Of a stretch of DNA of 64,000 bases, positions 1-64,000 are shown piece by piece. Position 1 is the first letter of the stretch. The number at the start of each line of letters is the position of its first letter. The stretch lies in assembly GCF_003852405.1 (NCBI RefSeq), contig NZ_QAJM01000002.1:1-64000 (forward strand), written 5' to 3'. A model generated the notes under the pieces. The model was not told where the DNA came from, did not search any database, and saw only the letters and a program-made list of their open reading frames with translations. Origin of the DNA: Pseudomonas sp. KBW05 (lineage in GTDB: Bacteria > Pseudomonadota > Gammaproteobacteria > Pseudomonadales > Pseudomonadaceae). A program made the position numbers and the translations under genes.

Positions 1-15
1 GCCCGCTCCCACACA
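1..15. repeat. REP-element fragment at the window edge
   Basis: The first bases (GCCCGCTCCCACACA) match the outer arm of the REP doublet near 59.05 kb (CGCTCCCACACAAG). Only one arm is visible because the window begins here. It lies just beyond the 3' end of the leftward baeR gene, a usual place for such repeats. Confidence 0.4.
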
Positions 16-46
16 AGCTCATTCCTACCGTCGTTCCGCATTGGTC

Positions 47-709
47 TTAGAGTTGAAAGCGATACCCCACGCCATACAACGACTCAATCGGCGTTTCCCC
101 CGGGCACACCTGCTCCAGCTTGCGCCGCAGGTTGCGGATATGGCTGTCCACCGTGCGGTCGGTCACCACGCGGTGGTCGGAGTAGAGCTTGTCCAGCAAC
201 TGGTCGCGGGAGAACACCCGCCCCGGCGCACGGGCGAAGGTATTGAGCAAGCGCAGTTCCAGTGGCGTCAGGTCCAGCGCCACGCCGTCGAGGGTTGCCT
301 GGTATTGCGCTTCGTCGATCACCAGCCGTGGTGCGGCGCCGGTCAACAATTGCGGGCCACGGCGCAGGATCGCCTTGACCCTGGCCACCACTTCCCGTGG
401 GCTGAAGGGCTTGCAGATGTAGTCGTCGGCCCCCAGTTCCAGGCCGAGCAGGCGGTCCACTTCTTCCACGCGGGCGGTGATCATGATGATCGGCACGGCG
501 CTGAACCCCCGCAGGTCCTGGCACAGCTGGATGCCGTCGCGGCCGGGCAGCATCAGGTCGAGCAGGATCAGTTTCGGCGCGTGGGCGCGCACGGCGGGCA
601 CCACTTGCAGGCCGTTGTCCAGGCACTGCGTGGTGTAGCCGGCAGCGTTCAGGTAGTCCTGCATCAGGGCGGCGAGTTTGGGTTCGTCTTCGACGATCAG
701 AATGTCCAT
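47..709 (-). CDS. baeR: BaeR-type response regulator of a two-component system
   Basis: OmpR/PhoB-family DNA-binding response regulator of 220 residues, the normal length. The receiver domain spans about residues 1-115, with acidic residues at the start (VEDE), phospho-acceptor Asp51 in LLDLMLP and the conserved Lys100 in [10 protein letters not shown]. The winged-helix effector domain follows (LTPLELRLL, then [19 protein letters not shown] and a terminal YGVGYRF). The receiver and wing closely resemble E. coli BaeR, which controls envelope-stress and drug-export genes. It is transcribed after the sensor kinase with a 3-nt gap, so the two are co-expressed. The adjacent divergent RND pump operon is the probable target. 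Regulation of that pump is inferred from position only. Confidence 0.88.
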
Positions 710-712
710 GGC

Positions 713-2098
713 TTATACGCTGCGGGGCAGGCGCAGGGTCAGCCACAGGCCGCCCAGGGGCGAGTGATCGGCGCTGAGGCTGCCGCCGTGGGCGAGGGCG
801 ATGCTGCGACAGATCGCCAACCCCAACCCGGCGCCGCCGCTTTCACGGTTGCGTGAGGATTCGCCCCGGTAGAAGCGCTCGAGCAGACGCGGCAGCTGAC
901 TGGCTGAGACGCCGGGGCCGGAGTCCATGAATTCGATGCGCACCTCGTCCCGCTCCACGACGGCGCTGATCCGCACCACGCCGCCCGGGTCGGTATAGCG
1001 CACGGCGTTCTCCAGCAGGTTGGAGAACAACTGCTGCAAGCGATCAGCGTCCGCGACCAACTCCAGCGGCTGGCTCGGCAGCTCCAACTCCACGCGTAAC
1101 CGCCGCGCATTGAGGCGCTCCTGGAACATGGCCACGCTGTGTTCCAACAACCCATTCAGCCCGCACGGCGCCTTGCGATAGGTCAGGGCGCCGACGTCCG
1201 CCAGCGACAGCTCATACAGGTCATCCACCAACTTGCTCAGCATGCTGACTTCGCCTTGCAGCGATTTCATCGCGTTCTGGTCCAGGCTGCGCACGCCGTC
1301 TTCAATCGCCTCCAGCTCGCCCCGCAGCACCGACAGCGGCGTGCGTAGCTCGTGGGAGACATCGGCCATGAACTCACGGCGCATCTGTTCGTTGCGCTCC
1401 AGGGTGTAGGCCAACTGGTTAAAGTCGCGAGCCAACTGGCCGACTTCATCAAAGGATGCAACGGCCACGCGGCTGCTGTAGTCGCCGCTGGCCAGGCGGT
1501 GGGTGGCGGCGGCCACGCGCTTGACCGGCTCCAGCAACGTGCGGGCGATCCACCAGGCAATCAGCATCGCCATCAACAGCGAGAACACGCCCATCGCCAG
1601 GCTGGTCCGAAACTGGTATTGCTGGAAACGCTCGCCGCCGGCTTCGGTCACGCTCTGGAACGGCGTCACGGCAAGCCAGCCGACGGTTTCACCGGCCACC
1701 ACAATCGGCAGGGCCAGGGCGTCGTCGCCGATGGCAGGGTAGCCGGTCACGCGTTTTTTGTCTTTATCCAGCAGGGCGATGCGGAACAGGGCGCCGGTCA
1801 GGTCGGAAATCTGCGGCGTCTTCAAATCACGAATCGCCTGCTTTACACCCGGCTCGGGGCGCATCACCTCAAACCAGCGGTCTGGCTGGTTGCGAAAGAA
1901 CTCCCAACTGCCCTCGCGTTCGTAGGCGGCCGCCAGGCGCGGCACCACCGGGGCCATGCGTTCCAGCGCCTGCTCGTTGATATAGCCGAGAAAGCCCCGG
2001 CCAAAACTCCAACTGGTGGCCACGCCCATGCTGAGGATGACCAGCAGCACACCGGCCAGCACTGCAATAAATAACTTGGTGGAGATACTCAGCTTCAT
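713..2098 (-). CDS. baeS: BaeS-type sensor histidine kinase
   Basis: Inner-membrane sensor kinase, 461 residues from the ATG at 2098 (MKLSISTKLF). A longer in-frame start at 2134 would put hydrophilic residues before the first membrane segment, so it is rejected. Layout: transmembrane helix about 8-30, periplasmic sensor domain about 31-163, second helix about 165-187, HAMP linker, and a dimerisation/phospho-acceptor helix with His249 in ADVSHELRTPL. The ATPase domain follows with an N box (LLENAVRY), a DSGPG motif and GGAGLGLAI. It pairs with the response regulator 3 nt downstream. E. coli BaeS senses envelope damage and toxic compounds; the ligand here is unknown. Confidence 0.87.
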   Translation of the reverse strand: MKLSISTKLFIAVLAGVLLVILSMGVATSWSFGRGFLGYINEQALERMAPVVPRLAAAYEREGSWEFFRNQPDRWFEVMRPEPGVKQAIRDLKTPQISDLTGALFRIALLDKDKKRVTGYPAIGDDALALPIVVAGETVGWLAVTPFQSVTEAGGERFQQYQFRTSLAMGVFSLLMAMLIAWWIARTLLEPVKRVAAATHRLASGDYSSRVAVASFDEVGQLARDFNQLAYTLERNEQMRREFMADVSHELRTPLSVLRGELEAIEDGVRSLDQNAMKSLQGEVSMLSKLVDDLYELSLADVGALTYRKAPCGLNGLLEHSVAMFQERLNARRLRVELELPSQPLELVADADRLQQLFSNLLENAVRYTDPGGVVRISAVVERDEVRIEFMDSGPGVSASQLPRLLERFYRGESSRNRESGGAGLGLAICRSIALAHGGSLSADHSPLGGLWLTLRLPRSV

Positions 2099-2248
2099 GC
2101 ACACAGGGCCGTCATCAAAAAGACACCCGCCCATTTAGGCCCCCAGGCGCGAAAGATTCAACCCGGGCGGGCAATCTTCAATTTTCCTGCACATTTGCCT
2201 CGCAGCATAAGGGTAACGCTTGCGCCATCCCGTCTTGCAGAGGCAGAT

Positions 2249-3418
2249 ATGTCGACCAAATTCTTCGCCAAATACCTGGTAACCGCCGCCGTTGTCCTTT
2301 CCCTGATTATTCTTGCCGTGCTCGGCGGCTGTTCGGCCGGCGACCCGGCGCCGCAGGCTGTCGCGCCAGAGGTCACGGTGCTTACCGTACAACCGAAAGC
2401 CCAGGTGCTGACCACGGAACTGGCCGGGCGCACCCAGGCCTTTATGGTCGCCGAGATCCGCCCGCAGGTCGGCGGCATCGTGCAGCAGCGCCTGTTCGTC
2501 GAAGGCGCCGAGGTCAAGGCCGGGCAAGCGCTGTACCAGCTGGATGCGGCGCCCTACAAGGCGGCGCTGGCCCAGGCCGAAGCCACCCTGAGCAAGGCGC
2601 GCGCCAGCCTCAAGTCGGCGCAAACCACCGCCACACGCAATGCGCAGTTGGTGAAGATCGACGCCATCAGCCAGCAAACCCACGAAGACTCGCAGGCCAC
2701 GCTGCTGACCGCTACTGCCGACGTACAAGTGGCCGAAGCCGACGTGGCCACCGCGCGCATCAACCTCGGCTACACGCGCATCAGCTCACCGGTGAGCGGG
2801 CGCATCGAAACCTCCACCGTGACCCCCGGCGCACTGGTCGTGGCCAACCAGGACACGGCCCTGACCACCGTGCAGCAACTCGACCCGCTGTACGTCGATG
2901 TCGTGCAGTCCACCACCGAACTGCTCGGCCTCAAGCGCGACCTGGCCAGCGGCGTATTGCAGGCCAACGCCGACGGTGAAGCGCGCATCAGCCTCAAACT
3001 GGATGACGGCAGCACCTACAACCATGAAGGCCGCCTGACCTTCAGCGGCGTCAGCGTCAACCAGAGCACCGGCACCGTGACCTTGCGTGCGGTGTTCGAA
3101 AACCCCGAGCACTTGCTGCTGCCGGGCATGTACGTGCGCGGTGTGCTGGAGCAGGCCCGTGACCAACAGGCGATCCTCATCCCGCAACGGGCCGTGAGCC
3201 GCAGCGCCAGCGGCGTGACCTCGGTGTTGCTGGTGGTGGATGGCAAGGTCGAGCAACGCCTGCTGACGGTCGACCGTACCGTGGGCAACCAATGGTGGGT
3301 GACGGCCGGGTTGCAGGCCGGTGATCAGGTGATCGTCGAAGGCGGGCAAAAAGTTCGCGTCGGCGCCGTGGTGCAGACCAAGGCCGCCGTCGCCGGCGCA
3401 CTGGCGCAGGAGGGTTGA
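2249..3418 (+). CDS. RND efflux periplasmic adaptor lipoprotein (MexA/AcrA type)
   Basis: Membrane-fusion protein linking the inner-membrane pump to the outer-membrane channel. The start chosen is ATG 2249 ([10 protein letters not shown]), because it opens a clean signal peptide with a lipobox ending at Cys28 (LGGC). An upstream in-frame start at 2195 would add 18 charged residues before the signal. The 389 residues show the lipoyl/hairpin region ([46 protein letters not shown]), a helical hairpin of about residues 100-165, and the beta-barrel and membrane-proximal domains. It is the first gene of a three-gene operon divergent from baeSR and its stop lies 3 nt before the pump start codon. The substrate range cannot be read from sequence. 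Confidence 0.9.
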
Positions 3419-3420
3419 GC

Positions 3421-6400
3421 ATGGCGCGTTTTTTTATTGATCGCCCGATTTTTGCCTGGGTCATTGCCATCGTGATCATGCTCGGCGGTGCGCTGTCCAT
3501 CAGCCAGTTGCCGCTGGAGCAATACCCCGACATCGCGCCGCCGACGGTGCGTATCTCCGCGACCTACACCGGTGCGTCGGCCAAGACCGTCGAAGACTCG
3601 GTGACCCAAGTCATCGAGCAGGCGCTCACCGGCCTCGACAACCTGACCTACATGTCGTCCTCCAGCAGCTCGGCGGGCAGCGCCAGCATCAACCTGACCT
3701 TTGGCGCCGGCACCGACCCGGACGTGGCGCAAATGCAGGTGCAGAACAAGCTGCAACAGGCCGAGTCGCGTTTGCCGCAGTCGGTGCAAAGCGAAGGCTT
3801 GACGGTGACCAAGGGCGGTTCGGACTTCCTGATGATCGCCGCGCTGACCTCGGACAATCCCAGTGTCACCGGCACGCAGATCGGTGATTACGTCTCCAGC
3901 ACCTTGCTCGACTCCATCAGCCGCCTCGACGGCGTGGGCGAGGTGCAAACCCTCGGCTCGGGCTACGCCATGCGCATCTGGCTGGATCCGGAGCTGCTGG
4001 AAAAATACGCACTGATGCCGTCTGACGTGAGCAGCGCCCTTGAAGCACAAAATACCGAAGTCTCGGCCGGCCAGCTTGGCGCGTTACCGGCAGTGAAAGG
4101 CCAGCAACTCAACGCCACCATTACCGCGCGCAGCAAACTGCAAACCGCCGAAGAATTTCGCAATGTGGTGGTCAAGTCCGGCAGCGACGGTGCGCTGGTG
4201 CTGCTGGGCGACGTGGCCACGGTAGAGCTGGGCAGCGAGAGCTATGACATCAACTCGGCGCTCAACGGCAAGCCGGCAGCAGCCATGGGCGTGCAACTGG
4301 CGGCGGGTGCGAATGCGCTGAGCGTGGGCGAAGCGGTCAAGGCCAAGCTGGCGGAACTGGAGCCGTTCTACCCCAGCGAAATGCAGCTGAAAAACGTGAT
4401 TGCCTACGACACCACGCCGTTCGTGAGCCTGTCCATCGAGGAAGTGGTCAAGTCCCTCGGCGAGGCCATCGTGCTGGTGGTGCTGATCATGTTCCTGTTC
4501 CTGCAGAACTTTCGCGCCACGCTGATCCCGGCGATTACCGTGCCGGTGGTACTGCTTGGCACCTTTGGCGTGCTGGCCCTGTTTGGCTATTCGATCAACA
4601 CCCTGACCATGTTCGCCATGGTCTTGGCCATCGGTTTGTTGGTGGACGATGCGATTGTGGTGGTGGAGAACGTCGAGCGGGTGATGAGCGAAGAAGGGCT
4701 GCCGCCCCTGGAGGCCACGCGCAAGTCGATGGCGGAGATCACCAGCGCCCTGGTAGGCATCGCGCTGGTGCTGAGCGCGGTGTTTATCCCCATGGCGTTT
4801 TTTGGCGGCTCGACGGGGATTATCTACCGGCAGTTTTCCGTGACCATTGTCTCGGCCATGGTTCTTTCGGTGTTGGTGGCGATGACCCTCACGCCCGCGC
4901 TGTGCGCCACCTTGCTCAAGCCCACGGACGCCCAGGGCCATGGCGCCCAGCGTGGTTTCTTTGGCTGGTTCAACCGCAGCTTCGAGCGCAGTTCCCTTGC
5001 CTATGAACGCCTGGTCGACGGCGTGTTGCAACGCGGGCGCGGTAGCCTGTTGATTTATGGGCTGGTGGCGGCGGCGATGGCAGCGGGGTACGCGAGCCTG
5101 CCCACCTCGTTTCTGCCGGATGAAGACCAGGGCACCCTGATGGCGCAGCTCCGATTGCCGGTGGGCGCCACCGACAGCCGCACCCAGGCGGTGATGACGC
5201 AGTTCGAGGACTACATGCTCAAGCAGCCGGAAGTCGACGCGATGATCAGCATCACCGGCCTGGGCATTGGCGGCAACAGCCAGAACACCGCGCGTGCGTT
5301 TATCCGCCTCAAGGACTGGAGCGAGCGTACGGCCCGCGGCCAGGATGCGGCCTCGATTGCCCAGCGGGCGACGCTGGCGTTGCAAAGCATCGGGGATGCC
5401 GACGTGTTCGTCATGCAACCGCCGGCAGTGCGTGGCCTTGGCCAGAGTTCGGGGTTCGATTTGCAGCTCAAGGACCTCGGCGGCCTCGGTCACGATGCGT
5501 TGGTCGCGGCCCGTGAACAATTTATCGAGCTGGCCAAGCAAGACCCGCGCTTGCTCGGCGTGCGCGCCAACGGCCTGGACGATACGCCGCAGCTCAAGGT
5601 GACGATCGACGACCGCAAGGCCGGGGCCTTGAGCCTGAGCACCAGCGATATCAACACCACCTTGTCCACGGCGTTGGGCGGCAGCTACGTGAATGACTTC
5701 CTCAACCAGGGCCGGGTGAAGAAGGTGTACGTGCAGGGCGCCGCCGAATCGCGCATGCAGGCAGCCGACCTGAGCCATTGGTTCGTGCGCAACAGCCTGG
5801 GTGAGATGGTGCCGTTTTCGTCCTTCGCCGGCAGTGCGTGGAGCTACGGCTCGCCGCTGTTGGAACGCTACAACGGCAGCGCGTCCCTGGAAGTGGTGGG
5901 TGACCCGGCGCCTGGCGTGAGTTCCGGCACGGCGATGGACGCGGTGGAAGCCATCGTCAAGCAACTGCCCGTGGGCATTGGTTATGAGTGGACGGGGCAG
6001 TCTTACCAGCTGCGCCTGTCCGGTTCGCAGGCGCCGTTGCTGTATGCGGTCTCGGTGCTGTTTGTATTCCTCTGCCTGGCGGCGTTGTACGAGAGTTGGT
6101 CGGTGCCGTTTTCGGTGATCCTGGTGGTGCCGCTGGGGGTGGTTGGCGCGGTGCTGGCGACCAAAGTCAGCGGCCTGAGCAATGACGTGTACTTCCAGGT
6201 CGGGCTGTTGACCACCGTGGGCCTGGCGGCGAAGAACGCGATCCTGATCGTCGAGTTTGCCAAGCACCTGCAAGAGCAGGGCGCAAGCCTGCGCGAGGCG
6301 ACCTTGATCGCCGTGCGCCAACGCCTGCGGCCGATCCTGATGACCTCCCTGGCGTTTATGTTCGGCGTGCTCCCCCTGGCCCTGAGCAGCGGCGCAGGTT

Positions 6401-6552
6401 CTGCCGGGCGGCAGGCCATCGGCACGGGCGTGCTGGGCGGCATGTTCAGCGCCACGCTGCTGGGGATCTTTTTTGTCCCGCTGTTCTTCGTGATGATCCG
6501 CCGCCGTTTCGGTCGCGTGTCGACTCCATCTGCCCCTACAGGTGACGCATGA
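3421..6552 (+). CDS. RND multidrug efflux pump, HAE-1 family (MexB/AcrB type)
   Basis: Proton-driven inner-membrane pump, 1043 residues, the usual length. The start is ATG 3421 ([14 protein letters not shown]), the canonical N-terminus of the family; a TTG two codons earlier is also in frame. It has twelve predicted membrane helices with two large periplasmic loops, the proton-relay pair Asp-Asp in [13 protein letters not shown], and the conserved Lys in [13 protein letters not shown]. The motif [11 protein letters not shown] is also typical (here [12 protein letters not shown]). It overlaps the outer-membrane factor gene by four bases (ATGA), indicating translational coupling. It is probably induced through the divergent BaeSR-type system, by inference from context. 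Confidence 0.93.
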
Positions 6553-7934
6553 TCAAGTTTCACTGGCCCTTGCTGGCCGTCCTGGCGCTGAGTGGTTGCG
6601 TCAATCTGGCGCCGCAGTATGAGCGGCCCGAAGCCCCCATCCCCGTGCAGTGGCAAGCCGGCGTCAAAGGTGATGTCGCGGCGGATATCCAATGGCAGCA
6701 GTTCTTTACCGACAGCCGCCTGGCCCAATTGCAGACCCTGGCCCTGGCCAACAACCGCGACCTGCGCCTGGCCAGCCTGAATATCGAAAAGGCCCAGGCC
6801 CAATACCGCATCCAGCGTGCGGCGGCGTTGCCGAGCATTGATGCGGGCGTGAGCGGCACCCACAGCCGCACGCCGGGCTCGTTGTCGAGCAGCGGCGCGG
6901 CGTCGACCAGCCACGACTACAGCGCGCAACTGGGGTTGAGCAGTTATGAAGTGGACGTGTTCGGCCGCGTGCAGAACCTGCAGGATGAAGCCCTGCAAGC
7001 CTACCTGGCGCTGACCGAAACCCGGCGCAGCACACAGATCAGCCTGGTGGCCGAAGTGGCGACGGCCTGGTTGACCCTGGCCGCCGACAACGAGCGCTTG
7101 CAACTGGCCCAGGACACCTTGGCCAGCCAGCAGGCCACCTATGAGCTGACCCAGCGCAGCCACGCCCTCGGCGGTTCCGCCGCGCTGGCGGTAGCCCAGG
7201 CGCAAACCACCGTCGAGTCGGCGCGCGGCGACGTGGCGGAGTATCAGAGCCAGATCCTGCAAGACCGCAACGCGTTGCGCCTGTTGGTCGGCAGCGACAT
7301 CCCCGACGCGCTGCTGCCGGGCACGCACCTGGAGTCTGCCGCTGCCTTGGTGCAAGTGCCGGGTGAATTGCCGTCGAGCCTGTTGCAGCGACGGCCGGAT
7401 GTGCTGGCGGCGGAACACAGCCTGCAATCGGCGAATATCGACATTGGCGCGGCGCGGGCGGCGTTCTTTCCCACCATCAGCCTGACGGCCAACGCCGGTT
7501 CTGCCAGTTCGGCCTTGTCCGGGCTGTTCAAGGCTGGCAGTGGCGCGTGGACGTTTGCGCCGAGCATCAGCCTGCCGATTTTCGATGCCGGCAGTAACCG
7601 CGCCACGCTGGATGCGGCCAAGGTCGAGAAGGAGATCCAGGTGCAGACCTATCAACAAACCCTGCAAACCGCGTTCAAGGAAGTCGCCGATGCGCTGGCA
7701 GTGCGCAGCACCCTTGACCAGCGCCTGGCCGCGCAGCAGGCGTTTACCGATGCCAGCCAGAAAAGTTTCGAGCTGTCCGATGCACTCTATCGCGCCGGGT
7801 CGCAAAGCTATCTTGAGGCCCTGGATTCGCAGCGCTCGCTGTACAGCGCCGAACAGGACCTGATCACCTTGCGCCTGGCCGAACAGAGCAATCGGGTGAC
7901 GTTGTACAAGGTCATGGGGGGAGGGTGGCAGTAA
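6549..7934 (+). CDS. Outer-membrane channel of the RND pump (OprM/NodT family)
   Basis: TolC-like outer-membrane factor of 461 residues. The signal peptide has a lipobox ending at Cys17 (LALSGC), so it is a lipoprotein. Two homologous outer-membrane-efflux repeats are visible, with the usual [21 protein letters not shown] and [28 protein letters not shown] segments. It forms the trimeric exit duct for the adaptor and pump encoded immediately upstream. Its ATG overlaps the pump stop codon as ATGA, so the stoichiometry is probably set by coupled translation. Confidence 0.91.
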
Positions 7935-7997
7935 GCCTGCGTTGATCCCTTGTAGGAATGCCACTAGGATCATGCCCTTTTTCAAGGGAATGAGACG

Positions 7998-8396
7998 ATG
8001 CTGGCAAACTTGCAAAAGATTGGCGCGCTGTTCGCGGCGAGCCTGGCCCTGACCGGTTGTATCCATTACGAACACGACAGTGCGAAAGGCAAACCCGCCG
8101 AGCAAGTCGTGACGATCCAGCAGTTCGATAAGTCGCTGACGATCGTCAAGATCGACGGGGAGCAGACCCTGTACTGGCTGAGCCGCCAGAGCGAATACCG
8201 CGTGGGGGCTGGCGTCCATACCCTGCAGGTGCGCAAGTTCATCACCGCGCAGACGAACACGGCACTGGTTCCGCTGACCGTGGAGCTGGCCCCGGGGCGT
8301 ACGTATGGGCTGTATGGTTTTTCGTCGTTGAACCAGTGGAGCTATGACATTCGTGACATCGAGACGGGGCAAAGTGCCTCGGTCGTCAAGCCGTGA
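7998..8396 (+). CDS. Small putative lipoprotein of unknown function
   Basis: A 132-residue protein with a lipoprotein signal (LALTGC, Cys about 21) and a mature part predicted to be mostly beta-strand. A purine-rich ribosome site (AAGGGAATGAG) precedes ATG 7998. It starts 63 nt after the efflux channel gene on the same strand, so it could be read through from that operon, but the gap is large enough for an own promoter. The composition resembles small envelope lipoproteins of the DUF2846 kind, which I cannot confirm by eye. No function is assigned. Confidence 0.7.
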   Translation: MLANLQKIGALFAASLALTGCIHYEHDSAKGKPAEQVVTIQQFDKSLTIVKIDGEQTLYWLSRQSEYRVGAGVHTLQVRKFITAQTNTALVPLTVELAPGRTYGLYGFSSLNQWSYDIRDIETGQSASVVKP

Positions 8397-8407
8397 GGGA
8401 TCACACT

Positions 8408-8779
8408 ATGCTGCGCAGGTTTTTTACCCATGCCTTGGCGCTGAGCGCCGTGTTCGCGAGTTCCGGTGCCTGGGCGTGGTACAGCGAGGGCGACAAGATC
8501 ATCATGACCGTGCAGGAGCGCCAGTACTGCCGCACGTGGGAGGCTGATGGCATTGCCGCCATGTGGGCGCGGCAGGAAAACACCGAGCCGCCTTGGCAGG
8601 GGAGCGGCACCACTGATATGGAAAAAAGCATACGCACTGTGTTTATGCGTCAGGTCCAGGACTACCCGATCGAAAGCACCAAGGAAGCCCGCATGGCGGT
8701 TATTGAAAAATACGGCAAGCAGATGGAGATGCGCTGCTTCGGCGCCATTACCTCCAAGCCCTCAACCAAAGCACCTTGA
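8408..8779 (+). CDS. Small exported protein of unknown function
   Basis: A 123-residue protein with a classical signal peptide (MLRRFFTHALALSAVFASSGAWA, cleavage after AWA). The mature part has two cysteines (YCRTW and MRCFG) that could form a disulphide in the periplasm. I chose ATG 8408 because it begins the signal sequence directly; a GTG at 8393 is also in frame and overlaps the stop of the preceding lipoprotein gene. The two genes are therefore very likely co-transcribed. I do not recognise the family. Confidence 0.68.
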   Translation: MLRRFFTHALALSAVFASSGAWAWYSEGDKIIMTVQERQYCRTWEADGIAAMWARQENTEPPWQGSGTTDMEKSIRTVFMRQVQDYPIESTKEARMAVIEKYGKQMEMRCFGAITSKPSTKAP

Positions 8780-9058
8780 TCACGGCCACGGTGTGGGCGC
8801 AGGTTTGGGCTGCTTCTTGAAGTAGCCCGTGCGCAGGTAGCGCGCCAGGCGCCAGATGCCGTAGGCCACCGCCGCCACCAGCACGCCGCCGATGACGTGG
8901 CCGATCGCCAGGCCATGCTCGTAGGACGTCAAATAGCCCCGGCGCCACAGGTGTACGGCGTCGGCAATCGTCCTTGGGGTTTGAATCCACATCATGATGG
9001 ACAGGACATATACCGGGAGCGAGGCCACAAGACGTAGCCAGTAAGCGGTCTTGCTCAT
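8780..9058 (-). CDS. Small inner-membrane protein, function unknown
   Basis: A 92-residue protein with two hydrophobic segments, about residues 7-26 (WLRLVASLPVYVLSIMMW) and 50-70 (AIGHVIGGVLVAAVAYGIW), and a basic, proline-rich tail (KKQPKPAPTP). It converges tail to tail with the exported-protein gene with no spacer. It is probably a real gene because its codon use matches its neighbours and the membrane pattern is coherent. No family is recognised. Confidence 0.6.
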   Translation of the reverse strand: MSKTAYWLRLVASLPVYVLSIMMWIQTPRTIADAVHLWRRGYLTSYEHGLAIGHVIGGVLVAAVAYGIWRLARYLRTGYFKKQPKPAPTPWP

Positions 9059-9195
9059 CTGTTGTTTCTTCCTTGGGGTGTGTAACCGAGCGCGGCATAT
9101 TATAGCTTTTTTGATACCAAGTTTACCCCGGCGAAGCTGGCGTAATGATGGCTACGCGGCGTATAAAGTTCGCCAATTGCTATCGAGAACTTGCC

Positions 9196-9642
9196 ATGAA
9201 CGTCACTATCGCCAGTACCCCCAGCGCAGCAACCACACCCGCGGTCAGCAGTGCCAGCAGCACTGACACCACGGCGACGGACACCACCACCAGCGAAGCC
9301 TCCAGCAGCACCAGCGCCAGCACGGATAGCAACAAGGCAGGCGGCGCAGGCGCAGGTGCAGGCGCGGCAACCACCTCGACCTCGGAAGAGTCCGATACCG
9401 TCAAGGCCCTGAAAAAACAGATCGAAGAACTGCAAAAGCAACTGCAAGAACAACAGCAAGCGGTGCAGAAAGCCCAGTCCAGCAAACAGAGCGAAGACGC
9501 CAAGGTCGCGGCAGTGGCGGCGGCGCAATCCCAGGTGAGCGCTACCTCAGCGGCATTGCAGACCGCGACGGCGGCATTGTTGCAGGCGGTCACCGCTGAG
9601 GGCGGCGACACCTCGGGCACGCTGGTCAGCACCACGGCCTGA
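9196..9642 (+). CDS. Ser/Thr-rich low-complexity protein with a coiled coil (FlxA-like)
   Basis: A 148-residue protein from ATG 9196 (MNVTIAST). The first half is almost only Ser, Thr, Ala and Asp, then there is a Gly-Ala run (GGAGAGAGA), then a strong coiled coil at about residues 72-105 (VKALKKQIEELQKQLQEQQQ), and an Ala-rich tail. This architecture fits small FlxA-like proteins in Pseudomonas, whose role is not established. A start at 9145 is in frame but adds basic residues unlike the rest. There is no signal peptide. It stands alone between divergent and convergent neighbours. Confidence 0.6.
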   Translation: MNVTIASTPSAATTPAVSSASSTDTTATDTTTSEASSSTSASTDSNKAGGAGAGAGAATTSTSEESDTVKALKKQIEELQKQLQEQQQAVQKAQSSKQSEDAKVAAVAAAQSQVSATSAALQTATAALLQAVTAEGGDTSGTLVSTTA

Positions 9643-9651
9643 CGCCACGCT

Positions 9652-10530
9652 TCACTTCGCCACGGCGGCCATCAGCAGCTTGCGAATCTCCCCGGTAATC
9701 GCACTTTTGGTGCCTTGCTCCAGAATCCCCACCCGCCGTACCGCCAAGTCGCCCGGCAGCGGCAGGACGCGCAGGCTGGGGTCTTTGTGCCAGTCAAAGT
9801 TCTTCAGCAACGGCACGATTGCCACCCCGACTTGCTGGCGTACCAGATCGGCGATGCCGATGATCGAGTTCAGCTCCAGGATCTCCAGCGGCTCCACCGA
9901 CTCACTCTTGATGATCGACTGCACCTTGCGGCCCACGGCGGTGGAGCGGTCATAGCGAATGAACGGCTGGGTGCGCAGCAACTCCACGGCATCGTTGATC
10001 CCGGCGGTCTGCGTGGCATTCGCGAGCATCACGATGGGTTCGTTGTAGAGCAGGGTCCAGCTCAGGCCGTCGAAGTTTTGCCGCGCCGTCTCGATCAGCA
10101 AGGCGGCGTCGAGCTTGGCGGCGTGGACCAGGTTGACCACTTCGTCGGAGCGCGCGGTCATCAGGTTGACCGAGATGCGCGGGTGGAGCTTTTTCAGTTG
10201 CACCAGGCAGTTGGCAAGCAGGCCCATGCCCGAGGTAATCCCGCCAATCGACACCTCACCCTCCATGGCCTCGCCATCGGGCGCTTCGGCGATCATCTGC
10301 TCGTAGTCCGCCAGCAGGCGCTTGGCCTTGGGCAGCAACAACACGCCGTCGCGGCTGAGCTTGATCTGGCGCTGGCTGCGGTCGAACAGCGGGCGGCGCA
10401 TTTCCTCTTCAAGGGCGCGCATTTGCTGGCCAACGGCGGCATTGGTGAGGGCTACGCGGTCGGCGGCAGCGGCAAAGCTGCCGTACTCGGCGACGGCGAT
10501 AAAGGTCTTGAAGAAGCGAATGCTGCTCAT
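9652..10530 (-). CDS. LysR-family transcriptional regulator
   Basis: A 292-residue regulator, normal for the family. The N-terminal winged helix-turn-helix is at residues 1-60 (RFFKTFIAVAEYGSFAAAADRVALTNAAVGQQMRALE). A linker and a periplasmic-binding-protein-like effector domain follow (about 90-290). No obvious target lies divergent to it: the toxin-antitoxin genes are upstream on the same strand. It may act elsewhere or on the hydrolase and transporter module starting at 11.3 kb, but that is only proximity. It ends 10 nt from the convergent coiled-coil gene. Confidence 0.85.
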   Translation of the reverse strand: MSSIRFFKTFIAVAEYGSFAAAADRVALTNAAVGQQMRALEEEMRRPLFDRSQRQIKLSRDGVLLLPKAKRLLADYEQMIAEAPDGEAMEGEVSIGGITSGMGLLANCLVQLKKLHPRISVNLMTARSDEVVNLVHAAKLDAALLIETARQNFDGLSWTLLYNEPIVMLANATQTAGINDAVELLRTQPFIRYDRSTAVGRKVQSIIKSESVEPLEILELNSIIGIADLVRQQVGVAIVPLLKNFDWHKDPSLRVLPLPGDLAVRRVGILEQGTKSAITGEIRKLLMAAVAK

Positions 10531-10563
10531 GGGGAGCCTACAGAAATCGGGAAAAAGACGACG

Positions 10564-10839
10564 CTAGCGATCTTCTCGGCTATGCCACAGGCGCAGTAGA
10601 TAGACAGTAGAGTCCACTATTTCGTAACGCATCTCATAGTGGCCAATCTGGATTCGCCGCACATCCCTTGGCTCGAACTCTTCCAAGCGTTCGCCAATTC
10701 GCGGGTTGACCAGCAGCGTCGTCGGCGCTGACGTGAGTTGCTGCACGGTTCGCGCGGCGGCGGGCTGATTTACCACTGCCAGAAACTCGTATAAGCGGGC
10801 AATGTCGGAAAGCGCCTTGCTTGTCCACTTCAACTCCAT
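10564..10839 (-). CDS. ParE/RelE-type toxin of a toxin-antitoxin pair
   Basis: A 91-residue protein with the RelE/ParE fold pattern: an N-terminal LKWTSKALSDIARLYEFL helix, a middle helical region, an EPRDVRRIQIGHYEMRYEI beta sheet and a terminal YLLRLWHSRED strand. ParE members poison DNA gyrase while RelE members cut mRNA; the tail here fits the ParE side better. The start codon overlaps the antitoxin stop by one base (TGATG), a hallmark of coupled toxin-antitoxin expression. Confidence 0.85.
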   Translation of the reverse strand: MELKWTSKALSDIARLYEFLAVVNQPAAARTVQQLTSAPTTLLVNPRIGERLEEFEPRDVRRIQIGHYEMRYEIVDSTVYLLRLWHSREDR

Positions 10840-11111
10840 CAGCGCGGTACCGGCAGCGGAGTATCAGTGCTGAGGCTATCCGCCCAGGCCTGGACAGCTT
10901 GATGATCAATCACACGGCCCGCATCAACGTCAGCCAAGGCTTCGTGCGTTAGGCGACTGCGCTCTTCTTCCTGGTCGATCCACGCGGACAAAGCCTGTTT
11001 GACGATCCAGTTTTTCGAGCGCTCCAGGCGCTCCGCCATCAAATCGACTTTTTGCGCCAATTGCTCAGGCACATGAGCCGTGACCGATCTGGTTTTTGCG
11101 GTGGTTGCCAT
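10839..11111 (-). CDS. Ribbon-helix-helix antitoxin (CopG/ParD-like)
   Basis: A 90-residue antitoxin. Residues 8-45 form the ribbon-helix-helix DNA-binding fold (SVTAHVPEQLAQKVDLMAERLERSKNWIVKQAL). The acidic C-terminal half (residues 46-90) is likely to wrap the toxin. It is translated first, followed by the toxin with a one-base overlap. A good sigma-70 promoter and an AT-rich region precede it, and the family normally represses its own promoter. The ribosome site AGGAG lies 10 nt before ATG. Confidence 0.85.
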   Translation of the reverse strand: MATTAKTRSVTAHVPEQLAQKVDLMAERLERSKNWIVKQALSAWIDQEEERSRLTHEALADVDAGRVIDHQAVQAWADSLSTDTPLPVPR

Positions 11112-11149
11112 GATGGGGTGACTCCTGATAATTGGTCGATTGAAAATTA

Positions 11150-11177
11150 ATCATAGTGAATAACAATAGGTCGTCAA
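11150..11177 (-). promoter_or_regulatory. Promoter of the toxin-antitoxin operon
   Basis: Read on the minus strand: -35 TTGACG at 11177-11172, a 16-nt spacer, and -10 TATGAT at 11155-11150. This is 38 bp upstream of the antitoxin ATG. The flanking AT-rich stretch includes GATT-N7-AATC, a possible antitoxin operator. Prediction by consensus match only. Confidence 0.6.
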
Positions 11178-11286
11178 GCGAGCCGTCAGACTGAATGGTA
11201 AAGGTTTTGTTTACTCAGGCTAAAGTTTAATTAGTTTTTCTTTTTATAGCGCCCGGCCAATACTCAAATCCGAACTGACTCGGCGA

Positions 11287-12162
11287 ATGAACCCCATGAG
11301 CAATGCAGATACCAGCCCTGAAGACGCAGCCCTGCGCGCTGCCAAGAACGTCTACCACCTCGGCGCGACCACGGTGTATTCCCACGCCCAGGACAGCCGT
11401 TTTGCCTACACCCTCTACGTACCCGAAACCATCGAAGACGCCACCCGGCCCATCGACCTGGTGGTGTCGCTGCACGGCTCGACTCGCGCCATGGAGATCT
11501 ACCGCAATGGCTTCGCGGAGTTTGGCCGCTGGAACGATTGTGTGATCCTGTCGCCGCTGTTCCCGGTTGGTGTGCTGGGGGATGGCAATGGCGATGGCTA
11601 CAAGCAGATGGTCGAAGGCGATATCCGCTACGACCAGATCCTGCTCGACATGATCGCCAACGTCGGCGAGCGTTACGGCCGGCGCTTCGATACGTTCGCG
11701 CTGTTCGGTTATTCCGGTGGTGGGCAATTCACCCATCGCTTCTGCTACCTGCACCCGGAAAAACTCTGGGCCGCCTCCATCGGCGCGCCGGGCTCGGTGA
11801 CCTTGCTCGATGCCGATCAGGACTGGTGGGTCGGCGTGCGCGATTTCGCCGTACGCTTTGGCAAGCCCCTGAACCTCAAGGCCTTGCAGCAGTTGCCAGT
11901 GCACATGGTGGTGGGCGACGCCGACCTGGAAACCTGGGAAATCACCCACCGCGAAGGTGGCAAGCACTACATGGCCGGGGCCAACACGGCGGGGCGTACG
12001 CGCCCGGAACGCCTGGCCAGTTTGCAGGCCAGCTTCGAAGCCGCCGGCGTACAGGTGCAGTTCGACCTGTTGCCCAACGTCGCGCACCAGGGCATCAAGG
12101 CCATGCCGGCGGCCCAGGACTTTTTCGCCAAGGTGTTGCGCCACAAGCGCAGCCTGGGCTGA
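11287..12162 (+). CDS. Alpha/beta-hydrolase, PHB depolymerase/esterase-like
   Basis: A 291-residue cytoplasmic hydrolase with no signal peptide. The oxyanion strand is VSLHGSTR at about residue 61, the nucleophile elbow is GYSGGG with Ser143, and the His of the triad is likely in NVAHQG near residue 270. ATG 11287 and ATG 11296 are both possible and neither has a good ribosome site. It lies 126 nt before a peptide-type ABC transporter and is probably part of that catabolic module, cleaving an ester or amide in the imported compound. The substrate is unknown. The AT-rich run at 11.2 kb could hold its promoter. Confidence 0.75.
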   Translation: MNPMSNADTSPEDAALRAAKNVYHLGATTVYSHAQDSRFAYTLYVPETIEDATRPIDLVVSLHGSTRAMEIYRNGFAEFGRWNDCVILSPLFPVGVLGDGNGDGYKQMVEGDIRYDQILLDMIANVGERYGRRFDTFALFGYSGGGQFTHRFCYLHPEKLWAASIGAPGSVTLLDADQDWWVGVRDFAVRFGKPLNLKALQQLPVHMVVGDADLETWEITHREGGKHYMAGANTAGRTRPERLASLQASFEAAGVQVQFDLLPNVAHQGIKAMPAAQDFFAKVLRHKRSLG

Positions 12163-12288
12163 TTCACCGCTGCACGCTGCACTCAGAACAGACCGTATAA
12201 CAATAACCAAGGATTCACTCATTCTGATGCCGGTCCTGCCTTGGCCCACGCCAACGACCGGAACATTTCTTCAAGGAGTCTTTCTCCC

Positions 12289-13857
12289 GTGAACAACTAC
12301 GTAAAGACGGCACTGGCCGTCGCGCTCTCGGCGTGCACATTTTCCATGGCCGTCGCCCAGGACAAGGTCATCAGCGTTGGCCTCAATGGTGATATCCGCA
12401 GCACCGACCCGGGCGTCAACCGCGACGACAATACCGACGCGGTGATGATGCACATCGTCGAAGGCCTGGTGGCGTACCGCGAAGACACCAGCATCGCGCC
12501 GATGCTCGCCAGTGCGGTCGACGTGTCGGCGGATGGCCTGCGCTACACCTTTACCCTGCGCGATGGCGTGCACTTCCAGAATGGCCAGGTGCTGACCGCC
12601 AAGGACGTGCAATGGACCTGGCAGCGTTACCTCGACCCCAAGACCCAGTGGCGTTGCCTGGCGGAGTTCGACGGGCGTGGTGCGGCCAAGATCGTCGATG
12701 TCGCCGTCCCCGACGCAAACACCGTGGTGTTCACCCTGGACCAGGCCAACGGTTTGTTCCTCGCCGCCATGGCCCGCCCGGATTGTGCCGGCAGCGGCAT
12801 CCTGCACCCGGACTCCCTGGCCGCCGATGGCAGTTGGCGCGCACCGATTGGCACTGGGCCGTTCACCCTGGGCAAATGGCAGAAAGGCCAGTACGTCGAA
12901 CTTGACCGGTTCAAGGACTACAGCCCACGGGCCGAGGCCACGGCGGACGGCTACACCGGCAACAAGCAGGCTTTTGTCGACAAGGTGCGCTTTGAAGTGA
13001 TCCCGGATTCGGCCTCAGCCAAGGCCGCGTTGCTGTCGGGTGGCGTGGACCTGCTGCCGGATGTCACGGCGATGGACGCTGCGCAACTCAAGCAGGTGAA
13101 GAACCTGCAAGTGCAAGTCAGCCCGATCATGACCATCAGCGGCCTGCTGTTCCAGACCCGCGACCCGCTGCTCAAGGACGTGCGCATCCGCCGTGCGGTG
13201 GCGTTGTCCCTGGATTACGCGCAGATGGTCGCAGCGTTGTCCGATGGTTTGTCGGTGGTCAACAACTCGGTGATCCCCACCGCCAGCCCTTACTACGACG
13301 CCACTGCGCACCAGGGTTACACCTATAACCTCGACGAGGCCCGGCGCCTGTTGAAAGAGGCTGGTTACCGCGGCGAAAAAATCCGCATGCTGGTCAACAA
13401 GCGCTACCCGCAGATGTTTGACCTGGGCCTGCTCAGCCAAGCCATGACCCAAGCGGCCGGCGTGAACATCGAGATGGAAACCCTGGAGTGGGGCACCCAG
13501 CTGGAGCGCTACCAGACCGGCAGCTACCAGATGATGGCGTTCTCTTATTCGGGGCGTTTCGACGCCGCGCAAAGCTACGAGTCGGTGATCGGCGACAAGG
13601 ACAAGGAACCGCGCAAAGTCTGGGACAACCCCGAGGCCCTGGCGATTCTGCGTGAGGCCCAGCGCGAAGTGGACCCCGCCAAGCGTCGGCCGCTGTTCGA
13701 CCAATTGCACACGCTGATGCTCAAGGATGTACCCATGGTGGTCGTCTACAACGGCACCGCCATCGGCGCCATGGGCAAGCGTGTCGAGGGTTATCGTTCC
13801 TGGCCTGTTGCCAAGCCGCGCCTGTGGGGCGTGAAGCTGGCCGACATTTCCAAGTAA
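12289..13857 (+). CDS. ABC transporter solute-binding protein, peptide/nickel/opine family 5
   Basis: Periplasmic binding protein of 522 residues. The GTG at 12289 is preferred because AAGGAG stands at 12273 and it gives a clean signal peptide (VNNYVKTALAVALSACTFSMAVA, cleaved after AVA). The mature protein shows the family 5 pattern: GLNGDIRSTDPGVN, LRDGVHFQNGQVLTAKDVQWTWQRYLDPKTQW and IGTGPFTLGKW. These proteins deliver di- or oligopeptides, opines or related amides to the membrane permeases. The permeases and ATPase follow in one operon, with a short 11-nt gap to the first permease. Confidence 0.9.
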   Translation: MNNYVKTALAVALSACTFSMAVAQDKVISVGLNGDIRSTDPGVNRDDNTDAVMMHIVEGLVAYREDTSIAPMLASAVDVSADGLRYTFTLRDGVHFQNGQVLTAKDVQWTWQRYLDPKTQWRCLAEFDGRGAAKIVDVAVPDANTVVFTLDQANGLFLAAMARPDCAGSGILHPDSLAADGSWRAPIGTGPFTLGKWQKGQYVELDRFKDYSPRAEATADGYTGNKQAFVDKVRFEVIPDSASAKAALLSGGVDLLPDVTAMDAAQLKQVKNLQVQVSPIMTISGLLFQTRDPLLKDVRIRRAVALSLDYAQMVAALSDGLSVVNNSVIPTASPYYDATAHQGYTYNLDEARRLLKEAGYRGEKIRMLVNKRYPQMFDLGLLSQAMTQAAGVNIEMETLEWGTQLERYQTGSYQMMAFSYSGRFDAAQSYESVIGDKDKEPRKVWDNPEALAILREAQREVDPAKRRPLFDQLHTLMLKDVPMVVVYNGTAIGAMGKRVEGYRSWPVAKPRLWGVKLADISK

Positions 13858-13868
13858 GGCGTAGCGCT

Positions 13869-14810
13869 ATGTTTCGATTCATCTCACACAGGCTCGGCAT
13901 GGCGGTGCCGACCCTGTTGCTGATCTCGGTGATTGTGTTTGCCTTGATCCGCCTGATCCCCGGCGACCCGGCCTTGCTGATGCTCGGCGACATGGCCGAC
14001 CCGCAAAGCCTGGCCGACATGCGCAGCAGCCTGGGGCTGGACCACTCGGTGGTGACCCAGTACCTGATCTGGATCAAGTCGGTGCTCAGTGGCGACCTCG
14101 GGGTGTCCATCAGCAGCCGCCAGCCGGTCCTGGATTTGCTGGTGGAGCGCTTCAGCGTCAGCGCCACGGTGGTGCTGGTGGCGGTGCTGCTGGCGACCCT
14201 GCTGGCGGTGCCAGTGGGTCTGCTCGCGGCCTGGAAGCAAAACAGCGCGATGGACCTGGGCCTGGTGGCGACGGCGACGCTGTTGCTGTCGGTGCCGAGC
14301 TTCTGGTTGGGCCTGTTGCTGCTCTACGTGTTCGGCATCCAGCTGGGCTGGTTGCCGGTGATCGGCTACGTCGGCTTTGGCAGCGACCCGATGAAAGCGC
14401 TGACCTATGTGGTGCTGCCAATTGTGACCCTGACCCTGGTGGAGTTCGGCGCCATTGCCCGCATGGCACGGGCCAGCACCATTGAAGTGCTGCGCCTGGA
14501 ATACATCGCCCATGCCCGGGCCAAGGGCTTGTCGGAGGGCGCGGTGCTGTGGAAACACGCCTTGCGCAATGCCTTCGCGCCAACCTGGACCCTGATCGGC
14601 CTGATCCTCGGCAACCTGCTCGGCGGCATCGCGGTGCTGGAAACCGTGTTCACCTTGCCCGGCATCGGCCGGCTGATGGTCGACGCGATCTTCTCCCGCG
14701 ACTACCCGGTGTTGCAGGGTTGCCTGCTGCTGATCACCTGCATCTATGTGTTGGTCAACCTGTTGGTGGACCTGCTGTATCCGCTGTTCGATCCAAGGGT
14801 GAAGCTATGA
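13869..14810 (+). CDS. ABC permease 1 (DppB/OppB type)
   Basis: A 313-residue inner-membrane permease from ATG 13869 (MFRFISHRLGMAVPTLLL). It shows an N-terminal helix, a periplasmic segment with GDPALLMLGDMADPQSLADMRSSLGLD and five further helices. The EAA loop is HARAKGLSEGAVLWKHALRNAFAP, which contacts the ATPase. The closing EGVF-like motif reads LETVFTLPGIGRLMVDAIFSRDYP. It overlaps the second permease by four bases (ATGA), so the pair is coupled. Confidence 0.9.
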   Translation: MFRFISHRLGMAVPTLLLISVIVFALIRLIPGDPALLMLGDMADPQSLADMRSSLGLDHSVVTQYLIWIKSVLSGDLGVSISSRQPVLDLLVERFSVSATVVLVAVLLATLLAVPVGLLAAWKQNSAMDLGLVATATLLLSVPSFWLGLLLLYVFGIQLGWLPVIGYVGFGSDPMKALTYVVLPIVTLTLVEFGAIARMARASTIEVLRLEYIAHARAKGLSEGAVLWKHALRNAFAPTWTLIGLILGNLLGGIAVLETVFTLPGIGRLMVDAIFSRDYPVLQGCLLLITCIYVLVNLLVDLLYPLFDPRVKL

Positions 14811-15676
14811 ACCTGAAGACGCCTGCCTTGCCCGGCGTAACGGCAATCGCGCCGCGCCGACGTCGGCGCTACCCACCGCTGAATGCGCTGATTGGCGGCG
14901 GCTTGCTCGCAGCCCTGGTGTTGCTGGCCTTGCTCGGCGTGGTGTGGACACCGTACGACCCGCTCAAGCTCGACCTGCTGTCGCGTCTGCATGCGCCGAA
15001 TGCCGTGCACTGGCTGGGCACCGATGAATTTGGCCGGGATGTGTTCAGCCGCTTGATCATCGGCGCGCGCACCAGCCTGTGGATCAGCCTGCTGTCGGTG
15101 AGCGTGGCGGTGGTCTGCGGCACACTGATCGGCATGCTCGCCGGCTACCTGCGCGGCTGGACCGACCGCATCCTGATGATGCTCAACGATGCACTGCTCG
15201 CGTTCCCCGGCATCCTTATGGCCCTGGGTATCATGGCGATTGTCGGGGCCAGCCAGTACGGCATCGTGCTCGCCCTCGGCATTGCCTACACGCCGTCGGT
15301 GGTGCGGGTGGTGCGCGGCAGTGTGCTGTCGTTGCGTGAGCTGGAGTTTATCGAGGCGTCGCGGGTGATCGGCAACTCCGAGCTGTACACCATGTTCCGC
15401 CACATCACGCCCAATTGCCTGGCGCCGTTGTGTGTGCTGGCCACCAGCATGTTCGGCTGGGCGCTGCTCTCGGAGAGCGCGCTGAGTTTCCTCGGCCTTG
15501 GCGTACCACCACCGGCCGCGACCTGGGGCAGCATGCTCTCGGCCAGCCGCACCTATATCTCCAACGCGCCGTGGCTGGGGATCTTCCCTGGCATCTTTAT
15601 CAGCCTGACGTTGCTGGCGATCAATCTGTTCGGCGATGCCTTGCGTGATCGTCTCGACCCGCGCATGAGGAAATGA
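14807..15676 (+). CDS. ABC permease 2 (DppC/OppC type)
   Basis: A 289-residue inner-membrane permease beginning at ATG 14807, inside the stop codon of the first permease. The OppC-like N-terminal basic segment and first helix (NALIGGGLLAALVLLALLG) are followed by the family signature HWLGTDEFGRDVFSRLIIGARTSL. The EAA loop is FIEASRVIGNSELYTMFRHITPN. It ends in an ATGA overlap with the ATPase gene. Together with the first permease it forms the membrane channel for the peptide- or opine-like substrate. Confidence 0.9.
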   Translation: MNLKTPALPGVTAIAPRRRRRYPPLNALIGGGLLAALVLLALLGVVWTPYDPLKLDLLSRLHAPNAVHWLGTDEFGRDVFSRLIIGARTSLWISLLSVSVAVVCGTLIGMLAGYLRGWTDRILMMLNDALLAFPGILMALGIMAIVGASQYGIVLALGIAYTPSVVRVVRGSVLSLRELEFIEASRVIGNSELYTMFRHITPNCLAPLCVLATSMFGWALLSESALSFLGLGVPPPAATWGSMLSASRTYISNAPWLGIFPGIFISLTLLAINLFGDALRDRLDPRMRK

Positions 15677-17310
15677 GCATGAGCGTACCCGTGCCTTTGT
15701 TGGCTGTTGAAAATCTACAGATTCGCGTTGGTGTGGACGGCCCGCTGGCTGTCGATGATTTTAGCTTTACCCTGGCCCCCGGTGAAATCGTCGCCCTCGT
15801 GGGCGAGTCCGGCAGCGGCAAGACCATGGCCGCCCGCGCTGCGATTGGCTTGCTGCCGGCGCCGATGCAAGTGTGCGGCGGGCGCATCACCTTCCAGGGC
15901 GAGCCGCTGGACAGCAACAACGCCAAGGCCATGCGTGAAGTGCGCGGCGCGCGGATCGGCATGGTGTTCCAGGAACCGATGGTCTCTCTCAACCCGGCGC
16001 TGACCATTGGCCGGCAGATGAGCGAGGCACTCAAGCTGCACACCGCGCTGGATGCGGCGACGATCCGCGAGCGCTGCGTCGCCATGCTGCAACGCATCGG
16101 CATCAAGGACGCGGAAAAGTGCCTGGCGTCTTATCCGCATCAGTTCTCCGGTGGCATGCGCCAACGCATCATGCTCGCCTCGGTGATGTTGCTGCGCCCG
16201 GCGCTGTTGATCGCCGATGAACCGACCACGGCGCTGGACTGCCTGGCCCAACTGGACGTGATCGAGTTGATGCTGGAGCTGACCCGCGAACAGGGCACGG
16301 CGATTCTGTTTATCAGCCACGACCTGTCGCTGGTGGCGCGCTATGCGCACAAAGTGGTGGTGATGCGTGCGGGCAAGGCGGTGGAGCAGGGGCGTATCGA
16401 AGATATCCTCTTCGCGCCCAAGGCCGAATACACCCGCCAGTTGCTCGAAGCGCTGCCCCGGCGCGGCGAGTTGGTGCCATTGCCTGCGGCGGACGCAGCG
16501 TTGTTGCAGGTGCGCGACGTGTGTATCGAACATCCGGGCCCGCGCAGTTTCTGGGGGCGCAGCGTGCCCAAGCGCGTGGTGCATTCGGTGAACCTGAGCA
16601 TCGCCCCGGGTGAAACCCTGGCGTTGGTCGGCGGCAGCGGCTCGGGCAAGACCACCCTCGGGCGGGCGGTGGTCGGCTTGGTCAATCCGTGTGCCGGGGC
16701 GATCCTGTTCCAGGGCGTGGATATCCTCAAGGCCGCCAACCGCGTGCATCGCCTGCAATGCCAGATGATTTTCCAGGACCCGTACTCGTCCCTCGACCCG
16801 CGCATGACCGTCGGCCAGATCCTGGCCGAACCGCTGCGCCATGAACCGGCCCTGAGCGCCGCGCAAAAACGTCAGCGCGTCACCGACACCCTGGTGGACG
16901 TGGGCTTGCCCGAGCAGTTTCGCGAGCGCTTCGCCCACCAACTCTCGGGCGGTCAACGCCAGCGCGTGGCGATTGGCCGTGCGTTGGTGCGCCGGCCGAA
17001 ACTGGTGATCGCCGACGAGCCGATTTCCGCGTTGGACATGACCATCCAGAAGCAGATCCTCGAACTGTTCGAGCGCCTGCAACGCCAATACGGCTTCGCC
17101 TGCCTGTTTATCTCCCACGACCTCTCGGCGGTGGAGCGTATTGCCCATCGGGTGGCAGTGATGAACCAAGGCGAGGTCGTGGAAATGGGCCCGCGTGACA
17201 CGATCTTCGATAGCCCGCAACACCCGTACACCCGCCGCTTGCTGGCGGCGGCAAGCCCCTTGGAGAAACGTGCGGACGGCAGTTATCGCCTGCGCGCCAG
17301 TGTGATTTAG
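15673..17310 (+). CDS. Fused double ATP-binding subunit (DppD-DppF/GsiA-like)
   Basis: A 545-residue ABC ATPase with two nucleotide-binding domains in one chain. Domain 1 (about residues 7-255) has Walker A GESGSGKT, signature FSGGMRQR and Walker B LLIADEPTTALD. Domain 2 (about 275-535) has Walker A GGSGSGKT, signature LSGGQRQR and Walker B LVIADEPISALD. An extra short segment between them includes the typical GPRSFWGR. Both domains keep their catalytic residues, so both are probably active. It is the last transporter gene, coupled by ATGA to the second permease. Confidence 0.92.
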   Translation: MSMSVPVPLLAVENLQIRVGVDGPLAVDDFSFTLAPGEIVALVGESGSGKTMAARAAIGLLPAPMQVCGGRITFQGEPLDSNNAKAMREVRGARIGMVFQEPMVSLNPALTIGRQMSEALKLHTALDAATIRERCVAMLQRIGIKDAEKCLASYPHQFSGGMRQRIMLASVMLLRPALLIADEPTTALDCLAQLDVIELMLELTREQGTAILFISHDLSLVARYAHKVVVMRAGKAVEQGRIEDILFAPKAEYTRQLLEALPRRGELVPLPAADAALLQVRDVCIEHPGPRSFWGRSVPKRVVHSVNLSIAPGETLALVGGSGSGKTTLGRAVVGLVNPCAGAILFQGVDILKAANRVHRLQCQMIFQDPYSSLDPRMTVGQILAEPLRHEPALSAAQKRQRVTDTLVDVGLPEQFRERFAHQLSGGQRQRVAIGRALVRRPKLVIADEPISALDMTIQKQILELFERLQRQYGFACLFISHDLSAVERIAHRVAVMNQGEVVEMGPRDTIFDSPQHPYTRRLLAAASPLEKRADGSYRLRASVI

Positions 17311-17438
17311 GTACTGCTGCACCCCAGGCCATGCGTTGCACCCCATCCCTCGTCAGTCGCGGATTGACGAGGTGGGCGAAGCCATGGCCGAAGAAAACAA
17401 AAACAACCCCACTCAACCTGTCTGCCAGGAACCTGCAC

Positions 17439-18719
17439 ATGAATAACCGCATCACTAAAGTCGTCACCGGAGCCAGCGTCATGGGCGCCGGTTTCATGCC
17501 CTTGCTGGCCCACGCCGACTTCATCGCCGACAGCAAGGCCGCGCTGGAATTGAAGAACTATTACTTCAATCGCGACTACCGCGAAGACAGCGGGCAGAAC
17601 AAGCGTGCCGAATGGGCGCAGGGTTTTATTCTCAACGTTCAATCGGGGTTTACCGAAGGCACGGTTGGGTTTGGCTTGGACGCGGTGGGCATGCTTGGCG
17701 TGAAGCTCGATTCCAGCCCGGACAACTCCGGCACCGGCCTGCTTGCACGCTCCAGCGTGGCCGAACCGGGCTCACCGAGCTATGCCCGCCGCGCCCACGA
17801 CAACTACTCAAAACTGGGGATCACCGGCAAGGCGCGCCTGGCCAAAAGCGAGCTGCGCGTGGGCTACATGGTGCCCGACCTGCCGACCCTGCAACCCAAC
17901 CTCAGCCGCCTGTTCCCGCAGAGTTTCAGCGGCACGGCCGTCACGTCCAAAGACATCGACAACCTGACCTTGAGCGCCGGCCAACTGGACCAGGTCAAGC
18001 AGCGCGACTCCACGCACTACGAAGACATGGGCCTCACCAGCCAGTACGGCGCCTACAAAAGCAGCGCGAAAAGCGATGAGTTCCGTTATGCCGGCGGCGA
18101 GTACAAACTCACGCCGAACACTGCGCTGACCTATCAATACGCGCAATTGGAAAGCCTCTACCAACAGCACTACCTGGGCGTGAAAAACAGCTTCAAGTGG
18201 GGCCCCGGCACCTTCAAGACCGACATTCGCTACTTCAATGCCAGCGAAGACGCCGCCGCCCTGGCCGGTAAGGTGGATAACCGTGCGTTGAGTACGCGCA
18301 TCGGCTACAGCCTGGACGGCCACAACCTCAGCGGCGGTTACCAGGCGCAGTACGGTTCGACACCGTTCACCTACGTGGACGGCACCAACACCTACCTGTT
18401 CACTGAGTACCAACTGGCCAACTTCTCCCAGACCGGCGAGCGCGTGTGGCATGCCCGCTACGACTATGACTTCGCCTCGCTGGGCCTGCCGGGCCTGCTG
18501 TTCTCCACGCGTTACGCCAAGGGCGACAACGCCAAGGTCATTGGCTTCAACGGCGAAGGGCGCGAGTGGGAACGCGACTTGAGCCTGGGCTACGTGGTGC
18601 AGAGCGGCACGTTCAAGGACGTGTCGCTGCGTTGGCAGAACGCCAGCGCTACCAGCAACTTCGCCCGTGACACCAACGAAAACCGCGTGATCCTGGGCTA
18701 CACCGTGGCGCTCTGGTAG
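17439..18719 (+). CDS. OprD-family outer-membrane porin
   Basis: A 426-residue porin from ATG 17439 (MNNRITKVVTG), with a signal peptide ending at AHA before DFIADSKAALELKNYYFNRDYRE, the typical OprD N-terminus. The barrel ends with a terminal aromatic residue (VALW). OprD porins admit specific small molecules such as amino acids, peptides and carboxylates. It is 128 nt downstream of the transporter ATPase on the same strand, and is probably the outer-membrane entry route for the same substrate. The gap could carry its own promoter; I see no strong one. Confidence 0.88.
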   Translation: MNNRITKVVTGASVMGAGFMPLLAHADFIADSKAALELKNYYFNRDYREDSGQNKRAEWAQGFILNVQSGFTEGTVGFGLDAVGMLGVKLDSSPDNSGTGLLARSSVAEPGSPSYARRAHDNYSKLGITGKARLAKSELRVGYMVPDLPTLQPNLSRLFPQSFSGTAVTSKDIDNLTLSAGQLDQVKQRDSTHYEDMGLTSQYGAYKSSAKSDEFRYAGGEYKLTPNTALTYQYAQLESLYQQHYLGVKNSFKWGPGTFKTDIRYFNASEDAAALAGKVDNRALSTRIGYSLDGHNLSGGYQAQYGSTPFTYVDGTNTYLFTEYQLANFSQTGERVWHARYDYDFASLGLPGLLFSTRYAKGDNAKVIGFNGEGREWERDLSLGYVVQSGTFKDVSLRWQNASATSNFARDTNENRVILGYTVALW

Positions 18720-18726
18720 CCGTCAT

Positions 18727-18757
18727 GGCGTGCAACAGGCTCGGCCTGTTGCACGCC
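18727..18757. terminator. Perfect 14-bp hairpin after the porin gene
   Basis: The arms GGCGTGCAACAGGC (18727-18740) and its exact complement (18744-18757) enclose a three-base loop. No T tract follows, so it is unlikely to be a full Rho-independent terminator. It could lower read-through or protect the 3' end of the porin mRNA before the serine hydrolase gene 30 nt on. Confidence 0.7.
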
Positions 18758-18786
18758 CACGCAGTGCACATTAAGGGATAGATCAA

Positions 18787-20304
18787 ATGACAAGTTTGCC
18801 GTTGCGCCGGGCACTGCCCAGCCAACAACGTGTATCGGCGCGGGGCGTCAGTGATTTCATCGAAGCGGTGAATGCTGCGGGCCTGGAGTTGCACAGTTTT
18901 ATGCTCTACCGCGACGGAGCGGTGGTGGCCGAGGCGTTCTGGGCGCCGTATCGCGCCGAGCGCCTGCATGTCCAGCATTCGGCGACCAAAAGCTGGGTGG
19001 CCATGGCCGTCGGGCTGTTGGTGGATGACGGTGTGCTGTCGCTGGACGCCAAGGTGGTGGACTTTTTTCCCGCCGATTGCCCGGCCGCCATCAGCGCCAA
19101 CCTGGCGGCCATGACCGTGCGCGATCTGCTGACCATGCGCACCGGGCACCGCCAGGGCATCTCCGGTGGCGCCTGGCGTGGGCGCAGTGACAGCTGGGTC
19201 AAGTTGTTCCTCAATGAACCGGTGGAAGACGCGCCTGGGCATCGGTTTATCTACAGCAGCGCGTCAAGTTTCATGCTGTCGGCCATCGTCAGCGTGGTCA
19301 GTGGCCAGACGGCATTTGAGCTGTGCAACGCGCGTATTTTCCAACCTATGGGCATGGGCCCGATTGAGTGGGACCTGGCCCCTGGTGGCTTCAACACCGG
19401 TGGCAATGGTTTGAGTTGCAGCACCGAAGATTTGCTCAAGTTTGGCGTGCTGCATTTGCAGCAAGGCCAATGGGAAGGGCAGCCATTGTTGTCCGCAGAG
19501 TGGGTGGCCGAAGCCACCCGTGGCCACGTCGATGATGTGTGGATGGGCGCCTTCGATGGCAAGCGCTACCTGGGCCGCGATGAATCCAGCGACGCCGCCG
19601 TCACGCGCCGCGAAGGCTACGGCTACCAGTGGTGGATGACCTTGCACGGCGGTTATTACGCCTCAGGCGTGTTCGGCCAGCAGTGCATCGTCTTGCCCCG
19701 GCATAACGCGGTGATCGCGTTTACCGCCGGCTTGCCCCTGGGCGAGCGGCGCCTGCACAGCCTGCTCTGGGAACACCTGCTGCCCGCGCTGGGCGTGCCC
19801 ACCGATGGCACAGCGGATGGCGAATTGGCGCGACTGTTGGCCCACCAGCGGCGGCCGTCGCTGACGGGAGCTTCGCGTTCGTCACGCCAGGCTGAGTTCA
19901 GCGGCACGTTCGTGATGCAGGCCAATGAAGACCAGGTCAGCCAGGTGCGCCTGGAGTTCGGTCCTGACTATTGCGACTTCTACCTCACCGACCCCCGTGG
20001 CACCCATTGCATCCGTGCCGGGCTGGTGGATGCCATCGAAAGCCAGACAGGCATGACCGGCCACTATCTGCATCACCAATACCAACCGGACATCACCCCC
20101 GTCGTGGCGCAGGCGCGCTGGCGCGAAGACGGCGTGCTGAACATGACCTGGCAGTTTGTCGAGACGGCGTTTTGTGACCAGGTCACGTGCCGGATCGAGG
20201 GCGGCACCTTGTCGGTGGACCGCCGCGTCAACGTTAACGCCGGCCCGTTGCAGCGCCCGACGCTGATCGGCCATCAGACCACCGTTTTGCAGGAGTCGTT
20301 ATGA
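18787..20304 (+). CDS. Serine hydrolase, beta-lactamase/NylB-like fold
   Basis: A 505-residue class C beta-lactamase-fold hydrolase without a signal peptide, so cytoplasmic. The Ser-x-x-Lys pair is S65-A-T-K68 and the Tyr motif is Y156-S-S. The core resembles 6-aminohexanoate-dimer hydrolase and other amide or ester hydrolases (HSATKSWVAMAVGLLVDDG, LLTMRTGHR). A C-terminal domain of about 130 residues follows (from near 375). Its stop overlaps the aminotransferase ATG (ATGA), so the two are coupled. By inference it cleaves an amide or peptide-like substrate to release an omega-amino acid for the next enzyme. A D-aminopeptidase or esterase role is equally open. Confidence 0.72.
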   Translation: MTSLPLRRALPSQQRVSARGVSDFIEAVNAAGLELHSFMLYRDGAVVAEAFWAPYRAERLHVQHSATKSWVAMAVGLLVDDGVLSLDAKVVDFFPADCPAAISANLAAMTVRDLLTMRTGHRQGISGGAWRGRSDSWVKLFLNEPVEDAPGHRFIYSSASSFMLSAIVSVVSGQTAFELCNARIFQPMGMGPIEWDLAPGGFNTGGNGLSCSTEDLLKFGVLHLQQGQWEGQPLLSAEWVAEATRGHVDDVWMGAFDGKRYLGRDESSDAAVTRREGYGYQWWMTLHGGYYASGVFGQQCIVLPRHNAVIAFTAGLPLGERRLHSLLWEHLLPALGVPTDGTADGELARLLAHQRRPSLTGASRSSRQAEFSGTFVMQANEDQVSQVRLEFGPDYCDFYLTDPRGTHCIRAGLVDAIESQTGMTGHYLHHQYQPDITPVVAQARWREDGVLNMTWQFVETAFCDQVTCRIEGGTLSVDRRVNVNAGPLQRPTLIGHQTTVLQESL

Positions 20305-21608
20305 GCACTATTGCCAGCCCCGCCTTTTGGGCGCCGTTCACCCCGATGCGTCAGTTCCAGCAACAACCAATGATGTTCGCCAGTGCCGACGGCATGCACT
20401 ACACCACCACCGACGGGCGCCGTGTACTCGACGCGATGGCCGGGCTGTGGTGCGTGAATGCCGGGCATGGCCAGCCGAAGATCGTCGAAGCGATTCGCGA
20501 AGCGGCGGGGCGCCTGGACTTTGTCTCGTCCTTCAAGATGAGCCACCCCCAGGCGCTGGAGATGGCCGAGCGGTTGATCGAAATCAGCCCGGCGGGCATG
20601 GCGCAGGTGTTCTTCACCAACTCCGGTTCCGAGGCGGTGGACACGGCGTTGAAGATCGCCCGGGCGTATCACCAGGCGCGGGGCGATTGCCGCCGTACCA
20701 AGCTGATCGGGCGGGCCAAGGGTTACCACGGCATGGGCTTCGGCGGGCTGTCGGTGTCTGGCATTGGTCGGCAGAAGCGCGACTTCGGCCCGCTGCTGGG
20801 GGAGGTGTCCCACCTGCCGCTGCCGTACGACGCGAGCATGCGTTTCAGCGCCGGCCAGCCTGAACACGGCGCGAGTTATGCCGATGCGCTGACGCAACTG
20901 CTCGACATCCAGGACCCCAGCACCGTCGCCGCCGTGATCGTCGAGCCGGTCACCGGTTCCGGTGGCGTGTACCCGCCGCCCCAGGGTTATTTGCAGCGCC
21001 TGCGGGAGATCTGCACGCGCCACGGTGTGCTGTTGATTTTCGACGAAGTGATCACCGGCTTTGGCCGCGTGGGCGACAGCTTTGCCGCGCAAGCCTTTGG
21101 CGTCACCCCGGACTTGATTACCACCGCCAAAGGCCTGACCAACGGCGCCGTGCCCATGGGCGGCGTACTGGTCAGCGCAGCGGTGTATGAAGCCTTCATG
21201 GCTGGCCCCGCCAACGTGATCGAACTGATGCACGGCTACACCTATTCGGCGCATCCGCTGGCGTGTGCGGCCGGGTTGGCAACCATCGAGGTGCATCGCG
21301 AGCTGGGCATCAACCAACACGTCAACGCCGTCAGTGGGCTTTGGCAGGCGGCGGCGCTGGCGTTGCGCGGAGTGGGCCCGGTGCTGGACGTGCGCACCCT
21401 CGGTCTGCTCTGCGCCGTCGAACTGGAACCACGCGCTGGTGCGGCCGGTGCACGGGGCAGCGAGGTTGCGCAGTGGTGCTTCGACAACGGCGTATTGGTG
21501 CGCGGCTCGGGCGACACCATCGTGATTTCGCCGCCGCTGGTCATCAGCCCGCAGGAAATCGCCCAGGTGTTCGACACCTTGGCGGGCGCCTTGAATCAAG
21601 TGTCTTGA
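20301..21608 (+). CDS. Class III omega-amino acid:pyruvate aminotransferase
   Basis: A 435-residue PLP enzyme. The start FWAPFTPMRQF and GLWCVNAGHG match the beta-alanine/omega-amino acid:pyruvate aminotransferase group. The PLP lysine is in TTAKGLTNGAVPMG (about residue 276), the Asp that holds the PLP nitrogen is in LIFDEVITGFGR, and FFTNSGSEAVDTALK is the phosphate-binding region. It turns a terminal amine into an aldehyde using pyruvate as acceptor. The preceding hydrolase overlaps by ATGA and the following aldehyde dehydrogenase starts 14 nt after it. Confidence 0.88.
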   Translation: MSTIASPAFWAPFTPMRQFQQQPMMFASADGMHYTTTDGRRVLDAMAGLWCVNAGHGQPKIVEAIREAAGRLDFVSSFKMSHPQALEMAERLIEISPAGMAQVFFTNSGSEAVDTALKIARAYHQARGDCRRTKLIGRAKGYHGMGFGGLSVSGIGRQKRDFGPLLGEVSHLPLPYDASMRFSAGQPEHGASYADALTQLLDIQDPSTVAAVIVEPVTGSGGVYPPPQGYLQRLREICTRHGVLLIFDEVITGFGRVGDSFAAQAFGVTPDLITTAKGLTNGAVPMGGVLVSAAVYEAFMAGPANVIELMHGYTYSAHPLACAAGLATIEVHRELGINQHVNAVSGLWQAAALALRGVGPVLDVRTLGLLCAVELEPRAGAAGARGSEVAQWCFDNGVLVRGSGDTIVISPPLVISPQEIAQVFDTLAGALNQVS

Positions 21609-21622
21609 AGGGAGTGCAGGGC

Positions 21623-23041
21623 ATGTCGGATCTGTTTGAGTTCTACATCGACGGTGCTTGGGTCAAACCTCACGGCAGCAGTGTCGAAGCAGTGGTGAAC
21701 CCGTCCACCGAACAGGTGATCGGCCGCGTGATGCTCGGCGATGGCGAGGATGTGCATCGCGCCGTCAGTGCTGCCCGGCGTGCATTCCCGGGGTTTGCCG
21801 CAAGTTCGGTGGCGGCGCGCATCGACCTGCTGCAAGGCATCATCGAAGCCTATAAACGCCACAGCGAAGCGTTGATCGAAGCGGTGCACCTGGAGATGGG
21901 CGCGCCGCTGTCCCTGGCCCGCAGCGCCCATGTGCCGGCCGGCCTCGGCCATCTGGTACAGGCGCTGGACGTGTTGCGCGACTACCGCTTCGAGCGGCGC
22001 CTGGGCAACACACTGGTGGTGCGCGAGCCGATTGGCGTCTGCGCGCTGATCACGCCGTGGAACTGGCCCCTCAACCAACTCACCTGCAAGCTGGCGCCGG
22101 CGTTGGCGGTGGGTTGCACCGTGGTGCTCAAACCCAGTGAACGGGCGCCGTTGTCCGCGCAGATCATCGCGCAAGTGCTGCACGAGGCCGGGGTGCCGAA
22201 GGGGGTGTTCAACCTGGTCCATGGCGACGGGCCCGGTGTGGGCGCGGCGCTGGCCAGTCATGCTGACGTGGACATGGTGTCCTTCACCGGTTCGACCCGC
22301 GCCGGCGTCGCGGTGGCCAAGGCGGCGGCGGACACGGTGAAGCGTGTCTCCCAGGAATTGGGCGGCAAGTCGGCGAATATCCTCCTCGACGATGCGTTCC
22401 TGCCAAGCGCCGTACGCCATGCGGTATTGGGCTGTATGCGCAACAGCGGCCAGTCGTGCAATGCCCCGACGCGCCTGCTGGTGCCGCGCGAGCAGCAAGG
22501 GGCGGTGATCGCGATTGCCCAGGAAGTGCTGGCCCAGGTGTGTCATGACGACAGCAACCCGCTCACGGCCGTCGGCCCGGTGGCGAACGTCATGCAGTTC
22601 GAGCGGGTCCAGGCGATGATCGCCGCGGCCATCGCCGAAGGGTCGCGGTTGGTCGCCGGCGGGTTGGGCCGGCCCCAAGGGATTGAGTGCGGTTACTACG
22701 TGAAACCGACGGTATTTGCCGACGTCACGCCGGCCATGCTGGTGGCGCGGGAGGAAATCTTCGGCCCGGTGCTGGCGATCATGCCCTACGACAGCGAAGC
22801 CGAAGCGATTGCCATCGCCAATGACAGCCCGTATGGCTTATCGGGCTATGTCACCTCGTTGAGCCTGGAACGCAGCCGCGCGGTGGCGCGCCAATTGCGC
22901 ACCGGCATGGTCCACCTCAACGGCGCACGGGCCGACCAGGCTGCGCCGTTTGGCGGCTACAGGCAGTCGGGCAATGGCCGTGAATGGGGCGAGTTGGGGT
23001 TTGATGAGTACCTGGAGAGCAAGTCGCTGTTTGGGTACTAG
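21623..23041 (+). CDS. Aldehyde dehydrogenase (semialdehyde-type)
   Basis: A 472-residue NAD(P)-dependent aldehyde dehydrogenase from ATG 21623 (MSDLFEFYIDGAWV), preceded by AAGGGAG. The catalytic motifs are complete: QELGGKSAN for the general base Glu and NSGQSCNAPT for the nucleophile Cys, with FTGSTRAG for cofactor binding and PWNWP near the active site. By position it should oxidise the semialdehyde made by the aminotransferase 14 nt upstream to a carboxylic acid. The substrate chain length cannot be told from sequence. Confidence 0.88.
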   Translation: MSDLFEFYIDGAWVKPHGSSVEAVVNPSTEQVIGRVMLGDGEDVHRAVSAARRAFPGFAASSVAARIDLLQGIIEAYKRHSEALIEAVHLEMGAPLSLARSAHVPAGLGHLVQALDVLRDYRFERRLGNTLVVREPIGVCALITPWNWPLNQLTCKLAPALAVGCTVVLKPSERAPLSAQIIAQVLHEAGVPKGVFNLVHGDGPGVGAALASHADVDMVSFTGSTRAGVAVAKAAADTVKRVSQELGGKSANILLDDAFLPSAVRHAVLGCMRNSGQSCNAPTRLLVPREQQGAVIAIAQEVLAQVCHDDSNPLTAVGPVANVMQFERVQAMIAAAIAEGSRLVAGGLGRPQGIECGYYVKPTVFADVTPAMLVAREEIFGPVLAIMPYDSEAEAIAIANDSPYGLSGYVTSLSLERSRAVARQLRTGMVHLNGARADQAAPFGGYRQSGNGREWGELGFDEYLESKSLFGY

Positions 23042-23052
23042 GGGGAGGGCGG

Positions 23053-23074
23053 GGCGGCTGAATGTTCAGCCGCC
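23053..23074. terminator. Palindromic hairpin between convergent genes
   Basis: GGCGGCTGAA (23053-23062) and its exact complement (23065-23074) are separated by two bases and followed by GTTTGTGG. The hairpin sits between the end of the aldehyde dehydrogenase and the end of the leftward isochorismatase-like gene, so it can serve both strands. The T-richness is modest. Confidence 0.7.
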
Positions 23075-23083
23075 GTTTGTGGA

Positions 23084-23689
23084 TTACGGGGCGCTCAGCG
23101 CCTTGAGAAAGGCCGTGTGCTGCAACGTCTGCGAAAACATCGGCAGGGTGAAGTTTTCTGCGGCGTGTTGTTGCTCGTCGGTGAAGGTTGCCGTGCAATC
23201 GGTCAAGGTGACCACGTTGTAGCCTTTCTCATAACCCGAACGAACGGTGCCTTCGACGCAACAGTTGGTGAGGAAACCCGCGACGACGAGGTTCTGGATG
23301 CCATTGTTGCGCAGCACCAAGTCCAGGCCAGTGGTGGCAAACCCATCGAGCCCGCGCTTGCCTTCCACCAAGATGTCTGCGGCCTCACGGCTCAGCGCCT
23401 CACTGATGTCGGCGCCCCAACTGCCGGAGCGAAAGGCACTGCCATCGGCCACACCTTTGAGAATCCCGTAGTCACGGGTGGTCAGTTCCGGGTAACCCTC
23501 GGCGAACTGGATCGGCAAATGGATGATTTTCACGCCCAGCTGGCGCGCCTGCTGCACCGTGGTTGCGGTGTTGGCGAGCATGTCGGATGCGTGCATGACG
23601 TCTTTGACGGCGTCATGGAATACGCCGCCTGGCGTGGTGAAATCGTTCTGGAACTCGATCAGGACAAGGGCGGTAGTGTGCGGGTTCAT
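23084..23689 (-). CDS. Isochorismatase-family cysteine hydrolase
   Basis: A 201-residue hydrolase with the conserved triad: Asp in LIEFQNDF (about 16), Lys in EGKRGLD (about 110) and nucleophile Cys in FLTNCCVEGT (about 144). The cis-peptide strand VVAGFLTN is typical. Members cleave amides, ureas, N-carbamoyl compounds or isochorismate. It converges with the hydrolase-transaminase-dehydrogenase operon, separated only by a hairpin, and may act on an amide in the same pathway. That link is only positional. Confidence 0.83.
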   Translation of the reverse strand: MNPHTTALVLIEFQNDFTTPGGVFHDAVKDVMHASDMLANTATTVQQARQLGVKIIHLPIQFAEGYPELTTRDYGILKGVADGSAFRSGSWGADISEALSREAADILVEGKRGLDGFATTGLDLVLRNNGIQNLVVAGFLTNCCVEGTVRSGYEKGYNVVTLTDCTATFTDEQQHAAENFTLPMFSQTLQHTAFLKALSAP

Positions 23690-23766
23690 GGCAGCTCTCC
23701 GGTTAGTGGCTTCAAGCGTAGTTCGCCTTGAGACTCCCAGGATGGGAAATGTGCCCTGGTCCTACC

Positions 23767-24003
23767 TCAGCCGCGTGTGCCGTAGAAGTGGTTCAGCAGG
23801 ATCAGCTCAACCAAGGCCACAAATACGCACACAGCAATGAAGCCAGGACTGAAGACGCGCTTTCGGTTCGATAATCCCTCGGCAAGACAAGTCAGGTCGG
23901 TGCCGTTGGAAAACGCCACCAGGCAGGCCAGGAGGGCATAACCCGAGGCCTTTTTCCAGAAGCTCTGGTTTTGCGCCGCCGGGTTATCGAGTGCCGACGG
24001 CAT
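23767..24003 (-). CDS. Small membrane protein, unknown
   Basis: A 78-residue protein from ATG 24003, chosen because a GAGG ribosome site stands just before it. It has two hydrophobic stretches, about 21-34 (GYALLACLVAFS) and 55-73 (FIAVCVFVALVELILLNHF). Nothing in it is recognised. It is on the same strand as the FeaB-like dehydrogenase and lies beyond its 3' end. Confidence 0.5.
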   Translation of the reverse strand: MPSALDNPAAQNQSFWKKASGYALLACLVAFSNGTDLTCLAEGLSNRKRVFSPGFIAVCVFVALVELILLNHFYGTRG

Positions 24004-24119
24004 CAGGGAAACCTCTTCTCTGGAGCAGCCTGCTGGCGAGTGTTTTTTATAGGGTCGCTGAGTTTCATCGCGCAAGTATTACGTAGGCGCCCGTGCGCTT
24101 GCAAATCGGTACTTTCAAC

Positions 24120-25607
24120 TCAGTAGCGAATCATCACCGATTTCAGCTCCGTGTAATCGTCGATGAAGGCCGCGCCAAACTCACGGCCGATCCCCGATGA
24201 CTTGGTGCCGCCAAAGGGCACCGCCGGGTCGAGCAGGGTGTGCATGTTGACCCACACCGTACCGGCCTGGATTTGCGGCACCAGGCGCAGGGCCTTGGAC
24301 AGGTCGTTGGTCCACAGGCTGGCGCTGAGGCCGTAGGGTGTGTTGTTCATCAGGTGCAGCAGTTCTTCTTCGGTGTCGTACGGGAAGAACGTCGCGATGG
24401 GGCCGAAGGTTTCTTCGTTGAGCAAGCTGTCGTTGACGTCGTTGGCGAGAATGATCGTGGGTTCGACGTAGCAGCCGGGCCCCTCGATCAGGTTGCCGCC
24501 GTAGACAATCCTGTTGTTTTGCGCGCGTGCCGTCGCAAAGAAGCCGGCGAGTTTGTGTTGATGCTGTTTGTGGGTGACCGGGCCGAACTGGGTGGTTTCA
24601 TCCAGGGGCGAGCCGATTTTCAAGGTGGCCAGGCGCTGGGCGAGTTTGTCCATCAGGGGTTCGATCTGCGAGCGGTGGGCAAAAAAACGCTCGGCGGCGG
24701 CGCAGATCTGGCCGGAGTGCAGGAAGCCGGCCTCGATGATGCCGTCGGCGGCTTTATCCAGGTCGATGTCGCGCAGGAACGCAGCCGAGTTCTTGCCGCC
24801 CAACTCCAGGGTGGCGCGGGTCAGCTTGGCGTCCATCGCGCCTTTGCCCACGGCAATCCCGGTGGGCACGGAGCCGGTGAAGGAGACCTTGTCGGTGCCC
24901 GGGTGCTCGATCAGCGCTTTGCCGACGGTGCCGCTGCCGGTCACCACGTTCAAGGCACCGGGCGGCAGGCCGGCGTCGCTGGCCAGTTCGGCGATGCGCA
25001 GGATCGTCAGCGGGGTGAATTCACTGGGTTTGATGATCACGCTGCAACCGGTGGTCAGAGCCGAAGCCAGCTTCCAGATGGCGATCATGGTGGAGAAGTT
25101 CCACGGCACGATGCCCACCACCACGCCGACGGGCTCGCGCAGGGTAAAGGCGGTGTAGCGTTCCCCCGCGAAGGAAGGCAGTGACGGGGTGATGGTCTCG
25201 CCGGTGATTTTCGTCGCCCAGCCGGCGTAGTAGCGCAGGAAATGGGCGGCCTGGTCGACCTCGAACGCGCGGGCAATGTGAATGATTTTGCCGGATTGGC
25301 AGGTTTCGATCTGCGCCAGTTCCTCGCGGTGTTGCTCCAGCAGGTCGGCCAGCTTGAACAACACCGCCGCGCGTGCTGCCGGGCTGGTGTTGGACCAGGT
25401 CTTGAAACCCCGGTTGGCGGATTCGACGGCACGATCAACATCGCTTTGGGCGGCATCGCTGACCTGGGCGATGACTTCGCCATTGGCCGGGTTGATGACC
25501 TTGAGTTTGCTGTGGCTGCTGCTGGCGACATAGCCGCCATCGATGTAAAGACCGTGATCGCGCCCGAGAAACTGGCTGACGCGGGGTAGCAGTGGGATAT
25601 CGCTCAT
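24120..25607 (-). CDS. feaB: FeaB-like phenylacetaldehyde/4-hydroxyphenylacetaldehyde dehydrogenase
   Basis: A 495-residue NAD-dependent aldehyde dehydrogenase from ATG 25607 (MSDIPLLPRVSQFLGRDHGLYIDG). The catalytic Cys is in HSGQICAAAERF and the Glu in LELGGKNSAAF. The N-terminal region and the GLYIDGGYV start match phenylacetaldehyde dehydrogenases (FeaB/StyD). It would oxidise the aromatic aldehyde from an amine (for example tyramine) to the acid that the adjacent hydroxylase uses. It diverges from the hydroxylase genes across a 307-bp spacer, and FeaR, the AraC regulator of such genes in E. coli, is encoded 6 kb away. Confidence 0.82.
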   Translation of the reverse strand: MSDIPLLPRVSQFLGRDHGLYIDGGYVASSSHSKLKVINPANGEVIAQVSDAAQSDVDRAVESANRGFKTWSNTSPAARAAVLFKLADLLEQHREELAQIETCQSGKIIHIARAFEVDQAAHFLRYYAGWATKITGETITPSLPSFAGERYTAFTLREPVGVVVGIVPWNFSTMIAIWKLASALTTGCSVIIKPSEFTPLTILRIAELASDAGLPPGALNVVTGSGTVGKALIEHPGTDKVSFTGSVPTGIAVGKGAMDAKLTRATLELGGKNSAAFLRDIDLDKAADGIIEAGFLHSGQICAAAERFFAHRSQIEPLMDKLAQRLATLKIGSPLDETTQFGPVTHKQHQHKLAGFFATARAQNNRIVYGGNLIEGPGCYVEPTIILANDVNDSLLNEETFGPIATFFPYDTEEELLHLMNNTPYGLSASLWTNDLSKALRLVPQIQAGTVWVNMHTLLDPAVPFGGTKSSGIGREFGAAFIDDYTELKSVMIRY

Positions 25608-25914
25608 GGGGGGCAGGCTCCAATAATCCAGCAGGTGACAGTGCCGCTGTTTAGGCGCGGGCATTGGCAAGGAAAAGTACGCTGGGCGCCGCCATTTATC
25701 TTGTCTGTGCGTGTCACGGGCATGACCGAGCCTGCCAGCTTGCAAGCTATGAAAAGTACAACCTTCTACGTGGAACGTGCATTTTCCACGGCTTTTGCGC
25801 GACGCATACTGGCCCGGTACTTTTGCCTGTTCCCGGCCAGAAGCCACGGTTTACCTGAGAACCATGGCTGCTCGGCACGGGAGGCGCTCACCTCCAATAA
25901 TAAAGAGCCCCGCC
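25608..25914. other. 307-bp divergent control region with repeated AAAAGTAC
   Basis: This spacer drives the dehydrogenase leftwards and the hydroxylase rightwards. AAAAGTAC occurs at 25673-25680 and 25752-25759, and once inverted at 25817-25824. An inverted pair GTGGAA/TTCCAC lies near 25780-25799. These could be sites for FeaR or another activator. I see no convincing consensus promoter, as expected for activator-dependent genes. Confidence 0.5.
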
Positions 25915-27084
25915 ATGAAAAAGCCCAATCCTCTGCTCGAAGACCTCAAGGCCGTGTTGCCTGCCATCGCCGCCAACGCCTTTGCCGCCGAGAAGGATCG
26001 CAGTGTTCCTGCCGAGAATATCGCCTTGCTCAAAAGCATCGGCCTGCACCATGCGTTGCAGCCGCGCAAGTATGGCGGCCTGGAGATTTCGCTCCCGCAG
26101 TTTGCCGATTGCATCGCGCTTCTGGCCGCGTCTTGCGCCAGTACCGCCTGGGCGATGAGCCTGTTGTGCACCCATAGCCATCAATTGGCGATGTTCTCGT
26201 CGACGTTGCAGGACGAGGTGTGGGGCGATGACCCGGATGCCACCGCCAGCAGCAGCATTGCGCCCTTCGGCCGCACCGAGGAAGTCGACGGCGGGGTGAC
26301 CTTCAGCGGTGAAATGGGCTGGAGTTCGGGGTGCGATCACGCGGAGTGGGCAATCATGGGCTTTCGCCGCAAAAACGCCGAGGGCAGCCAGGACTATTGC
26401 TTCGCGGTATTGCCCCGCAGCGATTACGCGATCCGTGATGACTGGTATGCGGTAGGCATGCGTGGCAGCGGCAGCAAGACGTTGATCGTCAAGGATGCCT
26501 TCGTGCCTGATCACCGCATCCAGAAAGCCAAGGACATGATGGAAGGCAAGTCGGCAGGCTTCGGGCTGTACCCGGACAGTAAGCTCTTCTTCGCACCGTA
26601 CCGGCCTTATTTTGCCAGCGGCTTTTCCACCGTCAGCCTGGGAATCGCCGAGCGCATGCTGGAGGTGTTCCGCGAAAAAACCAAAACCCGCGTGCGCGCC
26701 TACACCGGCGCTGCGGTGGGGGCCGCCACGCCGGCGTTGATGCGCCTGGCCGAGTCCACCCACCAGGTGGCAGCGGCGCGTGCCTTGCTGGAAAAAAGCT
26801 GGAACGAGATCGCCTGGTACAGCGAGCAGCATCAGTACCCGAGCCGTGAAACCCTGGCGTTCTGGCGGACCAACCAGGGCTATGCCACCAAGATGTGTAT
26901 CCAGGCCGTGGATCGCTTGATGGAAGCCGCCGGCGGTGGCGCCTGGTTTGAGAGCAACGAGCTGCAACGCCTGTTCCGCGATTCCCACCTCACTGGTGCG
27001 CATGCCTACACCGACTATGACGTGTGCGCGCAGATCCTCGGGCGCGAGTTGATGGGGCTTGAGCCCGATCCTTCGATGGTCTGA
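25915..27084 (+). CDS. 4-hydroxyphenylacetate 3-hydroxylase, oxygenase component (C2 type)
   Basis: FMNH2-using oxygenase of the acyl-CoA dehydrogenase fold, 389 residues from ATG 25915. It hydroxylates 4-HPA to 3,4-dihydroxyphenylacetate. The sequence lines up with Acinetobacter baumannii C2 (recalled from memory) with a constant offset of 33, placing its active-site residues at His87 (CTHSHQ), Ser113 (SSSIAPF), Ser138 (WSSGCDH) and His363 (GAHAYTDYD). The end, ILGRELMGLEPDPSMV, is also near identical. It is not the E. coli HpaB type. The reductase follows 68 nt downstream. An N-terminal extension seen in A. baumannii is absent, which is why the protein is shorter. Confidence 0.87.
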   Translation: MKKPNPLLEDLKAVLPAIAANAFAAEKDRSVPAENIALLKSIGLHHALQPRKYGGLEISLPQFADCIALLAASCASTAWAMSLLCTHSHQLAMFSSTLQDEVWGDDPDATASSSIAPFGRTEEVDGGVTFSGEMGWSSGCDHAEWAIMGFRRKNAEGSQDYCFAVLPRSDYAIRDDWYAVGMRGSGSKTLIVKDAFVPDHRIQKAKDMMEGKSAGFGLYPDSKLFFAPYRPYFASGFSTVSLGIAERMLEVFREKTKTRVRAYTGAAVGAATPALMRLAESTHQVAAARALLEKSWNEIAWYSEQHQYPSRETLAFWRTNQGYATKMCIQAVDRLMEAAGGGAWFESNELQRLFRDSHLTGAHAYTDYDVCAQILGRELMGLEPDPSMV

Positions 27085-27119
27085 TCCCCGCCGTAGCGCT
27101 ATCCCCATAACAACAAACA

Positions 27120-27141
27120 GGGCTGGTCTGTGGGCCAGCCC
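27120..27141 (+). promoter_or_regulatory. Hairpin just before the reductase ribosome site
   Basis: GGGCTGG (27120-27126) pairs with CCAGCCC (27135-27141). GGGAG, the likely ribosome site, and TTTTT then lead to ATG 27153. It may act as a weak attenuator or limit ribosome loading, setting the ratio of oxygenase to reductase. This is inference from the fold only. Confidence 0.5.
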
Positions 27142-27152
27142 GGGAGTTTTTC

Positions 27153-28103
27153 ATGTCTGAAGTCCTTGCATCCCAACCCGCCAATCCATTCGACGCGCGC
27201 GCGTTTCGCCGTGCCTTGGGCAACTTCGCCACCGGTGTCACGGTGGTGACGGCGGCCACCGCCAGCGGCCGTAAAGTCGGCGTGACGGCCAACAGCTTCA
27301 ACTCGGTGTCCCTGGACCCGCCGTTGATCTTGTGGAGCATCGATAAGCGCTCCAACAGCCACGAGGTGTTTGAAGCGGCGAGTCACTTCGCGGTCAACGT
27401 GCTGGCGGCGGATCAGATCGATTTGTCGAATAATTTTGCCCGGCCCAAGGATGATCGTTTCGCTGAGATTGAGTTCGAACCAGGGGAGGGCGGTGCACCG
27501 GTGTTTGCGGACTGCTCGGCGCGTTTTCACTGTGAAAAGTTCCAGCAGGTCGACGGTGGCGACCACTGGATCATGATCGGCAAAGTGGTTGCGTTTGACG
27601 ATTTCGGCCGTTCGCCCCTGCTGTATCACCAGGGGGCCTACTCGATGGTGTTGCCCCACACCCGCATGACCAAGCGCGACGAAGGCCAGCCGCCCAGCAG
27701 CCATTTCCAGGGGCGCCTGAGCCATAACCTCTATTACCTGATGACCCAGGCGTTGCGGGCTTATCAGGCCAGCTATCAGCCGCGCCAGCTGTCCACCGGG
27801 CTGCGTACCAGTGAAGCGCGGATGTTGATGGTGCTGGAAAATGACGCCGGGCTGGATCTGAACCAGTTGCAGCGTGAAGTGGCGATGCCAGTGCGTGAAA
27901 TCGAGGAGGCGGTGGCCAATCTCAAGCGCAAGGGCCTGGTGGTGGATGATAACGAGCGTGTGCGGCTGACCGTCAAAGGGGTGGATGAGACCGAGTCGCT
28001 GTGGACCATTGCCCGGGAGCAGCAGGACAAGGTGTTCGCTCAGTTCTCGGCCGAGCAGATCGACACGTTCAAGGCCGTGCTCAAGGCGGTGATTGCCAGC
28101 TGA
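27153..28103 (+). CDS. 4-hydroxyphenylacetate 3-hydroxylase, flavin reductase component (C1 type)
   Basis: A 316-residue NADH:flavin reductase that supplies FMNH2 to the oxygenase. Residues 1-165 form the flavin-reductase domain (FRRALGNFATGVTVVTA, GVTANSFNSVSLDPPLILWSIDK). Residues about 180-316 form a MarR-like winged helix domain (LRTSEARMLMVLENDAGLDLNQLQREVAM, then NLKRKGLVVDDNERVRLTVKG). In the A. baumannii C1 enzyme such a tail senses 4-HPA and releases autoinhibition. Length and architecture match that enzyme. A REP doublet follows the stop codon. Confidence 0.86.
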   Translation: MSEVLASQPANPFDARAFRRALGNFATGVTVVTAATASGRKVGVTANSFNSVSLDPPLILWSIDKRSNSHEVFEAASHFAVNVLAADQIDLSNNFARPKDDRFAEIEFEPGEGGAPVFADCSARFHCEKFQQVDGGDHWIMIGKVVAFDDFGRSPLLYHQGAYSMVLPHTRMTKRDEGQPPSSHFQGRLSHNLYYLMTQALRAYQASYQPRQLSTGLRTSEARMLMVLENDAGLDLNQLQREVAMPVREIEEAVANLKRKGLVVDDNERVRLTVKGVDETESLWTIAREQQDKVFAQFSAEQIDTFKAVLKAVIAS

Positions 28104-28117
28104 GGTTTGTTGTATCT

Positions 28118-28207
28118 GTGGCGAGGGAGCTTGCTCCCGCTGGGCCGCGAAGCGGCCCCAACAATGGGACTGCTGCGCAGTCCAGCGGGAGCAAGCTCCC
28201 TCGCCAC
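28118..28207. repeat. REP doublet (REPIN)
   Basis: The 90-bp element starts with GTGGCGAGGGAGCTTGCTCCC and ends with its inverse complement, enclosing a second hairpin around GGCCGCGAAGCGGCC. This is the mobile palindromic repeat format of fluorescent pseudomonads. It sits between the convergent reductase and outer-membrane barrel genes. Confidence 0.85.
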
Positions 28208-28224
28208 ATTTTGCTTTTACTCTT

Positions 28225-29553
28225 TTAAAACGGCACGGCAACTGTCACCTGGCTGTACAGGTTGGTGCCATTGCCGCCGACTTGATTGCCTCCGGTGTTT
28301 TCATCCTGCTTGGGCTTATAGAGGCCGACAAGCGGGGTAATGATCAGGTGCTCGTTGACCGCCCACTCTGCAAACACATCCAGTTCCCGGCCGCTCAGGT
28401 CGAGGTTGCCCCGCTTGTGGGTGGTTGAATAATCAAAGAACAGCGTGCCCAGCGTGAGGTTTTCCAGCGGGTGCACCTTGAGCGCCACATGTTGGATCTC
28501 GGTATTGCTGTTGAAGGGCCCTGCGTAGTTGGCGGCCACTTCTCCCTGGAACCAGGTGCCATAGCCGGTGCTGTAGCCGTTGAACATGGAGTCCCAGCCT
28601 TCGGAGTAACGGCTGTAGCGGTAGGTGATGTCGGGGCTCCACAGGGAATCGGCGAAGGTGTAGCCCGCTTCGGCATACCAGGCTTTCTCGGCGCCGGCGT
28701 CTTTGTCTTGCCAGGCGTATTCAAACCCGAAGTGGGCGTTTTGGATGCCGGCGTCGCCGCTGCCGCGCAGGCTGTAGATGTCCATGCCTTTGCGTTGCTG
28801 CTGGAAGTCGCTGGCGTAGCGCTTATCCACGTCGATGCCATGGATGTAGGTCAAGCCCAGGGTGCCGGGGGCTGCGGTGTAGTCCAGGGTGCCAGCGGCC
28901 ATCTCAGTCTTGGCCTGGGCGCGGTTGTCCGACTTGATCCACATGACACTGCCGTGCAACCCGTCCTTGCCACCCAGGCGCAATACTGCGGTTTCATCGA
29001 AGGCGTGGCGGGCAGCGAGGTAGTAGGCACCGCCGCGATTCAACTCGCCGTCCGCCGGGCCTTTGCCGAAATTCAAACCGTCATCGTTGATGATAAAACC
29101 GTTGCCCAACTGGATGATCTGCCGGCCGAAGGACAGGTCCACGCCATCCTTGCCCAAGGCCGGGAACAGCTCGCCTGAGCGCCAGCCGGCGAAGGCTTCG
29201 TCAAATTTTGTGGTGCGTTCACTGCCGTTGCTCAGGCCCACGGCATCGCCGTCACCCCAGGTGCCTGAGCTGACCAGGTTGGCCGTGCCATACACGCTGC
29301 CGTAACTGCCTAGCGTACGGTCCAGGCTTAAGCCATATTTGATGAACCCTTCGCGCCAGGTGGAACCACCGGTCGTGCCGTCGTAGTTCTTGCGGCTGTT
29401 GAACAAGCCATAAACGGCAAGGAAATTGCCGTTGATATGGGTGTCGCTGTCGGCATACAGCTCATAGGCTTGTGCGGCCTGGGCGCACGCAGCGCTGGCC
29501 AGTCCCAGCGCCACGGCCATTGAGAGTGAACGGGTAGTTGAGGTGTGCCCCAT
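28225..29553 (-). CDS. Outer-membrane beta-barrel channel, aromatic region
   Basis: A 442-residue exported protein. The start at ATG 29553 (MGHTSTTRSLSM) gives a signal peptide cut near AQA; an upstream frame start at 29601 is less likely. The mature chain is rich in alternating aromatic strands and ends in Phe (VAVPF), the usual outer-membrane assembly signal. It is not an OprD member by its N-terminus; it resembles long-chain or alginate-type porins only vaguely. It probably lets aromatic amines or acids into the periplasm for the permease divergent to it. The assignment rests on the barrel pattern and context. Confidence 0.7.
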   Translation of the reverse strand: MGHTSTTRSLSMAVALGLASAACAQAAQAYELYADSDTHINGNFLAVYGLFNSRKNYDGTTGGSTWREGFIKYGLSLDRTLGSYGSVYGTANLVSSGTWGDGDAVGLSNGSERTTKFDEAFAGWRSGELFPALGKDGVDLSFGRQIIQLGNGFIINDDGLNFGKGPADGELNRGGAYYLAARHAFDETAVLRLGGKDGLHGSVMWIKSDNRAQAKTEMAAGTLDYTAAPGTLGLTYIHGIDVDKRYASDFQQQRKGMDIYSLRGSGDAGIQNAHFGFEYAWQDKDAGAEKAWYAEAGYTFADSLWSPDITYRYSRYSEGWDSMFNGYSTGYGTWFQGEVAANYAGPFNSNTEIQHVALKVHPLENLTLGTLFFDYSTTHKRGNLDLSGRELDVFAEWAVNEHLIITPLVGLYKPKQDENTGGNQVGGNGTNLYSQVTVAVPF

Positions 29554-29825
29554 GGTTATTGCCCCTGTTGTTGATGTGCGGTTGAAGATCAAGCGCGCCA
29601 TTAATGGGGGCGTGAGGGCCAGGCGTCTTTAACCACCGTGCCAGCCATTTGACTCAGCTCGCCAGCTGCACGCCGTTGGCAGGCTGCAACAAATCCGCCG
29701 GCAGCCGTGGGCAAGACGCTCATGGAACAGGGGCGCACAGTGAGGGTGTGCGGCGACGCCAGCCTCCTGTAGAAAGGATCAGCCTGTCGCTACTTACGCC
29801 AACCTAACGTCAGGGACATTAAAAA

Positions 29826-31325
29826 ATGTCGAGCAACCATAAGCTCACTGAGCACTTGAATCGCGGATCGGTGGGGTTTCCTACTGCACTGGCCAGTACG
29901 GTAGGCCTGATCATGGCCAGCCCGGTCATCCTTACGGCCACCATGGGCTTTGGCATTGGCGGCAAAGCCTTTGCCGTGGCGATGGTGATCGCGGTGGTGA
30001 TGATGCTGGCCCAGGCCACCACGTTTGCCGAAGCGGCGGCGATCCTGCCCACCACCGGCTCGGTGTATGACTACATCAACTGTGGCATGGGGCGTTTTTT
30101 TGCCATCACCGGGACGTTGTCCGCCTACCTGATCGTGCATGTGTTCGCGGGGACCGCCGAAACCATCCTGTCAGGGGTCATGGCGCTGGTGAACTTCGAA
30201 CACCTCAACACGCTGGCCGAGTCGGCCGGTGGGTCGTGGTTGCTGGGGGTGGCGTTTGTGATCAGCTTCGGCATTCTCAACGCCTTTGGTGTCAGCGTGT
30301 TTGGCCGTGCGGAAATCATCCTGACCTTCGGCATGTGGACCACGCTGATGGTGTTTGGCGTGCTGGGGTTGATCGCAGCGCCGGCGGTGGAGCTGGACGG
30401 CTGGTTTGGCGAGTCTCTGGTGGGCAGTGACCCGATGACCATCCTGTCGTTGGTGGGCATGGCCATGTTCATGTTTGTCGGCTGTGAGTTTGTCACGCCG
30501 CTGGCGCCGGACTTGCGCAAATCCGCCTCGACCATGCCCAAGGCGATGCTCCTGGGCCTGGTGGGCGTGGCATCGTGCATGTTCATTTATGGCGCGGCGA
30601 TGAAGCGCCAGGTGGAAAACCTGGTGTTGGACCCGGCGACCGGCCTGCACTTGCTGGATACGCCGATGGCGATTCCCAAGTTCGCCGCCCAGGTCATGGG
30701 GGATATCGGCCCGGTGTGGCTGGGCATCGGCTTTTTGTTTGCCGGCGCTGCCACCATCAACACCTTGATGGCCGGCGTGCCGCGCATCCTGTACGGCATG
30801 GCGGTGGATGGGGCGTTGCCGAAGGTGTTCACCTATTTGCACCCGCGCTTCAAGACGCCTCTGTTGTGCATTCTCGTGGCAATGCTGATTCCGTGCCTGC
30901 ATGCCTGGTACCTGGGCGGTAACGCGGACAACATCCTGCACCTGGTACTGGCAGCCGTGTGTGCCTGGAGCACCGCTTACCTGCTGGTCACGCTGTCGGT
31001 AGTGATCCTGCGTATCCGTCGCCCGGACTTGCCACGGGCCTATCGCTCGCCGTTCTTTCCGCTGCCGCAGATCGTTTCCAGCGCGGGGATTTTGCTGGGA
31101 ATGTGGTTTATCACTCCGCCCGGCATGAACCCGGCGGACGTGTACATTCCGTTTGGCGTGATGTTGGGCGGCACCGCCGTGTACGCGTTGTTCTGGACGC
31201 TGGTGGTGCAGAAGGTCAACCCCTTCAAGCCGGCGCGGGTGGAGGACGTATTGGCCAAGGAGTTCGCCATGGAACCTGGTGTTCTGGCTCGTGAGGAATT
31301 TGATCATGCTTGCAAGGCTGTCTGA
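29826..31325 (+). CDS. APC-family amine/amino acid permease
   Basis: A 499-residue inner-membrane transporter with about 12 helices. The N-terminal SVGFPTALASTVGLIMASPVILTATMGFG carries the glycine-rich helix 1 typical of amino acid/polyamine/organocation permeases. It is close in pattern to polyamine and tyramine-type importers. It sits between the aromatic channel and feaR, and a DUF3156 gene overlaps its end by 20 nt. By context it probably imports tyramine or a related aromatic amine. Confidence 0.8.
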   Translation: MSSNHKLTEHLNRGSVGFPTALASTVGLIMASPVILTATMGFGIGGKAFAVAMVIAVVMMLAQATTFAEAAAILPTTGSVYDYINCGMGRFFAITGTLSAYLIVHVFAGTAETILSGVMALVNFEHLNTLAESAGGSWLLGVAFVISFGILNAFGVSVFGRAEIILTFGMWTTLMVFGVLGLIAAPAVELDGWFGESLVGSDPMTILSLVGMAMFMFVGCEFVTPLAPDLRKSASTMPKAMLLGLVGVASCMFIYGAAMKRQVENLVLDPATGLHLLDTPMAIPKFAAQVMGDIGPVWLGIGFLFAGAATINTLMAGVPRILYGMAVDGALPKVFTYLHPRFKTPLLCILVAMLIPCLHAWYLGGNADNILHLVLAAVCAWSTAYLLVTLSVVILRIRRPDLPRAYRSPFFPLPQIVSSAGILLGMWFITPPGMNPADVYIPFGVMLGGTAVYALFWTLVVQKVNPFKPARVEDVLAKEFAMEPGVLAREEFDHACKAV

Positions 31326-31890
31326 GCTGTTCGGCGCCCAGCGTGCGCCGACGGGGTATTGGCCGGGGGCGACGCTTGAGCGTGTGCGCCGTAACCTGGG
31401 CCAGCCCTCGTTTGAGTGTTCGGCCCCGGTGTGCGCGCAGTTCCAGTTCAGTCCAGAGGGGCCGCTCATCGAGGTGCATGAGCGTGCCGAAGCGCAGTTG
31501 CTGATGCATGTGGTGCTCACGGAGTTTCGCTTCCACACGCCTGCCTCGCCGTGGAGCGAGGGGTGTTACCAACTGCACCACACGGGGGCCATTACCCGCA
31601 CGGGGTTGGTCTGCCGCCGCCGCAAAGGGCCGCAGGACTTTGCCGATTGGCTGACCCTTCAGCTGAGCGCCAACCAGAGGTTGCGCGAGGCGCTGATGCC
31701 GTTGGATTTCAAGAAGATCACCCTTGAATACACCAGAGGCGGCTGGAGCGTGGCGTTGGAGCATATGGGCGGCAGCGAGGTGGTCAATCGGATGCCGGCT
31801 TTTCGCCGCTATATTTCGTTGAGTATTGAACAAACCCGCCTGTTGCAGCAGAGCATTTTGGCTCTACACCAAGTACTCAAGACGCTTTAA
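31306..31890 (+). CDS. DUF3156-like protein
   Basis: A 194-residue protein from ATG 31306, with GAGGAATTTGATC before it. It overlaps the permease gene by 20 nt, so the two are translated together. It is probably cytoplasmic, without signal peptide or membrane segment. I recognise it only as the kind of small protein found beside amine permeases in Pseudomonas (DUF3156). Its role is unknown; an accessory to transport is a guess. Confidence 0.7.
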   Translation: MLARLSELFGAQRAPTGYWPGATLERVRRNLGQPSFECSAPVCAQFQFSPEGPLIEVHERAEAQLLMHVVLTEFRFHTPASPWSEGCYQLHHTGAITRTGLVCRRRKGPQDFADWLTLQLSANQRLREALMPLDFKKITLEYTRGGWSVALEHMGGSEVVNRMPAFRRYISLSIEQTRLLQQSILALHQVLKTL

Positions 31891-31938
31891 GCCTTGAATG
31901 GCATGGCTTGTGCTTATGTACTTTGCATAGATCTACAG

Positions 31939-31978
31939 TTGTGCGCCTATAGATAACATGTTAACTATTGGCGCACAA
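31939..31978. promoter_or_regulatory. 40-bp near-perfect palindrome upstream of feaR
   Basis: The outer arms TTGTGCGCC (31939-31947) and GGCGCACAA (31970-31978) and the inner TAACATGTTA (31954-31963) share the same centre at 31958.5. Only two of twenty base pairs are mismatched. The inner part, GATAACATGTTAAC at 31952-31965, matches the GTTAA-N4-TTAAC repeat seen elsewhere in this region with one mismatch. It ends 27 bp before the feaR ATG. It is probably a regulator-binding site. Confidence 0.7.
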
Positions 31979-32005
31979 AAATAAGCATCGCGTGCGGAGG
32001 TATTC

Positions 32006-32971
32006 ATGAGCATCCATCAGGCTGCCTGGGACGGGTTGGACCACTGGACCACCACCATGCAGGCATTGTGTGGTCGTTTCGAAACCCAACTGGCGTTTAA
32101 TCGCTCGCTGTTTATCGGCGAGATTTCCACCTGGTCCCATGGCGGGCTGTCATTGGCCAATATGCGCACCAATGCTGGCAACATTGTGCGCTACGGTGAT
32201 CGTGCCGATTGCGACAACGACGAACACTGTTTCCTGGTCAGCCAGCGCACCGGTTACTCCCACATCACCCAGGGCGGCGTGACCATCCAGTTGGCGCCCG
32301 GCGACCTGATGCTGATGGATTCGGTCGGTCCTTGCGCCATTGCCCCCCATGGCCTGATCGAGCACGTGTCGCTGTCCTTGTCGCGCGCGCAAGTGCAGCG
32401 CCAGCTCAAAGGCGTGTCGCCGATCTTCGGCAAGATCTCGTCGACCAAAGCCTGCGGGCGCATGCTGCATTTGTTGATGGACCAGGCCTGCAAGGGCAGT
32501 GACGGCAACGACAGCGCGGCGGCCGAGGGTGAAGCCTTGCAGAGTGCCTTTATCCTGCTGTTGGCTTCCGGGTTCGAGCAGGCCGAGGAGAAGACCAACG
32601 ACGCTGCCGTGCTCGGCGGCGTGAACCTGCGCAGCTATGTGCAGAAGGTCATCGACGAGTCCCTGGCCCAGACCAACCTGACACCCGCGTGCCTGGCGGG
32701 GCGCCTGAAAATCTCGGTCAGGCACCTCTACCGACTGTTCGAGGAAGAGGGCGACAGTGTGTGCCGTTACATCCAGCGCGCCAGGCTGGAGCGCAGCGCT
32801 ACGGACCTGGCCAATCCCTTCCTGCGTGCGGAGTCGATCACCTCGATTGCCTATAAGTGGGGGTTTACCGATTCCGCGCACTTCAGCCGTTCCTTCAAAA
32901 AACACTTCGAGCAATCGCCCAAGGATTTCCGCGCGCAGGCGCTCTCGGGCGCCTTGGCCGGTGCCGCCTGA
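32006..32971 (+). CDS. feaR: FeaR, AraC-family activator of aromatic amine catabolism
   Basis: A 321-residue AraC/XylS regulator. The N-terminal effector half (WDGLDHWTTTMQALCGRFET) is the AraC-ligand-binding type of FeaR. The C-terminal double helix-turn-helix is clear (NLTPACLAGRLKISVRHLYRLFEEEGDSV and SITSIAYKWGFTDSAHFSRSFKKHFEQSPKDF). In E. coli FeaR activates feaB and the amine oxidase gene tynA. Here it would turn on the dehydrogenase, hydroxylase and permease. The GGAGG ribosome site fits ATG 32006. Confidence 0.82.
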   Translation: MSIHQAAWDGLDHWTTTMQALCGRFETQLAFNRSLFIGEISTWSHGGLSLANMRTNAGNIVRYGDRADCDNDEHCFLVSQRTGYSHITQGGVTIQLAPGDLMLMDSVGPCAIAPHGLIEHVSLSLSRAQVQRQLKGVSPIFGKISSTKACGRMLHLLMDQACKGSDGNDSAAAEGEALQSAFILLLASGFEQAEEKTNDAAVLGGVNLRSYVQKVIDESLAQTNLTPACLAGRLKISVRHLYRLFEEEGDSVCRYIQRARLERSATDLANPFLRAESITSIAYKWGFTDSAHFSRSFKKHFEQSPKDFRAQALSGALAGAA

Positions 32972-32973
32972 CT

Positions 32974-32987
32974 GTTAATTAATTAAC
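32974..32987. promoter_or_regulatory. HpaR-type operator match, GTTAATTAATTAAC
   Basis: An exact instance of GTTAA-N4-TTAAC between feaR and the Bcr/CflA gene, just upstream of a likely -35 box (TTGACC at 32991-32996). It suggests the exporter is also in the HpaR-type regulon. Prediction only. Confidence 0.5.
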
Positions 32988-33019
32988 GGCTTGACCTTTC
33001 GCCAGGGCATTGGCTAACC

Positions 33020-33060
33020 TCACGACTTCACCCTACCGACCGGTAGGTTGCAAGTCGTGA
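33020..33060. promoter_or_regulatory. Nested palindromic operator of the exporter/TetR pair
   Basis: The inner repeat CCTACCG-AC-CGGTAGG (33032-33047) is the classic TetR-family operator form. It is framed by a second repeat, TCACGACTT (33020-33028) and AAGTCGTGA (33052-33060), on nearly the same centre. The site ends 5 bp before ATG 33065 and lies directly after TTGACC-N18-TAACCT. The TetR-family gene downstream of the exporter is the expected ligand. Confidence 0.75.
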
Positions 33061-33064
33061 GCTT

Positions 33065-34288
33065 ATGATGAAACCGATCAATTCAAACCATCCTTCGTTG
33101 AAATTTGCCGTGGCCTTGGGTGCCATTGGTGCCCTCGGCCCGTCGGCCGTCGACATGTACCTGCCCAGCTTGCCGGAGATGGCGGTGGAGTATTCGGCCA
33201 GCGTGGCCAGTATCCAGCTGACACTCACCGTGTTCCTGCTGGCGATGGGCCTCGGCCAATTGCTGTTCGGCCCTGTCGTCGACGCGTGGGGGCGCAGGCG
33301 CCCATTGATTGCCGGCCTGGCGTTGTTCAGCGTGAGCGCACTGGTGGCCGGTGCAGCACCGACGCTGGACTGGTTGCTGCTGGCGCGCTTCGTTCAGGGG
33401 CTGGGCAGTGCGCTGACCCTGGTGGTGATCATGAGCATGGTGCGTGATGTCACCCAGGGCGTGCAGGCGGCCAAGTTGTTTGGCTTGCTGATGACCATCG
33501 AAGGCGTGGCGCCGATTATCGCGCCGGCACTGGGCGGCTACATTGATGCGCACTTTGGCTGGCGCGCGGTGATGGTGGTACTGGCGGCCCTGGGCGCGTT
33601 GGTGGCGGTCAATTCCATGGTGGTGTTGCGGGAAACGTTGCCCGCGAACAAGCGTGAGCCGCTGAACTTCAAGCGGGCGATCCGCACGTACGCGCGCATC
33701 GCCCAGGACTGGCGTTTTCTGCAACCGGCGCTGGCCCTGTCAGCGGTGTTCTTCTTCCTGTTCGCCTACATCGGCGGGGCGACGTTCATCTACCAGAACG
33801 ACTTCGGGTTGCCCGCTGCCCAGTTTGGTACCCTGTTCGGCGCAACCGGTATTGCGATCCTTGTCGGGGCCTCGCTGGCGGCGAAGCTGGTGGGTAAATA
33901 CGGTCTGGCTACCCTGGCCGTGGCGGGCTCTTGCTGCATCGGCGCCGGTGCGCTCATCGCCTGTGCTGCCGCAGCCGCCGGGCTGGGCTTGTACTGGCTG
34001 GTGGCCGGAGTGGCGCTTGCGTTGCTGGGCGTGGGGATCGCCGAAACCACGCTGATGACCCTGGTGATGTCTTCGCAAACCACCGCGCTGGGTTCGACCG
34101 CCGCGTTGCTGGGGGCTTTTCAACTGGGCATCTCGGCGTGCGCCACACCCCTGACCGGCCTGGTGAGTAACCACGGCGCCACGGCGTGGGGCGGCTTGCT
34201 GGTGCTGTGCGCCGCGGTGGTGGGGTTGCTTACCTGGATCAGCGTGCGCCAAGGCAAGGCGGATCAGGTCACCGCGTTAAATCATTGA
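33065..34288 (+). CDS. Bcr/CflA-family MFS drug exporter
   Basis: A 407-residue proton antiporter with 12 helices. The first loop carries GPSAVDMYLPSLP and the second GPVVDAWGRRRPLIAG, the usual Bcr/CflA signatures, and LLARFVQGLGSAL follows. Two adjacent ATGs (33065, 33068) are possible. It exports drugs or toxic metabolites, here perhaps aromatic amines or acids. It is followed 27 nt later by its TetR-type regulator. Confidence 0.85.
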   Translation: MMKPINSNHPSLKFAVALGAIGALGPSAVDMYLPSLPEMAVEYSASVASIQLTLTVFLLAMGLGQLLFGPVVDAWGRRRPLIAGLALFSVSALVAGAAPTLDWLLLARFVQGLGSALTLVVIMSMVRDVTQGVQAAKLFGLLMTIEGVAPIIAPALGGYIDAHFGWRAVMVVLAALGALVAVNSMVVLRETLPANKREPLNFKRAIRTYARIAQDWRFLQPALALSAVFFFLFAYIGGATFIYQNDFGLPAAQFGTLFGATGIAILVGASLAAKLVGKYGLATLAVAGSCCIGAGALIACAAAAAGLGLYWLVAGVALALLGVGIAETTLMTLVMSSQTTALGSTAALLGAFQLGISACATPLTGLVSNHGATAWGGLLVLCAAVVGLLTWISVRQGKADQVTALNH

Positions 34289-34315
34289 TAAAAGATTGCT
34301 GGCAAGGATATTCAC

Positions 34316-34912
34316 ATGAAAGTGCTCAGCCCTTCAGCGGGCAGAATTTGCGACATCGCCCTGGTGCATTTCGCCGAGCGGGGCTACGACGCCTCCTCAC
34401 TCAACGACATCGCGGTGCTGGCGGGCATGCGCAAGCCGTCGTTGTATGCGCATTTCAAAAGCAAGGATGACCTGTTCAGTGCGGTGCTGGCATTGGCATT
34501 GACCACCGAACGCCAGTACCTCGAGGAGCGGTTTGCCGTGGCTGCCAGCCCTTCGGTTGGCCTTGACACGCTGTACACCGACCACCTTGCGCAGCGCTAT
34601 GAGTCTTCGGCGGCGCTGCGCTTTCTGCTGCGCACAGCGTTTTTTCCACCTGCCGAACTGAAGGGGCAGGTGAGTGCAGGTTTTGAAGCTTACCTTGAGC
34701 GCATGCGCGAACTGTTCGGGATCAGCCTCAAGGCCAAGTACCCCGCGCTGAACGCCACCGATCTCGGGATATTCCAGGACGCGTATATCGGGCTGATCGA
34801 CAGCCTGCACGTCGAGCTGATCTACGGTAACGAGGCCACCTACCGCCGCCGCGTCGCTGCGTTGTGGCGAATCCTCGGGGACTCGATTGCCCTGGCGGCC
34901 GGGCAGGCATAA
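34316..34912 (+). CDS. TetR-family repressor
   Basis: A 198-residue repressor. The helix-turn-helix is at residues about 8-50 (ICDIALVHFAERGYDASSLNDIAVLAGMRKPSLYAHFKSKDDLF), followed by a helical ligand domain. AAGGATATTCAC precedes ATG 34316. It is co-transcribed with the exporter and most likely binds the nested palindrome at 33.02-33.06 kb, forming a self-regulating pair. Confidence 0.85.
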   Translation: MKVLSPSAGRICDIALVHFAERGYDASSLNDIAVLAGMRKPSLYAHFKSKDDLFSAVLALALTTERQYLEERFAVAASPSVGLDTLYTDHLAQRYESSAALRFLLRTAFFPPAELKGQVSAGFEAYLERMRELFGISLKAKYPALNATDLGIFQDAYIGLIDSLHVELIYGNEATYRRRVAALWRILGDSIALAAGQA

Positions 34913-34914
34913 AA

Positions 34915-34943
34915 AAACCACTGCCGAAGATCGGCAGTGGTTT
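34915..34943 (-). terminator. Rho-independent terminator (cupin operon)
   Basis: AAACCACTGCCGA (34915-34927) pairs with TCGGCAGTGGTTT (34931-34943). Read leftwards it ends in seven T residues, so it terminates the leftward FAD-oxidase and cupin genes. It can also slow the rightward TetR transcript. Confidence 0.85.
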
Positions 34944-34965
34944 CAAGGCAGCGACCGCAACGCGA

Positions 34966-35331
34966 TCAAGCGACAGCGAAGTAGTGCTTGACGAACTCTT
35001 CGCTGACGATCTCCCACACCACGGCAGTGCCCTTGGTCACGAACCAGCTGTCACCCACGCCATAACGCGTGCTGTTGCCGGTGGCTTCTTCCGTGAGGAT
35101 GACTTCACCGGTGACGACGGTGGCTTGCTCGTTGAACGGGTATTCCATGCGGAACTTGCCCTTGGTGGTGCCGAAGTAGGCGCTGCTGACCGGGTCGGTG
35201 GGCGCGCCAAAGGTCATTTTGCCAAAGGCTCTGACTTCGCCTTCGAGGATGGTCGAGCCGAGGTCGGCCACGGTGCCCCAGGCATCCAGTGCCGACAGCT
35301 TGACGTGTTGCTCGATAGTGGTAATGGTCAT
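34966..35331 (-). CDS. Small cupin-fold protein (EutQ/DUF861 type)
   Basis: A 121-residue single-domain cupin, all beta-strand in pattern (GEVILTEEATGNSTRYGVGDSWFVTKGTAVVWEIVSEE). It resembles cupin_3 proteins beside amine and amino acid oxidases. It is encoded 34 nt after the FAD oxidase, so the two form one operon ending in a strong terminator. The few His residues make a metal site doubtful. Function unknown; it could bind an aldehyde or amine product. Confidence 0.72.
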   Translation of the reverse strand: MTITTIEQHVKLSALDAWGTVADLGSTILEGEVRAFGKMTFGAPTDPVSSAYFGTTKGKFRMEYPFNEQATVVTGEVILTEEATGNSTRYGVGDSWFVTKGTAVVWEIVSEEFVKHYFAVA

Positions 35332-35365
35332 GGCAGTTCTCCAGTGAGTAGGGTGAGCGGGGCAG

Positions 35366-36664
35366 TCAACGGCGGCCGTTGAAGTAGCCCGAGAGTTGGT
35401 GAAGGCTTTTGCCGGCGGTGAGGATCAAGGGGCGGATATGATCCTTGCCGAGGATTTGTGCGTGTTTGACGGAGCTGATGAGGTTGTAGCGTGACGAGCC
35501 TTCGCTCATGCCCTCGGCCAGTACCTTGCAGATAATGTGGCTCGGCGTGACGCCGAAGCCGGCGTAACCCTGGACGTAAAAGGCGTTGGGGCGCCCGCTC
35601 AGCGTGCCGATTTGCGGGAACAGGTTGGCGCCCGTCGCCATCGGTCCGCCCCAGGCGAGGTCGATCTTCACGTCCTTGAGGTAGGGGAAGATGTTCAGCA
35701 TCAGTTGGCGATTCCACGCCTTGAGGTCTTTGGGAATATGCTCGATCACCGGCGTGGCCGCGCCGAACAGCAGGCGGTTCTCATTGGTCACACGGTAGTA
35801 GTCGATCACCGGGCGGATATCGCTGTAGGCCCCGCGAATCGGGCTGATGCGCTGGATCAGCGCTTCGGGCAAAGGCTCGGTCATCATCTGGAACGCGTAG
35901 GTGTTGATCGTGGTTTTGTGCAGTTCCGGCTCCAGCTTGTTGAGGAAGCTGTCGCACGCCCATAGCAACTTTTCAGCCTTGACCGAGCCACGGCCAGTGC
36001 GCACGGTGATCTGTTCACCGTAGGTCACTTCGAGGGCCGGGCTGTGTTCAAAGATGCGTACGCCGAGGCCGGATGCCGCCTTGGCTTCGCCCAGCAGCAA
36101 GTTGAGGGAATGCACATGGCCACCGCCCATGTGCAGCAGGGCGCTGCTGTAGGCGTCGGAGCCGATGATCTGCTTGACCTCGCGGCCTTCCATGAAGCGA
36201 ATCTCATCGCGGGTATTGATGCTCTTGAAGTCCTTCTCCCAGGCCCGCAGGGTTTTCGCCTGGCGAGCATTGAAGCCCATGTAGCCATAGCCATGGCAGA
36301 AGTCCGCATCGATGGCATATTTGGCGATGCGGTCCTTGATGATGCCCGCGCCCAATTCACTGATTTCAAAGATCTCGCGCAGGCCTTGTTCGCCGACGCT
36401 GCTCTTGATCTTTTCCAGGTCGTGGCCGATCCCCGCCATGATCTGGCCGCCATTGCGCCCCGTGCCGCCGAAGCCCAGGTAGCGCGCCTCCAGGACCACG
36501 GTATTGGTGATGCCTTTTTCGGCCAGTTCAAGCGCGGTGTTGATGCCCGAAAAACCGCCACCAATGATCACCACTTGCGCTTCGATATCCTGTTCCAGGG
36601 TCGGGAAAGCGAGGTTGTATTTTTTGGTGGCCGAGTAATAGGTTGGCGTTTCGATAGTGATCAT
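35366..36664 (-). CDS. FAD-dependent amine oxidase, PuuB/DadA-like
   Basis: A 432-residue flavoprotein from ATG 36664 (MITIETPTYYSATKKYN). The FAD-binding motif is VVIIGGGFSGINTALELAEKG (about residues 31-51), with RNGGQIMAGIG and the C-terminal GANLFPQIGTLSGRPNAFYVQGYAGFGV. This matches gamma-glutamylputrescine oxidase and D-amino acid dehydrogenase-type enzymes. It is the only amine-oxidising enzyme encoded in this aromatic region, so it is the best candidate for converting tyramine or phenylethylamine to the aldehyde used by FeaB. That substrate is inference. It diverges from hpaR1. Confidence 0.75.
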   Translation of the reverse strand: MITIETPTYYSATKKYNLAFPTLEQDIEAQVVIIGGGFSGINTALELAEKGITNTVVLEARYLGFGGTGRNGGQIMAGIGHDLEKIKSSVGEQGLREIFEISELGAGIIKDRIAKYAIDADFCHGYGYMGFNARQAKTLRAWEKDFKSINTRDEIRFMEGREVKQIIGSDAYSSALLHMGGGHVHSLNLLLGEAKAASGLGVRIFEHSPALEVTYGEQITVRTGRGSVKAEKLLWACDSFLNKLEPELHKTTINTYAFQMMTEPLPEALIQRISPIRGAYSDIRPVIDYYRVTNENRLLFGAATPVIEHIPKDLKAWNRQLMLNIFPYLKDVKIDLAWGGPMATGANLFPQIGTLSGRPNAFYVQGYAGFGVTPSHIICKVLAEGMSEGSSRYNLISSVKHAQILGKDHIRPLILTAGKSLHQLSGYFNGRR

Positions 36665-36854
36665 GGCGCGGCCTGAATAGATTGAAAAAACGTCACGACA
36701 AGGCGTTAGCAAGCCCTGTTCCATGGCGTACATTAAGGGCCTAACGAGCGGTAGGTGTCTTGACTGTGCCTGCCTTCGCTTTTGTACCTGCGTGCCATCG
36801 CCAGCGCCAGATGGCTGATGCAGAACCACAGGCTGGGCAGGCTGTGATAAGTTG

Positions 36855-36868
36855 GTTAACGTATTAAC
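36855..36868. promoter_or_regulatory. HpaR-type operator, GTTAACGTATTAAC
   Basis: An exact GTTAA-N4-TTAAC repeat, 20 bp upstream of hpaR1 ATG, so hpaR1 likely represses itself. The divergent FAD-oxidase start lies about 190 bp on the other side. Predicted from the shared motif only. Confidence 0.6.
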
Positions 36869-36888
36869 AAAATAGCTGGCTGTGAAGC

Positions 36889-37311
36889 ATGTCCAAACCC
36901 CGTCCGTCCTTGACCCTCAATCTGCTGCAAGCACGCGAAGTCGCCATGAGCTTTTTCCGGCCTTCACTCAATGAACATGGCCTGACTGAACAGCAGTGGC
37001 GCGTTATCCGCATCCTCACTCAGCAGGGCGAACTGGAAACCAATCGCCTGGCCGACCTGGCCTGCATTCTCAAACCCAGCATGACCGGTGTCCTGAGCCG
37101 TATGGAAGCGGCTGGCCTGGTGCATCGGCGCAAGGCCGACCAGGACCAGCGTCGGGTCTTGGTGACGCTGGCAGCAGGCGGGCAGGCGTGTTTTGCCTCG
37201 ATGAGCGATTGCATGGAGCAAAACTACCAGCGCTTGCAGGAACGCTTCGGCGCCGAGAAACTCCAGACCTTGCTGGCCTTGCTCACAGAACTGAAGGCGA
37301 TCAAGCGCTAA
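36889..37311 (+). CDS. hpaR: HpaR, MarR-family repressor of 4-HPA degradation (copy 1)
   Basis: A 140-residue MarR regulator matching HpaR, the homoprotocatechuate operon repressor (RPSLTLNLLQAREVAMSFFRP start, EQQWRVIRIL, winged helix CILKPSMTGVLSRMEAAGLVHRRK). Such repressors release DNA upon binding 4-HPA or its products. Its gene lies at the 3' end of the leftward hpa operon, with the operator 20 bp before its ATG. A paralogue is present at 47.4 kb, identical at about 90 of 140 positions by my alignment. Both copies keep the DNA-recognition region. Confidence 0.87.
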   Translation: MSKPRPSLTLNLLQAREVAMSFFRPSLNEHGLTEQQWRVIRILTQQGELETNRLADLACILKPSMTGVLSRMEAAGLVHRRKADQDQRRVLVTLAAGGQACFASMSDCMEQNYQRLQERFGAEKLQTLLALLTELKAIKR

Positions 37312-37312
37312 G

Positions 37313-37346
37313 CAAAAAGACCGCTTCATTCACATGAAAGCGGTCT
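37313..37346 (-). terminator. Rho-independent terminator of the hpa operon
   Basis: AGACCGCTT (37318-37326) pairs with AAGCGGTCT (37338-37346) with an inner CAT/ATG extension. Read leftwards the stem is followed by TTTTT. It ends the long leftward hpaG1-to-hpaI transcript just before hpaR1. Confidence 0.83.
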
Positions 37347-37367
37347 GGGTACAGGATGATGCCGGCC

Positions 37368-38171
37368 TTAGTAAACGCCGCCGCCAGCATTGCCGGGCAG
37401 CGGCGAGTCCTTGAATTTACCGGCCAGGGTTTGCAGCCCGCGCATCAGCACAGTGGTGTCGACACCGACCGCGACAAACGCCGCGCCCAGTTCGATATAG
37501 CGGCGGGCCAGGGTTTCGTCAGCGCTCAGAATGCCAGCCGCTTTGCCCGCCCGTTGAATGCGCACGATCGCGTCCTCGATGGCCGCTTGCACGTCAGGAT
37601 GGCCAGGGTTGCCGCGATGGCCCATGGCGGCGCTGAGGTCGGCAGGCCCGATAAACACCCCGTCGACGCCTTCCACTGCAACAATCGCGTCGAGGTTGGC
37701 CAGCCCTTCGGGGTTTTCAATCTGCACCAGCAGGCACATCTGCGCGTTGGCCAACTCCAGATACCCGGGGATGCTGTTCCAGCGCGAAGCCCGCGCCAGC
37801 GCACTGCCAACACCGCGAATGCCCTGGGGCGGATAGTGCATCGCACTCACCAGCTGGCGCGCCTGCTCAGCGCTTTCCACCATCGGCACCAGCAGGGTCT
37901 GCGCGCCAAGGTCCAACACTTGCTTGATCAGCGCCGTATCGCCAATCACCGGGCGAATCACCGGCTGGCTGGCATAGGCCGCCACCGCTTGCAGCTGGCT
38001 CAACATACCGCGCAGGTCGTTGGGCGCATGTTCGCCGTCAATCAACAGCCAATCGAAACCGGCATTGGCCGCCAGTTCGGCGCAATAGGCGTCCGCCAGG
38101 CCCAGCCATAAGCCGATTTGCGCGGTGCCGCTGCCCAGGCGTTGCTTGAAGAGATTTACCGGCATATCCAT
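37368..38171 (-). CDS. hpaI: HpaI, 4-hydroxy-2-oxoheptane-1,7-dioate aldolase
   Basis: Class II (metal-dependent) aldolase of 267 residues that splits the pathway intermediate into pyruvate and succinic semialdehyde. ATG 38171 ([15 protein letters not shown]) is the family start. The motifs [20 protein letters not shown] (metal Glu) and [12 protein letters not shown] are clear. It is the last gene of the hpa operon, 13 nt after hpaH, and ends before a strong terminator. Confidence 0.92.
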
Positions 38172-38184
38172 GACAGGTTCCTCG

Positions 38185-38988
38185 TCAGACAAAACGGCAG
38201 GAGATGGAACCGAGCATGTCGTAGTCGACATGGAAGGTATCGCCGGGATTGGCGGCCACTGGGCGCGTAAACGAGCCGCCCAGGATGATCTGCCCGGGCT
38301 GCAAGGTGACGTCATACGGCGCCAGCTTGTTCGCCAGCCAGGCCACGCCTTTTGCCGGATGGTTAAGCACCGCGGCGGACACCCCGGATTCCTCGATCAC
38401 GCCGTTGCGGTAGAGCACGGCGGGGACTTTGCGCAGGTCGATGTCCGTCGGGCGCACCGCGCGTCCGCCCATGACCACGCCGGCGTTGGCCGCGTTGTCG
38501 GAGATGGTGTCGAACACTTTGCGGGTGGCCTTGGTCTGCGGATCGATTTGCTGGATGCGCGCGTCGATGATCTCCAGGGCGGGGATGACCCATTCGGTCG
38601 CGTCGAGTACGTCGAAAATCGTGCAGTTCGGGCCTTTGAGCGGCTTGCCGAGGATAAAGGCCAGCTCCACTTCGACCCGCGGCACGATAAAGCGGCTGAA
38701 CGGGATGTCGGTGCCTTCGTCAAAAATCATGTCGTCCAGCAGCGCGCCGTAATCCGGTTCGGTGATGTTCGAGGAGACTTGCATCGCGCGCGAAGTCAGG
38801 CCGATCTTGTGGCCGACGAGCTTGCGCCCGTCCTGGATTTTTTTCTCGACCCAGGCCCGTTGAATGGCATAGGCGTCTTCGATGGTGATGTCGGGGTAGT
38901 CCAGGGAAAACTGGCGCACTTGTTCGCCCGTGCGTTCGGCCTGGTCCAGTTGTGCGGCGGCTTGCTTTATCACGCTGGAAGGAAGCAT
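38185..38988 (-). CDS. hpaH: HpaH, 2-oxo-hept-4-ene-1,7-dioate hydratase
   Basis: A 267-residue hydratase of the MhpD family: [13 protein letters not shown] near residue 60, [15 protein letters not shown] near 105 and [26 protein letters not shown] at the end. It adds water to the oxo-hept-4-ene-dioate to give the substrate of the HpaI aldolase. It is the penultimate gene, 12 nt after hpaX. Confidence 0.92.
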
Positions 38989-39000
38989 GTTCAGGGTCTC

Positions 39001-40305
39001 TTACTGTGGATTGACGATGGCGGCCTGGGTGCGCAGCACCAGCAAGGCGCCCAAGGTGATAAAGGCCGCGAGGACATACAGGGCCAGGCTGGCGCTTTGG
39101 GTGTTGTCGCGCATCCAGCCGATCAGGTACGGTGCCAGGAACGACGCAATGCTGCCGAAGGAACTGATCAGGGCGATGCCCGCCGCTTGGGTCGAGTTGG
39201 ATAAGAACGCCGGAGGCAGTTGCCAGAACATCGGCAGGGCGGCACTGGCGCCCATGCCGGCGATGATCAAGCCCGTCATCACCAGCAGCGGGTTGTGTGG
39301 CAGCAGGCCGGCGATGGCAATGCCGGCGGCGGACATCAGCAGCGGCACCAGCAAGTGCCAGCGGCGCTCGCGGCGACGGTCCGAAGAACGCCCGCAGGCG
39401 ATCATGAAAAAACACCCCGCCAGGTACGGCACGGCACTCAGCAGGCCGACCTTGCCATCGCTGCCGATACCGGCGCCGTGGATCAGCGACGGCATCCAGA
39501 ATGCCAGGGTGTTCACCGCCAGCATGACGGCGAAATACACCGCCACCAGGACCCAGACCTGGGTGTCTTTTAGGATGCCGGCAAACGAGGTGATGGCTTT
39601 GCGTTGCTCTTCGCTGTGCAGTTGCTCACGCAGTTGAGCCTTTTGTGCATCGGTCAGCCAGTTCACGCTTTCAAAAGAGTCAGGCAGGCATTTGAGGACC
39701 ACCAGCCCCAGCAGCACCACGGGTGCGCCTTCGATCAGGAACATCCACTGCCAGCCCCGCAGGCCGCCGAAGTCGTGGAAGGCCTCAAGGATGCCACCCG
39801 ACAATGGGCCGCCGATCACCCCGGCCATGGGCACGGCAATCGCGAACAGTGCGGTGACCTGGGCACGCCGGCGCGCCGGGTACCAGCGATTGAGAAACAC
39901 CAGGATGCCCGGGAAGAATCCCGCTTCCGCCACGCCGAGCAAAAAGCGCAATACGTAGAAGCCAGCGGCATCGTTCACGAACAGCATGCTGGTGGACAAA
40001 ATCCCCCATACCACCATCAAGCACGCGATCCAGCGCCGCGGACCGAAACGGTCCAGCGCCAGGTTGCTGGGCACGCCAAACAAGGCATAGGCGACAAAAA
40101 ACAGGCCGGCGCCGAAGCCGTACACGGTATTGCTGAAGTGCAGGTCGGCACTCATCTGCATCTTGGCAAAGCCAATGTTGATGCGGTCCAGGTGGGCAAA
40201 CAGGTAGCACACCAGCAACAGCGGCATGAGCCGCCAGGTGATGGTGCTGTGGGTGTTGTCTTGCGAATGGCGCAAAGGCTGTGTGGCAGTGTTGGCTGTG
40301 CTCAT
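39001..40305 (-). CDS. hpaX: HpaX, 4-hydroxyphenylacetate permease (MFS)
   Basis: Major facilitator of the anion/cation symporter family, 434 residues from ATG 40305 (MSTANTATQPL). It has about 12 helices; the first domain shows FAHLDRINIGFAKMQM and LALDRFGPRRWIA, and RFLLGVAEAGFFPG is the family motif. It probably imports 4-HPA or the related hydroxylated acid. It lies in the middle of the operon between hpaF and hpaH, which supports the substrate. Confidence 0.88.
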   Translation of the reverse strand: MSTANTATQPLRHSQDNTHSTITWRLMPLLLVCYLFAHLDRINIGFAKMQMSADLHFSNTVYGFGAGLFFVAYALFGVPSNLALDRFGPRRWIACLMVVWGILSTSMLFVNDAAGFYVLRFLLGVAEAGFFPGILVFLNRWYPARRRAQVTALFAIAVPMAGVIGGPLSGGILEAFHDFGGLRGWQWMFLIEGAPVVLLGLVVLKCLPDSFESVNWLTDAQKAQLREQLHSEEQRKAITSFAGILKDTQVWVLVAVYFAVMLAVNTLAFWMPSLIHGAGIGSDGKVGLLSAVPYLAGCFFMIACGRSSDRRRERRWHLLVPLLMSAAGIAIAGLLPHNPLLVMTGLIIAGMGASAALPMFWQLPPAFLSNSTQAAGIALISSFGSIASFLAPYLIGWMRDNTQSASLALYVLAAFITLGALLVLRTQAAIVNPQ

Positions 40306-40362
40306 GATGTTGTACTTCTTTTTATATGAGATAGGCACGGGGAGGAGGGCGGCGGGCCGCCC

Positions 40363-40773
40363 TCAAGTGGGTTTGGTGAACAACGGGTGCAGGCTGCTGT
40401 GCTTGGCGTCGTAGACCTGCGCCGCGCTTTCATCGATTTGCAGGGTGATGCCCAGCGGGCGGCGCTGGAGAATCGGCTCAAGATGGGCGCGCAGCACCGC
40501 CAGCAAGCTGTCGCCGACGGCCTGGTGCACCGCTGGGCTGCGGCCGCTGCCCATGCGCAGGTTGGCGTAGCAAAAGCCGTAGTCGCCCTTGCCGTCGGCG
40601 ACGGCGCTGTGGGCCGCCGGGTAGGCCAGCACGCGGGTGCCGCCGGTGGGGAACACGGCTTTGCCGGCCTCGTCGCGCTGTTCCAGCATGGTGTCGGCCA
40701 GGGCACGGCAGAGCGCAGAAACGTCGGTCTCTTGCTCAAGCTCGGGGGTGTAAAGCAGCACCAGGTGCGGCAT
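40363..40773 (-). CDS. hpaF: HpaF, 5-carboxymethyl-2-hydroxymuconate delta-isomerase
   Basis: A 136-residue tautomerase-fold isomerase. Removal of the first Met leaves the catalytic Pro (MPHLVLLYTPEL), as in the family. The later GDYGFCYANLRMGSGRS is conserved. It shifts the double bond of 5-carboxymethyl-2-hydroxymuconate so that the HpaG decarboxylase can act. It is encoded 16 nt after hpaD. Confidence 0.92.
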   Translation of the reverse strand: MPHLVLLYTPELEQETDVSALCRALADTMLEQRDEAGKAVFPTGGTRVLAYPAAHSAVADGKGDYGFCYANLRMGSGRSPAVHQAVGDSLLAVLRAHLEPILQRRPLGITLQIDESAAQVYDAKHSSLHPLFTKPT

Positions 40774-40789
40774 GTCGAGTCTCCTGCGC

Positions 40790-41713
40790 TTAGAGGCGGC
40801 TGGTGGATAACACTGCGCCAGGGTTGGCCGCTTGAGCCGGGGGAATGTTGGCGCCGTCTTGCGGGGTCACCGGGAACACCACGTTGATCTGCCCCGTGCC
40901 GGAGGAACCGAAGTAGGGCGTCAGCACCTCGGCCTTGCCGTCATAGTCGCTCCAGCCCAGCGCGCCAAGGAGCATGGCGGTGTCGTGCATGAACCCTTCG
41001 CCGTGGCCTTTGGCTGCGTATTCCGGGAGCATCCCGCAGAACTCCGGCCACTCGCCGTCCTCCCACATTTTCACCACGCGGTGGTCGAGGGTTTCCAGGA
41101 AGGGGCTCCAGACCTTGGTGGCAAAATCCGGCGCCTGGCCGTTCTGCGCAAAGCGGTGCGACAGCGAGCCGCTGGCGAGGAACGCCACCGTGCCGTCGTA
41201 GTGGTCTTCGACGGCCTTGCGCATGGCCCAGCCCAGGCGCGCGCTGTCCGCCAGATAGTGCGAGGTGCACAGGGCGGACACCGAGATCACCTTGAAGTCC
41301 TGGTTCTGGTTCATGTAGCGCATCGGCACCAGCGTGCCGTACTCCGGGCCGAGGGTGGTGGCATGGTGCGCCATGGTCTCGACCTGGAAACGGTTGCAGG
41401 CTTCGGCGAGCAACAGCCCCAGTTCAGTGTTGCCGGGGAACTCGTACGGCATGTTGCTGATGAAGTGCGGCAGTTCATTGCTGGTGTACACGCCCTTGAA
41501 ATGCGGGCCGCACAGCACGTGGTAATTGGCGTTGACCAGCCAGTGCGTGTCGAACACCACGATGGTATCGACCCCCAGTTCGCGGCAGCGGCGGGCGATT
41601 TCATAGTGGCCGTCGATGGCCGCCTGACGAAAGCCCTGGCGTGGGCCGGGCAGTTCAGAGAGGTACATGGACGGAACGTGGGTAATCTTGGCGGCTAGTG
41701 CCAGCGTGCCCAT
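40790..41713 (-). CDS. hpaD: HpaD, 3,4-dihydroxyphenylacetate 2,3-dioxygenase
   Basis: Class III extradiol (LigB-type) ring-cleavage enzyme of 307 residues from ATG 41713 (MGTLALAAKITHVPS). An early conserved His is in KITHVPS, DTHWLVN follows, and SGSLSHRF marks the later part. It opens the homoprotocatechuate ring to 5-carboxymethyl-2-hydroxymuconate semialdehyde, the substrate of HpaE upstream in the operon. It is the committed step of the meta pathway. Confidence 0.92.
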   Translation of the reverse strand: MGTLALAAKITHVPSMYLSELPGPRQGFRQAAIDGHYEIARRCRELGVDTIVVFDTHWLVNANYHVLCGPHFKGVYTSNELPHFISNMPYEFPGNTELGLLLAEACNRFQVETMAHHATTLGPEYGTLVPMRYMNQNQDFKVISVSALCTSHYLADSARLGWAMRKAVEDHYDGTVAFLASGSLSHRFAQNGQAPDFATKVWSPFLETLDHRVVKMWEDGEWPEFCGMLPEYAAKGHGEGFMHDTAMLLGALGWSDYDGKAEVLTPYFGSSGTGQINVVFPVTPQDGANIPPAQAANPGAVLSTSRL

Positions 41714-41797
41714 GATGAGGCTCCTTTCTTGTTGTTGGGTGCTTGTGCGGCGGTCTTCGACGAATATAAGTGAAGCCCGCCGCACACGGTGGTCCGG

Positions 41798-43258
41798 TTA
41801 CACGCCCCAGCGCGGGATGTGGTGGCTGCCCATCGAGATGCACACGTTCTTGATCTCGGCGAACACTTCAAAGCTGTATTGGCCGCCTTCGCGCCCGGTC
41901 CCCGAGCCTTTTACGCCGCCGAACGGTTGACGCAGGTCACGCACGTTCTGGCTGTTGATGAACACCATGCCGGCCTCGATGCCACGCGCCAGGCGATGGG
42001 CCTTGCCGATGTCCTGGGTCCAGATGTAAGACGCCAGGCCGTACTCGGTGTCGTTGGCCAGTTGCAAGGCTTCGGCTTCGTCCTTGAACGGAATCAGGCA
42101 CACCACCGGGCCGAAGATTTCTTCCTGGGCGATGCGCATGTTGTTGTTCACATCGGCGAACACGGTGGGCTGGATGAACTGCCCCTTGGCCAGATGCGCG
42201 GGCAGGTTGGCCGGGCGCTCAAGGCCGCCCGCCAGCAGGGTGGCGCCTTCTTCAATACCGATCTTGATATAGCCGGTGACCTTGTCGTAGTGGGCCTGGG
42301 TGATCATCGAGCCCACTTGGGTCTTCGGATCTTGCGGGTCACCGACGATCAGGCGCTTGGCTCGCGCGGCGAACTCGGCGACAAAGGCGGGATACACGCT
42401 TTCCTGAATGAACACCCGGCTGCCGGCGGTGCAACGTTCGCCATTCAACGAGAAAATCGTGAACAACGCTGCGTCCAATGCGCGCTCCAGGTCGGCATCT
42501 TCGAAGATCACCACCGGCGATTTGCCACCCAATTCCATCGAGTACTTTTTCAGCCCGGCGGTCTGCATGATCTTCTTGCCGGTGGCCGTACCGCCGGTGA
42601 AGGAAATGGCACGCACATCGGGATGCCGCACCAGTGCGTCACCGGCCGTCGCGCCGTAGCCCTGGATAATGTTGAGCACGCCATTGGGAATGCCGGCCTC
42701 GACGGCCAGGCGCCCCAGTTCGTTGGCGGTGAGCGGTGACAGCTCGGACATTTTCAGCACCGCGGTATTGCCCAGCGCCAGGCACGGCGCGGTCTTCCAG
42801 GTGGCGGTCATGAACGGCACGTTCCATGGCGACACCAGCGCGCACACACCCACCGGCTGGTACAGGGTGTAGTTGAGCATCTGGTCATCGACCGGGTAGG
42901 TGTGGCCGTCCATGCGGGTGCACACTTCGGCGAAGAAATCGAAGTTGTGGGAGGCGCGCGGGATCAACACGTTCTTGGTCTGGTGGATCGGCAAGCCGGT
43001 GTCCAGGGTTTCCAGTTCGGCCAGGTGCGGCACGTTCTGCTCGATCAGCTCGCCCAGTTTGCGCATCAGCTTGGCGCGTTGTGCGGCCGGGGTATTGGCC
43101 CACTTGGGGAAGGCTTCCTTGGCCGCGGCCACGGCTTGCGCGACTTCTTCGGCGCCGCCGCTGGCCACCTCACCAATCGCCTCGCCGGTGGCGGGGTTGT
43201 AGTTGATGAACACGTCTTTGCTTTCGACTTCGCGGCCGTTAATCCAGTGCTTGATCAT
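41798..43258 (-). CDS. hpaE: HpaE, 5-carboxymethyl-2-hydroxymuconic semialdehyde dehydrogenase
   Basis: A 486-residue NAD-dependent aldehyde dehydrogenase. ATG 43258 is preferred: AGAGG stands 10 nt before it, whereas a GTG at 43267 has no proper spacing. The catalytic Glu is in SMELGGKSPV and Cys in NGERCTAGSR. The segment PVGVCALVSPWNVPFMTATWK and the ending ISMGSHHIPRWGV match HpaE. It oxidises the ring-cleavage product to 5-carboxymethyl-2-hydroxymuconate. Confidence 0.93.
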   Translation of the reverse strand: MIKHWINGREVESKDVFINYNPATGEAIGEVASGGAEEVAQAVAAAKEAFPKWANTPAAQRAKLMRKLGELIEQNVPHLAELETLDTGLPIHQTKNVLIPRASHNFDFFAEVCTRMDGHTYPVDDQMLNYTLYQPVGVCALVSPWNVPFMTATWKTAPCLALGNTAVLKMSELSPLTANELGRLAVEAGIPNGVLNIIQGYGATAGDALVRHPDVRAISFTGGTATGKKIMQTAGLKKYSMELGGKSPVVIFEDADLERALDAALFTIFSLNGERCTAGSRVFIQESVYPAFVAEFAARAKRLIVGDPQDPKTQVGSMITQAHYDKVTGYIKIGIEEGATLLAGGLERPANLPAHLAKGQFIQPTVFADVNNNMRIAQEEIFGPVVCLIPFKDEAEALQLANDTEYGLASYIWTQDIGKAHRLARGIEAGMVFINSQNVRDLRQPFGGVKGSGTGREGGQYSFEVFAEIKNVCISMGSHHIPRWGV

Positions 43259-43263
43259 GCTGT

Positions 43264-44064
43264 TCACGCCTCTTGCTCAGCGAGTTTTTTGTTCTTGAGA
43301 GTTTGCTGCTTGAAGAATTCGGTTTCGCTGACAATCCGGTTGACCAGGCGGCCGACGCCCTCGACTTCCACGATCACTTCATCGCCCGGGACCACATCGG
43401 CGAGCCCTTCCGGGGTGCCGGTGGCGATCATGTCGCCCGGTTGCAGGGTCATGAAGCTGGACAGGTATTCGATCAAGTAGGGGATGTCGAAAATCATGTC
43501 TTTGGTGCTGCCTTCCTGGCGCAGCTCGCCGTTGATCCAGGTGCGCAGCTTCAGGTCCGAGGCGTCGGGCAAGTCTGCCACGTCGACGATCCACGGACCG
43601 ACCGGGGTGGTGGCGTCGCGGTTTTTCACGCGCAGGTTGGGGCGGTAGTAGTTTTCCAGGTAATCGCGGATCGCGTAGTCGTTGCACACGGTGTAGCCGG
43701 CCAGGTAGTCCAGCGCATCCTCACGCTTGACGTTGCGGGCAGGTTTGCCGATGACTGCCACCAATTCGCACTCGTAGTGCATGTAGGCGACGTTGTCCGG
43801 GCGCCAGGTGATCTGCTCGTGGCCGGTGTAGGTGCCTACGGATTTCACAAAGGCGAGGGGTTCGGTCGGCGGCGCGAAGGCCAGTTCCGCCGCGTGGTCG
43901 GCGTAGTTCAAGCCCAGGGCGAACATGCTGCCGGTGGCAGGCGGCAGCCACTCGACGGCGCTGGCCGGGACGCGGCGGCCGTCGGCGAGGAGCAGGGTGT
44001 TGTCGTCGCCTTCCACGGTGGCGGCATGAATGGCGCCTTCAAAACGGATACGTGCGTGTCTCAT
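43264..44064 (-). CDS. hpaG2: HpaG2, decarboxylase/isomerase, active FAH-fold half
   Basis: A 266-residue fumarylacetoacetate-hydrolase-fold protein, equivalent to the C-terminal half of E. coli HpcE. It retains the acidic metal ligands (YMHYECELVAVIGK) and GYTVCNDYAIRDYLENYYRPNLRVK. It works with HpaG1 to remove CO2 from the isomerised muconate. Its ATG overlaps the hpaG1 stop (ATGA), so the two are coupled. Confidence 0.9.
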   Translation of the reverse strand: MRHARIRFEGAIHAATVEGDDNTLLLADGRRVPASAVEWLPPATGSMFALGLNYADHAAELAFAPPTEPLAFVKSVGTYTGHEQITWRPDNVAYMHYECELVAVIGKPARNVKREDALDYLAGYTVCNDYAIRDYLENYYRPNLRVKNRDATTPVGPWIVDVADLPDASDLKLRTWINGELRQEGSTKDMIFDIPYLIEYLSSFMTLQPGDMIATGTPEGLADVVPGDEVIVEVEGVGRLVNRIVSETEFFKQQTLKNKKLAEQEA

Positions 44065-44735
44065 ACAGCGGCCTCCTGCTCGGCGACGATGTGATTGACC
44101 AGGCTACCCAGGCCGCTGATCTGCACTTCGACCCGGTCACCCGGCAGCACGTCGACGCGGCCTTCCGGTGTGCCGGTGATCAATACGTCACCGGCGTGCA
44201 GGGTCATGAATTCAGTGATTTCAGCGATCAGTTGCGGGAGGCTGCGCACGAAGTTGGCCGTGGAGTTTTCCTGGCGCAGTTCGCCGTTGACCCACAGCCT
44301 CAGGCTCAAGTCGTGTGGGTTGTTAACCTGGTCGCGGGGAATCAATTCAGGGCCGATCGGGCAAAAACCATCACGGCATTTCGCCTTGACCGCCGGGCGG
44401 TAGTAGCTGTCTTCCGGCAGGCTGAACTCATTGACGATGGTGTAACCGGCCACGTAGTCGAGTGCCTGCGCCTCACTGACGCGGCTGGCGTCTTTGCCGA
44501 TCACCACACCCAGCGCGGGGCCGGGTTGCAGGTGTTGGATACCCGCAGGGTAAATCACTGCCTGATCGTGGCCGTTGCGCGTATTGGGCGTCTTGATAAA
44601 CAACACCGGTTTGACCGGCGGCTGTTTATACGGCGCTTCGTGGAATTGAGCGAGATGCTGATCAACCAGACCCTGGTAGTTCAGTGCAACACCGAACAGG
44701 GTGCCGGTCGCAGCGTCATGCAAGGCACGGCTCAT
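44061..44735 (-). CDS. hpaG1: HpaG1, decarboxylase/isomerase, partner FAH-fold half
   Basis: A 224-residue FAH-fold protein from ATG 44735 (MSRALHDAATGTLF), equivalent to the N-terminal half of E. coli HpcE. The position of the acidic ligands reads PALGVVIGK, with no Glu-x-Glu, as in the E. coli N-terminal domain. The two halves, fused in E. coli, are separate genes here. It is the first gene of the operon, behind the promoter at 44.80 kb. Confidence 0.88.
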   Translation of the reverse strand: MSRALHDAATGTLFGVALNYQGLVDQHLAQFHEAPYKQPPVKPVLFIKTPNTRNGHDQAVIYPAGIQHLQPGPALGVVIGKDASRVSEAQALDYVAGYTIVNEFSLPEDSYYRPAVKAKCRDGFCPIGPELIPRDQVNNPHDLSLRLWVNGELRQENSTANFVRSLPQLIAEITEFMTLHAGDVLITGTPEGRVDVLPGDRVEVQISGLGSLVNHIVAEQEAAV

Positions 44736-44781
44736 GCTTTTCTCCTGGCAGGGGCGGGGCGCGGTTGGCCTCACCTCAATT

Positions 44782-44795
44782 GTTAATGTGTTAAC
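44782..44795. promoter_or_regulatory. HpaR-type operator 1 of the hpaG1/hpaA region
   Basis: GTTAATGTGTTAAC, an exact GTTAA-N4-TTAAC repeat. It lies directly downstream of the hpaG1 -10 box, over the expected transcription start. Confidence 0.68.
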
Positions 44796-44824
44796 GTTAT
44801 AATTAAGATGTTAACGATCGTCAA
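44796..44824 (-). promoter_or_regulatory. Promoter of the hpa catabolic operon
   Basis: Read leftwards: -35 TTGACG at 44824-44819, a 17-nt spacer, and -10 TATAAC at 44801-44796. It is 61 bp upstream of the hpaG1 ATG. A second operator lies within its spacer and the first just past the -10 box, a standard repressor layout. Confidence 0.78.
44802..44815. promoter_or_regulatory. HpaR-type operator 2, inside the hpaG1 promoter spacer
   Basis: ATTAAGATGTTAAC, one mismatch to GTTAA-N4-TTAAC. It starts exactly 20 bp from operator 1, two helical turns, so two dimers could sit on the same face of the DNA. Confidence 0.62.
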
Positions 44825-44911
44825 GGCCTGCGCTGGTGGCGAAAGTCTTTTCGCAGGCGCAACATGAGCGGCGCTGCAGGCGATACCGATAAAAATAATG
44901 AGTACAGACAG

Positions 44912-45814
44912 ATGAATGATCGTCACCCGATCCCCAACATCAACATCGGGCAGGTCTACGACCAGCGCTACAGCGACAGCGAGGTGCACTACGACAAGCT
45001 GGGCAACCTCGCCGGCTTTTTCGGGCGCAATATGCCGGTGCATCGGCACGACCGTTTTTTCCAGGTGCACTACGTCAAAAGCGGCGCGGTGCGTGTCTAC
45101 CTTGACGACCAGCAATACCTGGAGTCGGGGCCGATGTTTTTCCTCACGCCGCCGACGATCCCCCATTCGTTCGTCACCGAAGCCGACAGCGACGGGCATG
45201 TGTTGACGGTGCGCCAGCAACTGGTCTGGCAATTGATCGAGAGTGACCCGCAATTGGCACCGGGCTCGCAATTGGCGGCGGCGTGTGTTGCGCTGGATCG
45301 GCTGGCCCCCGAATACCAGGGCGAAGCGCGGCGCTTGGCATTTTTGTTCGAAGAGTTGCGCGTCGAGATGAACAACACGGCGGCAGGTCACAGCGCGGCG
45401 CTGTTGAGCCTGACGCGCTTGATCATGATCAGCCTGTTGCGCCTGTGCGCCAACTCCCTGGAGGCAACACCCGCGCGCCATGAGGACCTGCAGATCTTCC
45501 ATCGCTTCAACGAGCTGATCGAAGCCCATTACCTTGAGCACTGGGCGTTGGCACGTTATGCGCAGGCCGCAGGCGTCACGGAGGCAAGGCTTAATGACGT
45601 GTGCCGGCGTATCGCCGACTTGCCCTCCAAGCGCCTGGTGCTTGAGCGCGTCATGCAGGAAGCCAAGCGTTTGTTGCTGTTTACACGGGGTTCGGCCAAC
45701 GAAATCTGCTACCAGCTGGGCTTCAAGGACCCGGCTTACTTCAGCCGTTTTTTCCAGCGCTACGCCCACATGACCCCGGGGGAGTATCGGCAACGTCAGG
45801 CGGGTTTGCGCTAG
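44912..45814 (+). CDS. hpaA: HpaA, AraC-family activator of the 4-HPA pathway
   Basis: A 300-residue regulator from ATG 44912 (MNDRHPIPNINIGQVYD). The N-terminal cupin (about 25-105) carries HRHDRFFQVHYVKSG. The C-terminal double helix-turn-helix includes ARYAQAAGVTEARLNDVCRRI and NEICYQLGFKDPAYFSRFFQRYAHMTPGEYR. In E. coli W, HpaA activates the hydroxylase genes in response to 4-HPA. Here it is divergent from the operon and could answer to the same inducer, giving activator and repressor control. Confidence 0.85.
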   Translation: MNDRHPIPNINIGQVYDQRYSDSEVHYDKLGNLAGFFGRNMPVHRHDRFFQVHYVKSGAVRVYLDDQQYLESGPMFFLTPPTIPHSFVTEADSDGHVLTVRQQLVWQLIESDPQLAPGSQLAAACVALDRLAPEYQGEARRLAFLFEELRVEMNNTAAGHSAALLSLTRLIMISLLRLCANSLEATPARHEDLQIFHRFNELIEAHYLEHWALARYAQAAGVTEARLNDVCRRIADLPSKRLVLERVMQEAKRLLLFTRGSANEICYQLGFKDPAYFSRFFQRYAHMTPGEYRQRQAGLR

Positions 45815-45854
45815 CGTCAGCATCGGTCTGTTCCGTCTTCATCCAACGGCTGCG

Positions 45855-45875
45855 AAAAAACCGCGCAGGGCGCGG
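45855..45875 (-). terminator. Rho-independent terminator of the second porin
   Basis: CCGCGC (45861-45866) pairs with GCGCGG (45870-45875). Read leftwards it is followed by six T residues. It ends the leftward porin transcript (stop at 45960) and lies beyond the 3' end of hpaA. Confidence 0.75.
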
Positions 45876-45959
45876 CTGAAGAAAGAGAGACCCATGCTGA
45901 TGGATTTTACGCGGCACGGACATGCGCTTTACGGTGGATCGATTGCACTTTCCACGGCG

Positions 45960-47216
45960 TTAGAACAGCGACAGGTTGTAGCCCACGATCAGCCGGGTTT
46001 CGTCGATGTCGGTGGTCAAGCCGCCGCCGGAGCGCAGCGTCGCATTGCGCAGACGGATGTTGAGGTTCTTGAACGTGCCGCTCTGCACCACGTAGCTCAG
46101 GTCTGTGTCTCGCTCGCGCTCGGTGCCGCCACTGACGCGGTTGGTGTCGATGTGGGAACCGCTGACGTAACGGGTCATGAAGGTCAGCCCCGGCAGGCCC
46201 ATGGCGGCGAAGTTGTAGTCGTACCGCAGCTGCCAGGCGTCGGTTTCGGCTTTGGTGAAGACGTTGATCGTGACCAGGTTGACGGAGTAGGGGTCAAGGC
46301 CCGGGTAGGCGAAATCACCTTGGCCCGACAGGTTCTGATACCCCACGCCGAGTCGATGACCGCCGATGCTCAAGCTTTCCATGCCGTTGAAGAACCGGTT
46401 GTTGATCCGCCCGCCATCCACGCGGGTGGCGGCGCGCAGGCGGTGGTCGCCGTCTTCACGGGTGACGAAGTAGCGTAGGTCCGAGCGCAAGCTGACCCCA
46501 CCGCCCAGGGGCATATCGTGGGTAAAACCGGCGAAGTCCTGGCTGTAGATGTCCTTCATGCGCGCATGGTAGTAGCTCGCGGTGAGCGTCGGGGTCAGCG
46601 CATAGCTGCCGCCGGCCAGGTCCAGATAGCGGGTGTTGACGCCGGCGTAGCTCATGGAATCGTTGCTGCTGGAGTCCCGCAGGTTCTGTTGTTCCAGGCG
46701 GCCGAGGTTTACGGTCAAACCGCCGACTTCCTTGGAGGTGATGAGTTCGCCGCTGTAGGTGGAGGGCAGCAGGCGCGTGTCGTTGAACGCGGCCACCGGC
46801 AGTTGCGGTTGCAGGGTGCCCACTTTCAGCACGGTCTGCGACAAGCGCACTTTGCCGGTCAGCCCTAGCTCGCTGTAACTGTCGGCAGCTCGGCCACTGG
46901 CGCCGTAGGGCAACAGGCCAGTGCCGTGGCGGTCCGGGCTTGAGTCCAGCTTGAGCCCCAGCTGGCCCAGCGCATCCAGGCCGAACCCCAGTGTGCCGTC
47001 GGTGAAGCCGGACTCATAACGCAAGACCAGGCCCTGGGCCCATTCGGTGGCTTGGCTTTGCGGCGCATTTGCCTGGCGATAGTCGCGGTTGAAGTAGTAA
47101 TTGCGGGTTTCCAGCGTGGCCTTGCTGTCCTGGATAAAGTCGGCAAAGGCCTGGAACGGGAGGGCGGTGGTGCACAGGCTCAATGAGGCCAAAGCACTGC
47201 GGGTGCTGACGCGCAT
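45960..47216 (-). CDS. OprD-family porin of the aromatic region
   Basis: A 418-residue porin with a signal peptide (MRVSTRSALASLSLCTTALPFQAFA) and the typical OprD start DFIQDSKATLETRNYYFNRDYR. It ends in Phe (YNLSLF). It probably takes up 4-HPA or related acids and faces hpaR2 across a 207-bp divergent region that holds an HpaR-type repeat. This is the second OprD porin in the window; the other belongs to the omega-amino module. Confidence 0.87.
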   Translation of the reverse strand: MRVSTRSALASLSLCTTALPFQAFADFIQDSKATLETRNYYFNRDYRQANAPQSQATEWAQGLVLRYESGFTDGTLGFGLDALGQLGLKLDSSPDRHGTGLLPYGASGRAADSYSELGLTGKVRLSQTVLKVGTLQPQLPVAAFNDTRLLPSTYSGELITSKEVGGLTVNLGRLEQQNLRDSSSNDSMSYAGVNTRYLDLAGGSYALTPTLTASYYHARMKDIYSQDFAGFTHDMPLGGGVSLRSDLRYFVTREDGDHRLRAATRVDGGRINNRFFNGMESLSIGGHRLGVGYQNLSGQGDFAYPGLDPYSVNLVTINVFTKAETDAWQLRYDYNFAAMGLPGLTFMTRYVSGSHIDTNRVSGGTERERDTDLSYVVQSGTFKNLNIRLRNATLRSGGGLTTDIDETRLIVGYNLSLF

Positions 47217-47280
47217 GGGGGTGATTCCTTGTTGTTTTTATTGGGATCGTTGGCAGGGACTATGGGTGCCCCTTTGTGTC

Positions 47281-47294
47281 GTTAACATATTATC
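47281..47294. promoter_or_regulatory. HpaR-type operator between porin and hpaR2
   Basis: GTTAACATATTATC, one mismatch to GTTAA-N4-TTAAC. It lies 65 bp upstream of the porin ATG and 130 bp before hpaR2. Read leftwards a weak TTGCTT-N17-TATGTT promoter overlaps it. Confidence 0.55.
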
Positions 47295-47423
47295 GATAAT
47301 GCAAAAAAGCAAAGCCTTCCTGCGACACTTCGTGTGGGTCGAAGCGACATGCCATCCGTCCCGCTGTTGCACCCGAAGGCCGTCGACCTTAATCTGGCCG
47401 TTCTTCCACAGCGCGCACACGAA

Positions 47424-47846
47424 ATGGCCAATCCCAGACCTTCTCTGACCCTCACATTGCTCCAGGCACGCGAGGCCGCAATGGCCTTCTTCCGTCCAGG
47501 GCTCAACGAACACGACCTGACCGAGCAGCAATGGCGGGTGATCCGCATCCTGCGTCAGCAGGGCGAACTGGAAAGCCATCAGCTGGCCAACCAGGCGTGC
47601 ATTCTCAAACCCAGCATGAGCGGTGTGTTAAAGCGCCTTGAGCGCGATGGTCTGGTAACACGGCGCAAATCCACCGAGGATCAGCGGCGTATCTTTCTCA
47701 GCCTGACGGTGCAGGGGCATCAGTGCTTCCTGTCGATGAGCGAGGGCATGGAGCGCGGTTATCTGGAGATCCAGCGTCAGTTTGGCGAAGACAACATGCA
47801 GCAGTTGCTTGAGTTGCTGGGCGAGCTGAAAAAGATCAAGCCTTGA
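47424..47846 (+). CDS. HpaR paralogue (MarR family, copy 2)
   Basis: A 140-residue MarR regulator from ATG 47424 (MANPRPSLTLTLLQAREAAMAFFRP). It is collinear with HpaR copy 1 and identical at about 64 percent of positions by eye. The recognition region (ACILKPSMSGVLKRLERDGLVTRRK) is nearly the same; the effector half (about 83-140) differs more. It may repress the porin and itself, or bind a different inducer. A duplication inside the cluster is the simplest origin. Confidence 0.85.
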   Translation: MANPRPSLTLTLLQAREAAMAFFRPGLNEHDLTEQQWRVIRILRQQGELESHQLANQACILKPSMSGVLKRLERDGLVTRRKSTEDQRRIFLSLTVQGHQCFLSMSEGMERGYLEIQRQFGEDNMQQLLELLGELKKIKP

Positions 47847-47871
47847 TGTGGCAGTGTGTGACGATCAAACG

Positions 47872-47896
47872 AAAAAACCGCCAGGAGGCGGGTTTT
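47872..47896 (+). terminator. Likely terminator of hpaR2
   Basis: CCGCC and GGCGG form a short stem around AGGA with a bulged G, flanked by an A run and TTTT. It lies 25 bp after the stop codon. Confidence 0.55.
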
Positions 47897-47918
47897 AAAG
47901 GGGGCCGTGGAGGGATCC

Positions 47919-48521
47919 ATGAAAAAAACTATTGTCGTGCTTTTACTGGTCATTCTCGGATGTGGAGCAGCCGCTTATAGATGGAGCGAACTGCATAGCC
48001 GGGATAACGTGGCAAAAGCGTCATCAATGGTGTCCAGGCATCTGCTTGCTTTTAAACGGGAACCGAAACTAGACCTGTCCAGCTACTTGGCGCGCGGTGA
48101 AGATGCTGAGAAGGAGCTGGCGGCCGACCTGCTTGAGATGCAATCTGCCGATTGGTCGGGCGCCGAGACGAAAAGAGAGGCGGCAATAGAATTCACAACT
48201 CGCGCCTTGAACGTCATACGCACCCAGACGCGCTTTCGTACGGCAAGTTTGCGGGTCGGTATGACTGAGCGGCGACTGCTAGAGGATGAGCGCGCGCTAG
48301 CCCAAGAGACGGATCCGAACCGCAAGGCCCTGGCATCTGAGCGCCTGCAAGCCTACAAGGATAAGTACATGCAGGAGCGGTACGAGTATTACCATCAAGA
48401 GGCCGCTCTTGGGATGCACAGTGAGATGCTGCTAAGGGCAAATGAGGGGGTTAAAGTTGTATTCGGTGAAGATCGTGGGCTGGATGTAACGACTCAGGAA
48501 TTTATGAAACAACTTTTCTAG
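47919..48521 (+). CDS. Unknown protein with N-terminal signal anchor, atypical composition
   Basis: A 200-residue protein from ATG 47919, with GGAGGGATCC before it. Residues 4-23 are a hydrophobic anchor containing a cysteine (VVLLLVILGCGAAAY), perhaps a lipoprotein. The rest is charged and helical (KDKYMQERYEYYHQEAAL). The DNA is clearly poorer in GC than its neighbours and uses codons rare in Pseudomonas, such as AGA, AGG and ATA. It sits next to a tRNA-Leu gene, so lateral acquisition is likely. No family is recognised. Confidence 0.62.
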   Translation: MKKTIVVLLLVILGCGAAAYRWSELHSRDNVAKASSMVSRHLLAFKREPKLDLSSYLARGEDAEKELAADLLEMQSADWSGAETKREAAIEFTTRALNVIRTQTRFRTASLRVGMTERRLLEDERALAQETDPNRKALASERLQAYKDKYMQERYEYYHQEAALGMHSEMLLRANEGVKVVFGEDRGLDVTTQEFMKQLF

Positions 48522-48541
48522 CATTGCGGAGCAGAAACACA

Positions 48542-48575
48542 AAGGGCCTGCATGAAGTTAATCACGCAAGCCCTT
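48542..48575 (-). terminator. Hairpin after the tRNA gene
   Basis: AAGGGC (48542-48547) and GCCCTT (48570-48575) form a stem with further pairing inside. Read leftwards it follows the tRNA-Leu 3' end by 8 bp and leads into a T-rich stretch. Confidence 0.5.
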
Positions 48576-48583
48576 GATATATA

Positions 48584-48670
48584 TGGTGCCCGAACCCGGA
48601 ATCGAACCGGGACGCCCTTACGAGCGGGGGATTTTAAGTCCCATGCGTCTACCAGTTTCGCCATTCGGGC
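48584..48670 (-). tRNA. tRNA-Leu, anticodon UAA
   Basis: 87 nt on the minus strand starting GCCCGAATGG and ending CACCA. The acceptor stem pairs GCCCGAA with TTCGGGC, the anticodon loop reads CTTAAAA (anticodon TAA in DNA), a long variable arm identifies Leu, and the T loop reads GGTTCGATTCC. The CCA end is encoded. Confidence 0.95.
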
Positions 48671-48894
48671 GGTAGCGCGTTGTCGCAGGGTTGGGAATAT
48701 ATAGACCCAGGCGCTTCGGTGCAAGGCCGAGGGGCAGCTTTATTGCACCAAGGCGCAGAAGAAAAACCTCGATAGATCAGTGATCTACGCCGACTTTCCG
48801 GGGGGAAACAGAGGATTCCTACGGCGCGGGAACAAGATTCATATCGTGCAGTCATAGCGATATGCCATCTTGGCATTCTGGAAAGGAATCAATG

Positions 48895-49359
48895 ATGCTC
48901 AGTGTTCGCAAGCGTGCCTGGATGATTGCTGCAAGTGTTGTGGGGATGTTGGCGGGTGCGGCGCAAGCGGCAGATACGGTGCAGTGGGGAGTGTTTAGTG
49001 CGTCAGGCGGCGACCGGCTGACCGGCGCCTCGCAGGAGGCCGGGAACAGGTATGTCCTGAAGACCTCGGCCATCTCCGTGGCTGACATCGAAGGCCTGCT
49101 AGCCAGCCAAAAGCGTACTGATACCGACCTGCAAAACGTTAAAAGCAAACTGGATGCCCAAGGCCGCGAGTTCGACGAGTTCAAGCGCAAGAACGGCTCC
49201 AGTTCCAGCGCCAGTGACAGTCAGTTATCGGATCTGCAGCGCACGGTGGCCGATCAAAAAAGCACGATCGAGCGACAAAAGAGCGATATCGACAGCCTCA
49301 AGCGCAGCCTGGACGATTTGAAGCGCAGTGTGGATACCTTGAGCAGCAAGGTGAAGTAA
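48895..49359 (+). CDS. Exported coiled-coil protein
   Basis: A 154-residue protein from ATG 48895; ATG 48892 just before is also possible, and AAGGA at 48883 fits either. A signal peptide (WMIAASVVGMLAGAAQAA) is followed by a short globular part and a long coiled coil at about residues 64-154, with a Ser-rich gap (SSSSASDSQ). The heptads (DIDSLKRSLDDLKRSVDTLSSKV) suggest an oligomeric envelope or periplasmic rod. No family is recognised. It converges with deoC. Confidence 0.65.
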   Translation: MLSVRKRAWMIAASVVGMLAGAAQAADTVQWGVFSASGGDRLTGASQEAGNRYVLKTSAISVADIEGLLASQKRTDTDLQNVKSKLDAQGREFDEFKRKNGSSSSASDSQLSDLQRTVADQKSTIERQKSDIDSLKRSLDDLKRSVDTLSSKVK

Positions 49360-49367
49360 CGCGTGCT

Positions 49368-49387
49368 GGAGCGAGCCTGCTCGCTCC
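49368..49387. terminator. Hairpin between convergent genes
   Basis: GGAGCGAG (49368-49375) and CTCGCTCC (49380-49387) enclose a four-base loop, followed by AAACCC. It may serve both the coiled-coil gene and deoC, and may be a REP remnant. Confidence 0.6.
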
Positions 49388-49397
49388 AAACCCGGTC

Positions 49398-50078
<681 letters not shown>

Positions 50079-50220
50079 GGCAGAAGTCCTGTGGGAGAGG
50101 GTGCTGGCAAAAGCCGGTTTGTGTTAAGTTGAATGCATTAAATGTGAAATAAATAACATTGTAAATGGATTTTGTGAGCCGTTTTGTCATTCGGCCACAA
50201 TCGATCAGGGTGAAAGCGCA

Positions 50221-50979
50221 GTGGATTCAAAGAAAACCGAACGATTCAAAGCCATGCACCGGGCCCTGCAAGGCGAGGCCGCGGTCCACCTGCGGGATAT
50301 GGCTGCGTTGCTTGGGGTGTCGGAAATGACCCTGCGCCGCGACCTCGTGGACAACGTCCAGGGCTTGCGCCTGCTGGGTGGGCACGTCACCCGCAGCGGC
50401 GCGCCTGAGCCAGATTACCAAGTGGCCGAGCAGGACCTGCGCAACATCGCCGAGAAGCGCCAGATCGGCCAGCGCGCCGCCAGCCTGGTGCGCCCAGGCG
50501 ATACGATCTTCATCGATTGCGGGACCACCACGCCGTTTATCGTCGATGCGTTGCCCGACGACCTGGAGTTCACCGCGCTGTGCAACTCCCTGAACGTGCT
50601 GCTCAAACTCCAGCAGAAGCCGCTGTGTACGGTGATCGTGTGTGGCGGCATGCTCGATCGACGCAACCTCGTATTTGAAAGCCGCGCCGAGGCGGGGATC
50701 GTTGACGGCATCCGCGTCGCCTGGGCGTTTATCTCTGCCGCCGGGGTCAGCGCGGCCCATGGCGTGACCTGCTACAACCTCAATGAAGTGGACGTGAAAC
50801 AGCGCGTGATGGCGCGGGCGCAGACCTGTGTGCTGGTGGCCGACCACAGTAAATTCGATCAGGTGCGTGCGGCGCATTTTGCCGAGCTGGCGGATTTCCA
50901 GCGGGTCGTCAGCGACCCGGCTTTGTCCCAGGCCCACCAGCAAATCATCCAGGAGGGCGGAGCAATACTGATGGTGTGA
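50221..50979 (+). CDS. DeoR-family repressor
   Basis: A 252-residue regulator starting at GTG 50221. The N-terminal helix-turn-helix is at residues about 20-50 (VHLRDMAALLGVSEMTLRRDLVDN). The sugar-phosphate sensor domain follows (GDTIFIDCGTTTPFIVDAL, VVCGGMLDRRNLVFESRAEAGIVDGIRVAWAFISAAGVS). It lies between the divergent deoC and the transporter genes. It probably represses both sides through the ATGTGA-type repeats at 50.14 and 51.05 kb. Confidence 0.85.
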   Translation: MDSKKTERFKAMHRALQGEAAVHLRDMAALLGVSEMTLRRDLVDNVQGLRLLGGHVTRSGAPEPDYQVAEQDLRNIAEKRQIGQRAASLVRPGDTIFIDCGTTTPFIVDALPDDLEFTALCNSLNVLLKLQQKPLCTVIVCGGMLDRRNLVFESRAEAGIVDGIRVAWAFISAAGVSAAHGVTCYNLNEVDVKQRVMARAQTCVLVADHSKFDQVRAAHFAELADFQRVVSDPALSQAHQQIIQEGGAILMV

Positions 50980-51016
50980 TTTTTATATCGTATGTTTGGA
51001 TTCTAACAAAATAGCC

Positions 51017-51072
51017 TTGACACCTTCGGGCACAAGGCATAGTTTTTCAAATGTGATCGCGGTTCACATTTG
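51017..51072 (+). promoter_or_regulatory. Promoter and operator of the transporter operon
   Basis: A perfect -35 TTGACA (51017-51022) is followed by a weak -10 (TAGTTT, 51040-51045). A 9-bp inverted repeat, CAAATGTGA (51048-51056) and TCACATTTG (51064-51072), then covers the start region. A related half site (AAATGTGA, 50140-50147) lies between deoC and the DeoR gene. The DeoR- or SorC-type regulator of this module is the likely ligand. Confidence 0.7.
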
Positions 51073-51133
51073 TGAGCACGGCCTCCCTGAAGGTCGCGCC
51101 CGAATCCAGACAACAATAAAAATAGGAATCACC

Positions 51134-52108
51134 ATGCTACAGATAGCCCGTAAACCTGTTCATGTGCTGTCCCTTGCTTTGGCTGTCGCGGCCTCGGTAC
51201 TGGCGTTGAACGCCCAGGCCAAGGACCTGAAGATCGGTTTCAGCCAAGTGACCCTCCAATCCCCTTTCTATGTGCAACTGCGCGATGGCGCCAAAGCCGC
51301 CGCCGCCAGGGACGGCGACGAGCTGATCTTCCTCGATGCCAACGGCGACATCAGCAAGCAGAACAACGATATCCAGGACTTGCTGACCCGCAAGGTCGAC
51401 GTGCTGATCATCAACGCCGTCAACCCGGATGCGGTGGGCGCCTCCCTCGAAGCGGCCAAGCGCGCCAAAGTGCCAGTTATTGCCGTGGACCGCGCCATCA
51501 ACGCGCCCGTTGCCGCCACCATCGGGCGCAACAACGCCGAGATGGGCGAGCTGTCCGGCAAGGCGCTGGTGGCTGCCCTCAAACAAAAAGGCGTGGTCAA
51601 CGGCAAGATCATCGAGATCCAGGGCGATGCCGGCGGCACTGTGATGAAAGAGCGCCGCAAAGGCTTCCACACGGCGCTGGCCGGTACCGACTTCAAAATC
51701 ATCGACGGCCCCTACAGCGAATACATGCGTGCCAACGCAGTGACCGCAATGCAGGATCTGCTGCAAGCCCACCCCGACCTCAAGGCTGTGATCGCCCACA
51801 ACGACGACATGGCCATGGGCGCCCTGCAAGTGCTCAACGAAAGCGGCAAGAAAAACGTACTGGTCGCCGGTGTGGATGGCTTGTCGGAAGCCATCAACGC
51901 CATCCAGAACGGCGATCAATACGTTGCCACTGCCCTCAACGATCCACGCTACCTCGGCGAAGTCGCGATTGAAGCGGCGCGAGGCTTGATCAGCGGCAAG
52001 ACCATCCCGGCGTTTGTCGATGCCGGCACCAAAGTCGTGACCAAGGCCGATGCGGCCGAGATCAAGCACGACGCCACCTTCGGCGAATACCGTCCCGGCG
52101 CACTCTGA
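51134..52108 (+). CDS. Sugar-binding protein of a ribose-type ABC transporter
   Basis: A 324-residue periplasmic protein from ATG 51134 (MLQIARKPVHVLSLALAVAASVLALNAQA, cleaved after AQA), with AGGAAT before it. It has the two-lobe RbsB fold: DLKIGFSQVTLQSPFYVQLRDGAKAAA, DVLIINAVNPDAVGASLEAAKRAKVPVIAVDR and VIAHNDDMAMGALQVL. It binds a sugar or polyol outside the membrane. The ATPase and permease are downstream in the same operon. Confidence 0.88.
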   Translation: MLQIARKPVHVLSLALAVAASVLALNAQAKDLKIGFSQVTLQSPFYVQLRDGAKAAAARDGDELIFLDANGDISKQNNDIQDLLTRKVDVLIINAVNPDAVGASLEAAKRAKVPVIAVDRAINAPVAATIGRNNAEMGELSGKALVAALKQKGVVNGKIIEIQGDAGGTVMKERRKGFHTALAGTDFKIIDGPYSEYMRANAVTAMQDLLQAHPDLKAVIAHNDDMAMGALQVLNESGKKNVLVAGVDGLSEAINAIQNGDQYVATALNDPRYLGEVAIEAARGLISGKTIPAFVDAGTKVVTKADAAEIKHDATFGEYRPGAL

Positions 52109-52153
52109 GTCGCGCTGAACACCTACATTGCCTATCCAACAGGGGAATTCACT

Positions 52154-53170
52154 GTGAAAGCTGCCGTCATGTACAAACCGGGTGATATCCGGGTCGAAGA
52201 CGTTCCAAAACCTGGCGTAAAACCTGGCCATGCCCTGGTGCGTGTCGCTGCCTGCGGCGTGTGCGGCTCGGACATCCCGCGCATGTTGAGCAAAGGCGCC
52301 CACGTGATGCCGTTGATCTGCGGCCATGAGTTCGCAGGCTTTATCGAAGAGATCGGCAGCGGTGTCGAAGGTTACTCCGTCGGTGAACTGGTGACCGTGC
52401 CACCGATGATTCCCGATGTGACCAGTGACCAGTACGCCCGTGGCTTCCCATCCCGCTGCGAGCGCTACGACTACTTTGGCAGCCGCCGCGATGGCGCCTA
52501 CGCTGAATACGTCAACGTGCCGCTGAGCAACCTGATCAAGGTGCCGGCGGGCATGGACCCGATTGCCGCGTCCCTGGTGGACCCGGCGGCGATTGCCCTG
52601 CACGCCATCTGGAAGTCAGACTTCAAGGCCGGGCAGAGCGGGGCGGTGGTGGGTTGCGGGCCGATTGGCCTGTTTGTGATCCAGTGGCTGCGCATCATGG
52701 GCGCCAAGGACATTGTCGCCATCGATATTGCCGAAGAAAAACTCGCTATGGCCCGTGAAGCCGGTGCGACCCACACCTTGCTCAGTGGCGCTTCGGATGT
52801 CGACCTGCCACGTTGCCAGTTGGTGATCGAAGCGGCGGGCCATCCCAGCTCGATCAACCAGGCGGTGCAATTGACCAAGGCCGGCGGCCACGTGGTGTTT
52901 ATTGGTATTCCTGCCGGTGAAGTGCCGCTGAGCACCGCGACCTTCTCGCACTTTCTGCGCCAGGAAATCTCCCTGCACGGCGCCTGGAACTCGTTCTCTG
53001 CACCGTTCCCGGGGGATGAGTGGACCGCCTCAATCGACAAGCTGGCCTCGGGTGACTTGCAGTGGAAATTCATGATCACCCACGACCTGCCGCTGACCGA
53101 GTTGCCGGCGATGTTCCAGCGTTACGCCGACCGTAGCGAAGTGGCGGCCAAGGTGATTTTCCGCCCTTGA
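52154..53170 (+). CDS. Zinc-type polyol/alcohol dehydrogenase lacking the structural-zinc lobe
   Basis: A 338-residue medium-chain dehydrogenase (GatD/sorbitol dehydrogenase-like) from GTG 52154. The catalytic zinc ligands are present (C37 in CGVCGSD, GHEF at 57-60), as is the Rossmann motif GCGPIGLFVIQW. The segment where relatives hold four structural-zinc cysteines has only one (C102, before DYFGSRRDGAYAEY). It therefore probably folds without the second zinc. It should oxidise a polyol to a ketose that the next kinase phosphorylates. Confidence 0.83.
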   Translation: MKAAVMYKPGDIRVEDVPKPGVKPGHALVRVAACGVCGSDIPRMLSKGAHVMPLICGHEFAGFIEEIGSGVEGYSVGELVTVPPMIPDVTSDQYARGFPSRCERYDYFGSRRDGAYAEYVNVPLSNLIKVPAGMDPIAASLVDPAAIALHAIWKSDFKAGQSGAVVGCGPIGLFVIQWLRIMGAKDIVAIDIAEEKLAMAREAGATHTLLSGASDVDLPRCQLVIEAAGHPSSINQAVQLTKAGGHVVFIGIPAGEVPLSTATFSHFLRQEISLHGAWNSFSAPFPGDEWTASIDKLASGDLQWKFMITHDLPLTELPAMFQRYADRSEVAAKVIFRP

Positions 53171-53190
53171 TGCACGCTTGCTTGGCCCCG

Positions 53191-53215
53191 CCCTGCAACG
53201 CCCGCCGTTGCAGGG
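53191..53215 (+). terminator. Hairpin between dehydrogenase and kinase genes
   Basis: CCCTGCAACG (53191-53200) and CGTTGCAGGG (53206-53215) form a perfect 10-bp stem followed by TTTAAAAC. It is a likely partial terminator or mRNA-stabilising element inside the operon. Confidence 0.65.
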
Positions 53216-53261
53216 TTTAAAACAAAAAGCGTCGGCAGCACAAGACGCAGGAGGACGACCG

Positions 53262-54782
53262 ATGACCTTGTTGTTGGGACTGGATTTCGGAACAGGTGGC
53301 GTGCGGGCCGGGTTATACGACCTGCACAGCCACAAACTGGTGCAGGTGGCCGAGGCGCCCTACACCACGCAATACCCGCAGCTGGGCTGGGCCGAGCAGG
53401 CGCCCGCCGACTGGTGGTCGGCATTGGGCAAGGCGTGCAGGCAGCTGATGAGCCAGGCCGGGCATCCCCAAGTGGCGGCGGTGTGCGTCGCCACCACCGC
53501 TTCAACGGTGGTCGCTGCACAAGCGGATGGCCAACCCCTGGCCCCGGCACTGTTATGGATGGACTGCCGTGCCGCCGTTGAGTCGGCGCGCACCGCCCAC
53601 ATCAGCCACCCCATGATGAACCAGGGCGGCGACGCGGTGGAGTGGCTGGTGCCCAAGGCCATGTGGCTGGCCGAGCACGAGCCTGAAGTGTATCGGCGTG
53701 CCGCGCGGATTTGCGAAGCGGTGGACTGGATCAACTTCCAGCTCACCGGGCGCTGGGTGGCTTCCCAACTCAACGCCAGCTGCAAATGGAACTACGACAC
53801 GCAGCAACAACGCTTTCCCGTGGAGCTGTATGCCGAATTGGGTATCCCGGAACTGGCGCAAAAGCTGCCGCCGGAAGTGATCAAGGTCGGCGGGCGCATC
53901 GGCCCTCTGACCTTTGATGCGGCCAATCACCTGGGGCTGAGCCGTGACACGCTGGTGGCGCAAGGCGGCATTGACGCCCATATGGCCATGCTCAGTGCCG
54001 GTACCACCGGCGCGGGCGAACTGCTGTTTATCGGTGGCACGTCGGTGGTGCAATTGATGCACACCCCCAAGCGCATCGATGTACCTGGTATCTGGGGGCC
54101 GTACCCTGACGCGTTGCTGGACGGCCAATGGCTGATGGAAGGCGGGCAGGTCTCGGCCGGTTCGATTCTCAATTGGCTGGCACAAAAGATGTTCGGCCTG
54201 GATGACGCCGGCCATCAGCAATTGATCCGCCAGGCGGGTGCGTTGCAACCGGGCTCCACCGGCCTGTTGGTGCTCGATTACTGGATGGGCAACCGTACGC
54301 CATATCGTTCACCGGATATGCGCGGCGCGATCATGGGCTTGTCCCTCAATCACGACCGGCACGACCTCTACCGCGCCTCGGTGGAAGCCATCGCGCTGGG
54401 CTCGGCGAATATTTTTCACACCTGGCGCAATGAAGGCATCGAGATCACCCGGGTGGTCGCCGCCGGTGGGTTCCAGAAGAACCCGTTGTGGTTGCAGGCC
54501 ACCGTCGATGCCACTGGCGTGCCCTTTGAGATGGTGCCCCACGACAACCTCACGTTGATCGGTACCGCCGCCGCGGCTGCATGTGCCCTCGGCGAGTTCA
54601 CTGACTTGCAGCAAGCCGCCACCGCGTTTACCACCGTCGGCCGCCTGATCGAACCCGACCCCTATGCCCACGAGCAGTACATCGAGCTGCTTGGCCGTTA
54701 TCGCGCCGCCACCGACAGCGTGGCGCCCATCAGTTGCAAGCCGCCCGCCAACCGTGTGCTCGGCGTAAGGCCAGCAGCATGA
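53262..54782 (+). CDS. FGGY-family carbohydrate kinase
   Basis: A 506-residue sugar kinase from ATG 53262, preceded by GCAGGAGG. The N-terminal ATP site is LLGLDFGTGGVRAGLYD, the active-site Asp is in AQGGIDAHMAML, and the C-terminal FGGY-type segment is VVAAGGFQKNPLWLQ. The ASCKWNYD region is typical of ribulokinase- and xylulokinase-like members. It would phosphorylate a ketopentose or deoxy analogue made by the dehydrogenase. It overlaps the SorC gene by ATGA. Confidence 0.86.
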   Translation: MTLLLGLDFGTGGVRAGLYDLHSHKLVQVAEAPYTTQYPQLGWAEQAPADWWSALGKACRQLMSQAGHPQVAAVCVATTASTVVAAQADGQPLAPALLWMDCRAAVESARTAHISHPMMNQGGDAVEWLVPKAMWLAEHEPEVYRRAARICEAVDWINFQLTGRWVASQLNASCKWNYDTQQQRFPVELYAELGIPELAQKLPPEVIKVGGRIGPLTFDAANHLGLSRDTLVAQGGIDAHMAMLSAGTTGAGELLFIGGTSVVQLMHTPKRIDVPGIWGPYPDALLDGQWLMEGGQVSAGSILNWLAQKMFGLDDAGHQQLIRQAGALQPGSTGLLVLDYWMGNRTPYRSPDMRGAIMGLSLNHDRHDLYRASVEAIALGSANIFHTWRNEGIEITRVVAAGGFQKNPLWLQATVDATGVPFEMVPHDNLTLIGTAAAAACALGEFTDLQQAATAFTTVGRLIEPDPYAHEQYIELLGRYRAATDSVAPISCKPPANRVLGVRPAA

Positions 54783-55753
54783 GCGCCGAATCGCTGTCAC
54801 CCAAGCTCACCGGGGACTCCCAGCGCGACGACTTGATGGTGCAGGTCGCCAAGCTGTACTTCGATCTGGAAAAGACCCAGAGCGAGATTTCCAAAGAAAC
54901 CGGCCTGACTCGCTGGCAGGTCAGCCGCTTGTTGCGCGAGGCGCGGGACTGTGGCGTGGTGCGCATCGATATCGTCGCCCACTCTGCGCGCGTGCCTGCG
55001 CTTGAGGTGGCGTTGCAGCGCCGCTTCGGCCTGCGTGAAGCCCTGGTACTGGACGTCGAGGACGACGACGCCCTCAACGTGGTCACCCAAGCCGCGGCGC
55101 GCTACCTGTGCAACCTGCAACCCCAACCCGCGCTGATCGGCGTGTCCTGGGGCCGCACCCTGACCAAGATGGCCCAATGGCTGGTGCCGCGCTGGAACGA
55201 AGGGGTCAATGTGGTGTTGCTCAATGGCGCGATCAATACGCGCTCCTCAGGCGAGCCCAACCATAACGTCGCCGAGCGTTTTGCCCAGGCGGCGCGCGGC
55301 CAGGCCACCTTGCTGCCGGTGCCGGCGATTCTGGGGCATGCCCATACCCGCGAAGCGCTGGAGCAAGACCCGGTGATCGCCGAGGTCATGCGCCTTGGCG
55401 AGCAGGCACCGGTGGCGTGCTTCAGCCTTGGGGAGTTGTCTGATCATTCGGTGCTGATGGAGTCCGGCTACATCGACCGGCCTTTGCTCGCCGAACTGGA
55501 GCGCCTGGGAGCCGTCGGCGACATCATGGGCCGCTTTATCGGCATGGACGGCGAGCCGGTGCTGCCGGAGCTGGACGCTCGCACCCTCGGCCTGCGCCTG
55601 TCGGCCCTGCGGGAAAAAGACTGGTCGATTGCCGTGTGTGTCGGCGCCCACAAGCACCGCATCGTCCACGCCAGCGTCAAGGCCGGCTACGTCAATGTGC
55701 TGGCCACCGACGCCGCGACCGCCCGTTATTTGCTGGAGCAGGATCATGAATGA
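54779..55753 (+). CDS. SorC-family sugar-responsive regulator
   Basis: A 324-residue regulator from ATG 54779. The N-terminal helix-turn-helix is at about 15-50 (VAKLYFDLEKTQSEISKETGLTRWQVSRLLREARDCGVVRI). A sugar-binding domain follows (IGVSWGRTLTKMAQWLVPR, HASVKAGYVNVLATDAATARYLL). It is embedded between the kinase and ATPase genes, overlapping both. It is the second regulator of this module, besides the DeoR-type one. Confidence 0.87.
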   Translation: MSAESLSPKLTGDSQRDDLMVQVAKLYFDLEKTQSEISKETGLTRWQVSRLLREARDCGVVRIDIVAHSARVPALEVALQRRFGLREALVLDVEDDDALNVVTQAAARYLCNLQPQPALIGVSWGRTLTKMAQWLVPRWNEGVNVVLLNGAINTRSSGEPNHNVAERFAQAARGQATLLPVPAILGHAHTREALEQDPVIAEVMRLGEQAPVACFSLGELSDHSVLMESGYIDRPLLAELERLGAVGDIMGRFIGMDGEPVLPELDARTLGLRLSALREKDWSIAVCVGAHKHRIVHASVKAGYVNVLATDAATARYLLEQDHE

Positions 55754-57233
55754 GTTGGCCCTGGAAATTCGCCATGTCAGCAAGCGCTTTCCGCCGAATG
55801 TGATCGCGTTGACCGATGCGTCCCTAGACCTACGTCCCGGTGAAGTGCACTGCCTGCTGGGCGCCAACGGTGCGGGCAAAAGCACGCTGTTGAAGATCGT
55901 CGCCGGTGCCCATCGCCCGGATGGCGGCAGCCTGTCCATCGCCGGCAGCCCGGTGGAGTTGAAGAACCCGCAACAGGCGCGTCAGGCCGGGATCGCGATG
56001 ATCTACCAGGAACTGGACCTGATCCCGCAGATGACCGTCGAAGAAAACCTGATGCTCGGCTACGCGCCACGGCGTTTCGGCATGATCGACCGCCGCAAGC
56101 GCAGCGCGTTGGCCAAGGCAGCGCTGATGCGGGTTGGGGCAAACTTTGCCAGCACCGACCGGGTGGGCAGCCTGTCGATTGCCAACCAGCAACTGGCAGC
56201 CATCGCACGGGCATTGACCTGCGAGGCCAAGGTCGTGGTGATGGATGAACCGTCTGCCGCACTCAACGAAACCGAGCTCAAGCAGGTGTTCCAGGTGATC
56301 CGCGAAATCACCGCTGCCGGTGTGGCGGTGTTGTATGTGAGCCACCGGCTCAATGAGATTCGCGAAATAGGTGACCGCGTGACGGTATTGCGCGCCGGGC
56401 GCACCTTGCAAACCCACGAGCTGGCGCACATTGACGACCAGGCATTGATTGCGGCGGTGGTCGGCGAGCACCGTGACCTGCTGGAGCGCAGCCCGCGACA
56501 GGCGCCGCGTGAAGCGTTGGCCCTGGATATCCGTCGACTGCAAGGCGCGCAAGGATTGGATGTACGCGCGTTGCAAGTGCGCCAGGGCGAGATCGTCGGC
56601 TTGGCCGGCCTGAACGGCGCCGGCCGCAGCACCTTGCTCAAGGCGTTGTTCGGGGTAGGGCGCAATGACAGCGATGTGGAGCTGTTCGGCGAACCCTATC
56701 GGCCGCTGACCTCACGCCAGGCGATCCGCCAAGGCGTCGGGCTGGTCCCGGAAAACCGCAAGACCGAAGGCCTGTTGCTGGACGCGCCGATCTACCGCAA
56801 TGCCTGCCTTGTGCATGCACGGCATCTGCGCTGGTTTTCCCACCGCCAGGCCAAGGACCGCGCCGGCCCGGTGCTGCAACGCCTGCAAACCAAGCTCGAC
56901 AACCTGGAGCAACCGGTGCGTCAGCTTTCCGGTGGCAACCAGCAGAAAGTGGTGATGGCCAAGTGGGTGATCGACGGCGCGCGCCTGCTGCTGCTGGACG
57001 AACCGAGCCGTGGCCTGGATGTGGGCGCCAAGGCCGACCTCTATGCCCTGGCCCGCAGCCTGGCCCAGGAAGGCGCGGGCGTGCTGGTGGCCAGCAGTGA
57101 GCTGGATGAGTTGTACGTCAATTGTGACCGGATCTGGGTCATGCACGAGGGGCGCAACGCAGTCTGTTTCGACCCATTGAATGCCAGTCGCGACCAGATC
57201 GACCAGGCCATCCTTATTGGTAAAAGAGTGTAG
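55746..57233 (+). CDS. Ribose-type ABC transporter ATPase (RbsA-like)
   Basis: A 495-residue double ATPase from ATG 55746. Domain 1 has Walker A GANGAGKS and Walker B VVVMDEPSAALN, with a degenerate signature (SIANQQLAAI). Domain 2 has a degenerate Walker A (GLNGAGRS), signature LSGGNQQK and Walker B LLLLDEPSRGLD. One strong and one weak site is normal for this family. It overlaps the SorC gene by 8 nt and is followed 4 nt later by the permease. Confidence 0.9.
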   Translation: MNELALEIRHVSKRFPPNVIALTDASLDLRPGEVHCLLGANGAGKSTLLKIVAGAHRPDGGSLSIAGSPVELKNPQQARQAGIAMIYQELDLIPQMTVEENLMLGYAPRRFGMIDRRKRSALAKAALMRVGANFASTDRVGSLSIANQQLAAIARALTCEAKVVVMDEPSAALNETELKQVFQVIREITAAGVAVLYVSHRLNEIREIGDRVTVLRAGRTLQTHELAHIDDQALIAAVVGEHRDLLERSPRQAPREALALDIRRLQGAQGLDVRALQVRQGEIVGLAGLNGAGRSTLLKALFGVGRNDSDVELFGEPYRPLTSRQAIRQGVGLVPENRKTEGLLLDAPIYRNACLVHARHLRWFSHRQAKDRAGPVLQRLQTKLDNLEQPVRQLSGGNQQKVVMAKWVIDGARLLLLDEPSRGLDVGAKADLYALARSLAQEGAGVLVASSELDELYVNCDRIWVMHEGRNAVCFDPLNASRDQIDQAILIGKRV

Positions 57234-57237
57234 AGCC

Positions 57238-58266
57238 ATGACTATCGCCAGTAACCCCACACCCGTATTCGACAAGCCCGTGACCCTTGCCGCCAGCCGC
57301 CGCAGCGCCGTGCTGGAATGGGTGATGCGCTACAACTTTGTGTTCATCTTCCTGTTTGCCGTGGTGGTGGCAACGTTTTTGTCGGATGACTTCCTGACCT
57401 TCGGCAACATCGCCAATCTGTTCCAGCAAGGGGCCATTGTGGGGATTGTCGCCATCGGCATGACCTTTGTGATCCTGACCGCTAATATCGACCTGTCGGT
57501 CGGCAGCCTGTGCGCCTTCGGTGGCATTCTGGTGGCGGTGCTGTTGCAGAACCAGGTCAGCGGCTGGCTGGCAGTGCCGGCCACCTTGCTGGTGGGCTTG
57601 GCCATCGGCACCTTGATGGGCAGCCTGACCGTATTCGGCAAGGTGCCTAGCTTTATTATCACCCTGGCTGGGTTGGTGTCGCTGCGCGGGGCCACCTTTC
57701 TCGCCTCCGATGGCGCGCCGATTGGCGGCTTGCCGGCCAGCTTCACCGGGTTTGGCTCGTCGATGATCGACATCCTGCCGAGTGCCGGCATCGTGTTTCC
57801 GGTGCTGGGGCTGATCTTCATCCTTATCACCCTGATCGCCTGGCTGGTGCTGCGCTATACCGTGTTTGGCGAGTATGTGCTGGCTACCGGCGGCAACCTG
57901 GAAGCCGCACGCCTGTCCGGTGTGCCGGTGCGGGCGGTCACCATTGGGGTGTTTGCCATCTGCGGCGCATTGGCGGCATTTGCCGGGTTGTTGATGACCT
58001 CGCGGCTGCATGTGGGTCAACCCACGGCCGCCCAGGGCCTGGAGCTGGACGCTATCGCCGCCGTGGTACTGGGTGGCACCAGCCTGTTCGGCGGGCGCGG
58101 CAGCGTGGTGGGCACGGCAGTGGCGGTGATGCTGCTGCAAGTGCTGCGCAATATCTTCAATTTGCTGGGGCTGGGTTCGTTTTATCAAATGGCGATTACC
58201 GGCGTGATCATTGTGTTGGCCATCCTGCTCAACCGCTTGATCGACCATTACGCCGGGCGTACTTGA
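57238..58266 (+). CDS. Ribose-type ABC transporter permease (RbsC-like)
   Basis: A 342-residue inner-membrane permease from ATG 57238, with about 8-10 helices. It carries the FTIL-like FVILTANIDLSVGS, and the conserved IAAVVLGGTSLFGGRGSVVGT. It forms the channel for the sugar delivered by the binding protein. It starts 4 nt after the ATPase stop. Confidence 0.9.
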   Translation: MTIASNPTPVFDKPVTLAASRRSAVLEWVMRYNFVFIFLFAVVVATFLSDDFLTFGNIANLFQQGAIVGIVAIGMTFVILTANIDLSVGSLCAFGGILVAVLLQNQVSGWLAVPATLLVGLAIGTLMGSLTVFGKVPSFIITLAGLVSLRGATFLASDGAPIGGLPASFTGFGSSMIDILPSAGIVFPVLGLIFILITLIAWLVLRYTVFGEYVLATGGNLEAARLSGVPVRAVTIGVFAICGALAAFAGLLMTSRLHVGQPTAAQGLELDAIAAVVLGGTSLFGGRGSVVGTAVAVMLLQVLRNIFNLLGLGSFYQMAITGVIIVLAILLNRLIDHYAGRT

Positions 58267-58278
58267 GGATAACGACGA

Positions 58279-58953
58279 ATGAATGCACCACAGATCAAGG
58301 CCGTGATCTTCGATATGGATGGCTTGTTGCTCGACACCGAGGGCGTCTATACCGAGGTCACCCAAATTATCTCCGACCGCTACGGTGGCCGGGCTTTTGA
58401 CTGGCAGTTCAAACAGCACACCATTGGCCTTGGGGCGTATGACCTGGCGAGCTACATCGTGGGTTCGCTTGAGCTGCCGATCAGCCCCGAGGCGTTCCTG
58501 GAACTGCGTACGCCGCTGATGAACGAACGTTTCCCCCGCGCCGGCGCCATGGCTGGGGCCGAAGCCCTGGTGCGACACCTGTCGGCCAAAGGCGTACCGA
58601 TTGCGGTGGGGACCAGCTCATCGCGGCATTACTTCGATTTGAAGATCAGCCGTCATCGGCAATGGTTCGGTTTGTTTGATGCGATTGTCACGGCGGACGA
58701 CCCACACGTCGGCGCGGCCAAGCCCGCACCGGACATTTTCCTGGTGGCAGCCCAACGCCTGGGCGTGGCCCCGGCGGATTGCCTGGTGTTCGAAGATTCA
58801 CCGTTTGGTGTTACGGCGGCGAAGGCGGCGGGGATGTATGCGGTGGCAGTTCCTGATCCGGCGATGCCGGATGAGAAATTCCAGCATGCTGACCATCGTC
58901 TCGTCAGCCTCGAAGCCTTCGAACCCGTTTCATGGGGCTTGCCTGCATACTAA
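58279..58953 (+). CDS. HAD-superfamily sugar-phosphate phosphatase
   Basis: A 224-residue hydrolase. The nucleophile pair is in IFDMDGLLLDTE (D12, D14), Ser/Thr in VGTSSSR, Lys in AAKPAPDIF and the acidic pair in VFEDSPFGV. It resembles HDHD1/GS1-like phosphatases, including polyol-phosphate and pseudouridine phosphatases. It is the last gene of the module, 12 nt after the permease. It may remove phosphate from a toxic side product or from the pathway sugar. Confidence 0.85.
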   Translation: MNAPQIKAVIFDMDGLLLDTEGVYTEVTQIISDRYGGRAFDWQFKQHTIGLGAYDLASYIVGSLELPISPEAFLELRTPLMNERFPRAGAMAGAEALVRHLSAKGVPIAVGTSSSRHYFDLKISRHRQWFGLFDAIVTADDPHVGAAKPAPDIFLVAAQRLGVAPADCLVFEDSPFGVTAAKAAGMYAVAVPDPAMPDEKFQHADHRLVSLEAFEPVSWGLPAY

Positions 58954-58970
58954 AAAGCACCGCAAGTCCC

Positions 58971-59059
58971 TGTGGGAGCGGGCTTGCTCGCGAGTGCGGT
59001 GTGTCAGTTGGTGCATTTGATGCTGATACACCGCTTTCGCGAGCAAGCCCGCTCCCACA
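58971..59059. repeat. REP doublet (REPIN)
   Basis: It starts TGTGGGAGCGGGCTTGCTCG and ends in the inverse complement, with a short spacer (GTGCGGTGTG...). A further half copy (AAGCCCGCTCCCAC) follows to about 59.075 kb. It lies after the sugar module and before an unrelated small gene. Confidence 0.85.
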
Positions 59060-59108
59060 CAAGCCCGCTCCCACCTAGTGGTGTGCACACTTTGGGAACG
59101 GTGTGGCC

Positions 59109-59390
59109 TCAGACAAACGGCTGCCCGCTGAACCCGCGTGGCAAACGCTGCAATCCCGGCAAATCAGTAAGGCGCTGCGTCCACGCGTTGCGCCAGTCGC
59201 CGGCGGTATGAGCCTTGGCTCTGCGGTTGGCACGCCGGGTCGCATTGCGTTGCACGCGGCGGGCTTCCTTGTAGGCATCGGTGTTGCGGCAGGTGCGGCA
59301 CTTGACCCGATTCAGCTCGGTGCTGGAGGGGAGGTTGGTGCCGTGGTGGCCGCAGGCAAGATGGCCGGCGACCTTGAAGTGAATGACCAT
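59109..59390 (-). CDS. Small basic protein with a possible zinc knuckle
   Basis: A 93-residue protein from ATG 59390 with a good AAGGAG 8 nt before it. C13, H15, H16, C31 and C34 (CGHHG, then CRTC) could bind one zinc. The rest is basic (RRVQRNATRRANRRAK), which suggests nucleic acid binding. I do not recognise the family. It stands alone after the REP doublet. Confidence 0.6.
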   Translation of the reverse strand: MVIHFKVAGHLACGHHGTNLPSSTELNRVKCRTCRNTDAYKEARRVQRNATRRANRRAKAHTAGDWRNAWTQRLTDLPGLQRLPRGFSGQPFV

Positions 59391-59521
59391 AGGAGCATCT
59401 CCTTCTTATAGGGGAGGGTGGGAAGGCTTTTCCCGGTGCCTCAATGTTGTGACCCCGCCTGCACAGCCGCGTTCGCTTTAGTTTGGTACCCTGACGCGCA
59501 CCCAATCATAAAAAGGAAGCA

Positions 59522-59983
59522 ATGATGAGCGTCGAAACCCTGCCACACGAGGGCAGTTGCCGCTGCAATCGCGTGCGTTTCAGTGTCAGCGTGGCCCCGG
59601 TGATCACCATGGCGTGTCACTGCACCGGCTGCCAGAAAATGTCCTCCAGCGCTTTCTCCCTCAGCGCCTTGATACCCGCTAGCGGCTTCACAGTGACCGC
59701 TGGTTGCCCGGTGATCGGCGGGTTGCAGGGGGTGGACCGTCACTACTTTTGCCCCCATTGCATGAGCTGGTTGTTTACGCGCCCCCATGGCATCGATGAG
59801 TTCGTCAATGTGCGCGCCACCTTGCTGGATAACGCCAACGAGTACGTGCCTTTCATGGAAACCTGGACTCGGGAAAAACTGGCCTGGGCCACCACCCCTG
59901 CCGTCGAAAGCTTTGCGCAATTGCCGCAGCCGGAGGCGTTTCCGCGATTGTTGCAGGCCTACGCTGAGTTTACCGCGCGCTGA
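59522..59983 (+). CDS. GFA-fold zinc protein
   Basis: A 153-residue protein of the glutathione-dependent formaldehyde-activating/CENP-V fold. The zinc cysteines are C13, C15 (SCRCNRVRF), C32, C34, C37 (CHCTGCQ) and C77, C80 (CPHC). AAGGAAGCA precedes ATG 59522, with ATG 59525 also possible. The substrate is unknown; the family is widespread and poorly defined. Confidence 0.83.
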
Positions 59984-59985
59984 GT

Positions 59986-60513
59986 TCAGTCAATCAAGGC
60001 CAGCAGGTCGGTGTCGCCCACATCCACACCGGCCTGGCTCAGCAGTGTGGTCACTTGGCCGCGATGGTGGGTCTGGTGGTTGAAGAAGTGCAGCAACAGG
60101 CTGAAAAAGTCCTTGTTGGCCGCGACGCCGCGCATGTTGTGGTACTGCAAGCGCTGGTCTAGCTCGGGCGCTTGCAGGGTGTTGACCCAGTCGATGATCA
60201 ATCGATCCAGCCAGATGCGATAGGCGGCGAGTGCACGCAGGTCGGCGAAGGCCAGTTGCCTCAGGTCGGCCGGCATGGCGACAGCCTCCAGCGGTACCAG
60301 CGCCAAATAACCTGCCGGGTGTTGGGCAAAGCGCTTGAGCCACACTGTATCGCCGAGGGCCAGGTGGTTCAGCGTGCCGAGGATCGAGTCGAAAAAGGCC
60401 CGTCGATCTTCCAGCAGTTGCGCGTCCGTGAGGTGGCTGGCGGCGTCATACACCTTTTGGTTCATCCACTGGTTGTAGCTTGCCATCAGCGTGATGTGTT
60501 CAATCCGGTTCAC
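59986..60513 (-). CDS. DinB-family metalloprotein
   Basis: A 175-residue four-helix protein, start GTG 60513 with an AGAGAG site before it; a longer frame upstream is less likely. The three His ligands of the family are visible as HLALGD (about 51), then HFFNHQTHHRGQ (about 142-152). DinB proteins are metal-dependent, often thiol-linked enzymes of unknown substrate. It converges with the GFA gene with 2 nt between. Confidence 0.83.
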   Translation of the reverse strand: MNRIEHITLMASYNQWMNQKVYDAASHLTDAQLLEDRRAFFDSILGTLNHLALGDTVWLKRFAQHPAGYLALVPLEAVAMPADLRQLAFADLRALAAYRIWLDRLIIDWVNTLQAPELDQRLQYHNMRGVAANKDFFSLLLHFFNHQTHHRGQVTTLLSQAGVDVGDTDLLALID

Positions 60514-60638
60514 GGGGTTGCTCTCTTGAAAGCGGGGTGGCGCCATCATAAGCCGCGCCCGCCCGGCGGTCATGGTGTTCCGGCAGGCACGGGCTATGGT
60601 TGTTAGACGCCAACAGTGCGCCCTCGGAGGGTCACAGC

Positions 60639-61331
60639 ATGAACACCAGCGATCTACTGGAACAACTCCTGCGCGCCGGGCAATCGGGCGGCGGTGGCTC
60701 GGGCAACGGCCTGGGCGGGTTGCTCGGCGGTTTATTGAAAGGCACCAGCACCGGCAATGCATCGGCGGGCGGCGGTTTAGGCGGGTTGTTAGGCGGGCTC
60801 GGCGGCCTGTTGGGCGGCGGCGCGACTGCACGGCCTGCGCAGGGGCGCGCTGGCGGGATGAATTACGCGGCACTGGCGTCGTTGGGCATGATGGCCTTCC
60901 AGGCGTATCAGGCCTGGCAGAGCCAGCAGGCCAGCCAACTGCAAGCCGCCTTCCAGACGGCGGACCAGCTTGATGGCCCCGAGGCCGAAGCCCATAGCCA
61001 TGCGGTATTGCGCGCCTTGATCGCGGCCGCCAAGGCCGATGGGCGTATTGATGAAAAAGAGCAGCAGATGATTTCCAACGAGCTGCGCCAGCACACCGAC
61101 GATCCGCAGTTGCAACAGTGGCTCGACGCCGAAGTCGCTAAGCCGCTGGATGCCGCGGATTTCGCCGAGTTTGCCGGCGACCCCGCGGTGGCTGCCGAGG
61201 TGTATCTGGCCAGTGTGCTGCTGGTGGATGACCAGCAGGACGCCGAACGCAATTACCTGGATGATCTGGCGGCGCAGCTGCAACTCGATCCGCAGTTGCA
61301 GCTGCACCTGGAGCAACAGGCCAAAGCCTAG
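60639..61331 (+). CDS. DUF533/TerB-like membrane-associated protein
   Basis: A 230-residue protein from ATG 60639, with CGGAGGG before it. Residues 16-85 are a glycine-rich stretch (GGLLGGLLKG, GGLGGLLGG). The C-terminal half is a helical DUF533/TerB-like domain (LRALIAAAKADGRIDEKEQQMISNEL). The family includes E. coli YebE. It overlaps the convergent barrel gene by 4 bp. Confidence 0.82.
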   Translation: MNTSDLLEQLLRAGQSGGGGSGNGLGGLLGGLLKGTSTGNASAGGGLGGLLGGLGGLLGGGATARPAQGRAGGMNYAALASLGMMAFQAYQAWQSQQASQLQAAFQTADQLDGPEAEAHSHAVLRALIAAAKADGRIDEKEQQMISNELRQHTDDPQLQQWLDAEVAKPLDAADFAEFAGDPAVAAEVYLASVLLVDDQQDAERNYLDDLAAQLQLDPQLQLHLEQQAKA

Positions 61332-62137
61332 AAGCGCAACGTGGCGCCGGTGGTCAGCCATTGATCGCGATCACCGCTCAGGCTGCGCCCGACGATCAGG
61401 TCCACATCGACAAACTCGCCAAGGTGCAGGCGCGGCCCGGCCTGCCAGGCCTGGTCGCCGCCGCGCTGGCCGTAGCGCTCACCGATCAGCGTGAGGGCGG
61501 GCGCCAGTTGATACTCGAAACCGCTGCCCCAGGTCAGGCGATGGTTTTGTTCACCGTCATCATAGGCATGGGTCCAGCCGGCATTCAGGCTCAGGCGCAG
61601 CGACTGCAAGGGCTGCCAGGTCAACGGCAGATTCAGGTCCGCCCCATCAAAGGCGTGCCGACGATCCAGCGCAACGTGCGCCCCGGCGGCCACCGCCATC
61701 TCCAACCCCAAGTCTTCCCGCGACAACACCTGTGCCTTGAGTTGCGGGCTGATCTGGCTTTCGCCTCCAGCCCGCGAAAGTGCCGCGCCCCATTGCACGG
61801 AGGGCAGGGCGCTGAAGGTGCACGCGGGAGACAGTGTTTCGCTGTGGCTGCTGCCATCGTGGCGGTTGGCGCTGAACCAAGCGTCCACGTTGCAGGTGCC
61901 CGGCGCATTGATTGCGCCATCGTCGACCACATAGGCCCCGCCAGCGGCATGGGCCTTGGACAGCAGTGCTATCAGCAACAGCATGGCCAGGGTCAGGCCG
62001 ATAAATACCAGGTTGCGCCGTAATGCACGGCGTTTGGCCGGCGGCAACAGCAACAAGGTGTGGCGTGCGCCGCGATAGTGACGCGCACGGTATTTGGCAA
62101 ACCCATCCGGGCGTTGCGGCGTGTGTTTGTTGTGCAT
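61328..62137 (-). CDS. Putative outer-membrane barrel protein with unusual N-terminus
   Basis: A 269-residue protein. The first 45 residues are strongly basic, followed by a signal helix (LVFIGLTLAMLLLIALLSKAHAA, about 43-65). The mature part alternates in the beta-barrel way and ends in Phe (GATLRF). The long basic extension before the signal is odd. I see no specific family. Confidence 0.66.
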   Translation of the reverse strand: MHNKHTPQRPDGFAKYRARHYRGARHTLLLLPPAKRRALRRNLVFIGLTLAMLLLIALLSKAHAAGGAYVVDDGAINAPGTCNVDAWFSANRHDGSSHSETLSPACTFSALPSVQWGAALSRAGGESQISPQLKAQVLSREDLGLEMAVAAGAHVALDRRHAFDGADLNLPLTWQPLQSLRLSLNAGWTHAYDDGEQNHRLTWGSGFEYQLAPALTLIGERYGQRGGDQAWQAGPRLHLGEFVDVDLIVGRSLSGDRDQWLTTGATLRF

Positions 62138-62155
62138 GATGCACCTCGCGTGAAT

Positions 62156-62503
62156 TCAGCTTTCTACGGTCAGCACCGAAATGCCGCTGGCTTTGGCCTG
62201 GCAGACCAGCTCTGACGTGTCTTCACCACCCGGCAGGGCAATGACCACGTCGGGCCGGCTGTCGGTCAGCATGAAATGGTTGCGCTGGCGTTCCGCCTGT
62301 TTGCCGTGGCGTTGCCAGTTGGGCGGGTAGCGCACCACGTCGATGCCCAGTTCCCGTGCCCACTCCTCGACGTCGCTGCCCAGGAACTGGTTGCCGCCAT
62401 GGATCAATACCTGCACCGGGCGCAGGCGGTGGTAAGCGTCCAGCACTTGGCGGGACTTCTTGGTGTCGGCGTAATGACGACCTGCACAGATCAAGACGCG
62501 CAT
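62156..62503 (-). CDS. SLOG-domain (DUF2493-like) nucleotide-binding protein
   Basis: A 115-residue Rossmann-like protein from ATG 62503 (MRVLICAGRHYADTKKSRQVLDAY). GGNQFLGSDVEEWARELGIDVVRYPPNWQRHGKQAERQRN and VIALPGGEDTSELV are the SLOG/DprA-like ligand-binding motifs. Members sense or process nucleotide signals. It lies 63 nt after the MgtA gene, probably read through. Confidence 0.8.
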   Translation of the reverse strand: MRVLICAGRHYADTKKSRQVLDAYHRLRPVQVLIHGGNQFLGSDVEEWARELGIDVVRYPPNWQRHGKQAERQRNHFMLTDSRPDVVIALPGGEDTSELVCQAKASGISVLTVES

Positions 62504-62566
62504 ATTCGAATCCTTGTGATGCACGGTGACGGCCGGGCGACCGCCACCGTTTGAACGGCGGGGGGA

Positions 62567-64000
62567 TCAGTACCACTGCTTGAAGCGGCGGATGTAGATC
62601 GTTTTCATCAGTTGCGCCACGCAGCAGTAGCTGAGCAGGGTGCCCACCAGCCATGGGAAGTACGCCAGCGGCAGCGGTTGCAGGCCGACCAGGGTGCCCA
62701 ATGGCGAGAACGGCACGTAGATCCCCAGCGCAATCACCACGCAGGTCATCATCAATACCGGCCATGCGGCGGTGCTTTGGAAGAACGGGATCTTGCGGGT
62801 GCGCAACATGTGCACCACCAGGGTTTGCGAGAGCAGCCCCTCGATAAACCAGCCGGACTGGAACAGGGTCTGCATCTCCACGCTGTTGGCGCTGAACACG
62901 TACCACATCAACGCAAAGGTGGTGATGTCGAAGATCGACGAGGTCGGCCCGATCCAGATCATGAAGCGGCCGATGTTTTTCGCGTCCCACTTGCGTGGCT
63001 TGGCCAAGTATTCCTTGTCCATCTTGTCCCACGGCAGGGCCAGCTGGGAGATGTCGTACATAAGGTTTTGCAGGAGCAGGTGAATCGCCAGCATCGGCAT
63101 GAACGGGATAAACGCGCTGGCCACCAATACCGAGAACACGTTGCCGAAGTTGGAACTGGCGGTCATGTTCAGGTACTTCATGATATTGCCGAAGGTTTCG
63201 CGGCCCTTGAGCACGCCTTCTTCCAGCACCATCAGGCTCTTTTCCAGGAGGATGATGTCGGCCGATTCCTTGGCGATATCAGTGCCGCTGTCCACCGAGA
63301 TACCCACGTCAGCGTCACGCAGTGCCGGTGCATCGTTGATGCCGTCACCGAGGAAGCCCACGGTGTGGCCGTTGGCTTGCAAGGCCTTGAGTACGCGGGA
63401 TTTCTGCAGCGGGGTCAGCTTGGCAAACACCGTGCGTTCTTCCACGCGGCGCAGGAGTGTGGCGTCGTCCATCGCTTCGATTTCTGCGCCGAGCAGCGGC
63501 TGGCCTGGCTCCAGGCCGACCTGGCGGCAGATCTTGCTGGTGACCACGGCGTTGTCGCCGGTCAACACTTTTACCGCCACGCCGATTTGTTGCAGCGCGG
63601 CAATCGCCGGGCCGGCGGTTTCCTTTGGTGGATCGAGGAAGGTCAGGAAGCCCTGGATCACCAGGTTGCGTTCATCGGCGGTGGTGTATTGCGAGCGCGC
63701 CAGGGCCTTGGGAATGTTGCGCGTGGCCACCACCAACACACGGAAACCGTCTTCGTTGTAGTCGTTGGCCAGTGCCAGCAACTCGTTGCGGCGGCGCTCA
63801 TCCAGCGGTACAGCGTCGCCGCCTTCCATCACATGGGTGGAAATGCTCAGCATCTCCTCCACGGCGCCCTTGCACACCAGCAACTGATCATCGGCGGCAT
63901 CCTTGACCACGATGGACAGGCGACGGCGGACAAAGTCGAAGGGCAATTCATCCACCTTGCTGTAGGCAAATGGCACCTGGAACTTCGGGTTTTGTTCGGA
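62567..64000 (-). CDS. mgtA: MgtA-type magnesium P-type ATPase, C-terminal part (cut by window edge)
   Basis: The frame is open to the window end, so only the last 477 codons are visible of a protein normally about 900 residues. Seen are the nucleotide-binding part (FVRRRLSIVV, VCKGAVEEML), the hinge motif GDGINDAPALRDADVG, and the membrane domain from NFGNVFSVLVASAF to the end RFKQWY. The phosphorylation motif DKTGT lies outside the window. It imports Mg2+ across the inner membrane. A SLOG gene lies downstream. Confidence 0.88.
   Translation of the reverse strand, partial: SEQNPKFQVPFAYSKVDELPFDFVRRRLSIVVKDAADDQLLVCKGAVEEMLSISTHVMEGGDAVPLDERRRNELLALANDYNEDGFRVLVVATRNIPKALARSQYTTADERNLVIQGFLTFLDPPKETAGPAIAALQQIGVAVKVLTGDNAVVTSKICRQVGLEPGQPLLGAEIEAMDDATLLRRVEERTVFAKLTPLQKSRVLKALQANGHTVGFLGDGINDAPALRDADVGISVDSGTDIAKESADIILLEKSLMVLEEGVLKGRETFGNIMKYLNMTASSNFGNVFSVLVASAFIPFMPMLAIHLLLQNLMYDISQLALPWDKMDKEYLAKPRKWDAKNIGRFMIWIGPTSSIFDITTFALMWYVFSANSVEMQTLFQSGWFIEGLLSQTLVVHMLRTRKIPFFQSTAAWPVLMMTCVVIALGIYVPFSPLGTLVGLQPLPLAYFPWLVGTLLSYCCVAQLMKTIYIRRFKQWY

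Follow-up and report, generated by a model that had tools for sequence, protein, structure and literature searches.

Putative HpaR operator palindromes at the hpaG1/hpaA, hpaR1 and feaR promoters suggest a shared repression circuit in Pseudomonas

A system close to the one considered here is described for Yersinia pseudotuberculosis, where HpaR was footprinted on a TTAA-N4-TTAA sequence of the hpaG1 promoter reported as "similar to E. coli W" (PMC7180172); the motif itself is already known as the HpaR operator. As far as that account goes, the Yersinia/E. coli W system and our locus share a MarR-family HpaR, a TTAA-N4-TTAA operator and the presence of two sites, one of them over the -10 region. 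One Yersinia operator lies at -189 (PMC7180172), whereas here both sites are placed on the core promoter, 20 bp apart; furthermore, our locus differs by carrying operator-like sites also at feaR and at a porin gene, and by having two HpaR genes. Pseudomonas putida U, of the same genus, carries a similar cluster (hpaRBCIHXFDEG2G1AY) with a meta operon under HpaR repression and coupled to tyramine and dopamine breakdown (Arcos 2010 as cited in PMC7180172), but control of the amine activator by HpaR is not stated in the account given by PMC7180172. As presented in PMC6888825, DesR of Sphingobium SYK-6 is another MarR-type repressor whose own gene and several catabolic promoters carry similar inverted repeats, though its operator sequence and ligands differ and that presentation mentions no upstream activator under its control. 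In one literature collection, no report was found on HpaR together with an amine oxidase, with a porin and hydroxyphenylacetate, or in a RegPrecise regulon. Compared with the known HpaR targets, feaR is the new element.

The window analysed here, i.e. the whole stretch of 64,000 bases, contains exactly six matches to GTTAA-N4-TTAAC at no more than one mismatch: three exact copies at 32974-32987, 36855-36868 and 44782-44795, and three one-mismatch copies at 31952-31965, 44802-44815 and 47281-47294. The scan thus reproduces the positions and the mismatch status given in the original prediction, as well as its claim that the window holds no further copy. Dinucleotide shuffles of the window gave a mean of 0.23 matches and a maximum of 2 (100 shuffles). 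Over the whole genome (6,517,586 bases), 26 sites were found at the same stringency, 4 of them exact, and 6 of the 26, including 3 of the 4 exact ones, fall within these 15.3 kb (Poisson P ~1.5e-11 for at least six sites, given the frequency of the other 20). Since the backwards pattern, used as a control, occurs 75 times in the genome, AT-rich palindromes are not in themselves rare and it is the clustering that is distinctive. As to the motif being equally common in random intergenic DNA of this genome, its density in the aromatic region far exceeds the whole-genome rate, genes and intergenic DNA taken together. A weight matrix trained on the hpaG1 and hpaR1 sites of relatives alone (48 distinct sites) puts the same six places at the top of the window, with scores of 29.6, 29.4, 28.2, 26.6, 22.3 and 17.2. 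The next scores, 14.6 and 10.6, come from places overlapping the six; the best independent place (50144) reaches 8.4, and the maximum over 20 shuffles is 13.5. The full TTAA-N4-TTAA inverted repeat is present at 32974, 36855, 44782 and 44802, and the sites at 31952 (feaR) and 47281 (porin) each lack one outer base of it.

These palindromes, their conservation and their positions on promoters are seen directly. We consider it likely that HpaR represses hpaG1/hpaA, hpaR1, feaR and probably the porin gene; repression of feaR would, therefore, let a downstream acid gate the activator of amine breakdown. Conservation was counted in promoters of relatives, not in genomes (for hpaG1, 41 promoters from 40 genomes), after removal of rows with identity below 45% (hpaF excepted), with a match starting more than 30 residues into the query, with less than 150 bp of upstream DNA, or repeating another row; the hpaG1 and hpaR1 promoters of genome G076 stand outside these counts. 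A second, named set comprises the best 80 matches (73 loci), its species partly overlapping the main set. A class-wide search over 274 genomes, the one studied here among them, found HpaR in 6 and FeaR in 1, which is too sparse to use.

The clearest arrangement is that of the hpaG1/hpaA intergenic region. The meta-cleavage operon occupies 37368..44774 on the minus strand, and we take its genes to be hpaG1-G2-E-D-F-X-H-I, these names being in part carried over from the original prediction; hpaE is named in matched E. coli records and the start of hpaG1 is uncertain. Upstream, the minus-strand hexamers TTGACG (-35, 44819..44824) and TATAAC (-10, 44796..44801) can be read directly from the sequence. 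The operator O2 (ATTAAGATGTTAAC, 44802..44815) lies within their 17-bp spacer and the exact operator O1 (GTTAATGTGTTAAC, 44782..44795) directly downstream of the -10 hexamer, so that O1 and O2 together cover the hpaG1 core promoter. The divergent hpaA (44864..45814, plus strand) encodes an AraC-family activator (TIGR02297 HpaA, 434.8 bits, cut-off 274.65). A generic promoter scan gave 3 promoter-like sites against 3.7 expected, the hpaG1 promoter not among them; this promoter was identified by eye and by conservation. A site at no more than one mismatch precedes hpaG1 in 40/41 relatives (backwards-pattern control, 0), and both sites are kept in 37 of the 41 promoters with an O1-O2 step of 20 or 21 bp. 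TATAA follows O2 in 40/41, and the whole TTGAC[GC]-O2-TATAA arrangement is kept in 36/41. In the named set, among the best 80 matches, such sites stand before hpaG1 in 51/51 cases, before hpaR1 in 36/37 and before feaR in 13/14. This conservation supports the predicted shared control of the meta operon and hpaA. The 4-HPA hydroxylase promoters carry the site in only 3/33 cases, so HpaR would not cover the whole route; in the window, the hydroxylase oxygenase gene is located at ~25915-27084 on the plus strand (Pfam Acyl-CoA_dh_2).

Several observations point to HpaR as the protein that would recognize these sites. Both HpaR proteins of the window score above the TIGR02337 cut-off of 121.2 (180.4 and 182.1 bits), and the stretch ACIL-PS--G, presumably part of the DNA-reading helix, is identical across 7 aligned HpaR sequences. 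E. coli SE11 carries ATTAACATATTAAT directly before hpaG; compared with O2, which reads GTTAACATCTTAAT on the strand of hpaG1, it differs at 2 of the 14 positions. Within the genus, the core TAACATGTTAAY is found in 42/46 HpaR-bearing genomes vs 1/104 HpaR-lacking ones. The Fisher statistic of this analysis takes no account of how closely the species are related. Together with the published footprint, the E. coli hpaG site and this co-occurrence argue for the binder that had been proposed.

The gene hpaR1 (36889..37311, plus strand; 180.4 bits) encodes one of these MarR-family repressors, and the exact operator GTTAACGTATTAAC (36855..36868) lies 20 bp before its ATG and also upstream of a divergent FAD oxidase gene. 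The site is kept at no more than one mismatch in 26/27 hpaR1 promoters of relatives (backwards-pattern control, 1), the promoter of G065 having none. The second gene, hpaR2 (47424..47846, plus strand; 182.1 bits), encodes a protein 65% identical to HpaR1. Its promoters carry a site in 10/45 cases at one mismatch or fewer and in 26/45 at two or fewer (control, 7/45); among the best 80 matches of the named set the figures are 9/60 and 27/60. Split by setting, the 10 stricter hits fall into 0/17, 2/6 and 8/22. The first of these groups comprises the hpaR2 promoters where both HpaR types are present with no porin between; two mismatches admit 4/17 there, with 2/17 for the control. The last group, in which no HpaR type other than hpaR2 occurs, shows the full TTAA-N4-TTAA in 11/22 promoters. 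It seems, from these distributions, that hpaR2 keeps an operator of its own chiefly in species that have no other HpaR. The idea that both repressors share this control is thus half right, holding for hpaR1, with the hpaR2 promoters giving the mixed picture above.

At feaR (32006..32971, plus strand), which encodes an AraC-family activator of amine catabolism (NF007243 FeaR, 373.1 bits, cut-off 199), the operator-like site GATAACATGTTAAC (31952..31965) is centred 47 bp before the ATG. Conservation at orthologous promoters supports its proposed place among the shared targets: 34/40 relatives have the site at no more than one mismatch and 40/40 at no more than two, with 0 for the backwards pattern at the stricter level; at the looser one, two control patterns gave 5 and 9. 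The core TAACATGTTA occurs in 39/40 relatives and TAACATATTA in the remaining one. The site is still kept where feaR is 96-306 kb away from hpaR (G102, G104 and G110). The full TTAA-N4-TTAA precedes feaR in only 1/40 relatives and the centre is nearly always CATG; the loss of one outer base and this fixed centre may point to an additional constraint or to a different protein. FeaR orthologues (>50% identity) are confined to HpaR-bearing genomes (42/46), so that co-occurrence does not discriminate between HpaR and FeaR as the protein acting at the site. No such site is present at feaR-feaB of E. coli K-12. Two further readings of the window site were dropped: a 38-bp near-palindrome around it shows conservation among relatives only within the operator, and as a terminator it would have its T run on the wrong side.

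The main rival is FeaR acting on its own promoter. The feaR-type sites would then be bound by FeaR or its paralogues, only the hpa sites would be HpaR operators, and the likeness of the two would be coincidental. We find this unlikely, even though the core TAACATGTTA also stands before FeaR-family paralogues in G009, G130, G065 and G059 (in G010 as TAATATGTTA) and before a FAD oxidase gene in G059, and although both the close co-occurrence of FeaR with HpaR and the departure of the feaR site from the hpa sites in outer bases and centre speak for it. On the other side, the feaR site comes out fourth in the window (26.6) under the matrix, which was built solely from hpaG1 and hpaR1 sites, and the same core also precedes OprD porins. 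Other FeaR paralogues (42-47% identity) in G003, G009, G010, G032, G052, G113, G130 and G134 have no TAACATGTTAAY at their loci, so a FeaR-family gene does not by itself bring the core with it; in HpaR-lacking genomes, too, such paralogues are without the core in 3/3 and 4/4 cases, the core-less paralogues of both kinds of genome being distant subfamilies. Furthermore, AraC-family proteins usually bind direct repeats.

The opposite extension, in which all six sites are HpaR operators with the exporter and hpaR2 included, is the full regulon of the original prediction, and we regard it as distinctly improbable. One argument for it is the copy before the Bcr/CflA-family efflux MFS transporter gene (33065..34288, plus strand; TIGR00710, 246 bits, cut-off 200.9). 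This copy (GTTAATTAATTAAC, 32974..32987), separated by 2 bp from the end of the feaR stop codon and by 77 bp from the exporter ATG downstream, is exact, and as the 104 HpaR-lacking genomes contain 52 exact copies (a hand sum), its origin by chance is unlikely. In addition, G009 has GTTAAATTATTACC before the exporter and in G128 the feaR stop is followed, 3 bp on, by ATTAATCTATTAAC, while the full repeats at hpaR2 promoters of the sole type point the same way. However, in G128 no exporter is recognised after feaR, and the site at no more than one mismatch appears in just 2/29 fetched relatives (of 30 found), the two closest orthologues (79-80% identity) having none; elsewhere it is seen in 1/9 relatives of the main set and, among the best 80 matches of the named set, in 0/2. 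Instead, 27/29 carry an ACC..GGT palindrome (a loose, TetR-like pattern) within 75 bp of the gene, and 21/29 have a recognised TetR gene in the fetched exporter flank. The 32974 copy, which also has the lowest matrix score of the six (17.2), is doubtful as an operator because it is not conserved; the exporter was rejected as a regulon member on this ground and probably does not belong to the HpaR regulon. The absence of strict hpaR2 sites where both types occur with no porin between weighs against the full regulon as well. Finally, an origin of the sites by chance, or as some AT-rich structure that has nothing to do with HpaR, can practically be set aside: the 20 other genome sites and the abundance of the backwards pattern leave some room for it, but the sites cluster, orthologous promoters keep them with controls near zero at one mismatch, and the same motif carries the HpaR footprint published for Yersinia, as described in PMC7180172.

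Under the preferred reading, repression by HpaR, we infer binding, repression and ligand as follows. With one HpaR dimer between the -35 and -10 hexamers of hpaG1 and another immediately beyond the -10, RNA polymerase would be blocked at the meta operon and perhaps also at the divergent hpaA; a dimer before hpaR1 would provide autoregulation. HpaR may also sit near the start of feaR, whose product would serve amine breakdown of the tyramine/phenylethylamine type, and at the outer-membrane porin gene. If a hydroxyphenylacetate-type acid lifts HpaR off, the product of amine breakdown would raise its own activator and hence make more of itself, i.e. ordinary repression would be overlaid by a positive loop that the product gates. 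Such a circuit, if true, would concretely join, in a large genus, the two linked routes for aromatic amines and for hydroxyphenylacetates, with the repressor of the lower route also controlling the activator of the upper one. It would also leave a sharply defined operator, with the likely targets (hpaG1/hpaA, hpaR1, feaR, perhaps the porin) separated from the unsupported exporter. On balance, we lean towards a wider form of this proposal, in which HpaR directly represses feaR across Pseudomonas, the acid gating entry of the precursor amines, and in which a second HpaR, the HpaR1 type next to hpaI, had a single origin and assumed the autoregulatory role, the other copy losing its operator where both were kept.

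The OprD-family porin gene (45960..47216, minus strand; PF03573, E 1.2e-142) is a further candidate. Its operator-like site GTTAACATATTATC (47281..47294; matrix score 22.3) lies 64 bp upstream of the porin start, with the hpaR2 ATG 129 bp away on the other side. Among relatives, 8/10 porin promoters have a site at two mismatches or fewer (control, 3/10), which partly supports the suggested shared control, but only 4/10 at one or fewer; the full TTAA-N4-TTAA is present in 2/10. Among the best 80 matches of the named set, 3/4 porin promoters carry the site at no more than one mismatch. In the window, hpaR2 shares the intergenic region of the porin gene.

The six GTTAA-N4-TTAAC sites found in the window at ≤1 mismatch (31952, 32974, 36855, 44782, 44802 and 47281) all lie where the original prediction had placed them and, as it had also stated, a seventh was not found at this threshold; the shuffled window contains 0.23 such sites on average. 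Across the entire genome (6.52 Mb in 69 contigs) there are 26 sites at ≤1 mismatch, four of them exact, and a 15.3-kb stretch of the window holds 6 of the 26 and three of the four exact copies. With the rate taken from the genome's other 20 sites, the probability of at least six sites in 15.3 kb is about 1.5e-11. The motif is an already known operator and not a new one, since two protected sites described for Yersinia pseudotuberculosis HpaR in the hpaG1 promoter both contain TTAA-N4-TTAA, are centred at -8 and -189 and are called 'similar to E. coli W' (PMC7180172), and E. coli SE11 has ATTAACATATTAAT directly upstream of hpaG. There is a good probability that the regulator is HpaR, as had been proposed.

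Conservation was counted in the promoters of relatives, with our own genome excluded: a site at ≤1 mismatch is present in 40/41 hpaG1 promoters, in 26 of the 27 of hpaR1 and in 37/41 of hpaA, the latter being mostly the hpaG1-hpaA intergenic DNA. For the FAD oxidase gene that diverges from hpaR1 the count is 15/26. For feaR, 34/40 promoters carry a site at ≤1 mismatch and 40/40 at ≤2 (two control patterns, 5 and 9); the corresponding values are 4/10 and 8/10 (controls 3 and 1) for the porin, and 10/45 and 26/45 (controls 7 and 7) for hpaR2. At ≤1 mismatch, sites are found in 2/28 cupin promoters, 1/15 tetR promoters and, in a smaller set, 1/9 exporter promoters, and in none of those of hpaE, hpaX, hpaI, hpaH, hpaD and the permease, with the backwards pattern giving 0 or 1 per gene in the same promoters. 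A second set of 73 named loci, taken from among the matches listed and partly sharing species with the first, agrees with these counts (hpaG1 51/51, hpaR1 36/37, feaR 13/14, FAD oxidase 26/32, porin 3/4, hpaR2 9/60). Outside the genus, the stretch between hpaG1 and hpaR in Marinobacter halodurans contains GTTAACATATTAAT, a FAD oxidase-cupin-feaR block adjoining its hpa genes is preceded by ATTAACATGTTAAT, and Acinetobacter sp. ANC 4558 has GTTAATATATTAAT upstream of hpaR. The same Acinetobacter locus contains a second site, an exact GTTAAGGGATTAAC, between hpaG2 and hpaE.

On the minus strand, the hpaG1 promoter reads TTGACG, 17 bp, TATAAC, with the 44802-44815 site inside the spacer and the 44782-44795 site directly after the -10 element; it was not among the hits of a generic promoter scan. 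The order TTGAC(G/C), spacer site, TATAA is kept in 36/41 relatives, and the spacer site followed by TATAA in 40/41. Two TTAA-N4-TTAA units are present in 37/41, spaced by 20 bp in 28 and by 21 bp in nine, which is two helical turns. One dimer on each site would cover the polymerase site.

In most relatives, the feaR site (gene at 32006-32971) is GATAACATGTTAAC, in this or the turned orientation, and its core is TAACATGTTA in 39/40 and TAACATATTA in the remaining one, for FeaR proteins that share only 51-74% identity. Its centre lies 44-48 bp upstream of the ATG in 29/40 (range 25-71), and it is kept where feaR is unlinked from hpaR, at about 306 kb, 96 kb and 274 kb in genomes G102, G104 and G110. 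The 12-mer TAACATGTTAAY occurs in 43/150 genus genomes; 42 of them have HpaR, and the other, G138, is the only one of the 104 HpaR-lacking genomes with a copy. Four HpaR-bearing genomes are devoid of it: G072, G079 and G089, which also have no FeaR above 50% identity, and G030, whose FeaR is a partial match with stops only. In G138 the copy (L172, 6972-6985) is ATTAACATGTTAAT, between an AraC-family gene and an OYE-type flavoenzyme gene. A 38-bp near-palindrome (31940-31977, TGTGCGCC...GGCGCACA) is centred on the window site; its outer arms are not conserved in relatives.

Since FeaR orthologues in the genus sample occur only alongside HpaR, co-occurrence cannot separate HpaR from FeaR itself as the binder. 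A matrix built solely from relatives' hpaG1 and hpaR1 sites ranks the window feaR site fourth of all positions, and the core is common to porins, both of which argue for HpaR; however, the full footprinted TTAA-N4-TTAA is present in just 1/40 feaR promoters, one outer base being lost, and the feaR-feaB region of E. coli K-12 has no site. FeaR-family genes of HpaR-lacking genomes, all from distant subfamilies, are without it (7/7). So are the members that one of these subfamilies has in HpaR-bearing genomes (4/4) and, in a scan with the 12-mer only, FeaR paralogues at 42-47% identity from eight genomes that carry HpaR. Extra core copies are found upstream of FeaR-family paralogues (G009, G130, G065, G059), an OprD porin (G009) and a Rieske-type gene (G129). 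In G059 (L166, 5867-5876 and 8176-8185), TAACATGTTA stands before the FeaR-family paralogue and also before a FAD oxidase gene with 71% identity to that of the window, suggesting that the same control reaches a second amine locus.

HpaR would repress the lower pathway and, via a closely similar operator, also the activator of amine breakdown, a route that would feed its product into the lower pathway. The sites, where they lie and how well they are conserved are observed directly; we infer the binding and repression, as well as the ligand and the FeaR targets in this genome. The predicted regulon, proposed to be wider than the classical one, does seem to extend past it by feaR and perhaps by the OprD porin (45960-47216), but not by the Bcr/CflA exporter (33065-34288). 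Among 30 exporter loci, own genome included, a TTAA-type site at ≤1 mismatch is present in three only: G009, G071 and our own genome. In 28/30, own included, a palindrome of the form ACC..GGT lies ≤75 bp from the start, this permissive pattern having been picked after inspecting that of the window, and 22/30 have a recognised TetR gene in the examined flank; the exporter, found in 31/399 genus genomes, is best read as TetR-controlled. The TetR-like palindrome of the window is CCTACCGACCGGTAGG (33032-33047).

Both hpaR1 (36889-37311) and hpaR2 (47424-47846) products score above the HpaR family cut-off. In hpaR2 promoters of relatives, sites were counted by setting: where both HpaR types occur without an intervening porin, 0/17 at ≤1 mismatch and 0/17 with the full TTAA-N4-TTAA; with the porin between, 2/6 at ≤1 and 6/6 at ≤2 mismatches; with hpaR2 as sole type, 8/22 and, for the full unit, 11/22. 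A tree built from 75 HpaR rows groups the copies beside hpaI in one clade (27 rows, support 99/99), so the HpaR1 type probably arose once; the alignment comprised just 140 columns, the bootstrap was still unstable, the deeper branching lacks resolution and three rows have long branches. HpaR is present in 46/150 genus genomes, and the pathway marker HpaE in 45, every one among these 46. The two window paralogues lie about 10.5 kb apart, and in 18 of the 46, own included, a single contig carries both types within about 8-11 kb.

Only 3/33 promoters of the 4-HPA hydroxylase oxygenase gene contain a site at ≤1 mismatch, and HpaR control therefore does not seem to extend to the hydroxylase as a rule; the E. 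coli hydroxylase activator is described as HpaA (PMC7180172), encoded here at 44864-45814. The sequence AANAANAA, which we take to be the Hfq/Crc catabolite-control motif, lies in the feaR leader (31977-31984), before the flavin reductase (27109-27116) and before the hydroxylase oxygenase (25896-25903). It is found between the operator-like site and the start in 39/41 feaR leaders, own included, and in 0/41 equal-length stretches directly before that site. Other leaders have it in 31/33 (hydroxylase oxygenase), 14/18 (flavin reductase), 10/11 (porin), 9/42 (hpaE) and 7/42 (hpaG1) cases, and those of most other genes in 0 or 1. The likely p-hydroxyphenylacetate hydroxylase oxygenase gene lies on the plus strand and has an Acyl-CoA_dh_2 match; a 406-aa minus-strand frame (25777-27108) runs antisense to it.
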